From NCBI GenBank assembly GCA_019694875.1, contig JAIBBC010000001.1, positions 1,178,001 through 1,242,000 on the forward strand: a stretch of 64,000 nt of DNA, written 5' to 3'. Source of the DNA: Cyclobacteriaceae bacterium. GTDB taxonomy: Bacteria; Bacteroidota; Bacteroidia; Cytophagales; Cyclobacteriaceae. Of the stretch, positions 1 through 64,000 are shown one piece after another (position 1 is the first letter of the stretch; each line of letters opens with the position of its first letter). Both the position numbers and the translations under genes were made by a program. Below the pieces are notes generated by a model, which saw only the letters and a list, made by a program, of their open reading frames with translations, was not told the DNA's origin and did not search any database.

Positions 1-324
1 GAGAACTTAACGATCACATCAGAAGATGATGTGTGGGGCACAAGCACAGATTCTTATAGCAATACCGGTGTTCAGGCAAACTGGGCCGAACTTACCACGG
101 GATTAAAAGTTCGGATGTTCGGCATCTTCTGGATGGGTTATACCGCCCGCTATAAATTCTGGCTAAGTACCGATGCGGAGAAGGGATTTATCCCGCACGA
201 TGTGCCCGGGTATGGCAAAACGTACAATGAGCATACGTGGGGCTTTAACTATTATATTATTTTCCGGATTCCTGTCAGGAATGACAAGATCGTTTCTAAA
301 ATCCTCAAGAAAAAAATCGAGTGA
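1..324 (+). CDS. C-terminal part of a DUF6048-like protein (5' end outside window)
   Basis: The frame is open from base 1, so the gene begins before the window and about 107 residues are visible. The end has a beta-strand-rich pattern with a PGYGK motif, a WGFNYYI strand and a final RIP segment. This resembles the C-terminus of DUF6048 proteins, a Bacteroidota family of presumed outer-membrane or periplasmic beta-barrel-like proteins with no assigned function. The family call is from memory of the motif pattern and is tentative. The stop overlaps the GTG start of the next gene by 4 bases, suggesting translational coupling. Confidence 0.55.
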   Translation, partial: ENLTITSEDDVWGTSTDSYSNTGVQANWAELTTGLKVRMFGIFWMGYTARYKFWLSTDAEKGFIPHDVPGYGKTYNEHTWGFNYYIIFRIPVRNDKIVSKILKKKIE

Positions 325-530
325 TTAATCGAATGGAAGCAATTGGCTTTCTTATTTCAGCAGCGATTTTTTTTGGCGTGTGTACAGCAATCGCCAATTG
401 GGGCAGATCAACGGGTTTGCGATGGGGTCAGATTTGGCTGATAGGAATTGCGCTGAGCCCGCTTGTTGCAGCGGTTATTGTTTTATTCTACAGTACAACT
501 GTAAAAATTAAATCAGCCCTTTCTAAATAG
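321..530 (+). CDS. small two-helix membrane protein, hypothetical
   Basis: This is a 69-residue protein if GTG at 321 is the start (overlapping the previous stop as GTGA), or 65 residues from ATG at 333. It has two hydrophobic segments, roughly residues 7-25 and 38-58, joined by a short polar loop containing GRSTGLRWGQ, and a short basic tail. I do not recognise a family. The coupling to the upstream gene suggests co-expression. Its 3' end overlaps the end of the convergent ftsY by 18 bases. Confidence 0.55.
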   Translation: MINRMEAIGFLISAAIFFGVCTAIANWGRSTGLRWGQIWLIGIALSPLVAAVIVLFYSTTVKIKSALSK

Positions 531-1472
531 AGAATCGACAAATGCAGTTTTGTTGAATAGCTGCAAGTCGTTAACTTTTTCACCCACTCCGATATATTTT
601 ACCGGAATCTTGAATTCGTCTGAGATTCCGATAACCACACCGCCTTTTGCAGTTCCGTCAAGCTTGGTGATCGCCAATGCGGTTACATCGGTTGCTTTGG
701 TAAATTCTCGTGCCTGGATGGCGGCATTCTGACCGGTACTTCCGTCAAGCACGAGCAGCACTTCGTGCGGGGCATCGGGAATAACTTTTTGCATCACACG
801 TTTAATTTTCGAAAGCTCTTCCATCAGGTTCACTTTCGTGTGAAGCCTCCCAGCTGTGTCGATAATAATAACATCGGCATGTTGCTCAACACCCGCTTTT
901 ACGGCTTCGAACGCCACAGCCGAAGGATCGGTGTTCATTCCTTTATTGATCACCGGAACGCCTACACGTTCGCCCCACAGTTTGAGCTGATCTACTGCGG
1001 CTGCACGGAAGGTATCTGCGGCACCAAGCACCACGTTGTTACCCGCATTTTTGAATTGCGCAGAAAGCTTACCGATGGTTGTTGTTTTACCAACACCATT
1101 CACACCCACCACCATGATCACGTAAGGCTTCTTAACACCTGTGAGTGCAAAGTCCTTCAGTTCTACTGACTGATTTTCGGAAAGCAGTGCAGCAATCTCT
1201 TCTTTCAGAATTCTGTCAAGCTCGGCAGCGCCTAAATATTTGTCGCGGGCAACACGCGCTTGAATGCGTTCAATGATTTTCAGGGTTGTTTCAACACCCA
1301 CATCAGACGATACCAGAATCTCTTCCAGGTTATCGAGCACCTCGTCATCGACTGTTGATTTGCCCACCAGTGCCTTCCCAAGCTTGCCGAAAAAGCTCTC
1401 GCTGGTTTTTTGCAAACCCTTGTCGAGTGATTCTTTATTTTCTTTTGAGAACAATCCGCCTAAAAATGCCAT
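513..1472 (-). CDS. ftsY: signal recognition particle receptor FtsY
   Basis: A 319-residue SRP-type GTPase that docks SRP-ribosome complexes at the inner membrane for co-translational insertion of membrane proteins. It has a helical N domain (about residues 20-105) followed by the G domain. The G domain shows the P-loop GVNGVGKTT at 123-131, a DTFRAAA motif near 153-159, DTAGR at 205-209 and TKLDG at 269-273. It lacks the long acidic A domain of E. coli FtsY, which is normal for this phylum. The order rpmB-rpmG-DUF4295-ftsY is the usual Bacteroidota arrangement, although a terminator-like hairpin lies just upstream and may reduce read-through. Confidence 0.97.
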   Translation of the reverse strand: MAFLGGLFSKENKESLDKGLQKTSESFFGKLGKALVGKSTVDDEVLDNLEEILVSSDVGVETTLKIIERIQARVARDKYLGAAELDRILKEEIAALLSENQSVELKDFALTGVKKPYVIMVVGVNGVGKTTTIGKLSAQFKNAGNNVVLGAADTFRAAAVDQLKLWGERVGVPVINKGMNTDPSAVAFEAVKAGVEQHADVIIIDTAGRLHTKVNLMEELSKIKRVMQKVIPDAPHEVLLVLDGSTGQNAAIQAREFTKATDVTALAITKLDGTAKGGVVIGISDEFKIPVKYIGVGEKVNDLQLFNKTAFVDSLFRKG

Positions 1473-1521
1473 GGCTACAACTTAATGAAAATTATTGATG
1501 GTCTGAATTTGCCCGCTTATT

Positions 1522-1553
1522 GGTCTGTGTCACTTGTCCTGGGTCTGTGTCAC
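1522..1553. repeat. two 12-bp direct repeats upstream of ftsY
   Basis: The 12-mer ggtctgtgtcac occurs at 1522-1533 and again at 1542-1553, a 20-bp period, in the short gap between the DUF4295 terminator and the ftsY start. The spacing of about two helical turns would suit a regulator binding the same face of DNA, but this is only inference and chance duplication is possible. Confidence 0.4.
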
Positions 1554-1574
1554 ACAGCCCCGTGGCATCTAAAC

Positions 1575-1599
1575 AAAAAAAGTCCCGCGGAGGGACTTT
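1575..1599 (-). terminator. intrinsic terminator after the rpmB-rpmG-DUF4295 operon
   Basis: An 8-bp perfect stem (aaagtccc / gggacttt, 1579-1586 and 1592-1599) with a 5-base loop. On the minus strand it is followed by a T-run (the A-run at 1575-1581). It lies just after the DUF4295 stop codon and before ftsY, so it probably ends or attenuates the ribosomal-protein transcript. Confidence 0.8.
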
Positions 1600-1622
1600 C
1601 ATAACTAAACCTTTTCTGCGGC

Positions 1623-1778
1623 TTACTTCTTCGCCAGAACCTCTTTTACAAGGTCAGCCGGAACGATTTCCTCGCGGAAGGTATAAGCGCCAGTCTTTTC
1701 AGACTTCACGGCACGGATCACTTTTGCAAAGCTCTTTCCGTCAGTTTTCTTTAACGATGCAACTACTTTCTTTGCCAT
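1623..1778 (-). CDS. DUF4295 family small basic protein
   Basis: A 51-residue lysine-rich protein starting MAKKVVASLKK and ending VKEVLAKK. The sequence and the position directly after rpmG match the DUF4295 family found almost only in Bacteroidota next to L28 and L33. The role is unknown; the ribosomal-operon position and basic composition suggest a ribosome-associated factor, which is inference. It starts 2 bases after the rpmG stop, so it is probably translated from the same mRNA. Confidence 0.88.
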   Translation of the reverse strand: MAKKVVASLKKTDGKSFAKVIRAVKSEKTGAYTFREEIVPADLVKEVLAKK

Positions 1779-1780
1779 GG

Positions 1781-1963
1781 TTATTTAATTTCTTTGTGAA
1801 CGGTCATTTTTTTCAATACCGGGTTATACTTCTTAAGCTCCAAACGCTCAGTTGTATTCTTACGGTTTTTCTTGGTGATGTAACGGCTCATGCCGGGCAG
1901 GCCGGTAGCCTTGTGCTCTGTGCACTCTAAAATCACCTGGATTCTGTTCTTACTTCTTGCCAT
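1781..1963 (-). CDS. rpmG: 50S ribosomal protein L33
   Basis: A 60-residue L33: N-terminal [17 protein letters not shown], an internal [10 protein letters not shown] segment and a C-terminal basic [17 protein letters not shown]. It has a single Cys in place of the two CxxC pairs of the zinc-binding type, so this is a zinc-independent L33. It lies between rpmB and the DUF4295 gene on the same strand. Confidence 0.97.
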
Positions 1964-1982
1964 GATTCCTTCTGTTTATCGA

Positions 1983-2219
1983 TTAAGCAAACATTCCTTT
2001 TGCTTTCGCTTCTTTCAAAACTGCTGAAATGCCATGCTTGTTGATGGTCTTGATTGCCTTGGTAGACACTTTCAGCGTTACCCAACGGTCTTCCTCAGGG
2101 ATGAAAAAGCGCTTTTTCTGCAAGTTCGGATAGAATCTGCGCTTCGTCTTGTTGTTTGCATGCGAAACGTTATTTCCAACCTGCGGTCTTTTTCCGGTGA
2201 TTTCACAAACTCTGGCCAT
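1983..2219 (-). CDS. rpmB: 50S ribosomal protein L28
   Basis: A 78-residue L28 starting [16 protein letters not shown]. The open frame extends further upstream to 2291, but the family N-terminus fixes the ATG at 2219. Characteristic features are the GKRP motif, [19 protein letters not shown] and the C-terminal [10 protein letters not shown]-like end. It is the first gene of the rpmB-rpmG-DUF4295 transcript, and its promoter should lie in 2220-2335. Confidence 0.97.
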
Positions 2220-2335
2220 ACTCAAATACTGTTTACCCCCTAAAAAGGGACTGCAAATATCGGGAAAACGACCCCAATTATCCAAACACAACCTTAAAAT
2301 AACCGTAGAGATTTGGGCTCAAATCCCCTTTCTAG

Positions 2336-4531
2336 TCAGCGAATTACGATTTTCCGACTGTAGGTTTTCCCTCGGATGTCGAATTTCAGCAGGTAGACAC
2401 CTTGTAAGCCGTCAACCGGCTGCCGGAAGGGTTGGTTTGGAGCAAGCTGAACCGCGGGCCCAACGGGCTGGCCAAGCGCGGTTATAACCTGAAACCGTGC
2501 CGGGGCGTCAACTTCTACGGTCAGCAGTTGGGTTTGAGATACCGGATTCGGATAGACGCTGATAACCGGTTCGGATGTTTCTTCGGGTAGCCCGGTTGTC
2601 GGGTACCGGTTTTTAAGGATATGGAGTCCGCCCAGTATGTTGCCCGTTACGATCTCCGGCTTTGGAAAGCTATACAGGTTAGCGATTGCCGGCCAGATGC
2701 GACCACCCAGGTTTTGGGCAATGTAATCATCAAGCGTACTGTTGTAAACGATATTCGTTTTGCTTTCGGATGCATCTGTAGCTTCACGATAGTTACCGAT
2801 CACCGTAACCTTTCCGGTTTGATCGCCATAGATCAACTCATCTTTTCCATCATTGTTAAGATCACCGGTTGCAACCGAAGGACTCTGCCGCAACACAGAC
2901 GATGTCAGGTTCAAATAGTTTGCCTGTTGCAAAGTGAAGGCTGGTGAAGATGCAGTACCCGTATTTCTCCAATAGTCCAACGCTCCGTTAAGCCGACCGA
3001 CAATAAGATCGGTAAGGCCGTCCTGGTTTACATCGGCAGGAGTGATGTTCTCTTCGCGCCAGAGAACGGTAAATCCGGTTACGGTAACACTTCCGGAAAA
3101 GTCGGCAGTGGTTGTCCCCGTGTTCAGAATGTAATAGAGCTGTGTAACGGTGCCGGTTTGTGCGGTGAACACAAGATCTTGTTTAGTATCACCATTCATG
3201 TCGGCAAATTTCGGTTTGATGTTCACATGCCCGCGCGCGCTTAAGCTCAGGAAGTCATCCGTAACAAACTCAAACTGCGGCTCGGTGGGTGAACCTGTGT
3301 TTTCGAAAAAGTAAACAGATGCTGCTTCGTAAGCATGATTGATGTAACATCCGATAAACATATCCTGATCACCATCGCCATCCACATCAAAAAATGCAGG
3401 TACCGCATTGTCTCCCACATCCAGCATGTCGCCTTGCAAAAATTCTTTATCTGCGGCTGCATAAGAAGGTACTGAATTGGTTCCGGTATTTTTATAAAAC
3501 CATACCGATTGTTTGAAGTTGGTTTCATTGAATTCGCGGAAGAAAAGGTTCGGAGAAATGATCAGGTCGGTGATCCCGTCAAAGTCAAGGTCTTCACGAT
3601 AAGGATTTGCATAGTTTACCATGCTAAAAGTCTCCGGATACGGAACGGCTGAGTTCACGACCGCATTCGCGGGATTGCTGTCGCCACTTTCGTTTTCGAA
3701 AAGGAACAGTTGATCGCATGCCGCTTCAGCGAACAGCATATCGATGTCACCATCGTTGTCGGCATCAAAGGCGAACAGACTTTTTCCGCCCGCGTGGTCT
3801 TCTCTTCCGCTTGAAGGGCATGTGCTGCTGTTAAACGCGAAGACTCCGCATGTACACTCACGCACTCCGGCCCATCCAAGCGTAACGCGTTCAAATTCGA
3901 GTGAGTCGCGTGAACCATATCGCTCCATGCTGAAATTTTTATGGAATTCAATTCTTGATTCGCCCGGAAAATCCATACTAAAAATATCGAGGTCGCCATC
4001 GCCATCTGCATCTGCGATGGAAGGCAGGTCGTCATAGCTCATTTGCAGCGGAGCTTTCGATGTTTTTTTTGTGAGTAATAACGGGCCTTTTGATGTCCCA
4101 TTAAAGAAAAGAAAAGGCTGCCAGGTTAATTGCCCGCCTGTCTGCGTTTTATTGACGTATACTTTAACGCCAAGCGCATCACCTGTGAAAATGTCCTTGA
4201 GTCCGTCTCCATTGAAGTCGCGAATCAAAAGCCAGTTGGTAATTCCTTCCGGGAAAAGAACTTCATATTCCGGTGCATGAACGTACTCTCCGTCTTGTTG
4301 CAGGAACGTAAGTACGAGATCGCCCATCCGCTCGAAAATCACCAGATCTTCTTTGGCATCGTGGTTTAAATCCATCGTGCTGATCTGCACGGCATTGAGG
4401 CCGCCACTCCAGGGGAATTTTAGCGGTACGTTGCCTTCACCCGTAACGGGAATGGATTGATCAAGTTCATACAGGAATTGTGCGCTTGCCAGAGCAGGCA
4501 GAAACAGCAACAGAAAACTCAGCGCGCGCAT
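2336..4531 (-). CDS. secreted FG-GAP/VCBS-repeat protein with type IX sorting domain
   Basis: A 731-residue exported protein when started at the ATG at 4531, which gives a clean signal peptide (MRALSFLLLFLPALASAQ). The frame is open to 4612, but that would overlap murF and lacks a signal sequence. The body contains many FG-GAP/VCBS blade motifs with calcium-binding DxDxDGxxD patterns (for example DADGDGDLDIF, DVDGDGDQDMF, DLNNDGKDEL), predicting a beta-propeller. The last ~75 residues, with VYPNPV and a final KIVIR, form a type A C-terminal domain that directs export through the type IX system and surface anchoring. The ligand is unknown. It is transcribed divergently from murF with about 65 bp between starts. 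Confidence 0.9.
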   Translation of the reverse strand: MRALSFLLLFLPALASAQFLYELDQSIPVTGEGNVPLKFPWSGGLNAVQISTMDLNHDAKEDLVIFERMGDLVLTFLQQDGEYVHAPEYEVLFPEGITNWLLIRDFNGDGLKDIFTGDALGVKVYVNKTQTGGQLTWQPFLFFNGTSKGPLLLTKKTSKAPLQMSYDDLPSIADADGDGDLDIFSMDFPGESRIEFHKNFSMERYGSRDSLEFERVTLGWAGVRECTCGVFAFNSSTCPSSGREDHAGGKSLFAFDADNDGDIDMLFAEAACDQLFLFENESGDSNPANAVVNSAVPYPETFSMVNYANPYREDLDFDGITDLIISPNLFFREFNETNFKQSVWFYKNTGTNSVPSYAAADKEFLQGDMLDVGDNAVPAFFDVDGDGDQDMFIGCYINHAYEAASVYFFENTGSPTEPQFEFVTDDFLSLSARGHVNIKPKFADMNGDTKQDLVFTAQTGTVTQLYYILNTGTTTADFSGSVTVTGFTVLWREENITPADVNQDGLTDLIVGRLNGALDYWRNTGTASSPAFTLQQANYLNLTSSVLRQSPSVATGDLNNDGKDELIYGDQTGKVTVIGNYREATDASESKTNIVYNSTLDDYIAQNLGGRIWPAIANLYSFPKPEIVTGNILGGLHILKNRYPTTGLPEETSEPVISVYPNPVSQTQLLTVEVDAPARFQVITALGQPVGPAVQLAPNQPFRQPVDGLQGVYLLKFDIRGKTYSRKIVIR

Positions 4532-4595
4532 CAAATTATTTTTACTAACAGATAACGCTGCCCCGTGCCTAGCTGTTATCTTGGCGGTTAAGATA

Positions 4596-5882
4596 ATGAT
4601 GGATATCGACAAATTATATCAGAAATACCGTGAGTCGGGGAAGGTATCAACCGACACCCGGCAGATTTTACCCGGCTCGGTGTTCTTTGCACTAAAGGGC
4701 GACAAGTTTAATGCGAATGAGTTTGCCGCAGAGGCGCTTACCAAGGGTGCAAGTGCTGCAGTAGTTGATGAAGCAAAATACGCAGTTGACGACAGGTACT
4801 TCCTGGTAAACAATTCGCTTGAGGCGTTACAAAAACTTGCGCGTCATCATCGCGACCAGTTGAAAATTCCGGTTGTCGGTTTAACGGGATCCAATGGTAA
4901 AACCACCAGCAAGGAATTGCTGAATGCCGTACTCAGTAAAAAATTCAAGACGTTCGCCACAAAAGGCAATCTCAATAATCACATCGGGGTGCCGCTTACG
5001 ATTCTTTCGATTGATGATTCAATTGAGTTGGCCATTATTGAAATGGGTGCAAACCATGTCGGGGAAATTGCGCTCTTGTCTTCCATTGCGAATCCCACGC
5101 ATGGATTCATCACGAACATCGGCAAGGCACACATCGGAACGTTTGGCGGGTTTGAAAATATTATCCGCGGAAAGTCGGAATTGTATCAGCATCTGATCAC
5201 GAACAACGGACAGGTTTTCATTAATTCGAAGAATGAAATTTTAAGCAACATGGCCAAGCGGTTCAGTAAGCCTTTGTTCTATCCTGCAAAAGGCGACTTC
5301 TATCACTGCGAGCTTTTGGCGTCCGATCCGTTTTTGAAAATCAAGGCCGAAAACGGTGATGAAATTACAATGCAGCTTGTTGGTGGTTACAATTTTGAAA
5401 ATGCGGCTGCTGCGCTGTGCATAGGTAAGTTTTTCGGTGTTGATGAAAAACTCGCCAATCGGGCCGTGGCGGAATATGTGCCGGGCAACATGCGCTCACA
5501 GATTGTAAAGAAAGAGTCAAATACCATTGTGCTGGACGCATACAACGCAAACCCGAGTTCGATGGGCGCAGCCATTGAAAACCTGGCGGCCATGAAAACC
5601 GACAGCAAGGTTGCCATTGTGGGCGACATGTTTGAACTGGAAGAGGAGGCCGAAGCCGAGCACCGCGCCATTGGAAGACTGCTGAAGCTTAAGAACTTTA
5701 ACCGGGTTTACCTCTGTGGTAAATTGATGCGGTGGGCAAAAGAAGAATGCCCCAATGCACTGCTGTTTGAGAAGAAGGAAGATTTGATTGCGGAATTGAA
5801 AATGAACCCGGTTAAACAGTCAACAATCCTGGTAAAAGCATCTCGCGGCATTGGATTGGAGACGGTTGTTGACTTTTTGTAA
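4596..5882 (+). CDS. murF: UDP-N-acetylmuramoyl-tripeptide--D-alanyl-D-alanine ligase
   Basis: Cytoplasmic Mur ligase that adds D-Ala-D-Ala to the UDP-MurNAc-tripeptide in peptidoglycan synthesis. It shows the N-terminal substrate-binding region with STDTR, an ATP loop TGSNGKTT near residues 98-105, the middle-domain NIGKAHIGTFGG motif and a C-terminal domain with DAYNANPSSM. Start: the frame opens with TTG at 4581, but ATG at 4596 (or the adjacent 4599) is more likely. Length about 428 residues, normal for Bacteroidota MurF. It stands alone here, away from the dcw cluster. Confidence 0.96.
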   Translation: MMDIDKLYQKYRESGKVSTDTRQILPGSVFFALKGDKFNANEFAAEALTKGASAAVVDEAKYAVDDRYFLVNNSLEALQKLARHHRDQLKIPVVGLTGSNGKTTSKELLNAVLSKKFKTFATKGNLNNHIGVPLTILSIDDSIELAIIEMGANHVGEIALLSSIANPTHGFITNIGKAHIGTFGGFENIIRGKSELYQHLITNNGQVFINSKNEILSNMAKRFSKPLFYPAKGDFYHCELLASDPFLKIKAENGDEITMQLVGGYNFENAAAALCIGKFFGVDEKLANRAVAEYVPGNMRSQIVKKESNTIVLDAYNANPSSMGAAIENLAAMKTDSKVAIVGDMFELEEEAEAEHRAIGRLLKLKNFNRVYLCGKLMRWAKEECPNALLFEKKEDLIAELKMNPVKQSTILVKASRGIGLETVVDFL

Positions 5883-5884
5883 TG

Positions 5885-5953
5885 AGATTGCTTCGCTTCG
5901 CTCGCAATGACGCGGTGTACGTCATTGCGAGGGAGGAACTCCCGAAGCAATCT
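5885..5953. repeat. palindromic interspersed repeat between convergent genes
   Basis: An imperfect inverted repeat. The outer arms agattgcttcg (5885-5895) and cgaagcaatct (5943-5953) and the inner arms ctcgcaatgacg (5901-5912) and cgtcattgcgag (5920-5931) can form a long hairpin. It sits between the convergent 3' ends of murF and the 5970-6998 gene, and may act as a bidirectional terminator. A related element is at 36564-36620. Confidence 0.75.
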
Positions 5954-5969
5954 GTTTTCAGCCGATCCC

Positions 5970-6998
5970 CTAATTGCGTTTCCGGATGAACAAATACCCG
6001 GTAATTCCGATCACGCCCAGCGACACGATCACCGCCCACCAGTTGAGCTTGCGGCATTCGCCATACATGGTGTAGTCTTTCAGCAGGAATTTGATCGTAG
6101 GCGGAGCCCAGAACAATGAGTTGCCGGAAACTGAATCAGCGTTGGTCTTTACCACATCCCACGGGAGATTGACGCGGTTTACAAATTTGCCATCATCTAC
6201 CATTGAAATAAAACCGATCTTCTTCCAGAATTTCTTTTGGGCAATTTGAAACTCGGCCACTTTTGTTTGATCGATCGGAATTTTAAAACTATCCAGCGTT
6301 ATTAACAATGCATTGGTTTCATCCACGCCCTTTCGGTCGTCCAAATTTTCTATAGCCGCGCGTAAATCTTTTTTACGTTTTTTCAGCGAGTCTAGGGCCG
6401 GCTTCGCAGTTACCACGATACTTGAAAGATCAAAAAGCTCCTGATAGATCACCTCTTCCCCGTATTTTGAAAACACCTTATCATGCAACAGGCTTAAATA
6501 CAGTTCATCGGCTTTTGAAATCTTTTGCCCTTCAGCCGGCAGGCGATCGATGAACGCGTAATCTTCCTGAGTCAGATAATCCTCCGGACTGACCTTCAAT
6601 TTGTTAAGCTTGTGATAAGTTTCGGAATAGATGATGTACGTGTAAAACCACCGAAACCTCTTCTCAAACTTGCTGGTAACCTGGAGAATTGTATCACTCA
6701 CCACGGAAAGATCAGTGTTCGCCTCTTCTGCGGAAGTAAACTTCTTATGAAAACGGGTGAACTTTTCGTATTCAACAGAGTCGGTTTTAGCGGTGTCTTT
6801 TCGTTCTTTTTTGATGACCGACCTTTCCCAGTCACTTACGTTAAAAACGAAATTCGCTGAATCGGTTCTCTCAACGGCAATGGTCTTGTCGAGCGACCCG
6901 TCAGGATAAACCGTGGTTTCTGTTGCCACATCAAACTCACACGAAGCAAGTGTAAGGATGATTAACAAACTGAGTATTAACAGGGGGAGCTTTCTCAT
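5970..6998 (-). CDS. putative lipoprotein with C-terminal membrane anchor, hypothetical
   Basis: A 342-residue protein. The N-terminal signal ends in a lipobox (LTLASC, Cys about residue 20). The middle is charged and helical, with a VYPDGSLDKTI segment near residue 30. A hydrophobic helix lies near residues 320-338 (WWAVIVSLGVIGITGYLF), followed by RKRN. No family recognised. It follows the anti-sigma gene by 1 bp, so it is probably the third gene of a sigma/anti-sigma transcript and may be a membrane-associated partner or target; that is inference. A lipid anchor plus a C-terminal transmembrane helix is an uncommon combination. Confidence 0.75.
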   Translation of the reverse strand: MRKLPLLILSLLIILTLASCEFDVATETTVYPDGSLDKTIAVERTDSANFVFNVSDWERSVIKKERKDTAKTDSVEYEKFTRFHKKFTSAEEANTDLSVVSDTILQVTSKFEKRFRWFYTYIIYSETYHKLNKLKVSPEDYLTQEDYAFIDRLPAEGQKISKADELYLSLLHDKVFSKYGEEVIYQELFDLSSIVVTAKPALDSLKKRKKDLRAAIENLDDRKGVDETNALLITLDSFKIPIDQTKVAEFQIAQKKFWKKIGFISMVDDGKFVNRVNLPWDVVKTNADSVSGNSLFWAPPTIKFLLKDYTMYGECRKLNWWAVIVSLGVIGITGYLFIRKRN

Positions 6999-6999
6999 A

Positions 7000-7509
7000 T
7001 CAGAATGATTTTTTTACAAAATTTTTGATGAACACATTGTCACAACTGCCCGACTTCACGCAAGCGTAAAGGGAAGGCTTGGTTTCAGATTTCTGTTTTC
7101 TGTTTAAGAAAGTTTTTGAAATAGACGTTGATTCAAGAACAACCGTGTGTGCAACAGGTATCTGTTTTTTCAACTCGTATGGTTCCATCTGTTCTATCCC
7201 AAACAAAACAATCAGCGTAAGCGATGCTGCCACCATGGCATATTTTAAAACCGAACTATTAAACCAAACTGACGTCTGCTTTTGTTGACGGCCAATTGCC
7301 TGCATGATGTTGCTGGTCAGTTGTGCGTGATTAGCAGGTTCGGGTTTTATTGCAGCGACTTTTGCGATATGTTGCTGTATGGATGTGAAATCCTGAAATA
7401 ACTGTGCGCAGGCAGCACAATTTTTAATGTGTGCTTCAAGAGATTGTCGTTCCGCTTCGGAAAGTTCGGAATACAAATAAATGCGCTCTTCAAAATCCTT
7501 GCATTTCAT
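7000..7509 (-). CDS. anti-sigma factor with zinc-finger (HC2) domain
   Basis: A 169-residue membrane protein. The N-terminal HxxxCxxC-type zinc-binding anti-sigma domain includes CKDFEERIYLYSELSE and AHIKNCAACAQLF. One transmembrane helix lies near residues 88-105 (YAMVAASLTLIVLFGIEQ), followed by a periplasmic tail of about 60 residues. It should hold the upstream-encoded ECF sigma factor at the membrane until a signal releases it. The gene overlaps the sigma gene by 4 bases. Confidence 0.9.
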   Translation of the reverse strand: MKCKDFEERIYLYSELSEAERQSLEAHIKNCAACAQLFQDFTSIQQHIAKVAAIKPEPANHAQLTSNIMQAIGRQQKQTSVWFNSSVLKYAMVAASLTLIVLFGIEQMEPYELKKQIPVAHTVVLESTSISKTFLNRKQKSETKPSLYACVKSGSCDNVFIKNFVKKSF

Positions 7510-8081
7510 AGGAAAATTTTATCCGTTGTTTGATAAACCGCTTTCAATTTCTCACTGATCTTTTTTCGCGCGTGAAACAGGTTGCTTTTCACATTTCCTG
7601 CCGACATTGATAATGTTTCGCTCACCTCATCAGGCGATAAACCTTCCAGGTCGCGAAGAATAAAAACCGCCTTCTGTTTGGGCGTAAGTTCATCCGCTGC
7701 AGCGTGAATGATTTTTATTAACTCATGCTGCTGATAGTCGCGCTCAGGTGTTGAATAGTTGGTCAGTTCCCGTTGCTTCTCCACATCCACAGCATTTTTT
7801 TGCTGCCTTTTGTGCTTTGATTTCAAGAAATCAAGACAGCGGTTTGTGACGATCTTGTATAACCACGTGGTAAGCTTCACTTCCGGTTTATAGTTGTGAA
7901 GATTTTTCCAGAGCCGTACAAAAACCTCCTGCGTAATGTCTTCCGCCTCGTGCGGATCATTTACAAACCGAAATGCCAAGGCATACACAAATCCCTGATT
8001 GGCCTCCACGATGGCCCGAAAAGCCGGATGACTGCCGCGTGCGGCTTCCTGGATCAATTCGGAGGTTATCGGCTCAGGCAT
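7506..8081 (-). CDS. ECF-type RNA polymerase sigma factor
   Basis: A 191-residue sigma-70 family member containing region 2 (about residues 25-95, with FRFVNDPHEAEDITQEVFVRLWKNL and TWLYKIVTNRCLDFLK) and region 4 (about 130-185, with LTPKQKAVFILRDLEGLSPDEVSETLSMSAGNVKSNLFHARKKI). Regions 1 and 3 are absent, as expected for extracytoplasmic-function factors. It probably directs transcription of its own operon and an unknown regulon under control of the coupled anti-sigma factor. Confidence 0.95.
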   Translation of the reverse strand: MPEPITSELIQEAARGSHPAFRAIVEANQGFVYALAFRFVNDPHEAEDITQEVFVRLWKNLHNYKPEVKLTTWLYKIVTNRCLDFLKSKHKRQQKNAVDVEKQRELTNYSTPERDYQQHELIKIIHAAADELTPKQKAVFILRDLEGLSPDEVSETLSMSAGNVKSNLFHARKKISEKLKAVYQTTDKIFL

Positions 8082-8164
8082 TTACCATGATACGACCAAA
8101 CTTTACCCCGGTCAAATGCCCGGCTAAAATTTTATTCGCTCACCTTTTGTTGTTTACTTTGAGC

Positions 8165-8827
8165 ATGGATTTCAGCACGATTCTCAAGTTTTTAAAAGAC
8201 CTGTCGAAAAACAACGACCGGGCGTGGTTCGAGAAAAACAAAGGCAAATACCTGGAAGCAAAAGATCAGTTCGATCAGTTTGTGACAAAATTGTTGCATG
8301 ATCTTACCGACTTCGATCAGTCGCTGGCAGCACTTGATCCGAAGAAGATTACGTTTCGCATCTATCGCGATGTGCGCTTCAGCAAAAACAAGTTGCCCTA
8401 TAAAATAAACATGAGCGCGGGCATTTCGCCCCGCGGAAAAATGGTGGATGAACCCGGTGTTTATTTGCACATTCAGCCCGGCAACAAAAGTTTTGTAGCA
8501 GCCGGGCTTTGGATGCCGCAGCCTGAACCGCTTGCAAAAATCCGTCAGGAGATTGACTACAACGGTGATGCGCTGAAGAAAATCATGAATGACAAGAAGT
8601 TCAAAAAGATGTACGGTGCTTTCGAAACCGAGTACGCGCTAAAAAATACTCCGAAAGGTTACGAAAAAGATCACCCGCTTGCCGACTGGCTGCGACTGAA
8701 AAGCTTTGTCGTGTCGCACAACTTTACGGATGAAGAAGTTAAGAGTAAAAACTTTATGAAGTCTGTGATTGATACGTACAAAACGGCCAAGCCGCTGAAT
8801 GATTTTTTGAAAGACGCAATCGCTTAG
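8165..8827 (+). CDS. DUF2461 family protein
   Basis: A 220-residue protein from the ATG at 8165 (MDFSTILKFLKDLSKNNDRAWFEKNKGKY). The frame is open from 7973, but that extension lies inside the divergent sigma gene and is not family-like. Conserved DUF2461/TIGR02453 elements are LSKNNDRAWFEKNKxxY, a FRIYRDVRFSKNKLPYK block and PGVYLHIQPG with a LWMP segment. The function of the family is unknown. The 3' end overlaps the convergent AsmA-like gene by 4 bases. Confidence 0.92.
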   Translation: MDFSTILKFLKDLSKNNDRAWFEKNKGKYLEAKDQFDQFVTKLLHDLTDFDQSLAALDPKKITFRIYRDVRFSKNKLPYKINMSAGISPRGKMVDEPGVYLHIQPGNKSFVAAGLWMPQPEPLAKIRQEIDYNGDALKKIMNDKKFKKMYGAFETEYALKNTPKGYEKDHPLADWLRLKSFVVSHNFTDEEVKSKNFMKSVIDTYKTAKPLNDFLKDAIA

Positions 8828-11328
8828 TTATCCCAGTCGAAATAATCGTCCTTCTCGAGTTCAAGTTCTTTTTGTTTCTGCTTGCCTTTTGTTTTGAACG
8901 CATCCTTTAGTTCCTGAACTTCTTTCTTTAACTCACTCGCAAGTTTTTTACGGAATGATTCGGTGTCATACTGGACTTTGTAGTTGTCGGTTGTGCCGGT
9001 AATCTTCAGGAACAATTTCAGCTGACCGTTATTTTCTTCCAATGCGTTGGCGGCTTCGTTGATGTCAATGTTCTTTTTTGAACGTAACGGTGTGATCAGC
9101 CGGTAGTCAATGTGCTGATCGAACGTGTGTGTGCCGCTGATCTGGATGGCGGTAACGTTGCTCCGAACCTGCATTTGTGGAATGTAAATCGTTTTCTTTT
9201 CGATGTGGATGTCATTTTTCAGATCAGCAAAACGCAAATGGCTAAGTCCTTCATCGTCCAGGTATTTGTTCAGGGCTTTTAAAGGTTCGAAGTTATTCAG
9301 TTCGCCATTTTTAATGGTCATGCTGATATCGGCAATCAAAGTTTCCTGGAAAAGCTTAAGCTTTTCATTCAGTGTCATCTCCACACTTACGTCGGCCGTG
9401 GCCTGACCTTTCAAATGCTTGTCTTCAATAAAATTCTGGTCGAAGTTTTTAAATACATAGAAGGCGCTGTCGAGGTAAATGCCATTCAGCTTGGCTGACG
9501 TGAGCACGTCAATAGCTTTATGATTTTTAGAATCCACAATTGCCGAGAAGCTAAGGTCACCCCCCATTGTTTTCAGTTGTGTGTTCCGCGATACGGCAAC
9601 TTCATCTTTTACCAGGAGATCACCTTTTAGTTTATGCGCGATAAAACGCTGATACCGCAGCGACTTAACATCGCAGTTAAAATTCAAATTCAGGTTAGGG
9701 GAGATACTGAACTGGTATTCGTCTGTCTTATTTTTTTCAGACGTAAACCCAATGGCGAACAACTGATCGGCATCGACAAAATTCGATTTCACGTCTGCCT
9801 CGATACCGATCGGTTGATTTTCGAACAACAAAAATGTGATGATGTTTTTAAAAAATCCGTTCACAACAAAATCGCTGTTGCCGGCCTTCAGTGATACATT
9901 GCTCAATGCCAGATCGTTGTTACTGAATTGCAATGAGCCATTTAAATCACTTACCGGCAGTTTGCTTTCGCCATACAGAAAGTTCAGGTTCTGCATTTCG
10001 ATGGTACCGTTGGTGGTGGCTTTTTGGGCGGTGCTTTTGCTTTTGAGCCACGACATTTTTCCTTCGAACGAAAAGTCGGTGAGCAATGATCCGCTTACAT
10101 CTTTAATGTTATCAACGGGATAAAATCCGATTAACGATGCCGCATCAAGCTTACCCTTGAATTTGAGAATTACATCCGAGTCGAGAAAATCCTGAATTAC
10201 CAGGTTTGCCTCGAACGGATCCCCGTTTAGTGTGCCGGTCAGATTTTTAAGAATAAGCGATGCCTTATGCAAGTCGGCCATGTTCGTGCTGGCGAAAGAT
10301 CCTTCAACGTTAGCGTGATCGATTTGCGCTTTTGTGTCAGGATGGAAGATCGTTGCATCGCGCAGGCCAAATTCAACGGAAAGCCCGGGATTACGGGTTG
10401 ATGTGATTTGTCCTTTCAACGCAGCCGAAAAGTATGTCTCGCCTTTGCTTTGATATTGCGCCAACTGACTGGATGTAGATTCAGGAAGTAAAGAAAGCAA
10501 TGTTTGAATGTTGGTATCCTTTCCATCGACCGTCAGATCGATTTCAGGAACATTCTTCCAATTGTAAGTTCCTTTTACTGCGAACTCCGATCCCTTCAGT
10601 ATCAGGTAAGAAGGCTCGATGTTCAGCGCGTCTGCTTCGTCATCGTATTTAAGTGTTGTGGTAATGTCGAACGATTTACCTTCAAACAGTGAAGTGCGTT
10701 CGATTCTGATCTTTTGCGTGGAAAGTTGCCCGGCAGCCTCGATCGTATATAAACTTCCGGACGACTGAATCGAAGCCGAAAGTTTTTCGGTGCTGAAGAT
10801 CAGATCTTCATCATTTTTCAGATCCACATATCGCACCAGCGCATTTTTAAGTTGTATGTTCTTGAGCTGGAAGCCAACTGTTTCGCTACCGGTTTTCCGT
10901 TCGGGATTTTCTTTTACGATCGTATAGTTGTTTTGGCCTCTGCGGTTAACCTTCAGATTAGTTTCGCTATTCTCGATCTCCAGTCCTTTGATATTGTACT
11001 TGCCCTGATATACTTGGAGCGGGTTGAGCTGGAACGAAACCTTATCGGCCGTTAGCAATGGGTATTGGCCCTCGTGGCTGTCTTCCACATATACCTTTGT
11101 CAGGACAATGGATAGCTGCGGGAATTTCTGAAATACCGACACATCGAACTCCCCTACCGTAACCTTGGTGTTGAGATCCTGGTTGATGGCTTCGATGAAA
11201 TTGCGGATGATTTTATCCTTAAACAGGAATGCTGAAAGGGCCAGTGAAACAACAATCACCAGCAATCCCAGCCCGGTATACAGGAGTATTTTTTTTACGA
11301 TCCTCAAGTTTAAAAAATGGCTTGTCAA
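8824..11328 (-). CDS. AsmA-family inner-membrane protein
   Basis: An 834-residue protein with one N-terminal transmembrane helix (about residues 12-32) followed by a very long beta-rich periplasmic region, the layout of the AsmA/TamB-like superfamily that bridges the envelope and is linked to lipid transport. The AsmA N-terminal signature (FKDKIIRNFIEAINQDLNTKVTVGEFDVSVFQKFPQLSIVL) and the C-terminal AsmA_2-like portion (GNGELNN-type and ISGTHTF strands) are visible. There is no ATG near the 5' end: TTG at 11328 or TTG at 11307 are the candidates, so the exact start is uncertain. The C-terminus is highly charged (KKEVQELKDAFKTKGKQKQKELE). Confidence 0.88.
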   Translation of the reverse strand: MTSHFLNLRIVKKILLYTGLGLLVIVVSLALSAFLFKDKIIRNFIEAINQDLNTKVTVGEFDVSVFQKFPQLSIVLTKVYVEDSHEGQYPLLTADKVSFQLNPLQVYQGKYNIKGLEIENSETNLKVNRRGQNNYTIVKENPERKTGSETVGFQLKNIQLKNALVRYVDLKNDEDLIFSTEKLSASIQSSGSLYTIEAAGQLSTQKIRIERTSLFEGKSFDITTTLKYDDEADALNIEPSYLILKGSEFAVKGTYNWKNVPEIDLTVDGKDTNIQTLLSLLPESTSSQLAQYQSKGETYFSAALKGQITSTRNPGLSVEFGLRDATIFHPDTKAQIDHANVEGSFASTNMADLHKASLILKNLTGTLNGDPFEANLVIQDFLDSDVILKFKGKLDAASLIGFYPVDNIKDVSGSLLTDFSFEGKMSWLKSKSTAQKATTNGTIEMQNLNFLYGESKLPVSDLNGSLQFSNNDLALSNVSLKAGNSDFVVNGFFKNIITFLLFENQPIGIEADVKSNFVDADQLFAIGFTSEKNKTDEYQFSISPNLNLNFNCDVKSLRYQRFIAHKLKGDLLVKDEVAVSRNTQLKTMGGDLSFSAIVDSKNHKAIDVLTSAKLNGIYLDSAFYVFKNFDQNFIEDKHLKGQATADVSVEMTLNEKLKLFQETLIADISMTIKNGELNNFEPLKALNKYLDDEGLSHLRFADLKNDIHIEKKTIYIPQMQVRSNVTAIQISGTHTFDQHIDYRLITPLRSKKNIDINEAANALEENNGQLKLFLKITGTTDNYKVQYDTESFRKKLASELKKEVQELKDAFKTKGKQKQKELELEKDDYFDWDN

Positions 11329-11404
11329 AGGTACGAGAAGCCATAAATCGAGCCAAACCTATAATTAACCTCGCTCACGAATGCAGCTCCGCATGTTTGA
11401 AATG

Positions 11405-11431
11405 AAAAAAGCCACCGTGAGGTGGCTTTTT
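11405..11431 (-). terminator. intrinsic terminator at the left chromosome-element junction
   Basis: A 6-bp perfect GC-rich stem gccacc/ggtggc (11411-11416, 11421-11426) with a GTGA loop and T-runs on both sides (A-run 11405-11410, T-run 11427-11431), so it can work in both directions. It lies immediately outside the left attachment repeat. Before integration it would have sat just downstream of tRNA-Val, so it is probably the original tRNA terminator. Confidence 0.8.
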
Positions 11432-11475
11432 CGTGGGAGCTGAGGGGTTCGAACCCCCGACCCTCTGCTTGTAAG
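11432..11475. repeat. left attachment site (partial tRNA-Val copy)
   Basis: A 44-bp direct repeat identical to 34510-34553. It covers the tRNA-Val region from the anticodon loop through the T arm, acceptor strand and discriminator base. It lacks the 5' half of the tRNA and is not a functional gene. It marks the distal end of the integrated element. Confidence 0.93.
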
Positions 11476-11589
11476 TTATTTCCTTACGTTTATTCAACGT
11501 CTGTTAATCTTTGTCTATCTTTGAAAAAAAGCCTTTTTGGCTACAATTAGGTTGTTATCAATTGCCACCGTTTTTGACCTGATTCCAAA

Positions 11590-11613
11590 AAATGTTTTAA
11601 AAATGTTTTAAAG
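11590..11613. repeat. left subterminal repeat, candidate integrase arm site
   Basis: Two head-to-tail copies of a TGTTTTAAA-type motif lie just upstream of the integrase start. Nearly the same tandem pair recurs at 34439-34463 inside the right end, in the same orientation. Repeated short motifs just inside both ends of a tyrosine-recombinase element are what arm-type integrase sites look like. This role is inferred, and promoter function for int is an alternative. Confidence 0.55.
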
Positions 11614-11620
11614 TTCAAAC

Positions 11621-12940
11621 ATGGATAAAAAGCAGTTCACAGTCGAACCGATTATCTGGATTCATTCCCAGAATAAAAAAGGACTAAATCCCGTAAAAAT
11701 TAAGCTTACCTATAACCGAAAAACCAAATACTATCCGGTACAGTTAGATGGTAAAAACGTGTTTCTAAGCCAAGAGCAATGGGACGCTATTAACGAAAAG
11801 ACAGTCCGTAAAGAAAATAAGCGCATAAAGGAAGCCATCGGGAGCGCCGAGGCAAAAGCCAGAGAAACCATTCAAGCGATCACTTCCAATAAAAGGGCAT
11901 TTACCTTCGACCGATTCGAAAGGGAGTTTATCCTTAACACGTCCTCAAAAGGCTTTCTGAGGTTCTTTCAAGACTACCTGAATGAGATTAAGCAGGAAGG
12001 GAGAGCGGGTACCTACCATACGTATAACTGCGCCCTACAGGCCTTTATTAAGTTTAGAAATGGGACGGAAATTGATCCTTTAGACCTCACCCCCGATTTA
12101 TTAAGGAACTTTGAGAACTACCTAAAAAGGGAGAAGCCTATTCGTACTAAGGCCGGAAAAACTGTGATCATCAAGGCCGGAAAGACTACCGTTTCGATTT
12201 ATATGCGCGCTTTGCGGGCCGTTTACAATTACATAGCCGGAAAGCTTCCACACCTCAGCGATCACTATCCGTTTACAACCCATCAAAGCGATCGAACCAA
12301 ATACAAAATAAAGTCAGGCTCCGGGAGTAAGGGGGATGCGTTAAACATAGAGCAGTTGCGACAATTTCAAAGCATTGAAGTAATTCCCTCTTCTCCAGAA
12401 TGGAGAGCCAAATTGCTTTGGATGTTCTCCTTTTATTGCAATGGAATGAATTTCAACGACATCGCCAGGCTTACTTATGCCAACGTAAAAAAGGACTCAA
12501 TTAGCTACATAAGACACAAAACAAAAGAAACGGAACGAAGTGAGGAGGTAATTGAAATACCTCTAAGCGATTCCATTCGAGAAATAATTATTGAATTAGG
12601 CAATCCAAATAAGCATCCTTCAAGTTTCATCTTCGATATTCTCACAAAAAACCTGTCTCCTTTACAAGAACGTAAGACGATAAATCAAAAGATCAAGATT
12701 GTCAACAAGTGGCTAAAAAAAATTTGTGAGGCAAACGAATTGCCTCCTATCACTACCTATTGGGCAAGGCATAGTTATGCATCCTTGTTAAAACAGGCTG
12801 GACATTCAGTAGAACTTATTCGCGAAATGCTTGGACACAGCGATATAAAAACGACCGAAAGCTATTTGAAAAGGTTTGATCTCAGCAAAAAGAGGGAGGC
12901 GAACGAAAGATTGCAATTATGGATGAAAAAAGCAGGTTAG
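11621..12940 (+). CDS. int: tyrosine recombinase/integrase (Bacteroidota type)
   Basis: A 439-residue site-specific recombinase that would insert and excise the element at tRNA-Val. It has an N-terminal arm-binding domain (about 1-95), a core-binding SAM-like domain (about 105-215) and a catalytic domain (about 240-430). Visible catalytic residues are Arg383 in ARHSYAS, His406 in LGHS and nucleophile Tyr415 in SYLKRF. The box I Arg of the canonical TGxRxxE motif is replaced by Asn (NGMNFNDI), and the box II His by Tyr (TYWAR). IntDOT of CTnDOT also lacks Arg I, so this does not imply inactivity. It lies 145 bp inside the left attachment repeat and is not part of the duplicated unit. Confidence 0.94.
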   Translation: MDKKQFTVEPIIWIHSQNKKGLNPVKIKLTYNRKTKYYPVQLDGKNVFLSQEQWDAINEKTVRKENKRIKEAIGSAEAKARETIQAITSNKRAFTFDRFEREFILNTSSKGFLRFFQDYLNEIKQEGRAGTYHTYNCALQAFIKFRNGTEIDPLDLTPDLLRNFENYLKREKPIRTKAGKTVIIKAGKTTVSIYMRALRAVYNYIAGKLPHLSDHYPFTTHQSDRTKYKIKSGSGSKGDALNIEQLRQFQSIEVIPSSPEWRAKLLWMFSFYCNGMNFNDIARLTYANVKKDSISYIRHKTKETERSEEVIEIPLSDSIREIIIELGNPNKHPSSFIFDILTKNLSPLQERKTINQKIKIVNKWLKKICEANELPPITTYWARHSYASLLKQAGHSVELIREMLGHSDIKTTESYLKRFDLSKKREANERLQLWMKKAG

Positions 12941-12943
12941 CAC

Positions 12944-12970
12944 TTGGGGGGGGTAGGTCAAAACCCCCAA
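12944..12970. other. G-tract inverted repeat downstream of int
   Basis: The arms ttggggg (12944-12950) and cccccaa (12964-12970) surround a 13-base loop that continues the G-tract. It starts 3 bases after the int stop codon and lies 17 bp before the left edge of the tandem duplication. There is no T-run after it, so it is a weak terminator candidate; a structural role such as a replication-origin hairpin for the nearby Rep is possible but unproven. Confidence 0.5.
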
Positions 12971-13012
12971 CTAGCTTATCGAAATCGCGGTTTTAAAAAT
13001 TTTTGCTCCCGA

Positions 13013-13020
13013 TAATTTTG
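13013..13020 (+). promoter_or_regulatory. candidate -7 promoter element for the 280-aa gene
   Basis: The octamer taattttg matches the Bacteroidota -7 consensus TAnnTTTG and lies 39 bp before the ATG at 13059. The matching -33 region would fall at about 12987-12993, right at the duplication edge, and shows no clear TTG. The copy at 21752-21759 has the same -7 box but different upstream DNA. Confidence 0.4.
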
Positions 13021-13058
13021 TGCGAGGGGGGCTAGAATAAATCCTAAATAGTGTACCC

Positions 13059-13901
13059 ATGAATATTTCGGCAATTAAAAAAGCTGTAAGAATAGTAAGT
13101 TACTATTCCTCGTCAATAAGTGAGGAGGATAAAATTGTCAAAGAGTTACTTGATCCAAATAATGATATTCTGAACAACTATCTGTATCCATTTTGTGACG
13201 AACTTAACATCAATTTGTTAACCCTAGAGAGCGCAAATGCGAAAATGGATTTCATTAAGTTTTGCGTTTTCGAATTCATTGAATTACAAATGTTCTTCAA
13301 AAGCAATCGCAAACTCTTAGAGGACGGTTACCGAAGCGTCGATAATACAGGTAAAAAATTTGCTTCATCGAAAGACGATAGGGAGTTTGAAGAAATCGAA
13401 AATTATATAGTTATCAGTTATGAGCTAATAGATATGCTGTTCAACGAGATAGCGCTATGCTGTTTTAAATACAAAATTGATTTATATGGAATTTGCAAGG
13501 AGTTACAATTTGATCATAGCTTTATTGATACCAGTCTCTATGCTCATTTAGTAGGAAGAACTGACGGAAAACGTAACAGTACCTCTGGTTCCGGTTTTCA
13601 AGCTTACCTAAAAAAAGACAGAAAAAATCTTAACTCACGACTAGTGAAGTTGTATAAAAATTGCAAACCTGAGTCGATTGCCTACATGCTCTTCGCACTA
13701 GTCGAACTTCACCTGCTAGACAAAGCCGTTCTAACAAACAAATCAAAGTTGCACTTCGTACTGGTGGAAAATTTTGGACGAATTGGTACTCGTCAAAATC
13801 TTAATGCTAATATCAATAAACTTTGGAATCCTGATGACTATCAGATCAATCAAATTGAAGTCTACAAAAAGGAAATCCAGGCAGTATTAAGACAGAAGTA
13901 A
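13059..13901 (+). CDS. uncharacterised element protein, possibly RteC-like regulator (copy 1)
   Basis: A 280-residue, helix-rich, lysine- and leucine-rich soluble protein with no signal peptide or transmembrane segment. I do not recognise a firm family. The size, the position directly upstream of an excisionase-like gene and a C-terminal stretch that could fold as a winged helix (about residues 205-260, SIAYMLFALVELHLLD then FGRIGTRQNLNANINKL) recall RteC, the regulator of excision genes in Bacteroides conjugative transposons, but sequence support is weak. The identical copy is at 21798-22640. Confidence 0.75.
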   Translation: MNISAIKKAVRIVSYYSSSISEEDKIVKELLDPNNDILNNYLYPFCDELNINLLTLESANAKMDFIKFCVFEFIELQMFFKSNRKLLEDGYRSVDNTGKKFASSKDDREFEEIENYIVISYELIDMLFNEIALCCFKYKIDLYGICKELQFDHSFIDTSLYAHLVGRTDGKRNSTSGSGFQAYLKKDRKNLNSRLVKLYKNCKPESIAYMLFALVELHLLDKAVLTNKSKLHFVLVENFGRIGTRQNLNANINKLWNPDDYQINQIEVYKKEIQAVLRQK

Positions 13902-13974
13902 CTTGCTATTTTTTTGCTGAAAAAATTGCAAATCGGATTTTGCAAACCTTGCCTACGCTTAAAAATGACAGGCA

Positions 13975-14256
13975 ATGACAGAGAATCCATTTGAAACCAT
14001 TGACGGCCGACTAATTAAAATAGAAGGTCTTTTGCAATTTCTAACTCAAAGCGTATCTATTGAAAAAGACCTATCAGCTAGGGATGTAGGCGGACTGGAG
14101 ATCGCAGTCCAAGAAACGGGCCTATCAACTCATAGCATTTACCGCCTAGTCAGCGAACGAAAAATCCCGCATTCCAAAAAAGGCGGGCGACTGTATTTCA
14201 GCCGTAAAGCTTTACAAAGGTGGATTGAGGAAGGGCAGCGGAGCATCAAAAAGTGA
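13975..14256 (+). CDS. excisionase-like helix-turn-helix protein (copy 1)
   Basis: A 93-residue DNA-binding protein. A helical N-terminal part of about 40 residues is followed by a winged HTH of the HTH_17/excisionase type (about residues 44-88: TGLSTHSIYRLVSERKIPHSKKGGRLYFSRKALQRWIEEG). Such proteins act as excisionases or regulators in Bacteroidota integrative elements. Its stop overlaps the GTG start of rep as GTGA, implying translational coupling. The start is ATG at 13975; an ATG at 13965 is out of frame. Confidence 0.87.
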   Translation: MTENPFETIDGRLIKIEGLLQFLTQSVSIEKDLSARDVGGLEIAVQETGLSTHSIYRLVSERKIPHSKKGGRLYFSRKALQRWIEEGQRSIKK

Positions 14257-15323
14257 GTTCTATACGCTCTAACGCATCGCGAGATGCGATCCTCCTCGAT
14301 ACATTAGCACAAAAGCGGACAACTTCAAACTCGGGCTTTGAAAGACCGCCTCTTGTAATGTATGGCGATGGGTCAGATTTGAGAAATGTTGAAGCGTTAG
14401 CGAGTCGGTCGAAACGAAAAGCAATTACGCGAGTGATGGTTTTGAGCCTCATTGACGTTGCAACAAAAAAGAAGAAGGGAGATCGCGTTAAGGCTTATTG
14501 GAATACCTATCACTGCCAGAACAGGATAGTCACGCATGACGGCAAGTTGCATACCACATATTGCAAAAACAGGTTTTGCACCGTATGCCTGAGCATACGC
14601 AAAGCAACGATCATGAATAACTACTTGCCATACTTACAGACGTGGGAAGACGCGTATTTTTTGACGCTCACGGTTAAGGCGATTCCCGCGTATAAGTTGC
14701 CGAGGTATGTAAACGGTATGTTAGAATTGTTCGGAAAAATCATTGATAAATATAGGAAGAAAGATAAACGGAGGAAGGGCTTTGCACTGGAGGGTATACG
14801 TTCGTTAGAGTGCAATTTCAATCCCGTAAAAAGAACGTATAATCCTCACTTCCATATTCTGGTACGAAACAGAGAGATGGGGGAAATTCTGCTCACGGAA
14901 TGGCTCACCAGGTTTCCGAGAAAACACGTTAGTCCACTGGCTCAAAAGCTTGTAAAAGTCGAGGACAGGGAGCGAGCATTGATAGAGATTGTTAAGTATG
15001 GAAGTAAAATATTCACCGAGCCGGACTTAAAAATGGCGACAAGAAAAACGAGCAGGTATATATATGTTTCAGCATTGGATAACATTTTTTCTGCTATGCA
15101 GGGGCGAAGGATTTTCGATCGATTTGGATTTAACTTGCCTGAGCAAAGGACGCCAGAACCCAAACAAAATTTTAGGATACTGGTAGATTACGAAAATTGG
15201 CTTTATACACCGAAGCTTTTTGATTGGGTTAACATCGACTCAGGAGAAACGCTATCGGGATACCAACTGACCAACGAATTAAAGGATATTTTGAGTAATC
15301 GAATTGATTGCGACTTACAGTAG
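14253..15323 (+). CDS. rep: rolling-circle replication initiator (Rep_1/HUH) (copy 1)
   Basis: A 356-residue protein resembling the pC194/pUB110-type Rep family. A Cys cluster (C88, C104, C109, C112; CKNRFCTVC) matches the family's N-terminal zinc-binding motif. Motif 1 is FLTLT at 136-140, motif 2 is the metal-binding HUH at H199-F200-H201 (PHFHILV), and motif 3 is KYGSK with Tyr249 as the likely nicking residue and Lys252. Such an enzyme nicks one strand at an origin and starts rolling-circle replication, so the excised element may replicate as a circle. It starts at GTG and is coupled to the upstream HTH gene. The identical copy is at 22992-24062. Confidence 0.88.
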   Translation: MSSIRSNASRDAILLDTLAQKRTTSNSGFERPPLVMYGDGSDLRNVEALASRSKRKAITRVMVLSLIDVATKKKKGDRVKAYWNTYHCQNRIVTHDGKLHTTYCKNRFCTVCLSIRKATIMNNYLPYLQTWEDAYFLTLTVKAIPAYKLPRYVNGMLELFGKIIDKYRKKDKRRKGFALEGIRSLECNFNPVKRTYNPHFHILVRNREMGEILLTEWLTRFPRKHVSPLAQKLVKVEDRERALIEIVKYGSKIFTEPDLKMATRKTSRYIYVSALDNIFSAMQGRRIFDRFGFNLPEQRTPEPKQNFRILVDYENWLYTPKLFDWVNIDSGETLSGYQLTNELKDILSNRIDCDLQ

Positions 15324-15420
15324 ACATTTACAAGCAGCACCCTGTCAATGCTGAACAAGTGATTTTCCGGATATTATATTCCATATTCATGCGATGGCAG
15401 CGGCAGGATCTATCGATGAA

Positions 15421-16566
15421 CTATTTGGGTGCAAGTTTCTTATTCAAATATTCGTGCATCTGGTAGACCGAAATTGTCTCAAAAATTACCTTATGATTTC
15501 TATCAAGAAGAAGATAAACTGGCACGGCCTGTATGTCAAGTGTCTTTTTTAACAAGTAATCCTTATCTATAAATTGCGCCCATGAGGTGTTGTCCTTTGC
15601 TACCGATGCCTTCCATTTTTTAGCGTCAACGTCAATCGTAATCCCAAGTATTTCAATCCGATCATTAAACTCTTTGTAGAGTTGCGGCAGTTCATTTCTG
15701 TTCGCATATCGACAGGGTGAACACCACGAGGCCCAAAAATCGATTAGTAAGTACTCTGATTTAAAATCGTATAAGTTTTTTTTCTTACCTGATGCAGAAA
15801 TCAGTTGAACGTTGGGTAGTAAAATATCCTTTCGATCAGACCGTTTTGCTCGTGAGAGCTCCCGTGTAGTCCTTACCAGGATTAGATCTTGGTTGGAGAC
15901 TTTGGCCAAGTATTTTTCTGTGGTTGCGCTATCAAGTTTTCCAAAATTTGCTTCAAATAACAGTTGAAGCCCCATCAGGATAGATGTTGACGACTTGGCT
16001 GTATCAAGGGCTGCCAAAATCTTTGGTTTGAGTTGGTCAACAGTTTTCATCCAAACCGGCATCAGACGTTGTTTATATTCCTGCTCACGCGTCGGATTTC
16101 TATGAATTGAATCCACTAGCGTTTTCTCAAGATTATAAAATGGCTTCTGAAGGTCTGTGAACCATTGAATGCCGGACGTTGCGGGGCCGGAATATTTAGA
16201 AGAGTAAAATAATGAATCTGCGAAACCGTGTAGAGTCACTGCCCTTCCACTTTCTGTAGAGACGTATACGAAATTCTTTTGCAATGTCCCATAAGTCGAA
16301 AACAGACTACCGCCTTTAACAGGTAAATGCAGCTTGTAGAGAAGGTCTTGGGGACTCGTTTTAGGGAACGCATAATAAAACGAACCGTCAGGCCTTATTT
16401 CAATACTGTCATAAAGTTCTGGTGGATGTGGATCAATATAATTGTGTTTCAGTATATAAAGTTTCGTCTGGAAATTCGCAGAAGGTTTAATTTGACCTTT
16501 GATGATGGTTTGAGCTATTATAGTGTTAGAGTAACAAATGAAAAAAAGTGCAAGAAGAACTCTCAT
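15421..16566 (-). CDS. exported TlpA-like thioredoxin-fold protein (copy 1)
   Basis: A 381-residue protein with a signal peptide (MRVLLALFFICYSNTIIAQ). Its N-terminal beta-domain of about 90 residues resembles the DUF4369-type domain that precedes many Bacteroidota TlpA proteins. A helical linker and a C-terminal thioredoxin fold (about 250-378) follow, with redox motif WCSPC (Cys282, Cys285) and a cis-Pro region (IQAVPVY). It should act in the periplasm on disulfides. Its neighbours are an ABC exporter and a lipoprotein with six C-terminal cysteines, a likely substrate (inference). The identical copy is at 24160-25305. Confidence 0.88.
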   Translation of the reverse strand: MRVLLALFFICYSNTIIAQTIIKGQIKPSANFQTKLYILKHNYIDPHPPELYDSIEIRPDGSFYYAFPKTSPQDLLYKLHLPVKGGSLFSTYGTLQKNFVYVSTESGRAVTLHGFADSLFYSSKYSGPATSGIQWFTDLQKPFYNLEKTLVDSIHRNPTREQEYKQRLMPVWMKTVDQLKPKILAALDTAKSSTSILMGLQLLFEANFGKLDSATTEKYLAKVSNQDLILVRTTRELSRAKRSDRKDILLPNVQLISASGKKKNLYDFKSEYLLIDFWASWCSPCRYANRNELPQLYKEFNDRIEILGITIDVDAKKWKASVAKDNTSWAQFIDKDYLLKKTLDIQAVPVYLLLDRNHKVIFETISVYQMHEYLNKKLAPK

Positions 16567-16579
16567 AAGGTGAAATTTA

Positions 16580-16606
16580 AAGGGTTCAGGTAGTTCCTGA
16601 ACCCTT
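16580..16606 (-). terminator. 11-bp hairpin upstream of the TlpA-like gene (copy 1)
   Basis: A perfect 11-bp inverted repeat (aagggttcagg at 16580-16590, cctgaaccctt at 16596-16606) with a 5-base loop. On the minus strand the following sequence is A/T-rich (TTAAATTTCA) rather than a pure T-run. It lies between the small membrane gene and the TlpA-like gene, 14 bp before the latter's start, so it may attenuate read-through or stabilise RNA. Copy 2 is at 25319-25345. Confidence 0.6.
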
Positions 16607-16676
16607 ATTTATCAAAACTATTGCGCAAAACCCTAGCTAGGGCCTTCCACTCAGATCGTCTAAATGATCTTTCCAT
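16605..16676 (-). CDS. possible 23-residue basic peptide ORF (copy 1)
   Basis: A tiny ORF, MERSFRRSEWKALARVLRNSFDK, that ends at the 11-bp hairpin in the 155-bp gap between the small membrane gene and the TlpA-like gene. It is basic and could form an amphipathic helix. I see no strong ribosome-binding site, and an ORF of this size is expected by chance, so this is only a candidate. Copy 2 is at 25344-25415. Confidence 0.2.
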   Translation of the reverse strand: MERSFRRSEWKALARVLRNSFDK

Positions 16677-16722
16677 CACTCGGATTTACCAATGCATGAG
16701 GCATTTTCGAGAAGAAGAAATG

Positions 16723-16929
16723 TTATGAACCCTCTCCTACTCGTGAAATACCATTTTTGTGTTTTAGATAAAAAATGATAAACAAAATAACGGCAATTGG
16801 TGGTGCCAGTATGGAAACAACATACAGAGAAACTTTAAGATCACGATTGATATTTGACCTGTAGGTAAGAACTATTGTAGCAATCATTAGAATGATGGTG
16901 ACAATAAACACGATATATATTTCATTCAT
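16723..16929 (-). CDS. small two-helix membrane protein (copy 1)
   Basis: A 68-residue protein with two hydrophobic helices (about residues 3-22 and 34-55) linked by a polar RSNINRDLK loop and a short charged tail. No enzyme motif. The second half (SILAPPIAVILFIIFYLKHK) loosely resembles PLDc_N-type anchors. It starts 4 bases after the permease stop, so it is probably co-transcribed, and it may be an accessory or immunity-type subunit of the ABC system (inference). Copy 2 is at 25462-25668. Confidence 0.7.
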   Translation of the reverse strand: MNEIYIVFIVTIILMIATIVLTYRSNINRDLKVSLYVVSILAPPIAVILFIIFYLKHKNGISRVGEGS

Positions 16930-16933
16930 AAGA

Positions 16934-17704
16934 TTAATCGCTTAAGGGTTTAAATTGAGTGCTTGAGAAAATACTTCTAAATAGAATAAGCCCGACAGCA
17001 CAAACGAGTACTAGTGCAACAACCTCGAGTAAATTGGATGAGAGCGCATTAAAGTAAACGGTTGACCGGTGTGTCTCAAATTTTGTGTATAAACTTTTTG
17101 GTATCTGCATGGGCAAATACTTGAGGTGAATGCCGTAGAAACCTTTAACCAACGTTACAGCAATGCTTTCAACAAATGACCATCCAAGGTAAATTATAAT
17201 CGAAACTGTCGCAGATCGCAAAATTAATACGAGAATCAGAAGAATCGCGCACTGTAAAAAAGTTGAAATTGCGAACTGTGCTATAAACAATCCGAAATAG
17301 GCAGGGTCAACTGAAAGGAATTTGTACGGTGAAAACTGAATCGAAATAAAAAATGTTAAAGCTGCCAGAATTGTAAAGATGAAGGTTACAAGTATGCAGT
17401 AAAGCAGTTTTGAATCGAAGTAGTACGTCCGGGATTTGATGAAAACAATCTTGTTCACATGACCGTTTGCAAACTCGGTTCCGATTACTAACAATATCCA
17501 AACAGGGACAAAAAAGTAAGATTGAGCATATACCAATATTGCATTGGCCACCTTGTCAGGAAACAGGCCTTCCGGAACATTGTCGGTTGTCGCTGTAAGA
17601 TGAGAAACGATTTTCAAGATGACAGGGAACAGGCAGACCGTGAAGATCAGTAATATCAGAGATAGACGGGATCGAAATAGCTTATGTAGTTCAAGCCTTA
17701 GCAT
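16934..17704 (-). CDS. ABC-2 type transporter permease (copy 1)
   Basis: A 256-residue integral membrane protein with about six hydrophobic segments. It begins with MLRLELHKLFRSRLSLILLI, the amphipathic start typical of BcrB/ABC-2 permeases. It would form the membrane part of an exporter with the ATPase encoded immediately upstream, whose gene it overlaps by 14 bases. BcrAB-like pairs export or give self-protection against peptides; the substrate here is unknown. Copy 2 is at 25673-26443. Confidence 0.85.
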   Translation of the reverse strand: MLRLELHKLFRSRLSLILLIFTVCLFPVILKIVSHLTATTDNVPEGLFPDKVANAILVYAQSYFFVPVWILLVIGTEFANGHVNKIVFIKSRTYYFDSKLLYCILVTFIFTILAALTFFISIQFSPYKFLSVDPAYFGLFIAQFAISTFLQCAILLILVLILRSATVSIIIYLGWSFVESIAVTLVKGFYGIHLKYLPMQIPKSLYTKFETHRSTVYFNALSSNLLEVVALVLVCAVGLILFRSIFSSTQFKPLSD

Positions 17705-18377
17705 TCACATTGGATTTAAAAATGGCAACGTAACCTTCCTCCAGGGTACCATAGTCCCGCAGCAAGTCTTTAACAGTCGTACTACGAACGATTTGACCGT
17801 CTTTCAAGAATAGTATTCTATCGCAAACTCTCTCAAGGTCGGAGAATACGTGACTTGTTACCAAAAAAGATGCCCCCCCGTTACGGGCCTTAGCAATGAG
17901 ATTTCTCAGGGAGATTATAGAATCGATATCCAGATGGTTTGTTGGTTCATCAAGCAAGAACAATGAGTATTGTTTCATAAAGGCACATGCTAAGGCAACA
18001 CGTTGCTTCATTCCCGCTGAAAGTTCACCGAACCTTTTGTTACCAAAGTCGATGAAAAACTCGTCTTTGGCAGTGCTTACGGACAATCTGTCTACGCCAA
18101 TAACATTAGCATACATCAAAAGATTATTATCAACAGTCATATCTGTGAAAAAACCTTTTCTCGAAATAGCTGCTGAGATAGCGTGCTTTTCTGAATAATT
18201 TAAAGTTCCGCTCGTAGCTTTAACCATTCCAATGATAATGTTAAGAAGTGTAGTTTTTCCGGCTCCATTTGGGCCGACCAAGCCTACCACTTCATTATCC
18301 TGAATAACAAACGATAAATTATTCAAAACGACTTTGCTGCCAAATTTCTTGTTTATTGAATTTACCTCGAGTTTCAT
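17691..18377 (-). CDS. ABC transporter ATP-binding protein (copy 1)
   Basis: A 228-residue ATPase of the BcrA-like family, with Walker A GPNGAGKT at 35-42, signature LSAGM at 119-123 (Ala where LSGGQ has Gly), Walker B LFLLDEP at about 139-145 and a switch His in VTSHVF. It lacks fused membrane segments, so it needs the ABC-2 permease that follows. A strong hairpin lies between it and the upstream lipoprotein gene, so its expression may depend on read-through. Copy 2 is at 26430-27116. Confidence 0.93.
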   Translation of the reverse strand: MKLEVNSINKKFGSKVVLNNLSFVIQDNEVVGLVGPNGAGKTTLLNIIIGMVKATSGTLNYSEKHAISAAISRKGFFTDMTVDNNLLMYANVIGVDRLSVSTAKDEFFIDFGNKRFGELSAGMKQRVALACAFMKQYSLFLLDEPTNHLDIDSIISLRNLIAKARNGGASFLVTSHVFSDLERVCDRILFLKDGQIVRSTTVKDLLRDYGTLEEGYVAIFKSNVNAKA

Positions 18378-18392
18378 TCGTTCTAAGAAAAA

Positions 18393-18422
18393 GAAAGCTA
18401 AGGGCTAAATGCCTTAGCTTTC
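18393..18422 (-). terminator. terminator/attenuator between lipoprotein gene and ABC operon (copy 1)
   Basis: A perfect 11-bp stem (gaaagctaagg at 18393-18403, ccttagctttc at 18412-18422) with an 8-base loop. On the minus strand it is followed at once by a T-rich tail (TTTTTCTT). It sits 9 bases after the lipoprotein stop and 15 bases before the ATPase start, so it would let the lipoprotein be made in excess of the transporter. Copy 2 is at 27132-27161. Confidence 0.78.
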
Positions 18423-18431
18423 ATTTGGTAT

Positions 18432-19085
18432 TTATGAGGCTGGTACCGGGTTTACTACGCAATCGTCAATAATACATGATGCTACTTCCATAGCGAGACA
18501 TTCCATAAACACAACATAGCAAGCAGTTTTTTCCAGCCAGTTCATTTGTTCAATTCTTGCTCCTGCACATCCAAGCGGGCCATCATCAGCAGTCCAATCA
18601 CCACATTCCGGCTCGGCCTCTCTGGCAAGTTGGTTCTTTATGGTGACTTTTGAAACGATTTTTGATTCTTGTAAATCAACCTGAAAGCTGCCGGAACGGT
18701 CTCCGAACTTCAATGTACCGTCAAATTGTTCGTTCAGCATTTTGTCCAGCACTTGCTGCGGGGTAATTGTCGTGACCGCTTCAAAGGAAAAGACCTTACG
18801 GATGCGTTGTTTTTCGTCAAAAATAGCCATTACAAACTTTTCACCATCGCGGCCTTTAAATGGAACAACTAAAGCTTCCTCCGTTGGGCTTGTAAAATGT
18901 GAGTGACTTGTCTGCAACTCATTAATATTCACTTCAATCTCATTGAACTTTTTAGAGGATAGTACCATGTCCGTAAGTTCATCCAAAGATTTCCGCCTCG
19001 GTGACAAATCCTGTTGCGGGTCACAGGAAAACGTTACTACTGCAATCAACAATAATGTGATTGCTTTACTTGATAATTTTACCAT
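18432..19085 (-). CDS. lipoprotein with six-cysteine C-terminal tail, unknown function (copy 1)
   Basis: 217 residues from the ATG at 19085 (MVKLSSKAITLLLIAVVTFSC), which gives a clean lipobox with Cys about residue 21. The frame is open to 19196, but that extension has no signal features. The middle (about 25-155) is a charged, soluble domain. The last ~55 residues hold six cysteines (PEC, LGC, TAC, MEC, ASC, DDC contexts) within a partly hydrophobic segment, suggesting three disulfides. No family recognised. It is encoded first, ahead of the ABC exporter and TlpA-like genes, and could be a secreted peptide precursor or the system's sensor or substrate. Copy 2 is at 27171-27824. Confidence 0.75.
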   Translation of the reverse strand: MVKLSSKAITLLLIAVVTFSCDPQQDLSPRRKSLDELTDMVLSSKKFNEIEVNINELQTSHSHFTSPTEEALVVPFKGRDGEKFVMAIFDEKQRIRKVFSFEAVTTITPQQVLDKMLNEQFDGTLKFGDRSGSFQVDLQESKIVSKVTIKNQLAREAEPECGDWTADDGPLGCAGARIEQMNWLEKTACYVVFMECLAMEVASCIIDDCVVNPVPAS

Positions 19086-19161
19086 AGGTATTTTGGGTTT
19101 AGCTGCCAAAAATCTGTTTGGCGCAGTTACCCACAAGAAATAACAAATGTTCAATCTATAA

Positions 19162-19178
19162 ATGGGAGTAACTCCCAT
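19162..19178. promoter_or_regulatory. palindromic operator-like site 1 (copy 1)
   Basis: A perfect 17-nt palindrome atgggagtaactcccat, 77 bp upstream of the lipoprotein start. It shares the core ggagtWactcc with a second palindrome at 19560-19574. Paired sites with a common core suggest a dimeric regulator. Copy 2 is at 27901-27917. Confidence 0.6.
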
Positions 19179-19315
19179 GACATTTAGGCGCGTCAAAATT
19201 TGTCCATTAAAGAGCCTTCTTGACCCTTAAATAAGTCGTTTGAAGAAACGCCTCTGACAACTTATCCGAATTATTTCTTGAATGAGGTGTAGTGATTGAG
19301 TAGACTTTTAATACT

Positions 19316-19519
19316 TCAATAATATGGGCTGGCCTGTTCGATAAACTCGGCTTCTAAGTCTGCTTTTAAATCCTCTACGTTGTGGTATTCCGTTTCTTTG
19401 TAGATGATACGCTGATGTTGCCTAATTAATTCAGCGGCAAAGCGCAAGTATTTGTTTCGTATAACGTAATCCCAATCGCCATACGTCAATAAAACTTCTG
19501 TCAGGTCTGGAAAAATCAT
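19316..19519 (-). CDS. small acidic protein, hypothetical (copy 1)
   Basis: A 67-residue protein, MIFPDLTEVLLTYGDWDYVIRNKYLRFAAELIRQ and onward, acidic at the C-terminus (DLKADLEAEFIEQ). No transmembrane segment or recognised family. It lies alone between the lipoprotein gene and the divergent hsdM, with an operator-like palindrome 41 bp upstream of its start. It might be a regulator or antitoxin-sized partner, but nothing in the sequence proves this. Copy 2 is at 28055-28258. Confidence 0.55.
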   Translation of the reverse strand: MIFPDLTEVLLTYGDWDYVIRNKYLRFAAELIRQHQRIIYKETEYHNVEDLKADLEAEFIEQASPYY

Positions 19520-19559
19520 CTGTGAATGAAATAGAAATTCAAAAAAGCCTAGCCTGCTA

Positions 19560-19574
19560 TAGGAGTTACTCCTA
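19560..19574. promoter_or_regulatory. palindromic operator-like site 2 (copy 1)
   Basis: A 15-nt palindrome taggagttactccta in the divergent region between the 67-aa gene and hsdM (114 bp before the hsdM start). It has the same ggagtWactcc core as site 1, so one regulator may control both the restriction genes and the lipoprotein cluster. Copy 2 is at 28299-28313. Confidence 0.6.
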
Positions 19575-19687
19575 CCGGAAAATGTTAACGAGTGCCTATT
19601 TGACCACCGTCAACGGAAAATTCTCCACCTGGACTTACCCCTGAGGTTGCAATAAAAGTAGTATTTTTAAAATCAGTCGAAAACTAG

Positions 19688-21439
19688 ATGAAGAACTTTA
19701 AAGAAAAGGCAAACTTCCTGTGGAGCATTGCTGACCTGCTCAGAGGGCATTACAAACAAGCGGATTATGGAAAAGTGATTTTGCCACTCACAGTTTTAAG
19801 ACGACTTGACTTTGTGCTCGAACCCACCAAAAAGAAAGTTTTAGAAGCATATCAACAGCACAAAGGGAAAAAACCGGAGGTACTGGAGGAGGTGCTAAAT
19901 CGCGTTGCAAAGGTAAAGTTTCACAATCGAAGCAAGTTCGATTTTTACGAGTTGGCAAAAGATCATAACAACGTTGCAGCAAACCTCCGCAATTACATTA
20001 AAGGCTTTTCGATCAGCGCAACTGAGATAATTGAATATTTCAGTTTTGATGACCAAATCAAGAAACTGGACGAATTCGATTTACTTTACATGGTTGTAAA
20101 GAAATTTGCCGAAGCGGGCGAAATGTTCAAAGATGTTTCATCGCTCGAAATGGGATACATCTTTGAGGAACTTATTCGCAAATTCGCTGAACTCAGCAAC
20201 GAAACAGCCGGAGAGCACTTCACCCCAAGAGAGGTAATTAGGCTAATGGTGAATTTGCTTTTTGTGAATGACAAAGACATTCTCCGCAAGAAAGGAATTG
20301 TAAAAACACTCTACGATCCAGCGTGCGGAACAGGTGGAATGCTAAGCGTAGCGGAGGAGTATTTGCAAGAACTAAATCCCGATGCAAAACTGGAAGTGTT
20401 CGGCCAGGAACTAAATCCTGAATCGTATGCAATTTGCAAATCGGATATGCTCATAAAGGGACAAAACCCCGGCAATATAAAATTCGGAAACAGCTTTACA
20501 CAGGATGGTCTGGAGGATGAAACCTTTGATTACATGCTGAGCAACCCACCTTTTGGCGTGGAGTGGAAAAAAGCAGAGAAACAAATCAAAGATGAATTTG
20601 CCACAAAAGGTTTTGCCGGAAGGTTCGGCGCAGGGCTTCCTCCTATCAGCGATGGTTCATTGTTGTTTTTGCAGCACATGATTAGCAAAATGAAGAAGGA
20701 GAACAAAGGCGGTAGCAGAATAGCCATCGTTTTCAACGGTTCTCCGCTTTTTAGTGGAGGCGCGGGAAGTGGGCCGAGCGACATACGTAAATGGATAATA
20801 GAAAACGATATGCTGGAAGCGATTGTAGCACTTCCAGACCAGCTTTTTTACAATACGGGTATTTCAACGTACATCTGGATTGTAACAGACAGAAAGGAGC
20901 GAAATCGAAAGGGAAAAGTGCAACTTATAAACGCAACGGGCAGCGGCCAGGACGACAAAGCCAATCCGTTTTATTCGAAGATGCTGCGCAGTTTGGGGAA
21001 TAAGCGAAAAGAAATTCATGAACAGGCCATTCAGCGTATCACCGAGATTTACGGAGAGTTTAAAGAAACCCTCTATTGCAAGATTTTTGACAATAACGAT
21101 TTTGGTTACTTGCGGATAACAGTTGAACGGCCAAAGCGAAACGAAAAAGGGGAAGTCGAAATTGACAAGAAAGGAAACCCGCTTGCAGATTCAGACATGA
21201 GAGATTTTGAAAACGTGCCTCTAAAAGAAAATGTGGAGAGCTATTTTAAGCGCGAAGTATTGCCACATTTGCCCGATGCATGGATTGACCACAGCAAAAC
21301 CAAAACGGGCTATGAGATTAACTTCACCAAGTATTTTTATCAATACAAACCGCTTCGCAGTTTAACAGAAATACGAAAAGATATTTTGGCATTGGAAGAA
21401 GAAACCGTTAACATAGTCAAAGAGGTTATTAACGGATGA
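19688..21439 (+). CDS. hsdM: type I restriction-modification DNA methyltransferase HsdM (copy 1)
   Basis: A 583-residue N6-adenine methyltransferase subunit. The N-terminal helical HsdM_N domain (about 5-150) precedes the SAM-dependent catalytic domain with motif I DPACGTGG at 210-217 and motif IV NPPF at 286-289. The C-terminal part is long, helical and charged. It works with HsdS to methylate the recognition site and with HsdR to restrict unmodified DNA. The stop overlaps the hsdS start by 4 bases (ATGA). In this copy the downstream hsdS is truncated by the duplication junction. Copy 2 is at 28427-30178. Confidence 0.96.
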   Translation: MKNFKEKANFLWSIADLLRGHYKQADYGKVILPLTVLRRLDFVLEPTKKKVLEAYQQHKGKKPEVLEEVLNRVAKVKFHNRSKFDFYELAKDHNNVAANLRNYIKGFSISATEIIEYFSFDDQIKKLDEFDLLYMVVKKFAEAGEMFKDVSSLEMGYIFEELIRKFAELSNETAGEHFTPREVIRLMVNLLFVNDKDILRKKGIVKTLYDPACGTGGMLSVAEEYLQELNPDAKLEVFGQELNPESYAICKSDMLIKGQNPGNIKFGNSFTQDGLEDETFDYMLSNPPFGVEWKKAEKQIKDEFATKGFAGRFGAGLPPISDGSLLFLQHMISKMKKENKGGSRIAIVFNGSPLFSGGAGSGPSDIRKWIIENDMLEAIVALPDQLFYNTGISTYIWIVTDRKERNRKGKVQLINATGSGQDDKANPFYSKMLRSLGNKRKEIHEQAIQRITEIYGEFKETLYCKIFDNNDFGYLRITVERPKRNEKGEVEIDKKGNPLADSDMRDFENVPLKENVESYFKREVLPHLPDAWIDHSKTKTGYEINFTKYFYQYKPLRSLTEIRKDILALEEETVNIVKEVING

Positions 21440-21735
21440 AGCGTTATCAGAAATATAAGCCAACCGGAATCGATTGGATTGGAGAAATTCCAAGTCACTG
21501 GGAACTAATTAAGGGTAAATACATTTTTGATTTTATAAATGGATTTCCATTTGATTCAAAAAAATTCAGTTTTAATCCAGAGTCAGGATTGCCTTTAATT
21601 AGAATAAGAGATATTCAAAATCATTATTCGGAAACTTATTGGGATGGAGAAGAGATCGTTGAAGCATTAGTTGACAATGGGGATATTCTCATTGGAATGG
21701 ACGGAGATTTCAATATTTCAAAATGGCGGTTTTAA
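21436..21735 (+). pseudogene. hsdS: truncated hsdS at the duplication junction
   Basis: The first 97 or so codons are identical to intact hsdS at 30175, then the frame crosses the junction at 21725/21726 and ends after two unrelated residues (Arg-Phe). It keeps only the start of the first target-recognition domain (YKPTGIDWIGEIPSHWE) and lacks the conserved helical spacer and second domain, so it cannot act as a specificity subunit alone. Confidence 0.93.
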
Positions 21736-21751
21736 AAATTTTTGCTCCCGA

Positions 21752-21759
21752 TAATTTTG
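21752..21759 (+). promoter_or_regulatory. candidate -7 promoter element for the 280-aa gene (copy 2)
   Basis: The same taattttg box as at 13013-13020. Here the DNA further upstream is hsdS coding sequence, so the promoter context, and possibly its strength, differs from copy 1. Confidence 0.35.
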
Positions 21760-21797
21760 TGCGAGGGGGGCTAGAATAAATCCTAAATAGTGTACCC

Positions 21798-22640
21798 ATG
21801 AATATTTCGGCAATTAAAAAAGCTGTAAGAATAGTAAGTTACTATTCCTCGTCAATAAGTGAGGAGGATAAAATTGTCAAAGAGTTACTTGATCCAAATA
21901 ATGATATTCTGAACAACTATCTGTATCCATTTTGTGACGAACTTAACATCAATTTGTTAACCCTAGAGAGCGCAAATGCGAAAATGGATTTCATTAAGTT
22001 TTGCGTTTTCGAATTCATTGAATTACAAATGTTCTTCAAAAGCAATCGCAAACTCTTAGAGGACGGTTACCGAAGCGTCGATAATACAGGTAAAAAATTT
22101 GCTTCATCGAAAGACGATAGGGAGTTTGAAGAAATCGAAAATTATATAGTTATCAGTTATGAGCTAATAGATATGCTGTTCAACGAGATAGCGCTATGCT
22201 GTTTTAAATACAAAATTGATTTATATGGAATTTGCAAGGAGTTACAATTTGATCATAGCTTTATTGATACCAGTCTCTATGCTCATTTAGTAGGAAGAAC
22301 TGACGGAAAACGTAACAGTACCTCTGGTTCCGGTTTTCAAGCTTACCTAAAAAAAGACAGAAAAAATCTTAACTCACGACTAGTGAAGTTGTATAAAAAT
22401 TGCAAACCTGAGTCGATTGCCTACATGCTCTTCGCACTAGTCGAACTTCACCTGCTAGACAAAGCCGTTCTAACAAACAAATCAAAGTTGCACTTCGTAC
22501 TGGTGGAAAATTTTGGACGAATTGGTACTCGTCAAAATCTTAATGCTAATATCAATAAACTTTGGAATCCTGATGACTATCAGATCAATCAAATTGAAGT
22601 CTACAAAAAGGAAATCCAGGCAGTATTAAGACAGAAGTAA
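21798..22640 (+). CDS. uncharacterised element protein, possibly RteC-like (copy 2)
   Basis: Identical in protein sequence to the 280-residue product of 13059-13901. In this copy it follows truncated hsdS by about 60 bp on the same strand, so read-through from the hsdM-hsdS transcript could express it, unlike copy 1, which follows int. Confidence 0.75.
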   Translation: MNISAIKKAVRIVSYYSSSISEEDKIVKELLDPNNDILNNYLYPFCDELNINLLTLESANAKMDFIKFCVFEFIELQMFFKSNRKLLEDGYRSVDNTGKKFASSKDDREFEEIENYIVISYELIDMLFNEIALCCFKYKIDLYGICKELQFDHSFIDTSLYAHLVGRTDGKRNSTSGSGFQAYLKKDRKNLNSRLVKLYKNCKPESIAYMLFALVELHLLDKAVLTNKSKLHFVLVENFGRIGTRQNLNANINKLWNPDDYQINQIEVYKKEIQAVLRQK

Positions 22641-22713
22641 CTTGCTATTTTTTTGCTGAAAAAATTGCAAATCGGATTTTGCAAACCTTGCCTACGCTTA
22701 AAAATGACAGGCA

Positions 22714-22995
22714 ATGACAGAGAATCCATTTGAAACCATTGACGGCCGACTAATTAAAATAGAAGGTCTTTTGCAATTTCTAACTCAAAGCGTATCTATT
22801 GAAAAAGACCTATCAGCTAGGGATGTAGGCGGACTGGAGATCGCAGTCCAAGAAACGGGCCTATCAACTCATAGCATTTACCGCCTAGTCAGCGAACGAA
22901 AAATCCCGCATTCCAAAAAAGGCGGGCGACTGTATTTCAGCCGTAAAGCTTTACAAAGGTGGATTGAGGAAGGGCAGCGGAGCATCAAAAAGTGA
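22714..22995 (+). CDS. excisionase-like helix-turn-helix protein (copy 2)
   Basis: Identical 93-residue product to 13975-14256, with the same GTGA overlap into rep. Duplicate dosage of a likely excision or replication regulator. Confidence 0.87.
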   Translation: MTENPFETIDGRLIKIEGLLQFLTQSVSIEKDLSARDVGGLEIAVQETGLSTHSIYRLVSERKIPHSKKGGRLYFSRKALQRWIEEGQRSIKK

Positions 22996-24062
22996 GTTCT
23001 ATACGCTCTAACGCATCGCGAGATGCGATCCTCCTCGATACATTAGCACAAAAGCGGACAACTTCAAACTCGGGCTTTGAAAGACCGCCTCTTGTAATGT
23101 ATGGCGATGGGTCAGATTTGAGAAATGTTGAAGCGTTAGCGAGTCGGTCGAAACGAAAAGCAATTACGCGAGTGATGGTTTTGAGCCTCATTGACGTTGC
23201 AACAAAAAAGAAGAAGGGAGATCGCGTTAAGGCTTATTGGAATACCTATCACTGCCAGAACAGGATAGTCACGCATGACGGCAAGTTGCATACCACATAT
23301 TGCAAAAACAGGTTTTGCACCGTATGCCTGAGCATACGCAAAGCAACGATCATGAATAACTACTTGCCATACTTACAGACGTGGGAAGACGCGTATTTTT
23401 TGACGCTCACGGTTAAGGCGATTCCCGCGTATAAGTTGCCGAGGTATGTAAACGGTATGTTAGAATTGTTCGGAAAAATCATTGATAAATATAGGAAGAA
23501 AGATAAACGGAGGAAGGGCTTTGCACTGGAGGGTATACGTTCGTTAGAGTGCAATTTCAATCCCGTAAAAAGAACGTATAATCCTCACTTCCATATTCTG
23601 GTACGAAACAGAGAGATGGGGGAAATTCTGCTCACGGAATGGCTCACCAGGTTTCCGAGAAAACACGTTAGTCCACTGGCTCAAAAGCTTGTAAAAGTCG
23701 AGGACAGGGAGCGAGCATTGATAGAGATTGTTAAGTATGGAAGTAAAATATTCACCGAGCCGGACTTAAAAATGGCGACAAGAAAAACGAGCAGGTATAT
23801 ATATGTTTCAGCATTGGATAACATTTTTTCTGCTATGCAGGGGCGAAGGATTTTCGATCGATTTGGATTTAACTTGCCTGAGCAAAGGACGCCAGAACCC
23901 AAACAAAATTTTAGGATACTGGTAGATTACGAAAATTGGCTTTATACACCGAAGCTTTTTGATTGGGTTAACATCGACTCAGGAGAAACGCTATCGGGAT
24001 ACCAACTGACCAACGAATTAAAGGATATTTTGAGTAATCGAATTGATTGCGACTTACAGTAG
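22992..24062 (+). CDS. rep: rolling-circle replication initiator Rep (copy 2)
   Basis: Identical 356-residue HUH Rep to 14253-15323, including the CKNRFCTVC cluster, PHFHILV and KYGSK motifs. The two rep copies are exactly one duplication unit apart, so homologous recombination between repeats would release a circle carrying one rep gene. Confidence 0.88.
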   Translation: MSSIRSNASRDAILLDTLAQKRTTSNSGFERPPLVMYGDGSDLRNVEALASRSKRKAITRVMVLSLIDVATKKKKGDRVKAYWNTYHCQNRIVTHDGKLHTTYCKNRFCTVCLSIRKATIMNNYLPYLQTWEDAYFLTLTVKAIPAYKLPRYVNGMLELFGKIIDKYRKKDKRRKGFALEGIRSLECNFNPVKRTYNPHFHILVRNREMGEILLTEWLTRFPRKHVSPLAQKLVKVEDRERALIEIVKYGSKIFTEPDLKMATRKTSRYIYVSALDNIFSAMQGRRIFDRFGFNLPEQRTPEPKQNFRILVDYENWLYTPKLFDWVNIDSGETLSGYQLTNELKDILSNRIDCDLQ

Positions 24063-24159
24063 ACATTTACAAGCAGCACCCTGTCAATGCTGAACAAGTG
24101 ATTTTCCGGATATTATATTCCATATTCATGCGATGGCAGCGGCAGGATCTATCGATGAA

Positions 24160-25305
24160 CTATTTGGGTGCAAGTTTCTTATTCAAATATTCGTGCATCT
24201 GGTAGACCGAAATTGTCTCAAAAATTACCTTATGATTTCTATCAAGAAGAAGATAAACTGGCACGGCCTGTATGTCAAGTGTCTTTTTTAACAAGTAATC
24301 CTTATCTATAAATTGCGCCCATGAGGTGTTGTCCTTTGCTACCGATGCCTTCCATTTTTTAGCGTCAACGTCAATCGTAATCCCAAGTATTTCAATCCGA
24401 TCATTAAACTCTTTGTAGAGTTGCGGCAGTTCATTTCTGTTCGCATATCGACAGGGTGAACACCACGAGGCCCAAAAATCGATTAGTAAGTACTCTGATT
24501 TAAAATCGTATAAGTTTTTTTTCTTACCTGATGCAGAAATCAGTTGAACGTTGGGTAGTAAAATATCCTTTCGATCAGACCGTTTTGCTCGTGAGAGCTC
24601 CCGTGTAGTCCTTACCAGGATTAGATCTTGGTTGGAGACTTTGGCCAAGTATTTTTCTGTGGTTGCGCTATCAAGTTTTCCAAAATTTGCTTCAAATAAC
24701 AGTTGAAGCCCCATCAGGATAGATGTTGACGACTTGGCTGTATCAAGGGCTGCCAAAATCTTTGGTTTGAGTTGGTCAACAGTTTTCATCCAAACCGGCA
24801 TCAGACGTTGTTTATATTCCTGCTCACGCGTCGGATTTCTATGAATTGAATCCACTAGCGTTTTCTCAAGATTATAAAATGGCTTCTGAAGGTCTGTGAA
24901 CCATTGAATGCCGGACGTTGCGGGGCCGGAATATTTAGAAGAGTAAAATAATGAATCTGCGAAACCGTGTAGAGTCACTGCCCTTCCACTTTCTGTAGAG
25001 ACGTATACGAAATTCTTTTGCAATGTCCCATAAGTCGAAAACAGACTACCGCCTTTAACAGGTAAATGCAGCTTGTAGAGAAGGTCTTGGGGACTCGTTT
25101 TAGGGAACGCATAATAAAACGAACCGTCAGGCCTTATTTCAATACTGTCATAAAGTTCTGGTGGATGTGGATCAATATAATTGTGTTTCAGTATATAAAG
25201 TTTCGTCTGGAAATTCGCAGAAGGTTTAATTTGACCTTTGATGATGGTTTGAGCTATTATAGTGTTAGAGTAACAAATGAAAAAAAGTGCAAGAAGAACT
25301 CTCAT
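24160..25305 (-). CDS. exported TlpA-like thioredoxin-fold protein (copy 2)
   Basis: Identical to 15421-16566: signal peptide, N-terminal beta domain, and thioredoxin domain with WCSPC at residues 281-285. Last gene of the copy 2 exporter cluster. Confidence 0.88.
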   Translation of the reverse strand: MRVLLALFFICYSNTIIAQTIIKGQIKPSANFQTKLYILKHNYIDPHPPELYDSIEIRPDGSFYYAFPKTSPQDLLYKLHLPVKGGSLFSTYGTLQKNFVYVSTESGRAVTLHGFADSLFYSSKYSGPATSGIQWFTDLQKPFYNLEKTLVDSIHRNPTREQEYKQRLMPVWMKTVDQLKPKILAALDTAKSSTSILMGLQLLFEANFGKLDSATTEKYLAKVSNQDLILVRTTRELSRAKRSDRKDILLPNVQLISASGKKKNLYDFKSEYLLIDFWASWCSPCRYANRNELPQLYKEFNDRIEILGITIDVDAKKWKASVAKDNTSWAQFIDKDYLLKKTLDIQAVPVYLLLDRNHKVIFETISVYQMHEYLNKKLAPK

Positions 25306-25318
25306 AAGGTGAAATTTA

Positions 25319-25345
25319 AAGGGTTCAGGTAGTTCCTGAACCCTT
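25319..25345 (-). terminator. 11-bp hairpin upstream of the TlpA-like gene (copy 2)
   Basis: Same inverted repeat as 16580-16606, between the small membrane gene and the TlpA-like gene. Confidence 0.6.
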
Positions 25346-25461
25346 ATTTATCAAAACTATTGCGCAAAACCCTAGCTAGGGCCTTCCACTCAGATCGTCT
25401 AAATGATCTTTCCATCACTCGGATTTACCAATGCATGAGGCATTTTCGAGAAGAAGAAATG

Positions 25462-25668
25462 TTATGAACCCTCTCCTACTCGTGAAATACCATTTTTGTG
25501 TTTTAGATAAAAAATGATAAACAAAATAACGGCAATTGGTGGTGCCAGTATGGAAACAACATACAGAGAAACTTTAAGATCACGATTGATATTTGACCTG
25601 TAGGTAAGAACTATTGTAGCAATCATTAGAATGATGGTGACAATAAACACGATATATATTTCATTCAT
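25462..25668 (-). CDS. small two-helix membrane protein (copy 2)
   Basis: Identical 68-residue product to 16723-16929, following the permease gene by 4 bases. Confidence 0.7.
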   Translation of the reverse strand: MNEIYIVFIVTIILMIATIVLTYRSNINRDLKVSLYVVSILAPPIAVILFIIFYLKHKNGISRVGEGS

Positions 25669-25672
25669 AAGA

Positions 25673-26443
25673 TTAATCGCTTAAGGGTTTAAATTGAGTG
25701 CTTGAGAAAATACTTCTAAATAGAATAAGCCCGACAGCACAAACGAGTACTAGTGCAACAACCTCGAGTAAATTGGATGAGAGCGCATTAAAGTAAACGG
25801 TTGACCGGTGTGTCTCAAATTTTGTGTATAAACTTTTTGGTATCTGCATGGGCAAATACTTGAGGTGAATGCCGTAGAAACCTTTAACCAACGTTACAGC
25901 AATGCTTTCAACAAATGACCATCCAAGGTAAATTATAATCGAAACTGTCGCAGATCGCAAAATTAATACGAGAATCAGAAGAATCGCGCACTGTAAAAAA
26001 GTTGAAATTGCGAACTGTGCTATAAACAATCCGAAATAGGCAGGGTCAACTGAAAGGAATTTGTACGGTGAAAACTGAATCGAAATAAAAAATGTTAAAG
26101 CTGCCAGAATTGTAAAGATGAAGGTTACAAGTATGCAGTAAAGCAGTTTTGAATCGAAGTAGTACGTCCGGGATTTGATGAAAACAATCTTGTTCACATG
26201 ACCGTTTGCAAACTCGGTTCCGATTACTAACAATATCCAAACAGGGACAAAAAAGTAAGATTGAGCATATACCAATATTGCATTGGCCACCTTGTCAGGA
26301 AACAGGCCTTCCGGAACATTGTCGGTTGTCGCTGTAAGATGAGAAACGATTTTCAAGATGACAGGGAACAGGCAGACCGTGAAGATCAGTAATATCAGAG
26401 ATAGACGGGATCGAAATAGCTTATGTAGTTCAAGCCTTAGCAT
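25673..26443 (-). CDS. ABC-2 type transporter permease (copy 2)
   Basis: Identical 256-residue product to 16934-17704, again overlapping the ATPase gene by 14 bases. Confidence 0.85.
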   Translation of the reverse strand: MLRLELHKLFRSRLSLILLIFTVCLFPVILKIVSHLTATTDNVPEGLFPDKVANAILVYAQSYFFVPVWILLVIGTEFANGHVNKIVFIKSRTYYFDSKLLYCILVTFIFTILAALTFFISIQFSPYKFLSVDPAYFGLFIAQFAISTFLQCAILLILVLILRSATVSIIIYLGWSFVESIAVTLVKGFYGIHLKYLPMQIPKSLYTKFETHRSTVYFNALSSNLLEVVALVLVCAVGLILFRSIFSSTQFKPLSD

Positions 26444-27116
26444 TCACATTGGATTTAAAAATGGCAACGTAACCTTCCTCCAGGGTACCATAGTCCCGCA
26501 GCAAGTCTTTAACAGTCGTACTACGAACGATTTGACCGTCTTTCAAGAATAGTATTCTATCGCAAACTCTCTCAAGGTCGGAGAATACGTGACTTGTTAC
26601 CAAAAAAGATGCCCCCCCGTTACGGGCCTTAGCAATGAGATTTCTCAGGGAGATTATAGAATCGATATCCAGATGGTTTGTTGGTTCATCAAGCAAGAAC
26701 AATGAGTATTGTTTCATAAAGGCACATGCTAAGGCAACACGTTGCTTCATTCCCGCTGAAAGTTCACCGAACCTTTTGTTACCAAAGTCGATGAAAAACT
26801 CGTCTTTGGCAGTGCTTACGGACAATCTGTCTACGCCAATAACATTAGCATACATCAAAAGATTATTATCAACAGTCATATCTGTGAAAAAACCTTTTCT
26901 CGAAATAGCTGCTGAGATAGCGTGCTTTTCTGAATAATTTAAAGTTCCGCTCGTAGCTTTAACCATTCCAATGATAATGTTAAGAAGTGTAGTTTTTCCG
27001 GCTCCATTTGGGCCGACCAAGCCTACCACTTCATTATCCTGAATAACAAACGATAAATTATTCAAAACGACTTTGCTGCCAAATTTCTTGTTTATTGAAT
27101 TTACCTCGAGTTTCAT
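26430..27116 (-). CDS. ABC transporter ATP-binding protein (copy 2)
   Basis: Identical 228-residue BcrA-like ATPase to 17691-18377, with the same Walker A, LSAGM signature and Walker B motifs. Confidence 0.93.
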   Translation of the reverse strand: MKLEVNSINKKFGSKVVLNNLSFVIQDNEVVGLVGPNGAGKTTLLNIIIGMVKATSGTLNYSEKHAISAAISRKGFFTDMTVDNNLLMYANVIGVDRLSVSTAKDEFFIDFGNKRFGELSAGMKQRVALACAFMKQYSLFLLDEPTNHLDIDSIISLRNLIAKARNGGASFLVTSHVFSDLERVCDRILFLKDGQIVRSTTVKDLLRDYGTLEEGYVAIFKSNVNAKA

Positions 27117-27131
27117 TCGTTCTAAGAAAAA

Positions 27132-27161
27132 GAAAGCTAAGGGCTAAATGCCTTAGCTTTC
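27132..27161 (-). terminator. terminator/attenuator between lipoprotein gene and ABC operon (copy 2)
   Basis: Same 11-bp perfect stem and T-rich tail as 18393-18422. Confidence 0.78.
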
Positions 27162-27170
27162 ATTTGGTAT

Positions 27171-27824
27171 TTATGAGGCTGGTACCGGGTTTACTACGCA
27201 ATCGTCAATAATACATGATGCTACTTCCATAGCGAGACATTCCATAAACACAACATAGCAAGCAGTTTTTTCCAGCCAGTTCATTTGTTCAATTCTTGCT
27301 CCTGCACATCCAAGCGGGCCATCATCAGCAGTCCAATCACCACATTCCGGCTCGGCCTCTCTGGCAAGTTGGTTCTTTATGGTGACTTTTGAAACGATTT
27401 TTGATTCTTGTAAATCAACCTGAAAGCTGCCGGAACGGTCTCCGAACTTCAATGTACCGTCAAATTGTTCGTTCAGCATTTTGTCCAGCACTTGCTGCGG
27501 GGTAATTGTCGTGACCGCTTCAAAGGAAAAGACCTTACGGATGCGTTGTTTTTCGTCAAAAATAGCCATTACAAACTTTTCACCATCGCGGCCTTTAAAT
27601 GGAACAACTAAAGCTTCCTCCGTTGGGCTTGTAAAATGTGAGTGACTTGTCTGCAACTCATTAATATTCACTTCAATCTCATTGAACTTTTTAGAGGATA
27701 GTACCATGTCCGTAAGTTCATCCAAAGATTTCCGCCTCGGTGACAAATCCTGTTGCGGGTCACAGGAAAACGTTACTACTGCAATCAACAATAATGTGAT
27801 TGCTTTACTTGATAATTTTACCAT
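27171..27824 (-). CDS. lipoprotein with six-cysteine C-terminal tail (copy 2)
   Basis: Identical 217-residue product to 18432-19085 when started at the ATG at 27824; lipobox and six C-terminal cysteines are conserved because the copies are identical. Confidence 0.75.
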   Translation of the reverse strand: MVKLSSKAITLLLIAVVTFSCDPQQDLSPRRKSLDELTDMVLSSKKFNEIEVNINELQTSHSHFTSPTEEALVVPFKGRDGEKFVMAIFDEKQRIRKVFSFEAVTTITPQQVLDKMLNEQFDGTLKFGDRSGSFQVDLQESKIVSKVTIKNQLAREAEPECGDWTADDGPLGCAGARIEQMNWLEKTACYVVFMECLAMEVASCIIDDCVVNPVPAS

Positions 27825-27900
27825 AGGTATTTTGGGTTTAGCTGCCAAAAATCTGTTTGGCGCAGTTACCCACAAGAAATAACAAATGTTCAATCTATAA

Positions 27901-27917
27901 ATGGGAGTAACTCCCAT
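27901..27917. promoter_or_regulatory. palindromic operator-like site 1 (copy 2)
   Basis: Same 17-nt palindrome as 19162-19178, upstream of the copy 2 lipoprotein gene. Confidence 0.6.
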
Positions 27918-28054
27918 GACATTTAGGCGCGTCAAAATTTGTCCATTAAAGAGCCTTCTTGACCCTTAAATAAGTCGTTTGAAGAAACGCCTCTGACAAC
28001 TTATCCGAATTATTTCTTGAATGAGGTGTAGTGATTGAGTAGACTTTTAATACT

Positions 28055-28258
28055 TCAATAATATGGGCTGGCCTGTTCGATAAACTCGGCTTCTAAGTCT
28101 GCTTTTAAATCCTCTACGTTGTGGTATTCCGTTTCTTTGTAGATGATACGCTGATGTTGCCTAATTAATTCAGCGGCAAAGCGCAAGTATTTGTTTCGTA
28201 TAACGTAATCCCAATCGCCATACGTCAATAAAACTTCTGTCAGGTCTGGAAAAATCAT
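28055..28258 (-). CDS. small acidic protein, hypothetical (copy 2)
   Basis: Identical 67-residue product to 19316-19519, divergent from hsdM. Confidence 0.55.
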   Translation of the reverse strand: MIFPDLTEVLLTYGDWDYVIRNKYLRFAAELIRQHQRIIYKETEYHNVEDLKADLEAEFIEQASPYY

Positions 28259-28298
28259 CTGTGAATGAAATAGAAATTCAAAAAAGCCTAGCCTGCTA

Positions 28299-28313
28299 TA
28301 GGAGTTACTCCTA
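28299..28313. promoter_or_regulatory. palindromic operator-like site 2 (copy 2)
   Basis: Same 15-nt palindrome as 19560-19574, upstream of the copy 2 hsdM, which heads the only intact hsdM-hsdS-hsdR operon. Confidence 0.6.
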
Positions 28314-28426
28314 CCGGAAAATGTTAACGAGTGCCTATTTGACCACCGTCAACGGAAAATTCTCCACCTGGACTTACCCCTGAGGTTGCAATAAAAGTAG
28401 TATTTTTAAAATCAGTCGAAAACTAG

Positions 28427-30178
28427 ATGAAGAACTTTAAAGAAAAGGCAAACTTCCTGTGGAGCATTGCTGACCTGCTCAGAGGGCATTACAAACAAGC
28501 GGATTATGGAAAAGTGATTTTGCCACTCACAGTTTTAAGACGACTTGACTTTGTGCTCGAACCCACCAAAAAGAAAGTTTTAGAAGCATATCAACAGCAC
28601 AAAGGGAAAAAACCGGAGGTACTGGAGGAGGTGCTAAATCGCGTTGCAAAGGTAAAGTTTCACAATCGAAGCAAGTTCGATTTTTACGAGTTGGCAAAAG
28701 ATCATAACAACGTTGCAGCAAACCTCCGCAATTACATTAAAGGCTTTTCGATCAGCGCAACTGAGATAATTGAATATTTCAGTTTTGATGACCAAATCAA
28801 GAAACTGGACGAATTCGATTTACTTTACATGGTTGTAAAGAAATTTGCCGAAGCGGGCGAAATGTTCAAAGATGTTTCATCGCTCGAAATGGGATACATC
28901 TTTGAGGAACTTATTCGCAAATTCGCTGAACTCAGCAACGAAACAGCCGGAGAGCACTTCACCCCAAGAGAGGTAATTAGGCTAATGGTGAATTTGCTTT
29001 TTGTGAATGACAAAGACATTCTCCGCAAGAAAGGAATTGTAAAAACACTCTACGATCCAGCGTGCGGAACAGGTGGAATGCTAAGCGTAGCGGAGGAGTA
29101 TTTGCAAGAACTAAATCCCGATGCAAAACTGGAAGTGTTCGGCCAGGAACTAAATCCTGAATCGTATGCAATTTGCAAATCGGATATGCTCATAAAGGGA
29201 CAAAACCCCGGCAATATAAAATTCGGAAACAGCTTTACACAGGATGGTCTGGAGGATGAAACCTTTGATTACATGCTGAGCAACCCACCTTTTGGCGTGG
29301 AGTGGAAAAAAGCAGAGAAACAAATCAAAGATGAATTTGCCACAAAAGGTTTTGCCGGAAGGTTCGGCGCAGGGCTTCCTCCTATCAGCGATGGTTCATT
29401 GTTGTTTTTGCAGCACATGATTAGCAAAATGAAGAAGGAGAACAAAGGCGGTAGCAGAATAGCCATCGTTTTCAACGGTTCTCCGCTTTTTAGTGGAGGC
29501 GCGGGAAGTGGGCCGAGCGACATACGTAAATGGATAATAGAAAACGATATGCTGGAAGCGATTGTAGCACTTCCAGACCAGCTTTTTTACAATACGGGTA
29601 TTTCAACGTACATCTGGATTGTAACAGACAGAAAGGAGCGAAATCGAAAGGGAAAAGTGCAACTTATAAACGCAACGGGCAGCGGCCAGGACGACAAAGC
29701 CAATCCGTTTTATTCGAAGATGCTGCGCAGTTTGGGGAATAAGCGAAAAGAAATTCATGAACAGGCCATTCAGCGTATCACCGAGATTTACGGAGAGTTT
29801 AAAGAAACCCTCTATTGCAAGATTTTTGACAATAACGATTTTGGTTACTTGCGGATAACAGTTGAACGGCCAAAGCGAAACGAAAAAGGGGAAGTCGAAA
29901 TTGACAAGAAAGGAAACCCGCTTGCAGATTCAGACATGAGAGATTTTGAAAACGTGCCTCTAAAAGAAAATGTGGAGAGCTATTTTAAGCGCGAAGTATT
30001 GCCACATTTGCCCGATGCATGGATTGACCACAGCAAAACCAAAACGGGCTATGAGATTAACTTCACCAAGTATTTTTATCAATACAAACCGCTTCGCAGT
30101 TTAACAGAAATACGAAAAGATATTTTGGCATTGGAAGAAGAAACCGTTAACATAGTCAAAGAGGTTATTAACGGATGA
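28427..30178 (+). CDS. hsdM: type I restriction-modification DNA methyltransferase HsdM (copy 2)
   Basis: Identical 583-residue product to 19688-21439 (DPACGTGG at 210-217, NPPF at 286-289). This copy is followed by full-length hsdS and hsdR with 4-base overlaps, so it belongs to the complete operon. The cell would have two hsdM genes for one hsdS and one hsdR. Confidence 0.96.
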   Translation: MKNFKEKANFLWSIADLLRGHYKQADYGKVILPLTVLRRLDFVLEPTKKKVLEAYQQHKGKKPEVLEEVLNRVAKVKFHNRSKFDFYELAKDHNNVAANLRNYIKGFSISATEIIEYFSFDDQIKKLDEFDLLYMVVKKFAEAGEMFKDVSSLEMGYIFEELIRKFAELSNETAGEHFTPREVIRLMVNLLFVNDKDILRKKGIVKTLYDPACGTGGMLSVAEEYLQELNPDAKLEVFGQELNPESYAICKSDMLIKGQNPGNIKFGNSFTQDGLEDETFDYMLSNPPFGVEWKKAEKQIKDEFATKGFAGRFGAGLPPISDGSLLFLQHMISKMKKENKGGSRIAIVFNGSPLFSGGAGSGPSDIRKWIIENDMLEAIVALPDQLFYNTGISTYIWIVTDRKERNRKGKVQLINATGSGQDDKANPFYSKMLRSLGNKRKEIHEQAIQRITEIYGEFKETLYCKIFDNNDFGYLRITVERPKRNEKGEVEIDKKGNPLADSDMRDFENVPLKENVESYFKREVLPHLPDAWIDHSKTKTGYEINFTKYFYQYKPLRSLTEIRKDILALEEETVNIVKEVING

Positions 30179-31395
30179 AGCGTTATCAGAAATATAAGCC
30201 AACCGGAATCGATTGGATTGGAGAAATTCCAAGTCACTGGGAACTAATTAAGGGTAAATACATTTTTGATTTTATAAATGGATTTCCATTTGATTCAAAA
30301 AAATTCAGTTTTAATCCAGAGTCAGGATTGCCTTTAATTAGAATAAGAGATATTCAAAATCATTATTCGGAAACTTATTGGGATGGAGAAGAGATCGTTG
30401 AAGCATTAGTTGACAATGGGGATATTCTCATTGGAATGGACGGAGATTTCAATATTTCAAAATGGCAAGGAGGGAAAGCCTTGCTGAATCAGAGGGTATG
30501 TAAAATACTTGGAACTAAAGTTCACAACAGCTACTTACTCTATATTCTTCCATTTAGCTTAAAAGTTATTAATGATTTGACTTATTATACCACTGTCAAG
30601 CACTTGTCCAACGAAGATTTGTGGAATGATGTTTTTCCAATACCAGAATTAGAAGAACAAACTGCAATCGCCAATTTCCTTGATGACAAAACTGCAAACA
30701 TTGATAAACTCATCTCCAATAAGCAGAAGCTAATTGAGCTTTTGAAGGAAGAAAGGACAGCAATAATTAATGAAGCAGTTAGCGGGAAAGGAAGGAATTG
30801 GGGGAAGAAAAAGTTGAAGTATGTGGCAAAGAAAGTTCAGACAGGAAGCACACCACCTTCTAACGAGGAGCAATATTATGTTGACGAAATCAAATGGTTT
30901 ACTCCCTCTGATTTTTCCGATGATTTGTTTCTTCAAAATTCAAAACGAAAAATTGCGGAGTTGGCTGTAACGAATGGAATAGTAAAGAGATTTCCGGCAA
31001 ACTCCGTTTTGTTTGTCGGCATTGGTGCCACACTTGGAAAGGTTGGTTTTATTCTTGAGCCTGCTACATCAAACCAACAAATAAATTGCCTTTCATTTCA
31101 CAGTGAAGAAGAAGCGATCTTTTACGCAAATTATTTTTATTCAAATCAACCAAACATTATTGCACTTGCTAATGCGGCAACTTTGGCAATCTTAAATCAA
31201 AGTCAAATGAAAGATATTATTCTTCCAGTTCCATCATCGTTTGATGAATTGAAAGAAGCGGTTCAAAATATTCAAACCGAAGCTCAACGCATTGACAACA
31301 CCGTTTCAAAAATTGAGAGAGAAATAGAATTGATGAATGAATACAGAACAGCATTGATTAGCGAGGTAGTAACTGGAAAAGTAAAAGTAGCATGA
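30175..31395 (+). CDS. hsdS: type I restriction-modification specificity subunit HsdS
   Basis: A 406-residue specificity subunit with two target-recognition domains. The first begins with YKPTGIDWIGEIPSHWE (about residues 6-25) and is followed by a conserved helical spacer (about 160-205, LEEQTAIANFLDDKTANIDKLISNKQKLIELLKEERTAII). The second domain (about 215-350) and a final helix (about 355-400, with YRTALISEVVTGKV) complete the protein. It sets the bipartite DNA site for HsdM and HsdR. The first ~97 codons are inside the duplicated unit. It overlaps hsdM and hsdR by 4 bases each. Confidence 0.95.
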   Translation: MKRYQKYKPTGIDWIGEIPSHWELIKGKYIFDFINGFPFDSKKFSFNPESGLPLIRIRDIQNHYSETYWDGEEIVEALVDNGDILIGMDGDFNISKWQGGKALLNQRVCKILGTKVHNSYLLYILPFSLKVINDLTYYTTVKHLSNEDLWNDVFPIPELEEQTAIANFLDDKTANIDKLISNKQKLIELLKEERTAIINEAVSGKGRNWGKKKLKYVAKKVQTGSTPPSNEEQYYVDEIKWFTPSDFSDDLFLQNSKRKIAELAVTNGIVKRFPANSVLFVGIGATLGKVGFILEPATSNQQINCLSFHSEEEAIFYANYFYSNQPNIIALANAATLAILNQSQMKDIILPVPSSFDELKEAVQNIQTEAQRIDNTVSKIEREIELMNEYRTALISEVVTGKVKVA

Positions 31396-34385
31396 GCACC
31401 AACTCCATTCACACCGAAGCCTCCTTTGAGGGCGCAATAGTTGAGCATCTTTCCAACAATGGTTGGGTGCAGGGAACCTCAAAGGAATACAACGTTGCAA
31501 CGGCATTGAATGAAAAAACCGTTTTGCAATTCATTCAGCAATCACAAAACAAAGAATGGGAAAGACTAAAGCAACATTACAAGGAGGAAACGGACAGTAA
31601 GTTCATTCAACGTTTGGTTAAAGAACTTGACCTACGAGGAATGCTGGACGTAATCCGCCACGGAGTTAATGACAGCGGGTGCAAATTTAAACTGGCATAC
31701 TTCCAACCCGACAGCAACCTTAACCCCGATACGGTTGAACAGTACAAGCAAAATATTTTTACGGTAACCAGACAGGTTTATTTCTCAGAGAAAAACAAAA
31801 AGAGTATTGACCTTGTTTTGTTTTTGAATGGATTACCGGTTGCTACTATTGAGTTGAAAAATCATTTCACAGGTCAACGGGTAGCGGAGGCAATTGAGCA
31901 ATATAAATCAAGCCGTGACCCGAAAGAGCTTTTATTTCAATTCAAGAAAAGGGCATTGGTACATTTTACAGTCGATCCAGACGAAGTATATTTTACTACC
32001 AAACTTGAATCAACCGGCACAAGGTTTTTTCCTTTCAACAAAGGATATAATAATGCAGCGGGCAATCCGCCATCGAAAGAGTATGGCAAACACCGCACGG
32101 CCTATTTTTGGGAGGAGGTTTTAAACAAGGAAAGCTGGCTCGAACTCATTGGCCGTTTTCTGCATTTGCAAAAGGATGAATTTACGGTTGATGGGAAAAA
32201 ATACTGGAAAGAAAGTCTGTTGTTCCCGCGGTACCACCAAATTGATGTAGTGCGAAGGTTAAATGCCGATGCGAAAGTTTCAGGAACCGGGAAAAACTAT
32301 CTCATCCAACATTCCGCAGGGAGCGGAAAGAGCAACAGCATTGCCTGGTTGGCGTATCGCCTGAGTAGCTTGTATAATGCAAACGACCAAAAGATTTTTG
32401 ATTCGGTTATCGTGATAACCGATAGAAATGTTTTAGACCAACAACTGCAAAATACTATCTACCAGTTTGAACACAAGCAGGGAGTGGTTCAGCGGATTGA
32501 CAATGACTCGGAGCAGTTGGCAATCGCCATCAAAACAGGAATAAATATTATAATTACCACTCTGCAGAAGTTTCCTTTTGCATTGAAGCATCTTTCAGAG
32601 ATTCCCAACCGAAAGTACGCAGTCATAATTGATGAAGCGCATAGCAGTCAGGGCGGTGAGTCCAGCCGTAAAATGAGCGAAGCATTGTCGAGCAAGAATG
32701 TTTCATTGGATGAAGCGGAAAAAGTCACAACTGAATTAGAGGCGGAGGAAAAGGATTATGATGACAATATCCGAGAAGTAATTTTGAAGCGGGGGCAGCA
32801 GCAAAACATTAGCATCTTTGCCTTTACTGCTACACCAAAGACAAAGACTTTGGAAGTATTTGGGGTTAGAGATGCGAGCGGAAAACCAAAGCCATTCCAC
32901 CTGTATTCAATGCGACAGGCAATTGAGGAGGGTTTTATTCTGGACGTGTTGAAGAACTATACCTCGTATAAAGAGTTTTACCAGTTCACAAAACAAATCG
33001 AAGACGATCCGGAATTAAATAAGCGCAAGGCAGTAAAGGCTATTGGCAGATTTGTATCCTTTCACCCCTACAGCATTGCGCAGAAATCCGAGGTAATGAT
33101 TGAGCATTTTCGGTCGGTCGTGATGAAGAAAATAGGAGGCAAAGCAAAAGCAATGGTTGTAACCTCCTCACGAAAGCACGCTTTACGGTATTACCTGGAG
33201 TTTAAAGACTATATCAAAGAAAAGAAGTATTACGATATAAAAGCATTGGTTGCGTTCTCGGGTTCCGTGATTGATGATTTGTATCCCGAAGGGGTTACGG
33301 AGTCTCAACTGAACGGGTTCGGGGAAAAGGAATTGCCGGAGAAATTCGCAACCCCTGAGTATCAAGTGTTACTAGTAGCCGATAAATATCAGACAGGATT
33401 CGACCAGCCGCTTTTACATACGATGTATGTCGATAAAAAGTTATCAGGGGTAAAGGCTGTGCAAACACTCTCCCGATTAAATCGAACACACATAGGGAAA
33501 GAGGATACATTCATTTTGGATTTTGCAAATGATAGGGAAACGATTATCGAATCGTTCCAGCCTTACTACGAGCTCACAACCATGAATGAGACAACCGACC
33601 CAAATCATTTATATGATTTGAAGGGTAAGACAGATTCAGCAAACGTCTATTTTCAAGATGAGTTGGACGGGTTCGCAAAAATTTTCTACAGACCGGGCGA
33701 TGTCGTGTTAAAAGATCAGGGTAAACTATATGCCTTTATTGATCCGGCTATCGACCGGTTCAGAGCTATTGAGCAAGAGGAGGCACAGGATGAGTTCAAA
33801 AAGTCTCTTACATCTTTCGTTCGCCTTTACTCGTTTCTTTCGCAGATAATGCCGTTTCAGGATGTCGAATTAGAAAAACTTTACTCATACGGTAGGTTTC
33901 TGTTAACCAAACTGCCGAGAACTGATTACAGCGAGCGACTCAAACTTGATAACGAGGTTGCTTTAGAGTATTACCGTTTACAAAAGATGGCCGAAGGCGA
34001 CCTTGTTTTGCAAATACAGGGACAGGCAGCACTAGACCCCACCACGGAGGCCGGAATCAGCAGACCAAAGGAAGAGAAGGAAAAGCTCTCAAGTATTATC
34101 AATGTCCTCAATGACAAGTACGGAACAGAGTTTACCGATGCCGACCGGTTGTATTTTGAGCAATTGGAGCAGGCTCTATTTGAGAACGATGATTTGAAGG
34201 TCAGGGCGCAGAATAACCCGATCGAAAACTTCAAATACGCATTAGAGGAGGTCTTCATTCAGACCCTTATCGACCGGATGAAAGACAATGAAGAAATCTT
34301 TGATAAGATCATGGAAAATCCGCGGTTTAAAGCCGATGTCAAAGACTGGCTGACCACGCGCATGTATCAAAGATTTAACAGTTAA
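31392..34385 (+). CDS. hsdR: type I restriction endonuclease/translocase HsdR
   Basis: A 997-residue restriction subunit. The N-terminal nuclease domain has the D...ExK core (Asp140, Glu154, Lys156 in SIDLVLF and ATIELK). It is followed by superfamily 2 helicase motor domains with Walker A SAGSGKS at 308-314, DEAH at 414-417 and later motifs (FTATPKTK, TGFDQP, QTLSRLNR). The C-terminal helical region binds the methylase complex. It translocates DNA and cuts when two complexes collide. It lies outside the duplication, so there is a single copy. It ends 125 bp before the right attachment repeat. Confidence 0.96.
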   Translation: MSTNSIHTEASFEGAIVEHLSNNGWVQGTSKEYNVATALNEKTVLQFIQQSQNKEWERLKQHYKEETDSKFIQRLVKELDLRGMLDVIRHGVNDSGCKFKLAYFQPDSNLNPDTVEQYKQNIFTVTRQVYFSEKNKKSIDLVLFLNGLPVATIELKNHFTGQRVAEAIEQYKSSRDPKELLFQFKKRALVHFTVDPDEVYFTTKLESTGTRFFPFNKGYNNAAGNPPSKEYGKHRTAYFWEEVLNKESWLELIGRFLHLQKDEFTVDGKKYWKESLLFPRYHQIDVVRRLNADAKVSGTGKNYLIQHSAGSGKSNSIAWLAYRLSSLYNANDQKIFDSVIVITDRNVLDQQLQNTIYQFEHKQGVVQRIDNDSEQLAIAIKTGINIIITTLQKFPFALKHLSEIPNRKYAVIIDEAHSSQGGESSRKMSEALSSKNVSLDEAEKVTTELEAEEKDYDDNIREVILKRGQQQNISIFAFTATPKTKTLEVFGVRDASGKPKPFHLYSMRQAIEEGFILDVLKNYTSYKEFYQFTKQIEDDPELNKRKAVKAIGRFVSFHPYSIAQKSEVMIEHFRSVVMKKIGGKAKAMVVTSSRKHALRYYLEFKDYIKEKKYYDIKALVAFSGSVIDDLYPEGVTESQLNGFGEKELPEKFATPEYQVLLVADKYQTGFDQPLLHTMYVDKKLSGVKAVQTLSRLNRTHIGKEDTFILDFANDRETIIESFQPYYELTTMNETTDPNHLYDLKGKTDSANVYFQDELDGFAKIFYRPGDVVLKDQGKLYAFIDPAIDRFRAIEQEEAQDEFKKSLTSFVRLYSFLSQIMPFQDVELEKLYSYGRFLLTKLPRTDYSERLKLDNEVALEYYRLQKMAEGDLVLQIQGQAALDPTTEAGISRPKEEKEKLSSIINVLNDKYGTEFTDADRLYFEQLEQALFENDDLKVRAQNNPIENFKYALEEVFIQTLIDRMKDNEEIFDKIMENPRFKADVKDWLTTRMYQRFNS

Positions 34386-34415
34386 GATTAATCGAGACTC
34401 CTATTCCAGACCTTC

Positions 34416-34435
34416 CCCGCTGCATCTTTAGCGGG
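34416..34435 (+). terminator. weak hairpin after hsdR
   Basis: A 6-bp stem cccgct/agcggg (34416-34421 and 34430-34435) with an 8-base loop, 31 bp past the hsdR stop. No immediate T-run follows on the plus strand, only a T-rich tract several bases later, so this is a tentative terminator. Confidence 0.4.
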
Positions 34436-34438
34436 CCG

Positions 34439-34463
34439 AAATGTTTTTAAAATGTTTTAAAGC
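34439..34463. repeat. right subterminal repeat, candidate integrase arm site
   Basis: A tandem pair of TGTTTTAAA-like motifs nearly identical to 11590-11613 and in the same orientation, 47 bp inside the right attachment repeat. Interpreted as arm-type recombinase binding sites by position and repetition; not proven. Confidence 0.55.
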
Positions 34464-34472
34464 CCGAAAAAT

Positions 34473-34498
34473 AAAAAAGCCTCTACGGATGTAAAGGC
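34473..34498 (-). terminator. element-borne terminator downstream of tRNA-Val
   Basis: An 8-bp stem with one G-U pair (34479-34486 and 34491-34498), a 4-base loop, and on the minus strand a T-run (A-run 34473-34478). It lies just past the 3' end of tRNA-Val and would terminate the tRNA transcript in place of the original chromosomal terminator, now 23 kb away at 11405-11431. Confidence 0.72.
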
Positions 34499-34509
34499 CT
34501 GATTATCAA

Positions 34510-34553
34510 CGTGGGAGCTGAGGGGTTCGAACCCCCGACCCTCTGCTTGTAAG
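34510..34553. repeat. right attachment site (3' half of intact tRNA-Val)
   Basis: A 44-bp repeat identical to 11432-11475, overlapping the 3' half of the intact tRNA gene. The identity ends within the anticodon arm, typical of tyrosine recombinases that use tRNA genes and restore a functional tRNA on insertion. Confidence 0.93.
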
Positions 34554-34586
34554 GCAGATGCTCTGAACCAGCTGAGCTAAGCTCCC
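34512..34586 (-). tRNA. tRNA-Val (anticodon UAC)
   Basis: 75 nt without encoded CCA. Acceptor GGGAGCT/AGCTCCC with discriminator A; D-stem GCTC/GAGC; anticodon stem TCTGC/GCAGA around the loop CTTACAA (anticodon TAC in DNA); T arm GGGGG-TTCGAAC-CCCTC with one G-U pair. A complete cloverleaf. It is the integration target of the element on its left. Confidence 0.95.
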
Positions 34587-34600
34587 ATGTTTTGGGAGTG

Positions 34601-34631
34601 CAAATGTAGTAGAGATTTTATTTTATGCAAA
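34601..34631 (-). promoter_or_regulatory. promoter of tRNA-Val
   Basis: On the minus strand TTTG (34628-34631) and TACATTTG (34601-34608) are separated by 19 bases, matching the Bacteroidota -33/-7 pattern (TTTG-N19-TAnnTTTG). It lies 14 bp upstream of the tRNA 5' end. Confidence 0.75.
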
Positions 34632-34680
34632 ACCCGGCACGAAAATCAGTGTTTTCGTTACTCTTCCTAACTTTCGTGTC

Positions 34681-35166
34681 ATGAATCCCATTTTCAAAAA
34701 GCTCAACTATAAAGCCCAGCCGCAACTCCATATATTGAATGCACCCGCAAGTTTCGGGAAGGATATGAATGAGATGGCTGGCATAGCGGGCATCAAAACA
34801 ACCCTGGCGGGGGCTAAGCAAGTCGATTTTTTTCTGGCGTTCGTAACCAAACAAAAAGAGGTGGATGACCTGACGGGCAAAGTTGCAGCACTGGCTTCGG
34901 CCGATGCAGTGGTTTGGTTCGCCTATCCGAAAGGAACTTCTAAAAAATATACCTGCGAGTTCAATCGCGATAACGGTTGGGCTGAACTTGGCAAAGCCGG
35001 CTACGAACCTGTACGCATGGTGGCGATTGATGAAGACTGGAGCGCGCTGCGCTTCCGCAAGGCAGAGAATATTAAAGTGATGAAGCGGAGCTCAGCCATC
35101 AGTGAAACCGGTAAGAAACGGATTGCCTCAAAACCTGTGACTAAAAAAGGAACAAAGAAAAAATGA
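34681..35166 (+). CDS. DUF3052-like protein
   Basis: A 161-residue soluble protein. The central part has VVWFAYPKGTSKKY, and the later block VRMVAIDEDWSALRFRK resembles the conserved end of DUF3052 proteins; a lysine-rich tail follows. The function of the family is not known. The stop overlaps the next gene by 4 bases (ATGA), suggesting a two-gene operon with the MmcQ/YjbR-like protein. Confidence 0.75.
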   Translation: MNPIFKKLNYKAQPQLHILNAPASFGKDMNEMAGIAGIKTTLAGAKQVDFFLAFVTKQKEVDDLTGKVAALASADAVVWFAYPKGTSKKYTCEFNRDNGWAELGKAGYEPVRMVAIDEDWSALRFRKAENIKVMKRSSAISETGKKRIASKPVTKKGTKKK

Positions 35167-35504
35167 CCCTCGATCTGATACGCGAAATAGCCGGAAAACT
35201 TCCGCACGTAAAGGAAGACATCAAGTGGGGAAACGACTTGTGCTTTTGCATTGCCGAAAAGATGTTCTGCGTTACCGGACTGGATGATGGCTCGAAGGTT
35301 TCGTTGAAAGTGACAGACGAAGAATTTGACGAACTTATCGAACGTACCGGATTTACACCCGCACCTTACATGGCGCGTAACAAATGGGTGTTGATCGATT
35401 CATCTTCCAAAATCTCAAAAAAGGAACTGAGCCACTTCATTCAGCAATCCTATAACCTGATAAAAGCAAAGCTTCCCAAAAAGCTTAAGGAGAAGCTGGG
35501 TTAA
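35163..35504 (+). CDS. MmcQ/YjbR family protein
   Basis: A 113-residue protein of the CyaY-like-fold MmcQ/YjbR family. It shows HVKEDIKWGNDLCFCIAEKMFCV near the N-terminus, the SLKVTDEEFDELIERTGFTPAPYMARNKWV core and the final helix. Members are thought to bind DNA or metal, but their role is unclear. It is coupled to the upstream DUF3052-like gene and overlaps the convergent 35501-36001 gene by 4 bases. Confidence 0.9.
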   Translation: MTLDLIREIAGKLPHVKEDIKWGNDLCFCIAEKMFCVTGLDDGSKVSLKVTDEEFDELIERTGFTPAPYMARNKWVLIDSSSKISKKELSHFIQQSYNLIKAKLPKKLKEKLG

Positions 35505-36001
35505 CCTTCAAAATTTTTATACTCCTTCATCATATCCGTAAAATTCAAATGCTTACTGAAGGCGGTCAGGCAGAACGCAATTCGTTTTGTTTTTGTATGT
35601 GCCGATTTTGCGGTTTCAATCCATTTGCTGTAATATTTTTGGTGTGATCCCGGCAGCGACTTGAAGAATTTCATTGCCTCCACATCGTCTTTCAGGCAGG
35701 TCATCAAATCGGCTGAAAGAACAATTTTACTTTCGTCAAGCATTAACGATACCGTGATTTTGTCGCCCGCTTTTTTCCCGGTCGCCTTGCGGATGGCTCC
35801 GTTGACCGGCAGCATAAATCTTCCTTCCCGGATCGGCAGCAAGGAAGTTCTCTCAATTCGGTGTTTGTCGAGCGTGCCCTTTACGCGGAATGAAGTTCGT
35901 GTACCGGGCTTCAGCTTCTCAGCATGTTTCTTGTCGATGATGATATAGCTCCAGCCGCCTTTGTCAGGAGATTTTTCAATCCGGCAGGTTAACGTTACCA
36001 T
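35501..36001 (-). CDS. DUF1905 / YdeI-OmpD-associated domain protein
   Basis: 166 residues from the ATG at 36001 (an in-frame TTG at 36007 is less likely). An N-terminal DUF1905 beta-barrel-like domain (about 1-90, GGWSYIIIDKKHAEKL, then MLPVNGAIRKATGKKAGD) is followed by a C-terminal bacteriocin-protection/YdeI domain (about 100-165, FFKSLPGSHQKYYSKWIETAKSAHTKTKRI). The biochemical function is unknown. It is divergent from the marR gene. Confidence 0.9.
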   Translation of the reverse strand: MVTLTCRIEKSPDKGGWSYIIIDKKHAEKLKPGTRTSFRVKGTLDKHRIERTSLLPIREGRFMLPVNGAIRKATGKKAGDKITVSLMLDESKIVLSADLMTCLKDDVEAMKFFKSLPGSHQKYYSKWIETAKSAHTKTKRIAFCLTAFSKHLNFTDMMKEYKNFEG

Positions 36002-36034
36002 AATCAAAGATAATCATCCGGTTTGACCATAAAT

Positions 36035-36065
36035 ATTGTAGCTACAACTATTGTCGGTACTTTTA
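36035..36065 (+). promoter_or_regulatory. marR promoter with operator-like palindrome
   Basis: The block attgtagctacaactattgt (36035-36054) contains the palindrome ttgtagctacaa. A -33-like TTG at 36036-36038 is followed after 19 bases by tactttta, close to the -7 consensus. 17 of 20 bases match the block at 40647-40666 before the pirin operon, with the -7-like sequence at the same spacing. The overlap of palindrome and -33 fits repression by the MarR protein encoded just downstream. Confidence 0.65.
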
Positions 36066-36092
36066 CGTTATCGTAAAAACAGCCCGCACCAC

Positions 36093-36542
36093 ATGGCTCT
36101 TGAGGACGATATCCGCCAGGACAAATTTGAGAACGAACATCACAAAATGGCTGTGAACATTTTGTTCACGGGAAGCTGGCTGCACAACCTCAACGCTCTC
36201 CGGTTTAAGCCATTCGACATAACGCCCGAACAATACAATGTGCTCCGCATTCTGCGTGGCAGCCATCCGAAACCGTTAATGCTTGCGGAAATAACCACCC
36301 GCATGCTTGATAAAAGCAGTAACGCAACGCGCCTGGTGGAAAAACTTCGTCAGAAAGGTTTGGTAAAGCGCGAAATCTGCGAAACTAACCGCAGGCAGGT
36401 CGACATTATTATCACCGACAAAGGCTTGTCGCTGTTAACGAAGATTGATAAAACAACAGACGACTGGATGAAGACGATGAAAAATCTGAGTCGTCAGGAC
36501 GCACAGGAATTGAATCGTTTGCTGGATAAGCTTCGGGGGTGA
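36093..36542 (+). CDS. MarR family transcriptional regulator
   Basis: About 149 residues from the ATG at 36093 (MALEDDIRQDKF). The frame is open from 36051, but that would run through the promoter block. The winged-helix domain is clear: DITPEQYNVLRILRGSHPKPLMLAEITTRMLDKSSNATRLVEKLRQKGLVKREICETNRRQVDIIITDKGLSLL. MarR proteins bind palindromes as dimers and respond to phenolic or oxidative signals. It probably autoregulates and controls the pirin-OsmC operon at 40723-42959 (see shared operator). Confidence 0.93.
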   Translation: MALEDDIRQDKFENEHHKMAVNILFTGSWLHNLNALRFKPFDITPEQYNVLRILRGSHPKPLMLAEITTRMLDKSSNATRLVEKLRQKGLVKREICETNRRQVDIIITDKGLSLLTKIDKTTDDWMKTMKNLSRQDAQELNRLLDKLRG

Positions 36543-36563
36543 AGGTCATGTTCGCACGCCAAC

Positions 36564-36620
36564 GTCATTATTGAGCGAAGCGAATAATCTCCTTCGAGAT
36601 CTCGCTTCGCTCAGCATGAC
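36564..36620. repeat. palindromic interspersed repeat between convergent genes
   Basis: Arms gtcat...tgagcgaagcga (36564-36583) and tcgcttcgctca...atgac (36602-36620) form a long hairpin. Its right arm resembles the left half of the 5885-5953 element (both run cgcttcgctc then gc-atgac), so they are likely one repeat family. It sits between the convergent ends of marR and the amylase gene. Confidence 0.72.
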
Positions 36621-36629
36621 ATAGACAGG

Positions 36630-38942
36630 CTATTCCTTAATTACCTTCCGCGTATGCGACCTTCCGGCAATGGTTGCCCGAATGATGTACATGCCACTTG
36701 GATGAGGTGTTAAATCAAATTCTAACGTTTCATTGGTTCTTGCCTGTTGGCGGATAATGCTGGAGCCTGTGGCTGAAAAGAACTCAATGCTTACCGGTTG
36801 ATTCAACGGAGTACCAACGTTTACCTGTACTTTGTCTTTCACAGGGTTTGAAAAAATCTGAAACTCGGGTTCGCCAATTTGTTCTTCCAGGTTAATCAGT
36901 TCAGCCTGGCCAACCCGCACACCCGGATCGCTGAAGGCAACGTATTCGCTCTGCTTAACATACACGGCATATCCGCGTGACGGAGCAGAAAGATATACGC
37001 GACCGTCTGCCTGTACCGTTACAGTCTCAGAAGAATTAAATGCGTTCACAAGTGTTGTGCTTGCCCAGCTTGTCCAGCCCGATGGAGATGAGTCAACCCA
37101 AAGTCCTTTGGTAGACGAATCGTGGTTATTGATCACTACAATCGCTCCGCTCTTTGTGCCGTTGCCCGCTCTGCGCGCGATATAAACATTGTATGCATCT
37201 CCGGATGGATACGGATTACCCACTTCACTTAACACGGTAAGAGTTCCGCCCAAATATGTTTTACGAACATGGATAAGTTTTCGAATATCTGTGCCCAGTG
37301 TGCTTGCAGGTGTTACGGTTAATGAACTGTTATGTGCATCGGTCATAACATCACCGAAGTAGTGATTGTAAAACACGCAAGGTCTTCCTTCATGTGTGAG
37401 GATGTAGGCATAACCCATCTTCCAGTCTTTCGTGATCCACTTGTCGTGTTCTTTACCCGTGTCGTGATTGTCGAGCCAGGTAACAACAGAAGTGCCCGGA
37501 AGGGAGTTACCGGCATTGTTGCGAACCATACCCGAATGGTTTAGCCAGCGCATATCCCATGAGCTTCCATAACCGTTGCACATTCCGGTGAGTGTGGATT
37601 TCAATGGAAAGTCAAATCCGTCCACGTCCGCACCATACGAAGCAACATTGTTTACCCAGTTTTTGATGCGATAGTCTGCACCCCAGTATTCACCAACGAT
37701 GAACCGCTGACTGCCGCTTTTCAGCGGAAGGTTGTTAACCCATGCCGCCACGTAACTTTCCTGGAATCCGCGAACGAAATCAAGACGGAAGCCGTCAAAG
37801 CCGATCTGGTTACACAGCCATGTGCCCCAGTCTTTATAACGTGTTGCGACCGTTGTGCTGAAGGTGTTCAGATCGTTACCGAAGAATTTTGTGTTGGTGA
37901 TGATTTCATCAGATCCCGGATAACCGAGCCAGTCAGAATTATCAACCGGATGGAAGTCGCTGTACGTCCATGTATAATTAGGTTCACCCGTACCCGTGTG
38001 TGTGGGATAAGTGATTCCCGTGTTGGTGTGCGCTTCGAGCTGTGATGTTGTGGCGATGTTGGTTGAACCTTTCCAGATTGCCTTTGGATAATAACCATTG
38101 GTTTGATCAGCCCATTCCCACGACCATGATGGACTTGTAACTTCTCTTCGGGCGGTTAACCGGATGATTACATCGCGCGTGCCACTTACCGTTATTTTAT
38201 ATTCATCGAAATCATTTACCTCCACATGGCCCCGAACGGTATTGCCTGAAGCCGGAAATACGTTAAAATTTCCACTTCCGTTGTTGGGTTCACTCTCCCA
38301 GGAGTAGGTGTTGTTGAAGCCTGTGCTGTTGTAGTCGATCTGTAAATCATAACCCCGTTCTGCTTTTGCGGTGGAATACTGATTGTATCCGTGAATCTGG
38401 ATGTAGTAGTCGCCCGCGGTGGCATTTTTAATAACCCATTTAATTTCGTTTGTAGGGTAGGGCGAGTATTGAATTCCGCCCCGGTACGCTTGATCAAAAA
38501 CATATTGTTTGACAGCAGGGTTTGATTGATCTTCCGAATCGCCTGTGTACAAGTGATTCAAAACGATGTCTGCATATACGTCAATTCCATCGGTGTGAAG
38601 CTGGCTGATCATCTGCGTAAGCTCGGTGCGGGAACCGAAACGCGTTTCAGTCGAACCTTTCTGATTATAGTTTCCCAGATCGTACGGATCAAAAATGCCA
38701 TAGCCCATGTCGTAGATTCCGAAGTTTCCTTTTGACGGAGGCGGAACCCACAGTCCTTTAAATCCTGCATTCTTAAGAATGGTGGATTTGTTTTTCAGAT
38801 TGGTCCACCACGAGCCGTTCAGGTTCGCAGCATCCACAGGAACATCCCAATAAAAGCCCTGCATCATCACATCATTCTGTGCGAAAACAGGCGATGAAAG
38901 CCAGATTGTTAGCAATAGACAAACGAGTAAAAATTTCTTCAT
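36630..38942 (-). CDS. secreted GH13 alpha-amylase with type IX sorting domain
   Basis: A 770-residue exported enzyme (signal MKKFLLVCLLLTIWLSSPVFAQ) that should hydrolyse alpha-1,4 glucans outside the cell. GH13 motifs are DIVLNH (125-130), GFRLD with nucleophile Asp388, VGEYW with acid/base Glu418, and DNHD with Asp494. An insertion of about 170 residues (roughly 150-330) between the first two motifs has beta-sandwich-like, aromatic-rich sequence and may help bind substrate. The last ~75 residues (SNPVKDKVQVNV... RKVIKE) are a type A type IX secretion domain. Downstream of and co-oriented with a membrane AraC regulator. Confidence 0.94.
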   Translation of the reverse strand: MKKFLLVCLLLTIWLSSPVFAQNDVMMQGFYWDVPVDAANLNGSWWTNLKNKSTILKNAGFKGLWVPPPSKGNFGIYDMGYGIFDPYDLGNYNQKGSTETRFGSRTELTQMISQLHTDGIDVYADIVLNHLYTGDSEDQSNPAVKQYVFDQAYRGGIQYSPYPTNEIKWVIKNATAGDYYIQIHGYNQYSTAKAERGYDLQIDYNSTGFNNTYSWESEPNNGSGNFNVFPASGNTVRGHVEVNDFDEYKITVSGTRDVIIRLTARREVTSPSWSWEWADQTNGYYPKAIWKGSTNIATTSQLEAHTNTGITYPTHTGTGEPNYTWTYSDFHPVDNSDWLGYPGSDEIITNTKFFGNDLNTFSTTVATRYKDWGTWLCNQIGFDGFRLDFVRGFQESYVAAWVNNLPLKSGSQRFIVGEYWGADYRIKNWVNNVASYGADVDGFDFPLKSTLTGMCNGYGSSWDMRWLNHSGMVRNNAGNSLPGTSVVTWLDNHDTGKEHDKWITKDWKMGYAYILTHEGRPCVFYNHYFGDVMTDAHNSSLTVTPASTLGTDIRKLIHVRKTYLGGTLTVLSEVGNPYPSGDAYNVYIARRAGNGTKSGAIVVINNHDSSTKGLWVDSSPSGWTSWASTTLVNAFNSSETVTVQADGRVYLSAPSRGYAVYVKQSEYVAFSDPGVRVGQAELINLEEQIGEPEFQIFSNPVKDKVQVNVGTPLNQPVSIEFFSATGSSIIRQQARTNETLEFDLTPHPSGMYIIRATIAGRSHTRKVIKE

Positions 38943-39014
38943 AGTCAGTTTTGTTGTTTTGTGGGGTTGAAATTGACCAGAACAAAACCGGCAAACGTCC
39001 TATTTTCTTAAAAC

Positions 39015-39030
39015 CAGCCCAATTGGACTG
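39015..39030. promoter_or_regulatory. near-palindrome upstream of the amylase gene
   Basis: The sequence cagcccaattggactg (14 of 16 bases symmetric around AATT) is 73 bp upstream of the amylase start, in the 131-bp gap after the AraC-type gene. It could be a regulator site; AraC proteins usually bind direct rather than inverted repeats, so this is tentative. Confidence 0.4.
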
Positions 39031-39073
39031 ATAAAAAGGGAGCAGTTTAAAAATTCAGGACGTTCAGAAACTC

Positions 39074-40519
39074 CTATGCATGCGTTTTAAAGTATTCGCG
39101 GGGGTTCTGTCGGGTAAGTTTTTTGAATGCCAGGTTGAAAGTCGATTTGGAGTTAAACCCAACTTCCTGCGCAAGGGCCAAGAAGGTATAGTGCTTGTAT
39201 TGCTGATTGTTGGCCAGAGAAATGAATTCCTCAACCCGGTAGGTGTTTACGAAATCGCGAAAATTCTTGTGATAATGATCGTTGATCACGCGTGAAAGTA
39301 CGTGTGGCCGGGTGCCGAGCATCTCCGCCAGATGAGAAACAGAAAGATCGGGATGGCGATATGGTTTTTCGGCCTCCATAAGTTCGTTCAGCTTAATAAG
39401 CCATTCGAGATTATTTTCTGAGGAAGCAGGCGCGATCTTTTCTTCGCGGATGATTTCTGGGTAACGCCAGAAGAAATAGGCTTCCATGAAAATCAAAGCC
39501 GATAACGCAACACCTATCATTTGGAAATCCTCAAAAAAAGGGTGAACAAACCCATTCATAATCAGTAGGGCGTTAACCGGAATCAGCAATAGCGCTACAA
39601 ACGAGAACCAGAAGAAATAATAGCCGAATAGTGTTGATTCATCACTTTTTAATGCACGGTTCAGTTTGAGTTCCGGATTAATCCACAAGGCCTGCAAAAA
39701 CACAAGCAGGTTAAACAAAAAGCTTATGATGATAAAAAGCGTATTTCCCAGCGTTAAAGGCGGATGAATAATAACCGATAGAAAATCGAGAAACCGCAAA
39801 TTGAATATTCGAAGCAATACAACAAGTGTTGCTACTGCAGCAGGTGCAAAGTACCACCGGAAATTGTCAGGATTTTTTCTGTCGGAGAATGCATTAAGAA
39901 ATAATATCATCACGGGAGCCCAGCAGAAAGCCGCGATATGAAAAACGAAGACGAAATAGTTCTGCTGAATGGGATTAGCAATTTCGTGCAACACGGCCAG
40001 CAACAGCAAGGTGATAACCAGACCGTTGACAAGCATAAACGACCGAAATTTTTCTTTGTCGCGTTTTGGAATCCGCGAAACCAGGAAACACAATGCAATG
40101 CCCTGAAACGCGCACGCGAAAAAGTAAAAGATCAGGTAATTAATCTGCCGCGCACCGCCCAGGTCGAGCCAATTTTCAATTTGAACATGAACGGTATCGC
40201 CATTGCCGAAGGTGAACTGCCGGTTGGGAATCAGTTGATTCGTTTCATCTGTTTCAACTTTATTCCAGCTGCCGCGCGTAAACTTGTATTCAATTTTTCC
40301 GGTGCCGGCTGGAATAGTAACACTCAATTGACCGTTTAGCTGCTTGCCGACAATAAACCGCTTGTCGTTCGGGATCCAGTTGTTAAACGATCCGCATAAA
40401 AAAACGGTGTCGCTGTTGTGGGTTGCTCCGGGAAGATTTTCAACCACGAATGTCACCTGGGCCTGGGTAAAATGCGCCCCTAGAAAAAGCAGTCCCCAAA
40501 GTGTTCCTTTTTTAAGCAT
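39074..40519 (-). CDS. membrane AraC-type regulator with N-terminal CBM48/AMPK1-CBM-like domain
   Basis: A 481-residue protein. It has a signal-like N-terminus, then a glycogen/starch-binding-type beta domain at about 22-115 (VFLCGSFNNWIPNDKRF... GKIEYKFTRGSWNKVETD). About seven transmembrane helices follow from residue 126 to about 360, and a cytoplasmic AraC HTH domain fills about 380-481 (LSVSHLAEMLGTRPHVLSRVINDHYHKNFRDFVNTYRV). The layout predicts periplasmic glucan sensing coupled through the membrane to DNA binding. Its direct downstream neighbour is an alpha-amylase, its likely target. The ligand and target are inferred; the domains are visible. Confidence 0.85.
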   Translation of the reverse strand: MLKKGTLWGLLFLGAHFTQAQVTFVVENLPGATHNSDTVFLCGSFNNWIPNDKRFIVGKQLNGQLSVTIPAGTGKIEYKFTRGSWNKVETDETNQLIPNRQFTFGNGDTVHVQIENWLDLGGARQINYLIFYFFACAFQGIALCFLVSRIPKRDKEKFRSFMLVNGLVITLLLLAVLHEIANPIQQNYFVFVFHIAAFCWAPVMILFLNAFSDRKNPDNFRWYFAPAAVATLVVLLRIFNLRFLDFLSVIIHPPLTLGNTLFIIISFLFNLLVFLQALWINPELKLNRALKSDESTLFGYYFFWFSFVALLLIPVNALLIMNGFVHPFFEDFQMIGVALSALIFMEAYFFWRYPEIIREEKIAPASSENNLEWLIKLNELMEAEKPYRHPDLSVSHLAEMLGTRPHVLSRVINDHYHKNFRDFVNTYRVEEFISLANNQQYKHYTFLALAQEVGFNSKSTFNLAFKKLTRQNPREYFKTHA

Positions 40520-40646
40520 GGCGGATTGACCCTATTCAAAGATAGAAAGAAGCCCTCGTTGCTGGTCGGGCATTAGCGCCTCGTTATCGGTTGAAAACGC
40601 AGAAAAACATACATCTGGTGTTAAAAAAGCCATTTTCCTTCAAATA

Positions 40647-40677
40647 ATTGTATATACAACAATTGTTGCAACTTTAA
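40647..40677 (+). promoter_or_regulatory. pirin operon promoter with MarR-type operator-like palindrome
   Basis: attgtatatacaacaattgt (40647-40666) contains the palindrome ttgtatatacaa and aligns with the block at the marR promoter (36035-36054), 17 of 20 bases, followed by a similar -7-like sequence (aactttaa) at the same distance. It lies 57-76 bp upstream of the first pirin gene. Confidence 0.65.
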
Positions 40678-40722
40678 TTAGGCTGGATGCGTTAACCTGT
40701 TAAAAGAAATTAACTTACCATT

Positions 40723-41433
40723 ATGAAAACCATACTCCATAAAGCCGAAACCCGCGGTCATGCAAACCATGGCTGGCTCGATTCACATCATACCTTCAGT
40801 TTTGCAGGATATTACGATCCGTCACGCGTTAATTTCGGTGCGCTGCGCGTATTGAATGATGATGTTGTAAAAGGAGGCGCTGGTTTTGGCCGGCATCCGC
40901 ACGATAACATGGAGATCGTTTCCATTCCGTTGTCAGGCGCGCTGGAACATGGTGATAATGCAGGCGGCCATGGTGTTATCCGGGCAGGCGAAGTGCAGAT
41001 TATGAGCGCGGGTTCAGGCATTACCCACAGTGAGAAGAATGCATCCGCTACCGAAACCGTTAACTTTTTACAAGTATGGGTTTTTCCAAAAATGCGTGAC
41101 ATCCAGCCACGGTACGATCAGAAATTGTTTCCCGCTGAAGAACGTATCAACAAATTTCAAGTCGTGGTATCACCACAAAAGGATGGCAAGAGTCTTTGGA
41201 TTAACCAGGATGCATGGTTCGCGCTCGGCAAATTAAATGCAGGCAGCTCAACCGACTATGCATTCAACAGAAAAGAAAGCGGTGTTTATGCGTTTGTCAT
41301 TGAAGGCAGTGTAACCATCAATGGCGAGAAACTGAACAAACGTGACGGCATGGGCGTTTGGGATACCGACAAGCTTACTGTTGTTGCAGACAGCAACTCG
41401 GAAGTTTTATTGATGGAAGTTCCGATGAATTAA
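40723..41433 (+). CDS. pirin family protein (YhhW-like)
   Basis: A 236-residue bicupin. The N-terminal cupin carries the metal-binding set around HPHDNME (near residue 59) and THSEKN (about 103), preceded by LDSHHTFSFAGYYDP. YhhW-type pirins can oxidise quercetin in vitro, and their physiological role is often linked to stress responses. First gene of a pirin-pirin-OsmC-YjdI run on the plus strand, with an upstream MarR-type operator-like site. Confidence 0.93.
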   Translation: MKTILHKAETRGHANHGWLDSHHTFSFAGYYDPSRVNFGALRVLNDDVVKGGAGFGRHPHDNMEIVSIPLSGALEHGDNAGGHGVIRAGEVQIMSAGSGITHSEKNASATETVNFLQVWVFPKMRDIQPRYDQKLFPAEERINKFQVVVSPQKDGKSLWINQDAWFALGKLNAGSSTDYAFNRKESGVYAFVIEGSVTINGEKLNKRDGMGVWDTDKLTVVADSNSEVLLMEVPMN

Positions 41434-41494
41434 AAAACGAATGGTTCATGGTCAATGGTATCGACTATGAACTATTGATTAAAACACAATAGCT

Positions 41495-42340
41495 ATGAAA
41501 ACAAGAACCGTTTCTCATTTATTATATGCGGAAGTTGTGAGCATGGGCGGTATGCCGATCCGGCAGCCATTCCCGACAAACAATGTTCAGCAAATCGATC
41601 CCTTTTTGTTATTGCATCATCATAAAACAACGGCAGGCGAACCATTTGAAGGTGTGGGAGCACATCCGCACCGTGGCTTTTCTCCGGTGTCGTTCATTTT
41701 TGAAGGATCGCTTCGCCATCAGGACAGTCGTGGAAATGATAGTGTGATTTCAGCCGGAGGTATTCAATGGATGAATGCCGGCATGGGCATTATCCACAGC
41801 GAACGTCCGGTAAACACCGATGCCGATCTGGAATTGATACAATTGTGGATCAATACTCCTGCTGCGCACAAAATGGACCAGCCGGTTTACATTCCGGTAA
41901 AATCAGAAGAAGCAGGAATCTTTACCAGCGATGATAAACGAGTGAACGCAAAAGTATTTGCCGGGGAAGTTTTAGGCGTGAAGGGAAAAGTTAAGTCGCT
42001 CAGCCCGATTAATGCAGCAACGTTTGACATTGATGCGGGCGGAACTGTTTCAATTCCAATTCCGGCCGACCATAATGCATTCCTATATCTCCTCGATGGG
42101 GCGATTATCCTGGATGGTTACGGACTGGTGGACGGCAAGAATGCAGTTGTGTTTACGCGCGATGGAGACGGTATTGCATTTACCGCAAAAGAGAAAACAC
42201 GCATTCTATTTATGACGGGGAAACCACTGGAAGAAAAGGTCGTGTCATACGGACCATTTGTGATGAATACTCAAACCCAAATTATGGAGGCTATGCGCGA
42301 CTATCAAATGGGAAAAATGGGTGTGCTAATTGAATCTTAA
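41495..42340 (+). CDS. pirin family protein
   Basis: A 281-residue second pirin, with the two-cupin layout and metal-site motifs GAHPHRGFSPVSFIFEGSLRHQDS (about 55-75) and GIIHSERP (about 107). The C-terminal pirin domain includes HNAFLYLLDGAIILDG. It differs clearly from the preceding YhhW-like pirin, so this is an ancient paralogue pair rather than a recent copy. 61 bp after the first pirin and 9 bp before the OsmC gene. Confidence 0.93.
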   Translation: MKTRTVSHLLYAEVVSMGGMPIRQPFPTNNVQQIDPFLLLHHHKTTAGEPFEGVGAHPHRGFSPVSFIFEGSLRHQDSRGNDSVISAGGIQWMNAGMGIIHSERPVNTDADLELIQLWINTPAAHKMDQPVYIPVKSEEAGIFTSDDKRVNAKVFAGEVLGVKGKVKSLSPINAATFDIDAGGTVSIPIPADHNAFLYLLDGAIILDGYGLVDGKNAVVFTRDGDGIAFTAKEKTRILFMTGKPLEEKVVSYGPFVMNTQTQIMEAMRDYQMGKMGVLIES

Positions 42341-42349
42341 CCAACAAGT

Positions 42350-42736
42350 ATGGTAACCGCAGTTATTGGAACGGACAAGTATCGCACGGAAATTACAACC
42401 GGGAGCAAAACATTTGCAGCGGATGAACCCGGTGAGTTGGGTGGAGCAGACACTGCTCCCTCACCACCGGAATATCTCATGAGCGCATTAGCATCGTGTA
42501 CCGCTATTACACTTCGCATGTATGCCGACCGCAAGAAACTTAACGTAAGCAAAATCACCGTTCAGGTAACGCATTCCAAAGAAGAGTTCAAAAGTTTATT
42601 TACCGTTGAGGTTTCGTATGATGGCAAAATGGAAATGGATCAGGAAAAGCGTTTTCTGGATATTGCGAAGATGTGCCCGGTTCACAAAATATTGAACAGC
42701 CCGATACAGATTGAAACCAAATTAGCCATCTATTGA
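42350..42736 (+). CDS. OsmC family protein
   Basis: A 128-residue OsmC/Ohr-superfamily member. The PPEYLMSALASCTAITLRMYADRKKL segment carries the first peroxidatic-type Cys, and MCPVHKILNSPI holds the second near the C-terminus. OsmC/Ohr proteins reduce organic hydroperoxides with thiols. Part of the pirin operon, consistent with an electrophile or peroxide response. Confidence 0.93.
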   Translation: MVTAVIGTDKYRTEITTGSKTFAADEPGELGGADTAPSPPEYLMSALASCTAITLRMYADRKKLNVSKITVQVTHSKEEFKSLFTVEVSYDGKMEMDQEKRFLDIAKMCPVHKILNSPIQIETKLAIY

Positions 42737-42749
42737 TTAACTTTCCTTT

Positions 42750-42959
42750 GTGAAGGACATTACCAAAACATATTCCAACGGAGAAGTAACGATCGTCTGG
42801 CAGCCCGCGCGCTGCATTCATTCGGGTATTTGCTTCAGGGGATTGAGCGAAGTTTTTGATCCGCGCAAGCGCCCCTGGATTACGCCTGAAAATTCAACCT
42901 CCGAAAAAATCATCGCCCAGGTTAACAAATGCCCTTCCGGAGCCCTGAGTATTAAATAA
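42750..42959 (+). CDS. YjdI-like (4Fe-4S) mono-cluster protein
   Basis: 69 residues starting at GTG 42750. The Fer4_19/YjdI signature is visible: WQPARCIHSGICFRGLSEVF with two of the ligand cysteines and NKCPSGALSI with the third. A single cluster is predicted and the role is unknown. 13 bp after osmC; last gene of the pirin operon. Beyond it lies a 7-bp ccgcctg/caggcgg inverted repeat with a long loop (42965-43002), too loose to call a terminator. Confidence 0.85.
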   Translation: MKDITKTYSNGEVTIVWQPARCIHSGICFRGLSEVFDPRKRPWITPENSTSEKIIAQVNKCPSGALSIK

Positions 42960-43041
42960 GTACCGCCTGAAGGGGTATTTCTGACTTTTTAGGACAGGCG
43001 GAACGGGATTAACGTGTTTCAGTTTGTATTATTAATGAACC

Positions 43042-45315
43042 GTGAAAACGATCTGGCTGATTGGAACCGTGCTGTTGATATCCATGTCCGGATACAGTCA
43101 GACTATTACCATCAGCGGAACAGTGAAAGACAGTGGAGGAGAGTTGCTTCCCTTTGCGTCTGTTTTCTTACTGCCCGACTCTTCGAATACGCTTACCGAT
43201 TCAAATGGAAAGTTTCTCATCCGTACACAACCGGGTCTCAAAACAGTAAGAGTTTCCTACACGGGCTACAAAACTATTCAATCGGCCTTTACTATAAATC
43301 GCGATACCAGTATTCGTTTTTCACCGGAACGGGAAGCCGCGCAACTCAAGGAAGCGATTGTTAGCGACAGGCGGTATTCGCAACGCGACTGGATTGAAAC
43401 TACACGCACAGGAACAACCACGCTTACACCTGAAGAGGTAAACTCGATTCCGGTTTTAGGTGGAGAAGCGGATGTTATTAAAGTGTTGCAGCTGCTGCCC
43501 GGAAGCGTGCGCGGAGTGGAAGGTAGTTCTGATCTGTTTGTGCGTGGAGGGGCTGCCGATCAAAACCTGGTTCAACTTGATGATGCGCCCATCTACAACA
43601 CCAGTCATTTGTTTGGATTTCTGTCGGTGTTTAATCCCGATATTTTACAAAAGGTGGAATCGGTCAACGGTGGCTTCCCGGCCAACTATGGCGGAAGACT
43701 CTCTTCGGTACTCAATGTTGAAACACGATCGGACGTTGCTGAGAAAACCCATGGCTCCGGAAATATCGGTTTAATTGCTTCGCGTCTGTTTATTGAGCAA
43801 CCGATCGTAAAGAACAAAGCTTCTGTATGGATTTCCGCAAGAAGAACATATATCGACAAGCTCATGAAAGCGATTGGGGAAGACGTACCGTATTTCTTTT
43901 ATGATGTGAATGGTAAGATCATTGTAACGCCCACGAGGCACGATAACATTCAGTTGAGTTTTTACGGTGGAAGGGACGTGCTGTCAATTTTCAGGGATCG
44001 AAACAACGATGGTGAAGGCTTTCTGACTTCCTACAAATCGGGCAACAACAGCCAAAGCCTGCGCTGGCAACGTGCGTGGTCTTCGGGATGGAGCAGCACG
44101 GTTTCTCTTTTACGAACCGCGTACAGCTACGACATTCTAAATGCCTTTCAGGACAATCGATCGGTTGCTTCTTCAGACATTGAGGACCTTGGACTGAAAA
44201 TATTGTTGAGCAGAAAACTGACTCCCGGCATTTCAGTTATGTTCGGAGGCGATTGGATCCGGCACGATGTAAGCCCGAGTATCTTTACCGTATCCGGAAC
44301 CTTTACTGAGTTTTTTGAAAGCTCATCGGCAGCTGGGCGCGTGGCCGATGAAATTGCCACTCATACCCAGGCAGAATGGAGCGTTGCTAAACGATGGCTG
44401 ATCAACACAGGGTTGAGAACCTCGATGGCCGTTACCACGAATCGAAAGTATATCATTCCCGAGCCCCGATTTTCCGCGCGCTATAAGCTGGCAAAAAATG
44501 AAAGTCTTAAGTTCAGCTATTCGCGCATGGCGCAATACGTTCACCGGATTTCGAACTCGGCAATCTCCTCACCGACTGACATCTGGTACCCGGTAACCGA
44601 CAGTATCCGGCCACAAACATCGCATCAGATTTCGGTTGCATGGCAAAAACTTTTCTCCGGAAAAATCTATGCAAGTGTAGAAGGCTATTACAAAAGCATG
44701 AACGACATTATCGGGTTTGAGGAGGGAACAAACCTTTTTTTTACGACCGAGTTTCAATCCAAACTTATCCAGGGGAAAGGTTCAGCATATGGACTCGAGT
44801 TTTTAGTGAAAAAAGAAACCGGTCATTTATCAGGCTGGTTGAGTTACACGCTTTCGTGGGCATGGAGAAAGTTCGATGAATTGAGTGATGGCAATCGCTT
44901 TCCATCGCGATACGACCGGAGGCATAACGGTGCCATCGTTATGCAGTATGCGCTCAACAAAAATTGGTCGGTGTCAGCCGTTTGGGAATTTATTTCAGGT
45001 TCACGCTTTACCCCGGTAGTCGGTCAGTACGCAATCTCATCGCCCACAGGCATAGGGGTAGATTTACTTCCTGTGTATGCACCGCTTAATTCAGTGCGCC
45101 TTGCGGATACGCATCGGCTGGATCTTGGGATAAAATTTAAAAGCGGCTCCGACAAACGCGTTCAGTCAGAAGTTTTTTTAGGTGTTTACAACGCGTATAA
45201 CCGGGCCAGCCCGATTGGAATTAGCGTGGAACAAAAAGCGAATGGAGAATTGAAGTACACTCAGCCGGGTTTGTTTGGAACGATCCCGTTTGTGAGTTAT
45301 GGATTTAAATTTTAG
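43042..45315 (+). CDS. TonB-dependent receptor with CarboxypepD_reg-like N-terminus
   Basis: 757 residues starting at GTG 43042, with a signal peptide (MKTIWLIGTVLLISMSGYSQ) and an N-terminal CarboxypepD_reg-like domain (about 21-105, ISGTVKDSGGELLPFASVFLL, then LKTVRVSYTGYKT). The plug domain follows (about 120-230, with VLGGEADVIKVLQLLPG and DLFVRGGAADQNLVQLDDAPIYN), then a 22-strand-type barrel. It imports or binds an unknown ligand at the outer membrane. The partner gene, 3 bases downstream, encodes a DUF4249 lipoprotein, the usual companion of this receptor type. Confidence 0.93.
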   Translation: MKTIWLIGTVLLISMSGYSQTITISGTVKDSGGELLPFASVFLLPDSSNTLTDSNGKFLIRTQPGLKTVRVSYTGYKTIQSAFTINRDTSIRFSPEREAAQLKEAIVSDRRYSQRDWIETTRTGTTTLTPEEVNSIPVLGGEADVIKVLQLLPGSVRGVEGSSDLFVRGGAADQNLVQLDDAPIYNTSHLFGFLSVFNPDILQKVESVNGGFPANYGGRLSSVLNVETRSDVAEKTHGSGNIGLIASRLFIEQPIVKNKASVWISARRTYIDKLMKAIGEDVPYFFYDVNGKIIVTPTRHDNIQLSFYGGRDVLSIFRDRNNDGEGFLTSYKSGNNSQSLRWQRAWSSGWSSTVSLLRTAYSYDILNAFQDNRSVASSDIEDLGLKILLSRKLTPGISVMFGGDWIRHDVSPSIFTVSGTFTEFFESSSAAGRVADEIATHTQAEWSVAKRWLINTGLRTSMAVTTNRKYIIPEPRFSARYKLAKNESLKFSYSRMAQYVHRISNSAISSPTDIWYPVTDSIRPQTSHQISVAWQKLFSGKIYASVEGYYKSMNDIIGFEEGTNLFFTTEFQSKLIQGKGSAYGLEFLVKKETGHLSGWLSYTLSWAWRKFDELSDGNRFPSRYDRRHNGAIVMQYALNKNWSVSAVWEFISGSRFTPVVGQYAISSPTGIGVDLLPVYAPLNSVRLADTHRLDLGIKFKSGSDKRVQSEVFLGVYNAYNRASPIGISVEQKANGELKYTQPGLFGTIPFVSYGFKF

Positions 45316-45318
45316 GTC

Positions 45319-46164
45319 ATGAGAGTAGTTAGCGTGTTATGTATTTGTGTGTGTGCCGGGTTAGTACTCGCATGTTTTCCTGAGCCTTTGCCGGTGGGCA
45401 ATATCCCCCAGCTGAAACCGAAAATTGTGGTTTCCACACAAGTCACATCCAGTCAGTCGGTGGCCGTGTTGCTCACAAAAAGTGTTGGCGCCCTTGATGC
45501 CAGTGAAGATTCCGACCCGCAGGAATTACTTGATCAAATAGCGATTAACGATGCCGTGGTAACGGTGCAGTTTCAGGACGTAGCCTATGAATTCTTCTTC
45601 CTTGGGAATGGTGTGTATTCAAGTGTCGATCTTCCGTTGATACCGGGATATGAATACAAGTTAACAGTGGAAAGCATGTCGATGGGGGTGGTAACAGCAT
45701 CAACAATCGCGAAAAAAACTGTTCCGTTTGATTTTTTGCAAGCGAACATTTTCTATACCGGTTATGATACCCTGGCGGAGGTTAGTTACAGCTTTACCGA
45801 TCCGCCAGAAAAAAACTTTTACATGTTTAACGTTCAGCGCTTAAGCGGTGAGCTTGAGGCGGAAGATATTTTGAATCCCGAAGTCTTTGTCGATTTGATA
45901 GACGATCAGGATATTTTTGACGGAAGATATCAGGGCCGAAACAGGGTTGAGTCGAAACGCGACTTTATGCCGGGCGATACTGTGGCGATAGTTTTGTCGA
46001 ACATCAGCGAAGGATACTATAATTTCATGCAGGTGCGCAAAGATGCCCGATTCAACTTTGCCGAATTTCTGGGTGAACCGGCCAATTACCCGACAAATGT
46101 TAACGGAGGCCTCGGGTTTTTTAATCTCCACGTTCCCGATGTTCGTATTTTGCGTCTCGAATAG
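45319..46164 (+). CDS. DUF4249-like lipoprotein
   Basis: A 281-residue lipoprotein (signal with lipobox LVLAC at about residue 19) with an immunoglobulin-like beta fold predicted from alternating strands. The layout and position directly after a CarboxypepD_reg TonB receptor match the DUF4249 family, thought to be surface-exposed partners in ligand capture. The family assignment is from context plus overall pattern. Confidence 0.75.
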   Translation: MRVVSVLCICVCAGLVLACFPEPLPVGNIPQLKPKIVVSTQVTSSQSVAVLLTKSVGALDASEDSDPQELLDQIAINDAVVTVQFQDVAYEFFFLGNGVYSSVDLPLIPGYEYKLTVESMSMGVVTASTIAKKTVPFDFLQANIFYTGYDTLAEVSYSFTDPPEKNFYMFNVQRLSGELEAEDILNPEVFVDLIDDQDIFDGRYQGRNRVESKRDFMPGDTVAIVLSNISEGYYNFMQVRKDARFNFAEFLGEPANYPTNVNGGLGFFNLHVPDVRILRLE

Positions 46165-46220
46165 ACTTTTAAACCAATTTGTGCGTTTTGGTGTCTAATA
46201 ACAATAGGTGAATTATTTGT

Positions 46221-46862
46221 ATGAAGAAAATAGCTGGAATACTCGTGATAGCATGCCTGGCCGGATGTGCGCGTGAACCGGAAGTGGCTGATTTAGTGAA
46301 ATATATGGTAGTTGAAACCCGGTATGACACGGAGGAGGTTAATGAAAGTGCAAATGTGTTTACCGATTACTCCACATTTGTGTTGCGTGAGGACACACTC
46401 GGATTTGTTTCCACCTATGCAGGATCGGATACTATTTTATTGGATGAAGCAGGTACGCGCATCGACTTTGTTAACAGCACCATTGAACGGGTAGCCGAAC
46501 ATGTTACTGACCGCGGATTTACCCGTGTTGAGGAAGACGAAAATCCTGATTTTGCCGTGAAGATTGTTGTGCTTGAGAACTTCAGTTTTTTTCAGACAGT
46601 TTCGTACCCGGGATATTACTCGGGATATTACGGCTACTATGGTGGCTACTACGGCCCGATTGTAAACACATATTCATCAAACTTCGTAACCATGGTGATT
46701 GAAGTAGACGATATCAAACACTACGCGGAGAACGGAAGTAAGTACAAGGTTATATGGTCGGCTTACATTGGCGACTTGCTAACGACTGATGACCGGAAAA
46801 ATAAAATTCTCGTGGCGGTCGACAAGGCCTTCGAACAATCACCGTACTTCTCAAACAATTAA
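46221..46862 (+). CDS. DUF4136 domain lipoprotein
   Basis: A 213-residue lipoprotein (lipobox CLAGC near residue 16). The DUF4136 domain shows DYSTFVLREDTLG, then GFTRVEEDENPDFAVKIVV and the final ILVAVDKAFEQSPY. A tyrosine/glycine-rich segment, YYSGYYGYYGGYYGP, lies in the middle, as in many Bacteroidota members. Function unknown. The next gene begins 4 bases after its stop. Confidence 0.87.
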   Translation: MKKIAGILVIACLAGCAREPEVADLVKYMVVETRYDTEEVNESANVFTDYSTFVLREDTLGFVSTYAGSDTILLDEAGTRIDFVNSTIERVAEHVTDRGFTRVEEDENPDFAVKIVVLENFSFFQTVSYPGYYSGYYGYYGGYYGPIVNTYSSNFVTMVIEVDDIKHYAENGSKYKVIWSAYIGDLLTTDDRKNKILVAVDKAFEQSPYFSNN

Positions 46863-46866
46863 TGCC

Positions 46867-47475
46867 ATGATCAGAATTTGCATCATACTTTCTTTGGTAA
46901 CCTGTTCATTGCTCACTAACGCGCAGGAGTACAGTACAGCCTTTCATTTGGGATGGAACACCATGGTTCCTTTTTCCGATAAGGATTTCACCGGCAGCAC
47001 AAGTTCAGCCGGCATCCGCCTGGGCTATTCAAAATTTGTGAACGAAAAATTCGGCTTCGGATTTGAGGCCGGATATTCAACCCTTGATGACTATGTTCCG
47101 CCTACCACGTACGAATATCCGGGTGGTGCAATCACAACGGACATCTACAATTATCTCTACTACTTTACACTCATGGCCAATGGCCAATATTATTTTGCGC
47201 AAGGCGAACACTTTATTCCCTACACTTCATTAGGAATGGGTGTGGCATTCAGCGAATACAAGATTTTCTACAACGTCTATCAGGAAAACGACAATAACAC
47301 AGGCTTTGTGATCAGGCCGGAGATCGGAACATTGTTTAAAATAAAAGAGTATTCCAGTTTTGGATTAAAAGCTGCGTTGGGTTTTGATTACGCAACCAAC
47401 AAAAGCGATTACTTCGAAACCAAGAATCTTGCAGCGCTGAATTTTCAGATCGGAATTGTATTCCTGAACCGTTAA
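46867..47475 (+). CDS. outer-membrane beta-barrel protein
   Basis: 202 residues from the ATG at 46867 (MIRICIILSLVTCSLLTNAQ signal). The frame is open from 46789, but that part lies inside the previous gene. Alternating hydrophobic strands with a glycine-rich FGFGFEAGYST and a C-terminal NFQIGIVFLNR ending suggest an eight-strand OmpX/porin-family barrel. Function unknown. Its end overlaps the convergent response-regulator gene by 4 bases. Confidence 0.8.
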   Translation: MIRICIILSLVTCSLLTNAQEYSTAFHLGWNTMVPFSDKDFTGSTSSAGIRLGYSKFVNEKFGFGFEAGYSTLDDYVPPTTYEYPGGAITTDIYNYLYYFTLMANGQYYFAQGEHFIPYTSLGMGVAFSEYKIFYNVYQENDNNTGFVIRPEIGTLFKIKEYSSFGLKAALGFDYATNKSDYFETKNLAALNFQIGIVFLNR

Positions 47476-48158
47476 CCGGTTACAAAGTGGTAGCCGATTC
47501 CCTTGATGGTGATAATCTCGATGGAAGGATCGTCCTTTAAGTAGTCACGGAGCTTGGTGATGTACACGTCCAGGTTGCGCGAATTAAAAAATGAATCGTC
47601 ACCCCAGAGTTTCATGAGAATATCTTTTCGCTGAACCGTAGCGTTCCGGTTTTCGGTAAGCATTTGAAGCAGGCTTGCCTCCCGGTGCGAGAGCTTTTTA
47701 ACAGAATCCCCGTTTTTTAATTCATAGCGCAGCGGACTGAATTCAAACTTTCCCAGCGTAATGTTCTCCGGAAGCGTCTTGCCGGATTTCTGAGAAAGGT
47801 TTAACAGGTTCGTTACGCGAACGATCAACTCTTCCATGCTGAATGGCTTGCGCAGGTAATCATTGCCGCCCACTTCAAAACCCTTCAAAACATCTTCGGT
47901 TTGATTTTTAGCCGTTACAAAAATGATCGGCACATTTGGGTTAACCTGTTTGATGTCACGCGCGATAGCGTAACCATCCCGGGAAGGTAGCATCACATCC
48001 AGCACACAGATATCGGGCTTGTCGCGTTCGAAAAAACTCAATGCCTGCTGGCCGTCAGTAACCATCGCTACTTCAAAGTCGCGACTCTCCAGGCTTTCCT
48101 TTACAATCCGCCCCAGGAAAGGCTCATCTTCAACATACAGGATTTTTATTTTGCTCAT
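47472..48158 (-). CDS. OmpR-type response regulator
   Basis: A 228-residue two-domain regulator. The receiver domain carries the acidic pair near residues 10-12 (VEDE), phosphoacceptor Asp54 in CVLDVMLP and the conserved Lys in LRKPFS. A C-terminal winged-helix trans_reg_c domain (about 135-228) ends in TIKGIGYHF. Translationally coupled (4-base overlap) to the sensor kinase encoded just upstream. Confidence 0.96.
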   Translation of the reverse strand: MSKIKILYVEDEPFLGRIVKESLESRDFEVAMVTDGQQALSFFERDKPDICVLDVMLPSRDGYAIARDIKQVNPNVPIIFVTAKNQTEDVLKGFEVGGNDYLRKPFSMEELIVRVTNLLNLSQKSGKTLPENITLGKFEFSPLRYELKNGDSVKKLSHREASLLQMLTENRNATVQRKDILMKLWGDDSFFNSRNLDVYITKLRDYLKDDPSIEIITIKGIGYHFVTG

Positions 48159-49654
48159 GAGTGACGCTTCGGCCAGCGTATAATAAAGGTACTGCCTTTT
48201 CCGGACTCGCTTTCAACTTCAATCGATCCCTGGTGCGCTTTCACAACTCCAGAAACGTAGCTGAGTCCCAACCCATAGCCTTTAATATTATGCACGTCAC
48301 CGGTAGGTACGCGGAAGAATTTTTCGAAAATTTTCTTTTTGAACTCAACCGGAATTCCCAACCCCTCGTCCCGCACGGATAGTACCACGCTGTCCGAAAT
48401 TTCTTTCAGATCAATCGAGATCACCGGCATTTCCGGACTGTATTTTAATGCGTTATCGAGTAAATTGTAAATCACGTTGGTGATGTGGGCATGCTCCCCC
48501 TCAACAATAAAACTTTCGCCCTCAGGAGTGAACGATACCTTAGCCTGACGCTTTTCAAATATCAAACGCATCGAATCAAGAATCTGCGTAACTGTCTTTT
48601 GAAGATCAACCGATTCTTTCTGTATCGTGATCCCCTTGTTTTCAAATACCGAGGCTTTCAGAATTTTGTCCGTCATCAACGTAAGCCGGTTCAGTTCGTT
48701 CCGTGCGATGTCGAGGTACTCATTGGTGAGTTTTGGATCGTTAAGTGCATGAAAATTTTTGAGTGCTTCTAATGCAACGCTAACCGTGGCTACAGGAGTT
48801 TTCAATTCATGCGTTACGTTGCTGATGAAATCATTCTTAAGTTCCATTAAGCGTTGTTGAGCCCGAAGATTCCGGTACAAAATGATAAATGCAATAACGG
48901 TAAGAATTGTCAGGAAGAATGAAAACAATATTTGCGGAGCTATCTGCCGAAGAATAACATTTTGAATGGGGAAAATCGAAGCGTTGTACCGGCTTCCGGG
49001 ATTGAAGCGCAATCCTTCCAGGTGAATTGTGTCACTGTAAACGCGTGGCGGGTTATCATTCAGTTCGTTACTGTCAGGCCTTCTGAACATGTGAAACCGC
49101 TCAGGCGGAGTAACCTGATGCTCAACCGAGAATTTTACTTCAATGCTGGCCTTTTTTAAAGCAGTATTGAAATTCTGCTTCAACGTATCAAGACTTACTG
49201 TATCGGGCGCCAGCCGGATCATAAAACTTTTTTGACCGCCTTCGATACTTTGACGCAACTGACGTGTCATCGGCCGGATGGCTTCAATTATTGAATCGTT
49301 GCTGAGCGACTTGCCCGAAACAATAATCTGTACGGTAGGAGCTTTGGTTGTTACAATCATGCTGTCGGCAATCTTCCTGCCTTCAACTTTCTGTTTTAAA
49401 ATACTGATGGATTGGATGCTACCGGGGGAGATTTCTCTTAAGGTATCTCTATTAACCGCGCGTATATTACTCTGGTAGATCGAATCCCGCATGGTGTAAA
49501 GGGTGTTCCGGAAAATATAATTCGCATCCCTGCGCAGGCCGAAATAAGACCGTTCATAAGAATCGCGCAGCCAAAACAACTGTAGAACCAGCAACAATGC
49601 TATGCTGCTGATCATCAGCGTAAGGGCAACTACATTTTTCGACTTATTCATCAC
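48155..49654 (-). CDS. sensor histidine kinase
   Basis: A 499-residue membrane kinase. TM1 (about 10-28) and TM2 (about 240-261) flank a ~210-residue periplasmic sensor region with no recognised fold. A HisKA domain with His282 in VTHELKTP is followed by the HATPase domain with N, G1 (DEGLGIP) and G2 (GYGLGLSYV) boxes. It phosphorylates the coupled OmpR-type regulator. It is divergent from the GLPGLI-barrel gene pair, which is a plausible target (inference). Confidence 0.95.
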   Translation of the reverse strand: MMNKSKNVVALTLMISSIALLLVLQLFWLRDSYERSYFGLRRDANYIFRNTLYTMRDSIYQSNIRAVNRDTLREISPGSIQSISILKQKVEGRKIADSMIVTTKAPTVQIIVSGKSLSNDSIIEAIRPMTRQLRQSIEGGQKSFMIRLAPDTVSLDTLKQNFNTALKKASIEVKFSVEHQVTPPERFHMFRRPDSNELNDNPPRVYSDTIHLEGLRFNPGSRYNASIFPIQNVILRQIAPQILFSFFLTILTVIAFIILYRNLRAQQRLMELKNDFISNVTHELKTPVATVSVALEALKNFHALNDPKLTNEYLDIARNELNRLTLMTDKILKASVFENKGITIQKESVDLQKTVTQILDSMRLIFEKRQAKVSFTPEGESFIVEGEHAHITNVIYNLLDNALKYSPEMPVISIDLKEISDSVVLSVRDEGLGIPVEFKKKIFEKFFRVPTGDVHNIKGYGLGLSYVSGVVKAHQGSIEVESESGKGSTFIIRWPKRHS

Positions 49655-49775
49655 ACAAAAATAACGCGCGGAAAACGCTTAAGATCACATCGTTAACGTT
49701 AATTAACCTTCCTTTCAGAACTATTAACCCTGCCATGCCGTCCCTTGCCGTAGATTTGTTGAGGAAATTTTTTAA

Positions 49776-50576
49776 ATGAAACTATCCAAAAACATGAAGA
49801 GAATCATTCTGATGCTGGGGATGCTGGTTTGCATCCTGGCCGCACATGCTGTCTTTGCCCAGCAAACTGGAGTAATCACTTATGAAAATCGGGTTAATAT
49901 GCATCGTAATATCCCGGCTGACCGCCAGGAGATGAAGGCTATGGTTCCGGAATTCAGAATCAGCAAAATGCAGCTCTTCTTTAACGGAGAAGAATCACTT
50001 TACAAGCCTGTTATCGAAGATGAAGAAGAACAATTCGGTGGAGGTGGTGTGCGGATGTCTTTCCGGATGCCGAAAGTTGAAACCTATACCAATGCGTCAA
50101 CATCGATGATCCTTTCATTACAGGAACTGATGGGTAAGAAGTACCTGATCACCGATACAGTTAAAATGTCTCCCTGGAAGCTCGGCACCGAAACCAAAGA
50201 AATTATGGGTTACACTTGCCGGATGGCATACTTTACGCAAAGCCAGGAAATGACAACGATGAAAGTTGAAAATGGAGTGATGACTCCCGAGAAGAGAACC
50301 GTTACACAGGAAATTACGGCCTGGTATACTGATCAAATCCGCCCGTCACTTGGCCCTGAACGCTACAATACATTACCCGGAACAGTACTGGCGCTTGACG
50401 TGAACAACGGTGAACGTGTAATTGTCGCGCGCAATATTGAACTGCGTGAGTTAAAGAAAGATGAGCTCAAGGTACCGGATGCCTCTACCAAGGTAACACA
50501 GGCTGAATTCCGCAAACTCCAGGAAGAACAAATGGAGAGAATGCGGGCGAACGGAAGAACGTTTATGCGCAATTAA
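49776..50576 (+). CDS. GLPGLI family protein
   Basis: A 266-residue exported protein (signal MKRIILMLGMLVCILAAHAVFAQ, preceded by six residues). The region near residue 200, GPERYNTLPGTVLALDVNNGERV, is the LPGT variant of the family-defining GLPGLI motif. Function unknown; members often sit beside large TonB-receptor-like barrels, as here (20 bp before the next gene). First gene divergent from the two-component system. Confidence 0.88.
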   Translation: MKLSKNMKRIILMLGMLVCILAAHAVFAQQTGVITYENRVNMHRNIPADRQEMKAMVPEFRISKMQLFFNGEESLYKPVIEDEEEQFGGGGVRMSFRMPKVETYTNASTSMILSLQELMGKKYLITDTVKMSPWKLGTETKEIMGYTCRMAYFTQSQEMTTMKVENGVMTPEKRTVTQEITAWYTDQIRPSLGPERYNTLPGTVLALDVNNGERVIVARNIELRELKKDELKVPDASTKVTQAEFRKLQEEQMERMRANGRTFMRN

Positions 50577-50596
50577 TTTACCCCTTCTAAAAATTT

Positions 50597-53461
50597 ATGA
50601 GAATACTTTTACTGCTGACAGCCGTATTGGCGGCACAGGCATTGTACGCCCAAAAAATTACTGTAAAAGGTAAGCTGGTCGACTCCTCAGGCAGCCCCCT
50701 GCCGATGGCAACCATTCTGTTTCTTAACCCAAAGGACTCAACACTTCTAAACTTTGGCGCCACAAACAAGGACGGGTTGTTTGAAGTGAAAAACCTGAAT
50801 CGTGCCGAATACCTGTTTAAGGTAACGTATGTTTCGCAGGCTCCGTTATTTGTTAAAATTTCTCCAAAACCCGATGACCTGATAATTGATCTCGGTGTTC
50901 AAAAGATGGAACCCGCCAGCACCATGCTCGGTGAAGTACAGATTCGCGGAGAACGCGCACCGGTAACCATCAAGAAAGATACCATCGAATTCAATGCAAG
51001 TTCTTTTAAAACCCAACCCAATGCAGTGGTGGAGGACTTGTTAAAAAAGATGCCGGGCATGGAGGTTGACAATGACGGAACCATTCGGGCTCAGGGCGAG
51101 CAAGTGCAGCGCGTAACGGTTGATGGAAAAGAATTTTTTGGTCGTGACCCTAAACTCGCAACGCGTAACCTTCCCGCGGATGCGGTAGATAAAGTACAAG
51201 TGTTTGATAAAAAATCCGATCAGGCTGCCTTTACAGGAATCGATGACGGCCAGCGCGAGAAAACAATCAACCTTGAACTGAAAGAAGAAAAACGAAATGG
51301 AATGTTCGGAAACGCAACCGCGGGTTACGGAACACCGAATGATCGCTTCACCGGTCGCCTGAGCCTGAACCGTTTCTCAAAAGGTCAGCAGCTTTCCATC
51401 GTAGGTACTGCTAACAACGTAAACGAGCAGGGATTTTCGATTGACGATTACATGACGTTTACCGGAGGAGCAAATGCGTTTGCCGGAGGTGGCGGGGGTA
51501 CCCGTACGATTACCATCGGTGGAGGTGGTGGCGGAAGCAGTGGCGGAATGCAACTGGGAGGCGGCCAAACCAATGGTATCATGCAAACCTATGGTGGCGG
51601 ATTAAACTTCAACAAAGACATCGGGAAGAAAACCAAGTTCAGCGCGAATTACTTTGTAAATTATCTGGTGCATGACATCAAGCAGGAAACCGAACGCGAA
51701 TATTTTTTCTCAGACGAACAGTCTGCAGGTCCGATTGAACCAACGAAGTTTTACAATGAAATTAGTACGCAACACAGTACAAATCTCAATCACCGCTTCA
51801 ATTTTATTGTGGACCATGAGCTTGATTCTGCGAACTCAATTAAGTGGACCAACGGTGTAACCTTAAGTGATACTGAATCAGAGCAGGAAAGTTCTAATGA
51901 GAACCTTTCAGAAGCTCTCTTTGAACAGAGTTCAACGCAACGGACCTCAACTTCTACAGGAACCTCGCTGTCGTATAATAGCGAATTGCTATACCGTCAT
52001 AAATTCAACAAGAAAGGGAGGACGTTTTCAACTTCTTTAACCTTTGGCGTAAGCGATAGTGATCGTGATGGAGTGATAGATGGCGAAACGAGAGTAGCCG
52101 GACGTGATGCGACCACTTTGGATCAAACCAACAATCAAACAACAAAGAATTTAACATATGGTGCGAATCTGTCGTATACGGAACCGCTGGGCAACAGAAA
52201 GTATCTTGAAGTCAATTACAATATCCGTCAGAACAAAAATGATGTAGATCGTAAAGCATACGATTCTGAAAAGCAGTTTATGGACTCGGTTAGCAACAAA
52301 TATTCAAGTACATATCTGTATCAACGCGGAGGCCTGAATCTAAGAATCAATCGTGACAGCTACAGTGTAACATTAGGAGGAGCCTTTCAGCAGACTATTC
52401 TGGATGGAGAAATTTTTCGTCCTGAATCGCAGGCAACAACAATAAATCGTCCTTTTACCAACTTTCTCCCATCTGTGCACTTTAACTATGACTTTGATAA
52501 TAATGTGAGACTGCGGGCAGACTATGAAACATCGATGCAGGCGCCCACAATTCAGCAATTGCAACCTACACAGGATGTTAACAACTATCCGAATATTTCT
52601 GTAGGTAATCCAACTCTAAAGCCCTCTTATCAGCATTCGTTGCGATTGAATTTTTCAAAGTTTGACCCTGTAACATTTATTAGCTTCTTCAGCTTCATCA
52701 ATGCCACCTATACAACAGATGCAATAACTAATAGTCAAACTTTCAGTGTAGTGGATTCAACCCGAACAACGATAACAAAACCGATCAACGTTGACAACAA
52801 CATAAACGTAAGCGGAAATGTTAACGCGAGTTTTCCGCTGACAAAGCTTTTTAGCCGTTTCAATATCGGATTTAATGTCAGAGGTCAGCAAAGTGTAAAC
52901 GTTTCACGTTCAGAGGAAAATGGTGAGCAAATAAGCGAATCACAAACTAACGTTAATCAATTTACGTTGGGTGGAAATTTACGATACACGTTTACATACA
53001 AAGAGTTTTTTGATCTTAGCCTGTCGACAAACTTGAGCCGGCAAAAGACGACCTATGAGTCGGGTCAGAACGATCAGAAATATTTCAATAAGACGTATAC
53101 GGGAGAAGCCAACATTAACTTCCTGAAAGTGTACCGACTTTCTGGCACCATGAACTACATGGAGTATCAAAACCAATCCAACAACAGCACGGTTTCTATT
53201 CCTATGCTTAATCTCTCCTTGTCACGATATGTGTTGAAGGCGAATGCAGGCGAAATTAAGTTTGCCGTTAATAATGTGCTGGATCGCAACCTCGGTGTAA
53301 CACAAACCGCGAATGCCCAATACTTCGAACGCCAAACAATGAACTCACTTGGCCGCTATTATATGGTAACATTTACGTACGCCATCAATCGCCACCTTAA
53401 CCCGATGGGGGGCGGTGGCCGCAGAGGCGGTGGTCAGCGTATGATTATCATGGGCGGGTAA
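50597..53461 (+). CDS. large outer-membrane beta-barrel protein (TonB-receptor-like)
   Basis: 954 residues, with a signal peptide (MRILLLLTAVLAAQALYAQ), then a CarboxypepD_reg-like domain (about 20-105), a plug-like region (about 115-215, with DLLKKMPGMEVDNDGTIRAQGEQVQRVTVDGKEFFG) and an outer-membrane barrel of the OMP_b-brl_3 type. It has unusual glycine-rich stretches (about residues 293-325 and the last ~20 residues, GGGGRRGGGQRM). Encoded with the GLPGLI protein, a common Bacteroidota pair of unknown function. Confidence 0.9.
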   Translation: MRILLLLTAVLAAQALYAQKITVKGKLVDSSGSPLPMATILFLNPKDSTLLNFGATNKDGLFEVKNLNRAEYLFKVTYVSQAPLFVKISPKPDDLIIDLGVQKMEPASTMLGEVQIRGERAPVTIKKDTIEFNASSFKTQPNAVVEDLLKKMPGMEVDNDGTIRAQGEQVQRVTVDGKEFFGRDPKLATRNLPADAVDKVQVFDKKSDQAAFTGIDDGQREKTINLELKEEKRNGMFGNATAGYGTPNDRFTGRLSLNRFSKGQQLSIVGTANNVNEQGFSIDDYMTFTGGANAFAGGGGGTRTITIGGGGGGSSGGMQLGGGQTNGIMQTYGGGLNFNKDIGKKTKFSANYFVNYLVHDIKQETEREYFFSDEQSAGPIEPTKFYNEISTQHSTNLNHRFNFIVDHELDSANSIKWTNGVTLSDTESEQESSNENLSEALFEQSSTQRTSTSTGTSLSYNSELLYRHKFNKKGRTFSTSLTFGVSDSDRDGVIDGETRVAGRDATTLDQTNNQTTKNLTYGANLSYTEPLGNRKYLEVNYNIRQNKNDVDRKAYDSEKQFMDSVSNKYSSTYLYQRGGLNLRINRDSYSVTLGGAFQQTILDGEIFRPESQATTINRPFTNFLPSVHFNYDFDNNVRLRADYETSMQAPTIQQLQPTQDVNNYPNISVGNPTLKPSYQHSLRLNFSKFDPVTFISFFSFINATYTTDAITNSQTFSVVDSTRTTITKPINVDNNINVSGNVNASFPLTKLFSRFNIGFNVRGQQSVNVSRSEENGEQISESQTNVNQFTLGGNLRYTFTYKEFFDLSLSTNLSRQKTTYESGQNDQKYFNKTYTGEANINFLKVYRLSGTMNYMEYQNQSNNSTVSIPMLNLSLSRYVLKANAGEIKFAVNNVLDRNLGVTQTANAQYFERQTMNSLGRYYMVTFTYAINRHLNPMGGGGRRGGGQRMIIMGG

Positions 53462-53505
53462 TTTTCGAGGGCCTGAATCAAGCTTAAAGTTTTATCTTTG
53501 ACCGG

Positions 53506-54444
53506 ATGAGGTTAGGGGTAAAACTTTTTGCTTTTGTACTTATGGCTGGCTCGGCACATGCGCAATACATTCCCAAGTTCGACCTGCAGGGCCATCGCGG
53601 TGAACGCGGCCTGATGCCCGAAAACACCATTCCGGCCTTCCTGGAGGCTCTTAATTACGGAGTTACAACCGTTGAGCTTGACGTAGTCATAACCAGCGAT
53701 GGCGAAGTGCTTGTTTCACATGAGCCCTATATGTCGCACGAGATTTGTCTCAAGCCGAATGGAGAACCCGTAACAAAAGATGAAGAGCTGAAGTACAACA
53801 TTTACAAGATGTCGTATGCTGAAACACAAAAGTTCGACTGCGGACTAAAGGTTCATCCGCGCTTTCCGGAGCAGAAAAAATTCAAGATCACCAAGCCCTC
53901 GCTGCGAAACGTGATCGCGGCAGTCGAGGATCATATCAAAAGTTATACGCTTTACGAAGTTGATTACAATATTGAAATCAAATCGGTGCAAGGCGAGGAA
54001 GGAAAATTTCAGCCTTCGGTAGAGGAGTTCAGCGAAAAGGTTTTCGAAGTAATCAATCAATATCTTCCGTGGGAACGCATCGTGATTCAGTCGTTCGATT
54101 TCAGGGTACTGCAATACTGGCATAAAAAATATCCAAAGGTTCGGCTGGCTGCGCTGGTGGAAAACAAGAAGTCGGTTGAAATGAACTTGCGCGAACTCGG
54201 ATTCAATCCATCGATCTACAGCCCCGAGTTTATACTGATAAAATCACAAGCCACGGTAGCAAGTTTGAAGAAGAAAAAAATCCGTGTTATTCCCTGGACG
54301 GTTAACGATCCTGAACAAATGAAGCGGATGCGAGCCTGGGGTGTGGATGGGATTATTACGGATTATCCCGACCGTGCTGCAGCGTTGGGCATGGGCATCA
54401 AGCGTACTACGCCCCTTCCTCCGGGAGCTTTACCGAAATTATAG
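53506..54444 (+). CDS. glycerophosphodiester phosphodiesterase
   Basis: A 312-residue exported protein (signal MRLGVKLFAFVLMAGSAHAQ) with a GDPD TIM barrel. GHRGERGLMPENT holds catalytic His30, and metal ligands follow in VELDVVITSDGEVLVSHE with the second catalytic His. The C-terminal VNDPEQMKRMRAWGVDGIITDYPD is typical. It cleaves glycerophosphodiesters to glycerol-3-phosphate and an alcohol. It faces a CDP-glycerol-type transferase gene 4 bp away, so a role in turnover of phosphoglycerol or choline groups on the surface glycan is possible (inference). Confidence 0.94.
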   Translation: MRLGVKLFAFVLMAGSAHAQYIPKFDLQGHRGERGLMPENTIPAFLEALNYGVTTVELDVVITSDGEVLVSHEPYMSHEICLKPNGEPVTKDEELKYNIYKMSYAETQKFDCGLKVHPRFPEQKKFKITKPSLRNVIAAVEDHIKSYTLYEVDYNIEIKSVQGEEGKFQPSVEEFSEKVFEVINQYLPWERIVIQSFDFRVLQYWHKKYPKVRLAALVENKKSVEMNLRELGFNPSIYSPEFILIKSQATVASLKKKKIRVIPWTVNDPEQMKRMRAWGVDGIITDYPDRAAALGMGIKRTTPLPPGALPKL

Positions 54445-54448
54445 AAAC

Positions 54449-55495
54449 TCAGTCGGGCTTGCTGCCAAACATTTTGTTGATCTTGTACCTGCGGTAAAGA
54501 TTGAGTTTTCGCTTTTCAGGCACACCGAATCTTTCAATGTACTGCTGCGTTGCCTCAATCATCCGCTCTGACGATTTTCCGTCTGTGTATGGATGATACA
54601 TTCGGATAGTATTCAGTCGGGCATTTCTAAATTCGTCATGAGTCAATTCGTGCCTAACCGCATCGGTCAAGCCTTCCGCTGCGGGAATATCGCGCCAGTT
54701 GATTGTCTCCGCTGTAGAGCGTATCGTGACAACAGGCTTGTTCAGTAAAATAAATTCATAAACAACTGACGATGTATCGCTGATCATCATATCGGCCATG
54801 ATCAGGTATTTGAGAATATTCCGGTCTTCAACAACCGAAACATTGTCAACCTGCTTCGCAGCAGTTTTATACTCGTTCACAACCTGCGTATCCATCAGGT
54901 CGTGAAATTTGATCATCACATAAATATCATCCTGCGAGGCGAGATGGAAAATTTCTTTTTGCGCAGTTACCGCTGAAGTAAGAGAAGGTGAAAATGTTGG
55001 TGCATAAAGAATCAGTTTTTCCCTGCCGCTTTCGCTGAGCAGGCGGTCGCGCTCCTGCCGGTACGCTTCATGATTCTGATAGAGCGGGTCAAGCTTGCTC
55101 CAGCCTGTTTCCATTACGGTAAAATCACGATGTTTTTTAGCAAGCTGCTCAAAGCGCTCGGTAAAGTAAGGACCCTGTGTGAGGTATAAGTCGAAATAAT
55201 TGCGGATTCTGAAATGACCTTGCTTTTCTCCGGCCAGGCCGTGAAAAATCTGAACCTTAACACCTCGTAAATAATGAGGGACTTCGTTACCGGGAACAAA
55301 GATTGCATCACTTTTAAAACCATAAACATCCTTCATAGAATCCGTCACGGTAAACGTTCCAGCGAACGGAAATTGAGAAGCGATTTTTTCAGGTATGTAC
55401 CACAATACAGTGTGCTGCAATCGAACCAATGCATCATGCAAAGGTTTCATAATGCCAAAAGCGTAGGGGTTAGCGCAAAACAGAACAACCCGCAT
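54449..55495 (-). CDS. CDP-glycerol glycerophosphotransferase-like protein
   Basis: A 348-residue GT-B-type transferase of the Glyphos_transf (PF04464) family, with HGLAGEK near residue 85, YAPTFS at about 170, a KFHDLMD motif and DTSSVVYEFILLNKPVV in the donor half. Family members move glycerol phosphate (or ribitol phosphate) from CDP-linked donors. It is the last gene of the minus-strand glycan locus, 7 bp after a LicC-like cytidylyltransferase gene. Such an enzyme in a Gram-negative cell suggests phosphoglycerol or related decoration; the exact substrate is not shown by sequence. Confidence 0.85.
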   Translation of the reverse strand: MRVVLFCANPYAFGIMKPLHDALVRLQHTVLWYIPEKIASQFPFAGTFTVTDSMKDVYGFKSDAIFVPGNEVPHYLRGVKVQIFHGLAGEKQGHFRIRNYFDLYLTQGPYFTERFEQLAKKHRDFTVMETGWSKLDPLYQNHEAYRQERDRLLSESGREKLILYAPTFSPSLTSAVTAQKEIFHLASQDDIYVMIKFHDLMDTQVVNEYKTAAKQVDNVSVVEDRNILKYLIMADMMISDTSSVVYEFILLNKPVVTIRSTAETINWRDIPAAEGLTDAVRHELTHDEFRNARLNTIRMYHPYTDGKSSERMIEATQQYIERFGVPEKRKLNLYRRYKINKMFGSKPD

Positions 55496-55502
55496 GGAAG
55501 GA

Positions 55503-56186
55503 TCAGAATAGTTTATTGGCGTTGTCGAGGTCTTCCTTGAAGTCGATCTCCATGCAACGGAATTTCGAAATGTCGATAGCAGAAACTTTCATCGCATCTT
55601 TTTCAATGGCCATTTCAATGCCGCGCTCAAAATAGTCGTTATCAGCACAATCCTCGAGGCGTGCGATCAACGTGTTGATGTCCTTGCTGCTGATGAAGTT
55701 TATACCAACAGCTTCACCGGCACCGTTTTTTACCTTTTTCGAAAGTTCGTTGATATAGCCCTGACTGTCGAGGGTATATTTTACTTCTTCATCACCCACT
55801 TTCTGTGTGTTCACGCAAACAAAAGATTTATTTGCAACAATCGTGGGCATAAGTTCTTTGATGATGTCCGAATCAAATACAACATCTCCGTTCAGCCATA
55901 AAACCGGTTCGCGATGATTTTTCTTCAGCGCTTTAAGCAGGCTTTTTGACGTGTTGGTTTGATCGAACAGCTGGTTGTAGATGTACGTGATGTCAGGAAA
56001 GCTTTCCATGATCAGGTCTTTTTTAAAACCCACCACAATGTTGATGTTATCGATGTCAAAGTGACGGGTAAGATTGTCGATCTGCTGCTGCATAATCGTT
56101 CTGCCATCCTTTAACGCAGTCAGCGGTTTGGGTAACGGATTACCGAGTCGTGAACCTATGCCCGCTGCCAGAATAACAATCTTCAT
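55503..56186 (-). CDS. LicC-like cytidylyltransferase (1)
   Basis: A 227-residue nucleotidyltransferase with the N-terminal AAGIGSRLG-xxPKP signature and catalytic GDVVFD. Late motifs such as MEIDFKEDLDNANKLF match the phosphocholine cytidylyltransferase (LicC) type, which makes CDP-choline from phosphocholine and CTP. It could instead activate another alcohol phosphate for the downstream CDP-glycerol-type transferase. 2 bp after the glycosyltransferase gene. A second, distinct family member is at 57790-58548. Confidence 0.82.
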   Translation of the reverse strand: MKIVILAAGIGSRLGNPLPKPLTALKDGRTIMQQQIDNLTRHFDIDNINIVVGFKKDLIMESFPDITYIYNQLFDQTNTSKSLLKALKKNHREPVLWLNGDVVFDSDIIKELMPTIVANKSFVCVNTQKVGDEEVKYTLDSQGYINELSKKVKNGAGEAVGINFISSKDINTLIARLEDCADNDYFERGIEMAIEKDAMKVSAIDISKFRCMEIDFKEDLDNANKLF

Positions 56187-56188
56187 AC

Positions 56189-57184
56189 TTATACCTTTTT
56201 CAAATACTCTTTACCAAGAAATATCTTTTCCTCAATGCACTGCAGGTTATTCAGCCCGCCCGAAAAAACGGTAATTCCTTTTTTGAATCGGATCGATTTA
56301 AGCAAATCGAGCATCTCTAATGGAAACCTTCTCGGAATTTCCGTAAAGGTAGGAAGGATTTTGCCATGATAGTCTGTTTTCTCGCGTGGGTGACATTTAA
56401 CATACACGCTCAAGCCCTGAGCATATTGCTGAAGCAGGATATTGTACATTGTAATTTTTTCCTGCTCGGTTAAAAAACCGTCTTCCGAAAGAGGCTGTGT
56501 AATCAGCAGCGCATTATTGTCGCCATGAACTTCAATCGCCTGACCATTCATAAAGATGCTTAGAATCTTTTCCTGGTCTGTAGCGCTCAACGCTTCCTGC
56601 ATGTTCTGAAGTTCAAGCGTTCTGCCTTTAAACCTGACGCGTTCGTGCAGCCGGTGAACGTGTTGCACTTCTATTTCTTTTATTTCCGGATCAAGGCCTT
56701 CACCCATCACGGTTTTTAAAATATGCCTGCGCTTGAATGCCTGAAATCGTCCTACCCGCGGTAAATAGTTATGTTCGCCATCCTCCAGCATTCTGAAAAA
56801 ATTGTTTCTGTATTTGGTGATGAAGTAGGAGGAGGAAAGACCAAGATTATAAAAGAGGTTTATCTCCGCATGGCGGATAAATTCATTGTATTGTGCGATT
56901 GCAGAATTTTGCTCTACATATTCAATCGCAAGGCGGTTTCGACTAATAACTTTTTTAATGAATCCGGTTTCATCTTTGATTCTGCGTTTCAGCTTCACGA
57001 AAGGCACTTCAATCACAAAGTCGAAGTAGCCGCTTGCGCGCAGTGCCGGAACAATTTCACTTAAACCGGGCGTGTGATCATTAAGGATGAGCAGGTTTTT
57101 GGAATCGCGATCGGCCCTGAAAATGCTCTTCAGGATGCTGATGTAAACATGAAAGTATGTGCCGCCAACGTAAACCTGATTCAT
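56189..57184 (-). CDS. glycosyltransferase family 52-like (sialyltransferase-like)
   Basis: A 331-residue protein resembling GT52 (bacterial alpha-2,3-sialyltransferase/Lst type): FRMLEDGEHNY at about 131-141, TQPLSEDGFLTEQEK at about 229-243 and VKCHPREKTDY at about 261-271 match conserved blocks. It would move an activated sugar, probably the CMP-nonulosonate made by the adjacent neuB/neuA products, to a surface glycan. Donor identity is inferred from context. Confidence 0.78.
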   Translation of the reverse strand: MNQVYVGGTYFHVYISILKSIFRADRDSKNLLILNDHTPGLSEIVPALRASGYFDFVIEVPFVKLKRRIKDETGFIKKVISRNRLAIEYVEQNSAIAQYNEFIRHAEINLFYNLGLSSSYFITKYRNNFFRMLEDGEHNYLPRVGRFQAFKRRHILKTVMGEGLDPEIKEIEVQHVHRLHERVRFKGRTLELQNMQEALSATDQEKILSIFMNGQAIEVHGDNNALLITQPLSEDGFLTEQEKITMYNILLQQYAQGLSVYVKCHPREKTDYHGKILPTFTEIPRRFPLEMLDLLKSIRFKKGITVFSGGLNNLQCIEEKIFLGKEYLKKV

Positions 57185-57315
57185 AGTTTCTTAACAACGG
57201 TAAAAATAAAACAATTTTCAAGGAGTGTTTATCGGGCGATGAGCATAAAGCCGTTTAACCGACATCGCTTGTTTAAGTTCTTTATCGAACGCATATTGAA
57301 CGATAAACCAGGCGT

Positions 57316-57789
57316 ATGGCACTTGTATACCAGACAAAAAACTTCATTGTTGATTCAGTCGATAAGCCAATGATCAGCCGGATGGATGGCGGACATTTGA
57401 TTATTAATCCTGTCGTGCGCGTCTCCGACCGGACTAAGCTCGCGCCTGCGCTCGCGATCGAATTCATTCGCTTGAGTATGATTGTAGGCAAAGCCATGGA
57501 AACCGCGCTCAATAAACAGGGGATTGATGTCGGCCGGATTAACTACCAGGATAATGGAAACTGGGCTGTGTTCAGTCCTCAAGGCCCGCACTTCCATTTG
57601 CATTTGTATGGTCGCGCCAAGAGCGCAAAAATCCAAAAGTACGGTGAAGCGCCTCACCTTCCGCTGCCAAATACCGGCTTTTATGAAGGCCTTGAACCTT
57701 TGACGGACGCAGACGTACGCGCTATCCGCGAAGAAATTGAAAGACTGGAGGCGTCAGAAAAGTACGCACTCAGCAAATGGCATTTGTAA
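57316..57789 (+). CDS. HIT-like protein with HxHxH motif
   Basis: A 157-residue protein with GPHFHLHLYGR (about 93-103), the histidine triad pattern of HIT-superfamily nucleotide hydrolases, and GGHLIINPVVRV upstream. It is on the opposite strand inside the glycan locus, directly abutting the end of the 57790-58548 gene, so it may be unrelated to glycan synthesis. Confidence 0.75.
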   Translation: MALVYQTKNFIVDSVDKPMISRMDGGHLIINPVVRVSDRTKLAPALAIEFIRLSMIVGKAMETALNKQGIDVGRINYQDNGNWAVFSPQGPHFHLHLYGRAKSAKIQKYGEAPHLPLPNTGFYEGLEPLTDADVRAIREEIERLEASEKYALSKWHL

Positions 57790-58548
57790 TTACTCGATCT
57801 TTTTGATCAGCTGATCAAGCACCTTGTTTCTGCTCAGGTACGTACGAATCAGTTTCAGGTCAGGATGGAAATCCAGTTCGGCCCAATCCGATTCCTTGCA
57901 CATCGAGTAGTGCACTTTAAAACCTTTGTCGATTATATTCTGAATGGCCTGCAGATAAAAGAGGTTGCGGTTTTGAAGGTCACGCACCATCGTGTCAAGC
58001 ATATCAACAAAAATTTTCGGGCCCTTATTGCTGTACTTGATGATCCCGATTGATTCACCGTTAGCTTCCACAGCCGGAATTTTTTTACTCACACGCTGTA
58101 CTTCGCCATTTTTATGAATGACCTTCATATCATCGTCATCATATTCTTTCTTCTCATCGATCACCATGGTGATGTCGTGCGTACTTTTAAGAAGATTGGC
58201 GATTACTTCCGGTGAAAAAATATCGTCACCATTGATGGTAATAAAATCTCCCGTCATGTGATGTCTTGCCATCCAAACCGAAAGCAGGTTGTTCGAAATG
58301 TCGAAGAAGGGATTGAATACGGTAGTGATATTCATATCTTTTTGATACTCCTTCACCTTGGCTTCAATCTGCTCCGCTTTGAAACCGGTGATGATCACAA
58401 TCTCTTTGATCTTATTTTCCGAAAGGCTATAAAGCTGGGTTTCCAGTAGCGTATACCCGTGCCCTACTTCCAGCAGGCTTTTCGGAGTATTCTTTGTTAA
58501 CGGATATAAACGTTCACCTTTACCGGCTGAAATAATAATCGCCTTCAT
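57790..58548 (-). CDS. LicC-like nucleotidyltransferase (2)
   Basis: A 252-residue NTP-transferase with N-terminal SAGKGERLYPLT and a metal-binding TINGDDIFSPEV. Similar to phosphocholine cytidylyltransferase and sugar-1-phosphate nucleotidyltransferases. Its gene starts 5 bp after licD, which favours a CDP-choline or CDP-alcohol role. It is not a close copy of the 55503-56186 protein, so the locus may use two activated groups. Confidence 0.82.
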   Translation of the reverse strand: MKAIIISAGKGERLYPLTKNTPKSLLEVGHGYTLLETQLYSLSENKIKEIVIITGFKAEQIEAKVKEYQKDMNITTVFNPFFDISNNLLSVWMARHHMTGDFITINGDDIFSPEVIANLLKSTHDITMVIDEKKEYDDDDMKVIHKNGEVQRVSKKIPAVEANGESIGIIKYSNKGPKIFVDMLDTMVRDLQNRNLFYLQAIQNIIDKGFKVHYSMCKESDWAELDFHPDLKLIRTYLSRNKVLDQLIKKIE

Positions 58549-58553
58549 ACTGC

Positions 58554-59153
58554 TTACTTCTTGTTTAGAATGCTAAGATCGTCTTTCGTATAATCGTAAT
58601 CCTTGACCGGAGTTCTCCAGTCGCCATAGCGTGATGTCAGGTACTCATCGTATTCTGCAGGAATGCTGTACAACTTTCCCTGGAATTCAATTTTAGTTGT
58701 ATCCTGATAATATTTTTTTAGTGTCGATTTCAAAACCCGCTTCTTGTCGGAAACCATCCAGAACACTTTCTCGTCAATCGTGTCCTTGATGAAAATGTCC
58801 ATCAAGCCAAAATCCTTGACAACAAAAAACTTGCGGGTCTGAACAATCAATAACCGCGGACTGCCTTTTTTAAAATGCGGAGTATCTTCTTTGTGATAGC
58901 GAATCCGCGTGCGGTATCCCTTTAACCATAACCTCCAGCGCGCAGCGATCAGCTTATCGGCATGCTCGCGGGTGGTGGTAATGTCCATGTCCGTATCCCA
59001 CGGCAACAGTCGCTTTTCGCGAACAATCCCCAACAGCGTTCCGCCCTCCAGCACATAGGGAATTTCCTGCGAATCGAGCACGTCAATCACATCGCGCAGC
59101 ATTTTTTCGGCAATGGTAACGTACTTACCGGTTAGTAATTTGGTGCCTCCCAT
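58554..59153 (-). CDS. LicD-family phosphotransferase
   Basis: A 199-residue protein. The N-terminal LEGGTLLGIVREKRLLPWDTDMDI contains the nucleotidyltransferase-fold GG-x9-WDxD metal motif (about 36-59) typical of LicD/fukutin-like enzymes, which move phosphocholine or related phospho-groups onto glycans. Preceded (43 bp) by neuB and followed (5 bp) by a LicC-like gene. Confidence 0.87.
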   Translation of the reverse strand: MGGTKLLTGKYVTIAEKMLRDVIDVLDSQEIPYVLEGGTLLGIVREKRLLPWDTDMDITTTREHADKLIAARWRLWLKGYRTRIRYHKEDTPHFKKGSPRLLIVQTRKFFVVKDFGLMDIFIKDTIDEKVFWMVSDKKRVLKSTLKKYYQDTTKIEFQGKLYSIPAEYDEYLTSRYGDWRTPVKDYDYTKDDLSILNKK

Positions 59154-59196
59154 GGTTTAGGTAATCGGGGTATTTGCAAAGGTGATAAAAAGCGGA

Positions 59197-60075
59197 TTAG
59201 TTTTTCGCAGCAGTTTTACGAAACTTCAGTTTTTCACGCTGTACGGCTTCAATGTCAAGGATGTCTTTTTCCTTATGACGAAGCGCTTTGTTCACCGCTT
59301 TCAAGTCACGGCACAACCTGCGCATTCCGTCCGGCTCAAGCGAAGCCGAGTGATCGGTCCCCTTCCAGGTACGGTCAAGTGTAAAGTGACGTTCGATGTA
59401 AACAGCACCGAGTGTGTAGGCAGCGATGTCAACCGAGATGCCCAGGTGGTGGCCCGAGAATCCAATCTCTTTCACATCATGACCAAAAGAATCTTTCATG
59501 GTGTTAATATCCAGCAAACAGATGTCTTCAAAAGGAACCGGGTAACCGGAAGTGCACTGGTACAACACCACATCTTTATGCCGGCCGTGCTTCTTGAAAA
59601 AAGCAACCAGATCGGTGGCTTCCTGCTTGGTAGTCATACCGGTTGAAACGTGAATCTCGCCTTTGTAATTTTTGCAAAGCCATTCCAGCATTTCGTAGTG
59701 ATTGTTACAGGCAGATGGAATTTTCAAAAATCGTGGATTGATAGAAGCAATCTCCTTGGCGGATGTCAGATCCCAAACCGATGTGGAATATTCAATACCA
59801 ACTTCTTCACAGATCTTTTTCAGTTTGGCGTGCTGATCAACATCAAACTCCAGGAACTCGCGGTGCGCACCGTAGGTCTCGCCATACGAGTGCATCGGAT
59901 TGGGGTGCGGAGCGTTGTATTGAGCTTCCGTGAGCAACTCACGGTTATTCCGTTTTTGGAATTTTGCCACATCTGCGTGACAGAACTCTTTCGCGGTTTT
60001 AATCAGCTCGACAGCAATGTCAAAGTCACCTTTATGATTACAGCCAATTTCAGCAATTACTACTGCTTCTTTCAT
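59197..60075 (-). CDS. NeuB-like N-acylneuraminate synthase without SAF domain
   Basis: A 292-residue enzyme with a NeuB TIM barrel: AEIGCNHKGDFDIAVELIKTAKEF, ADVAKFQKRN, KIPSACNNHYEMLEW, STGMTTKQE and GFSGHHLG(IS)VDIAAYTLGAVYIERHFTLDRTWKGTDHSASLEPD. It should condense PEP with a mannosamine-type sugar to a nonulosonic acid. It ends shortly after the barrel (…EAVQREKLKFRKTAAKN), whereas canonical NeuB is about 340-350 residues with a C-terminal SAF (antifreeze-like) domain. Overlaps neuA by 4 bases. Confidence 0.92.
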   Translation of the reverse strand: MKEAVVIAEIGCNHKGDFDIAVELIKTAKEFCHADVAKFQKRNNRELLTEAQYNAPHPNPMHSYGETYGAHREFLEFDVDQHAKLKKICEEVGIEYSTSVWDLTSAKEIASINPRFLKIPSACNNHYEMLEWLCKNYKGEIHVSTGMTTKQEATDLVAFFKKHGRHKDVVLYQCTSGYPVPFEDICLLDINTMKDSFGHDVKEIGFSGHHLGISVDIAAYTLGAVYIERHFTLDRTWKGTDHSASLEPDGMRRLCRDLKAVNKALRHKEKDILDIEAVQREKLKFRKTAAKN

Positions 60076-61229
60076 ATAATTCGTTTGTTCCAGTTAATAA
60101 TAAATTCAATTGCCTCGCGTGCTGCACCTTCTCCGCCCTTTCTTTTCAGAACGTGATCTGCCTGAGCCTTCACCGCAACCACCGCGTTGTCCGGGCAGAT
60201 ACCAAGGCCTGTGGCACACAGTCCCGCAAGGTCATTAATATCGTCTCCCACATAGGCGATTTCGTTTTTGGAAACGCCAAGAGTCGAACACAAATGTGTT
60301 AACAATGCGTATTTATCTTTTACCCCCAGGTGAAAGTTCTCGACTTTCAGTTTTTTCATTCGCTGCGCAACAATTTCCGATTGCTCGGATGTAATCACAA
60401 TCGGGGTAACTCCGTGCTCACGTAATAACTCAAAGCCCATTCCGTCCACAAAGCTGAACGACTTCGAACCTTCACCGGAAGAGGTGTACGCAACGGTTGC
60501 GTCCGTCAGCACACCGTCTACATCAAACACCATAAACCTGATGCGTGCCGGTTTTTTGTTCTCTTTTAATCGGTTTACGATCAGCGATTCGATAATGGTG
60601 AAATCGGCAAGTGAGTCAATCTCCACCAGCGTATCTTCTTCCATTTCCAGCACTCCGATTTTTCCTCCCAGCCGGTTGCCACCGCTCTTGAAAATTTCTT
60701 TTTTGGCGGTATACACTGCACCGTTCTCAATAAACGTTCCCGCAAAATCCTGACGTCTCGGGCGCTTCATGTAATCGTAGTTAACGCTTTTGCCTTCTTT
60801 CGTCCAGATGAAACGATGTGTTTTCACAACCGATAAAACCGAATCGTAACCGGATTCAATCATCCGGATAGACTCATTAATATCGGCTTTGGTTGTGAGC
60901 GGAGATGTTGCCTGCAGAAGCGTAATCGAGTCGAACTTGTATTGAAGCGATTCGGCCAGTTCTTTCATAGCCATTTCGGTGCTTGCTGTATCGCTGGCAC
61001 TTTCAGCACTTCTTTTTACAGCCTTAACCTTGCCGGTCCAGCCATAATTAGCGGCCACATACTCTTCAATCCATGTGTCGTCTGTAAAAACATATACCGT
61101 GTCGAGATCGCTGAAAATTGCTTCAGCCAAAACCCATGTAAAAAGTGGCCTTCCAAGCAGTTTTTTGCGGTTTTTTTGAGGAATACCCTTCGATCCAGCC
61201 CGTAAAGGAATTATGCCGATTTTATGCAT
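60072..61229 (-). CDS. neuA: CMP-nonulosonate synthetase fused to HAD phosphatase (NeuA-KdsC-type)
   Basis: A 385-residue bifunctional protein. N-terminal cytidylyltransferase (about 1-225): IIPLRAGSKGIPQKNRKKLLGRPL, LLQATSPLTTKADI, then VEIDSLADF. C-terminal HAD phosphatase of the KdsC type (about 228-385): FDVDGVLTDA with nucleophile Asp, TSEQSEI motif II and YVGDDINDL with the acidic pair. It would activate the nonulosonic acid with CTP and dephosphorylate a 9-phosphate (or 8-phosphate) intermediate, two linked steps. First gene of the locus on the minus strand. Confidence 0.93.
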   Translation of the reverse strand: MHKIGIIPLRAGSKGIPQKNRKKLLGRPLFTWVLAEAIFSDLDTVYVFTDDTWIEEYVAANYGWTGKVKAVKRSAESASDTASTEMAMKELAESLQYKFDSITLLQATSPLTTKADINESIRMIESGYDSVLSVVKTHRFIWTKEGKSVNYDYMKRPRRQDFAGTFIENGAVYTAKKEIFKSGGNRLGGKIGVLEMEEDTLVEIDSLADFTIIESLIVNRLKENKKPARIRFMVFDVDGVLTDATVAYTSSGEGSKSFSFVDGMGFELLREHGVTPIVITSEQSEIVAQRMKKLKVENFHLGVKDKYALLTHLCSTLGVSKNEIAYVGDDINDLAGLCATGLGICPDNAVVAVKAQADHVLKRKGGEGAAREAIEFIINWNKRII

Positions 61230-61393
61230 GCAGGGTAACTGTAAAAATACGTTCCGGTGGATTTATCAGACTTCAGCGCAAAGATAGCTAATTCTTCGGC
61301 ACCCAAATTCCTGTTGCGCGTCCACAGACATCGGCACCATATGCGAATACGTGAACTAATGCTTTTATTTGCAGGATAATACGAACCCGCTTC

Positions 61394-62395
61394 ATGAATT
61401 TGAAAAAGTATGACGTTTATGGCATCGGAAATGCCATCGTGGATATTGTTACGGAAGTTGAACATGACTTCTTTGAGAAAAATGAAATAGAAAAAGGCGT
61501 GATGACGCTGGTCGATGAAAAACGTCAGCATCATCTGATGAAGGCCATCGATATGAAGCGCAGTCGTATGTCGGGAGGGGGTTCAGCCGGCAACACCGTT
61601 GTAGCGGTCAATCAGTTTGGCGGAAAGAGTTTCTACTCATGCCTTGTCAGTAACGATGAGCTCGGCAAATTCTTTCTCGAAGATTTAAAGCGTAATGGTG
61701 TAGAAACGAATCTTAAATATGAGCAGTGTCCGGATGGCATCACCGGAAAATGCCTGGTAATGACAAGTCCTGATGCGGAACGAACCATGAACACATTTTT
61801 AGGAGTGAGTTCATTCCTTTCACCTGAACACCTTGATGAAGACGCGATCAAAAACTCAGCATATGTTTACCTGGAGGGCTATCTCGTAGCCAGTCCGAAG
61901 GGTCTGGAGGCAATCAAGCAGGCAAAGAAGATTGCCGAGAAGAACGGAGTGCACGTTGCGCTTACATTTTCGGATGCAAGCATGGTGAAATACTTCTCGA
62001 AACAAATGGAAGAAATCGTAGGCGCGGGGGTGGATCTGCTTTTCTGTAACGAAGAGGAGGCAATGATTTTCACCGGCACGGATTCAGTGGCGGAAGCACG
62101 CGAAGCGCTGAAAAAAGTAGCGAAGCGTTTTGCCATTACGCTGGGTGCGAACGGCGCGTTGATTTATGATGGCGACACCTTCATTCAGATCGAGCCTTAC
62201 AAAGTAAAAGCGATCGACACGAATGGCGCTGGCGACATGTTTGCGGGTGCTTTTATGTTCGGGATCACGCACGGCCACAGCTATGCCGAGGCCGGAAAGC
62301 TGGCTTCCCTGGCATCTTCGCGGATAGTCTCACAGTTCGGCCCCCGGATGGAGAAAGCGCAGGCAAAAAAGGTTTTAGAGGATTTAATCGCGTAA
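61394..62395 (+). CDS. PfkB-family carbohydrate kinase, adenosine-kinase-like
   Basis: A 333-residue PfkB kinase: GIGNAIVDIVTEVE at the N-terminus, GGSAGNTVVAVNQFGGKSFYSCLVSNDELG near 62-92 and DTNGAGDMFAGAFMFG with catalytic Asp at about 276. Bacteroidota proteins of this type are annotated as adenosine kinases and feed purine salvage, but the exact sugar or nucleoside is not fixed by sequence. The 164-bp gap upstream of it holds no other gene that I can see. Confidence 0.9.
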   Translation: MNLKKYDVYGIGNAIVDIVTEVEHDFFEKNEIEKGVMTLVDEKRQHHLMKAIDMKRSRMSGGGSAGNTVVAVNQFGGKSFYSCLVSNDELGKFFLEDLKRNGVETNLKYEQCPDGITGKCLVMTSPDAERTMNTFLGVSSFLSPEHLDEDAIKNSAYVYLEGYLVASPKGLEAIKQAKKIAEKNGVHVALTFSDASMVKYFSKQMEEIVGAGVDLLFCNEEEAMIFTGTDSVAEAREALKKVAKRFAITLGANGALIYDGDTFIQIEPYKVKAIDTNGAGDMFAGAFMFGITHGHSYAEAGKLASLASSRIVSQFGPRMEKAQAKKVLEDLIA

Positions 62396-62431
62396 AGCGG
62401 CTTAAAATCCTATAAATCAATCCGGTGAATC

Positions 62432-62462
62432 TTGGAAATAAAAAAAATCCTGTTCATTTTTG
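62432..62462 (+). promoter_or_regulatory. candidate rpmH promoter
   Basis: TTG (62432-62434) followed after 20 bases by catttttg (62455-62462), close to the TAnnTTTG -7 consensus, 34 bp before the rpmH ATG. Spacing is acceptable, but the -7 box is not perfect. Confidence 0.45.
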
Positions 62463-62496
62463 CACCCCTTAATTTAAAGGGCAAACGGCAAGTAAT

Positions 62497-62658
62497 ATGA
62501 AACGCACATTCCAACCTTCTAAAAGAAAACGTAAGAATAAGCACGGTTTCCGTGAAAGAATGGCTTCTGCCAATGGCCGCAGGGTGCTTGCTAACCGCAG
62601 AAAGAAGGGCCGCAAGAAACTCACCGTTTCTGACGAAAAAACGTTCAAAAAGAAGTAA
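62497..62658 (+). CDS. rpmH: 50S ribosomal protein L34
   Basis: A 53-residue basic protein, [42 protein letters not shown], then a short [10 protein letters not shown] tail. The N-terminal MKRTFQPS and the GFRxRM...GRRVLxxRRxKGRxxL core are diagnostic for L34. Followed by rnpA (47 bp), the universal rpmH-rnpA order. Confidence 0.97.
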
Positions 62659-62705
62659 TACCCTTCAGGGCAGCTAACCCCGGAGGAAACTGATAAATTC
62701 ACCTC

Positions 62706-63071
62706 ATGGGATCGTTCAGCTTTCCTAAATCCGAAAGACTTTACCGGAAGAAAGACATTCAGGAACTCTTTGATAAGGGTTCCTCTTTTTATTTATATCC
62801 CTTCCGGGTGATTGTGCAAAAGCTGGCTCCGCAAAACACCAATCAGGTGCTCTTCTCCGTTTCTAAAAAAAACTTTAAAAATGCGGTCGACCGGAACCTG
62901 ATCAAACGCAGGATGCGCGAAGCTTACCGCCTGAATAAGGCCGAGCTTCCGTCAGCATCCGGATGGCAAATGGCGTATATTTATACTGCGAAAGACATCC
63001 TGGAATTCGCGAAGATTCAGGATAAAATGGCGGCAGCACTCAAACGAATAAGCGGGCATGAACAAGCGTAG
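62706..63071 (+). CDS. rnpA: ribonuclease P protein component
   Basis: A 121-residue RNase P protein subunit: KSERLYRKKDIQELFDKG, FRVIVQKL, then the signature RNLIKRRMREAYR (about 72-84), which binds the RNA subunit and the pre-tRNA leader. Its last 14 bases overlap the start of the S41 protease gene, suggesting coupled expression. Confidence 0.96.
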   Translation: MGSFSFPKSERLYRKKDIQELFDKGSSFYLYPFRVIVQKLAPQNTNQVLFSVSKKNFKNAVDRNLIKRRMREAYRLNKAELPSASGWQMAYIYTAKDILEFAKIQDKMAAALKRISGHEQA

Positions 63072-64000
63072 ATGGATTTTACTGATGGTGGTGGTGGCAG
63101 GCGTTTCGTTTGCGTTCACCAAGCCGGCCGAACGTTACTTCGAAATCGCCAAAAGCCTCGACATTTTTGCCACCCTGTTTAAAGAAGTGAACGCACACTA
63201 TGTGGATGAAGTTGAACCGAAAAAACTGGTTCAAACGGGCATCGACAATATGCTGCAGTCGCTTGACCCCTACACAAACTATATTCCGGAAGAAGAGCTC
63301 GAAAACTTCCAGATTCTTACCACCGGCCAATATGCGGGCATTGGCGCATTGATCAATGTGGTTAATAACAAAACGGTAGTTACGTATCCGTATCGCGACT
63401 TTCCGGCCTATCGTGCCGGCATCCGCGTAGGCGATGAAATTATTTCGATCAACGGGAAAAGTATGGTTGGCAAAATGCCGGCTGACGTAACATCAAGTCT
63501 CAAAGGACAGGCACGCACCGAAGTTGATTTGAAAATAAAACGCGCTGGCGTTGGCGAACTTTCTTTTAAAATCAAGCGCGAAAAAATTTTCATCAACAAC
63601 ATTTCGTATTTCGGTATGCTCGGCACTACGGGTGTCGGGTACATCAAGCTCGATGAATTCACACCGGGAGCAGCGCGTGAAGTAAGGGATGCCGTGGAGG
63701 CGCTTAAAGCGCAGGGCGCACAGAAATTAATTCTTGATCTGCGTGATAACCTCGGTGGCTTAATGCATGAGGGAATAAACATCGTCAACTTGTTTATTGC
63801 AAAAAACCAGGAGGTTGTTTCAACTAAAGGCAAGGTGAAAGACTGGAACAAAACCTATTCAACGCTGAACAATCCGCTGGATACTGAAATTCCGTTGGCA
63901 GTTCTTACCAGCGAGTCAAGTGCATCAGCTGCAGAAATTGTTGCCGGTTCGCTGCAGGATTATGATCGCGCTGTGCTTGTCGGCCATAAAACCTTTGGCA
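63058..64000 (+). CDS. S41-family C-terminal processing protease (CtpA-like), 3' end outside window
   Basis: About 314 residues are visible from the ATG at 63058 (MNKRRWILLMVVVAGVSFAF signal anchor). An N-terminal helical domain is followed by a PDZ domain (about 85-170, GQYAGIGALINVVNNKTVV, then AGIRVGDEIISINGKSM) and the start of the protease core (VGYIKLDEFTPGAAREV, LILDLRDNLGGLMHE), including the nucleophile Ser in SESSASAAEIVAGSLQD. Overlaps rnpA by 14 bp in another frame. Periplasmic tail-specific protease; substrate unknown. Confidence 0.93.
   Translation, partial: MNKRRWILLMVVVAGVSFAFTKPAERYFEIAKSLDIFATLFKEVNAHYVDEVEPKKLVQTGIDNMLQSLDPYTNYIPEEELENFQILTTGQYAGIGALINVVNNKTVVTYPYRDFPAYRAGIRVGDEIISINGKSMVGKMPADVTSSLKGQARTEVDLKIKRAGVGELSFKIKREKIFINNISYFGMLGTTGVGYIKLDEFTPGAAREVRDAVEALKAQGAQKLILDLRDNLGGLMHEGINIVNLFIAKNQEVVSTKGKVKDWNKTYSTLNNPLDTEIPLAVLTSESSASAAEIVAGSLQDYDRAVLVGHKTFG

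Follow-up and report, generated by a model that had tools for sequence, protein, structure and literature searches.

Does an 8,739-bp segment written twice, without a single difference, inside an integrated element of a Cyclobacteriaceae genome record a very recent duplication, as the initial annotation proposed, or the way in which the genome was assembled? In an exact comparison within the window (the whole 64-kb stretch of DNA analysed), one identical run of 8,741 bases was found at an offset of 8,739, positions 12987-21727 being equal letter for letter to 21726-30466. Besides this run, the window has one exact direct repeat of at least 31 bases, the 44-bp att pair of the element (offset 23,078). 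As sequence, the 8,741-base repeat is far beyond chance. Open reading frames of at least 90 aa reappear at +8,739 with identical proteins, and the unit contains the genes announced for it: rep, an HTH gene, an ABC/thioredoxin cluster, hsdM and 97 codons of hsdS. The features of the element are:

11432-11475, attL, 44-bp copy of the tRNA-Val 3' end, identical to 34510-34553
11621-12940, plus strand, tyrosine integrase gene (int), outside the repeated unit (Phage_integrase, Phage_int_SAM_5, Arm-DNA-bind_5)
12987-21725, plus strand, the 8,739-bp unit, copy 1 as written (exact repeat)
13059-13901, plus strand, orf280, from the ORF list (copy 2, 21798-22640)
13975-14256, plus strand, HTH_17/excisionase-like protein, PF12728, phrog_66 (copy 2, 22714-22995)
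14253-15323, plus strand, Rep_1 HUH replication protein, PF01446, E 1.7e-10 (copy 2, 22992-24062)
15421-16566, minus strand, thioredoxin-like protein, PF13905 (copy 2, 24160-25305)
16934-18377, minus strand, membrane-protein-like ORF and ABC ATPase, the ATPase by PF00005 (copy 2, 25673-27116)
18432-19196, minus strand, 254-aa Cys-rich protein with a lipoprotein-like stretch recognised by eye (copy 2, 27171-27935)
19688-21439, plus strand, hsdM, N6_Mtase and HsdM_N (copy 2, 28427-30178)
21436-21735, plus strand, hsdS stub of 99 aa made by the junction (97 hsdS codons, 2 further codons and a stop)
21726-21727, single new junction with GC in common, fusing hsdS codon 97 to the sequence 47 bp downstream of int
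21726-30464, plus strand, the 8,739-bp unit, copy 2 as written (exact repeat)
30175-31395, plus strand, intact hsdS, 406 aa, Methylase_S
31392-34385, plus strand, hsdR, REase_I and TIGR00348 (the latter below its curated cut-off)
34510-34553, attR, inside tRNA-Val (34511-34586, minus strand)

The element carries an integrase, and its att repeats lie in a tRNA gene, as expected of an integrative element. It is integrated at tRNA-Val and measures 23,078 bp in the assembly; with a single unit it would measure 14,339 bp. It reads int, unit, unit again, rest of hsdS and hsdR, and each unit carries, in order, orf280, HTH, Rep_1, the thioredoxin-like gene, the membrane-protein-like ORF, the ABC ATPase, the 254-aa Cys-rich protein, hsdM and the start of hsdS, which in the first copy ends as the stub. 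The stub and the intact hsdS have their first 97 codons in common, and one intact hsdM-hsdS-hsdR operon (28427-34385) runs from the second copy onward. No family match was obtained for orf280 in several profile and family searches, nor for the 254-aa protein in profile searches; the membrane-protein-like ORF had no match in Pfam and was assigned by eye. No mobilization family was detected among the 10 proteins scanned in Pfam, a set that did not include hsdR; Rep might serve as a mobilization protein.

The two copies meet at a single new join, 21725/21726. A 200-base query placed over it gave one full-length match in the genome itself and, as expected, a half match at each of the two outer edges; the join was not found in the viral contigs searched. 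As the initial annotation had noted, no long repeat flanks the unit, and GC is the sole exact identity of the edges (12987-12988, 21726-21727 and 30465-30466). This can be refined: 9 of the 12 bases ending in GC match between the edges, a score equalled by 15 of 20,000 random pairs taken around both edges, which, the 12-base window having been picked post hoc, is weak and indicates short imperfect homology only. A head-to-tail direct repeat with one new junction, and short homology with no long flanking repeat, are what a microhomology tandem duplication leaves, and both are present here.

How far the number of copies can be trusted depends on the assembly. We compared 10 contig ends of this genome with one another (45 pairs, each in both senses). 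Three pairs overlap by exactly 127 bp (C2 end/C1 start, C1 end/C3 start and C4 end/C5 start); two of these overlaps are flush, and in the third C2 is longer by 12 bases. Tandem-repeat matches of up to 110 bp occur in a fourth pair (C3 end/C4 start), and the remaining pairs have no shared run of at least 40 bp. The 127-mer common to the C1 end and the C3 start is found exactly at those two ends only; C3 also has two weaker matches to it, which are tRNA-like. In SPAdes, the k-mer length reaches 127 at most (PMC5481147).

The same length is found in ribosomal DNA. The C5 end lies in 5S rRNA, and its terminus equals the rRNA operon of C1 for exactly 127 bases, then diverges. When the visible 3' part of the 23S gene and the 5S gene were used as query, C1 gave the one full match and the C5 end a match of 145 bases; a second rRNA operon, not seen elsewhere in the assembly, therefore runs off C5. 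C1 does pass through one operon, in which 5,000 bases read N. Some longer-range data may thus have been used in the assembly, and the N bases could hide a further 23S copy. An rRNA operon is about 5 kb long. Taken together, the contig ends point to a de Bruijn assembly with k=127 that failed on a repeat of this size, the assembler itself being deduced from the overlaps. Because of the 127-bp overlaps and the truncated rRNA operon, it is very probable that the assembly did not bridge the 8.7-kb perfect repeat, though C1 crosses one operon.

The 16S gene was dropped as a marker of collapsed repeats in favour of the visible 23S/5S part. An Rfam search, in which 13 first-look candidates were scored per genome, gave no 16S in this genome nor in 16 of the 17 genomes of the genus (this one included, and some of them in a single contig). 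With the 16S of one relative as query, BLAST found the gene in one of six genomes, the donor itself. In C1, the 5,000 N bases beside the visible 23S part probably explain the missing 16S.

We then compared the k-mer sets of three arrangements, the unit (U) between its flanks (A and B) twice (A-U-U-B), three times (A-U-U-U-B), or once with a separate circle of U. The sets were equal for all 9 values of k tested, from 78 to 5001; therefore, a k-mer graph cannot separate duplication, triplication and circle except by depth. In the GetOrganelle article (PMC7488116), many bacterial genome assemblers are described as assuming a multiplicity of two for a tandem repeat contig and walking that contig twice. 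Since the k-mer sets are equal and such a convention exists, exactly two copies with perfect identity is an outcome possible whatever the true number, and is not evidence for "exactly two" or for "very recent". The initial annotation had drawn a very recent origin from the perfect identity, an argument that falls, as both copies can be one path of a de Bruijn graph written twice. The copies are probably near-identical, because a real difference should have branched the graph; their perfect identity is no measure of age. That exactly two copies are fixed in the strain, and arose very recently, is a special case of the reading preferred below, with which its odds overlap. It agrees with the sequence as written, but it is unlikely in that precise form, given that counting copies was very probably beyond this assembly and that a path written twice has identity built into it.

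The assembly thus gives no support to a perfect two-copy duplication of very recent date, and the observation on the sequence stands. The initial annotation had opposed a real duplication to an assembly error; its doubt about the assembly was right, but the choice is not exclusive, as the junction can be real and the copy number a convention. Published cases of assembly-graph loops walked twice (PMC7488116; DomCycle, PMC9104695) resemble this one in a repeat longer than the apparent resolving length, in exactly two identical copies and in an unresolved rRNA operon; here, in contrast, the case is known from the contigs. Two perfect tandem copies in an assembly built from a k-mer graph are hence a warning: they show neither a copy number of two nor a recent age, while their junction still flags a rearrangement. 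The contig-end test (overlaps of exactly k, an rRNA operon cut k bases in) is a quick check, from sequence only, of the power of an assembly to resolve repeats.

The exact doubling is probably the choice of the assembler, and the head-to-tail joint is probably real, the reads probably supporting one junction from hsdS codon 97 to 47 bp after int. The junction could instead be false, made by chimeric library molecules or a misjoin in an element that truly has one unit and measures 14,339 bp. Exact identity at the edges is almost nil, being limited to GC, as in chimeric ligation. We nevertheless regard a false junction as very unlikely: a contig of a de Bruijn graph needs read k-mers over the join, and the window is without any N; moreover, assemblers usually remove low-coverage chimeric edges.

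Both outer joins of the repeat are ancestral. On the int side, this holds for the layout, because an HTH gene follows int on the same strand in all five of the relatives of int that were fetched (from nine places outside this genome); in four of the five, an ORF of at least 120 aa lies between int and the HTH gene. On the right, it follows from hsdS being whole there. The order int then HTH on one strand is also that of Bacteroidota islands integrated in tRNA genes, which carry int, HTH and variable cargo. The att repeat of the present element is the 3' end of the tRNA, and the element differs from these islands in using tRNA-Val and carrying Rep_1 and a type I restriction-modification system. 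Its rep had no match in any of the five fetched int relatives.

Another possible source of the junction is an 8.7-kb extrachromosomal circle (rep, HTH, hsdM) residing beside a single-copy chromosomal element, both merged by the assembler into a tandem pair. Such a circle would give the same k-mer set as the duplication, and the unit does encode a Rep_1 HUH protein with invariant motif residues and related to plasmid Reps. H199, H201 and Y249 are invariant in all 23 aligned sequences (L023 was left out as partial), so that, judging from these residues, the protein would qualify as the HUH Rep with catalytic Tyr of a rolling-circle replicon, in line with the initial annotation. Its relatives have 38-52% identity in 21 Bacteroidota loci. 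Among plasmids, 102 records were matched; the best 20 of the 102 have 26.8-29.2% identity, and 19 of these are Bacteroides/Phocaeicola records of 4.6-11 kb, the other one being of 17 kb. The rep gene was found in none of the 16 other genomes of the genus and in one of 147 other genomes drawn from the family. A pattern search with Rep in viral contigs gave no match, and phages gave two weak partial matches only.

Several observations count against the circle, which we judge unlikely. It would lack int and att, and hence is not the product of the integrase. No near match at the DNA level was found between 11400-30466 and plasmids, a search of viral contigs did not find the junction, none of the folds at the edges of the unit stood out, and no origin-like word was recognised near rep in the relatives. 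A more specific version, in which the HUH Rep itself releases the 8.7-kb sub-circle, with rep, HTH and hsdM and free of integrase and att, to coexist as a plasmid-like amplifier of gene dose, seems to us quite unlikely.

The initial annotation had suggested over-replication driven by Rep, followed by misjoining, as a possible origin of the repeat. Nothing in our results ties the edges to Rep, and a rolling-circle origin at the junction was rejected, no recognisable origin or nick site being present at the edge of the unit. The origin motif of the pUB110/pC194 type is approximately CTTGATA. Strings resembling it occur as partial matches within the unit, none of them at the edges; the longest, TCTTGATA, falls within the thioredoxin-like gene (15501-15508, minus strand). 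No inverted repeat lies at 12987 among the five of seven pairs listed for the region that holds this edge. The nearest origin-like feature is a 7-bp G/C hairpin at 12944-12970, which ends 16 bp before the left edge; the whole fold that includes it was no better than shuffles (four fold z-scores, -1.46 to 1.74), and the edge folds were within or near the shuffled range. Words around rep were compared in 17 loci (16 relatives and the window), 6 of the 22 relatives being left out as partial or distant (L010, L015, L019, L020, L023 and L026). The top words were A/T runs; the best was present in 14 of 17 loci (10 in a single shuffle), and none of the words was recognisable as that of an origin. An origin may still lie within rep or in some other part of the unit. 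Literature searches on SPAdes loops, on excised circles and on integrative elements with a tandem duplication brought up nothing relevant, which does not imply absence from print.

The reading we favour, and hold to be probable, is that of a loop in a k=127 graph written twice around a real junction, which arose by chromosomal tandem duplication or amplification via short imperfect homology. The graph would have been built from reads that leave repeats of rRNA-operon size unresolved; the 8,739-bp unit would be a single path with a loop-back edge from the hsdS stub to the sequence after int, and the assembler would have written this path twice. In the cultured strain, the loop-back edge would correspond to a genuine head-to-tail junction, the product of illegitimate recombination at two sites that have GC in common inside short imperfect homology, with the int-side and hsdS-side outer joins remaining ancestral. 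Copy number and frequency are left free. A real but ordinary rearrangement, of a copy number beyond the reach of this assembly, is thus the best account of the locus, with a good chance of being correct, and ordinary duplication or amplification at short imperfect homology is the likeliest cause.

Tandem amplifications 7-13 kb long, joined at microhomology or without any homology, have been described (review, PMC11721125). Those of sdrM in Staphylococcus aureus are like the present repeat in size, in head-to-tail layout and in the short or absent homology of the junction; here, by contrast, the repeat lies inside an integrated element, with no known selection, and its copy number is the one written by the assembler. 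RecA would be expected to resolve the duplication. As long as it persists, the cell would have an extra dose of rep, HTH, the ABC/thioredoxin cluster and hsdM, plus the hsdS stub; this would be the net change, because one intact hsdM-hsdS-hsdR operon remains.

The element in the window is integrated in tRNA-Val. By contrast, four of the five fetched islands that carry a related integrase (L053, L055, L056 and L057) have a tRNA-Thr (TGT) gene at their far end. Judged from tRNA position, members of the same integrase family possibly use different tRNA targets.

Two parts of the repeated unit are described here (window coordinates, first written copy):

13059-13901, between int and the HTH gene: orf280
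15421-19196, minus strand: thioredoxin-like protein, membrane-protein-like ORF, ABC ATPase and 254-aa Cys-rich lipoprotein-like protein

Searches with orf280 against Pfam, PHROGs, NCBIfam, PADLOC, PDB sequences and plasmids gave no match at the limits used. An ORF occupied the same slot in four of the five loci of integrase relatives, and no tblastn match to orf280 was obtained in any of these five loci, which suggests that the slot is a variable position.

The top NCBIfam match of the ABC ATPase was a lantibiotic-protection family, below the cut-off; together, the minus-strand genes may serve in the export of a peptide or in immunity. The interval of about 490 bp that separates this cluster from hsdM (19197-19687) contains no listed ORF of at least 90 aa, and may hold gene remnants.

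Elsewhere in the same genome, a second rRNA operon was not seen in the assembly beyond its 5S end, which lies at the terminus of contig C5 (L040).

Finally, the fetched flanks of 5 of the 22 loci of Rep relatives (L004, L008, L012, L018 and L021) contained a match to an HsdM-like N6-methyltransferase, with 27-29% identity. These matches hint that rep together with restriction-modification cargo is a recurring layout in Bacteroidota islands.
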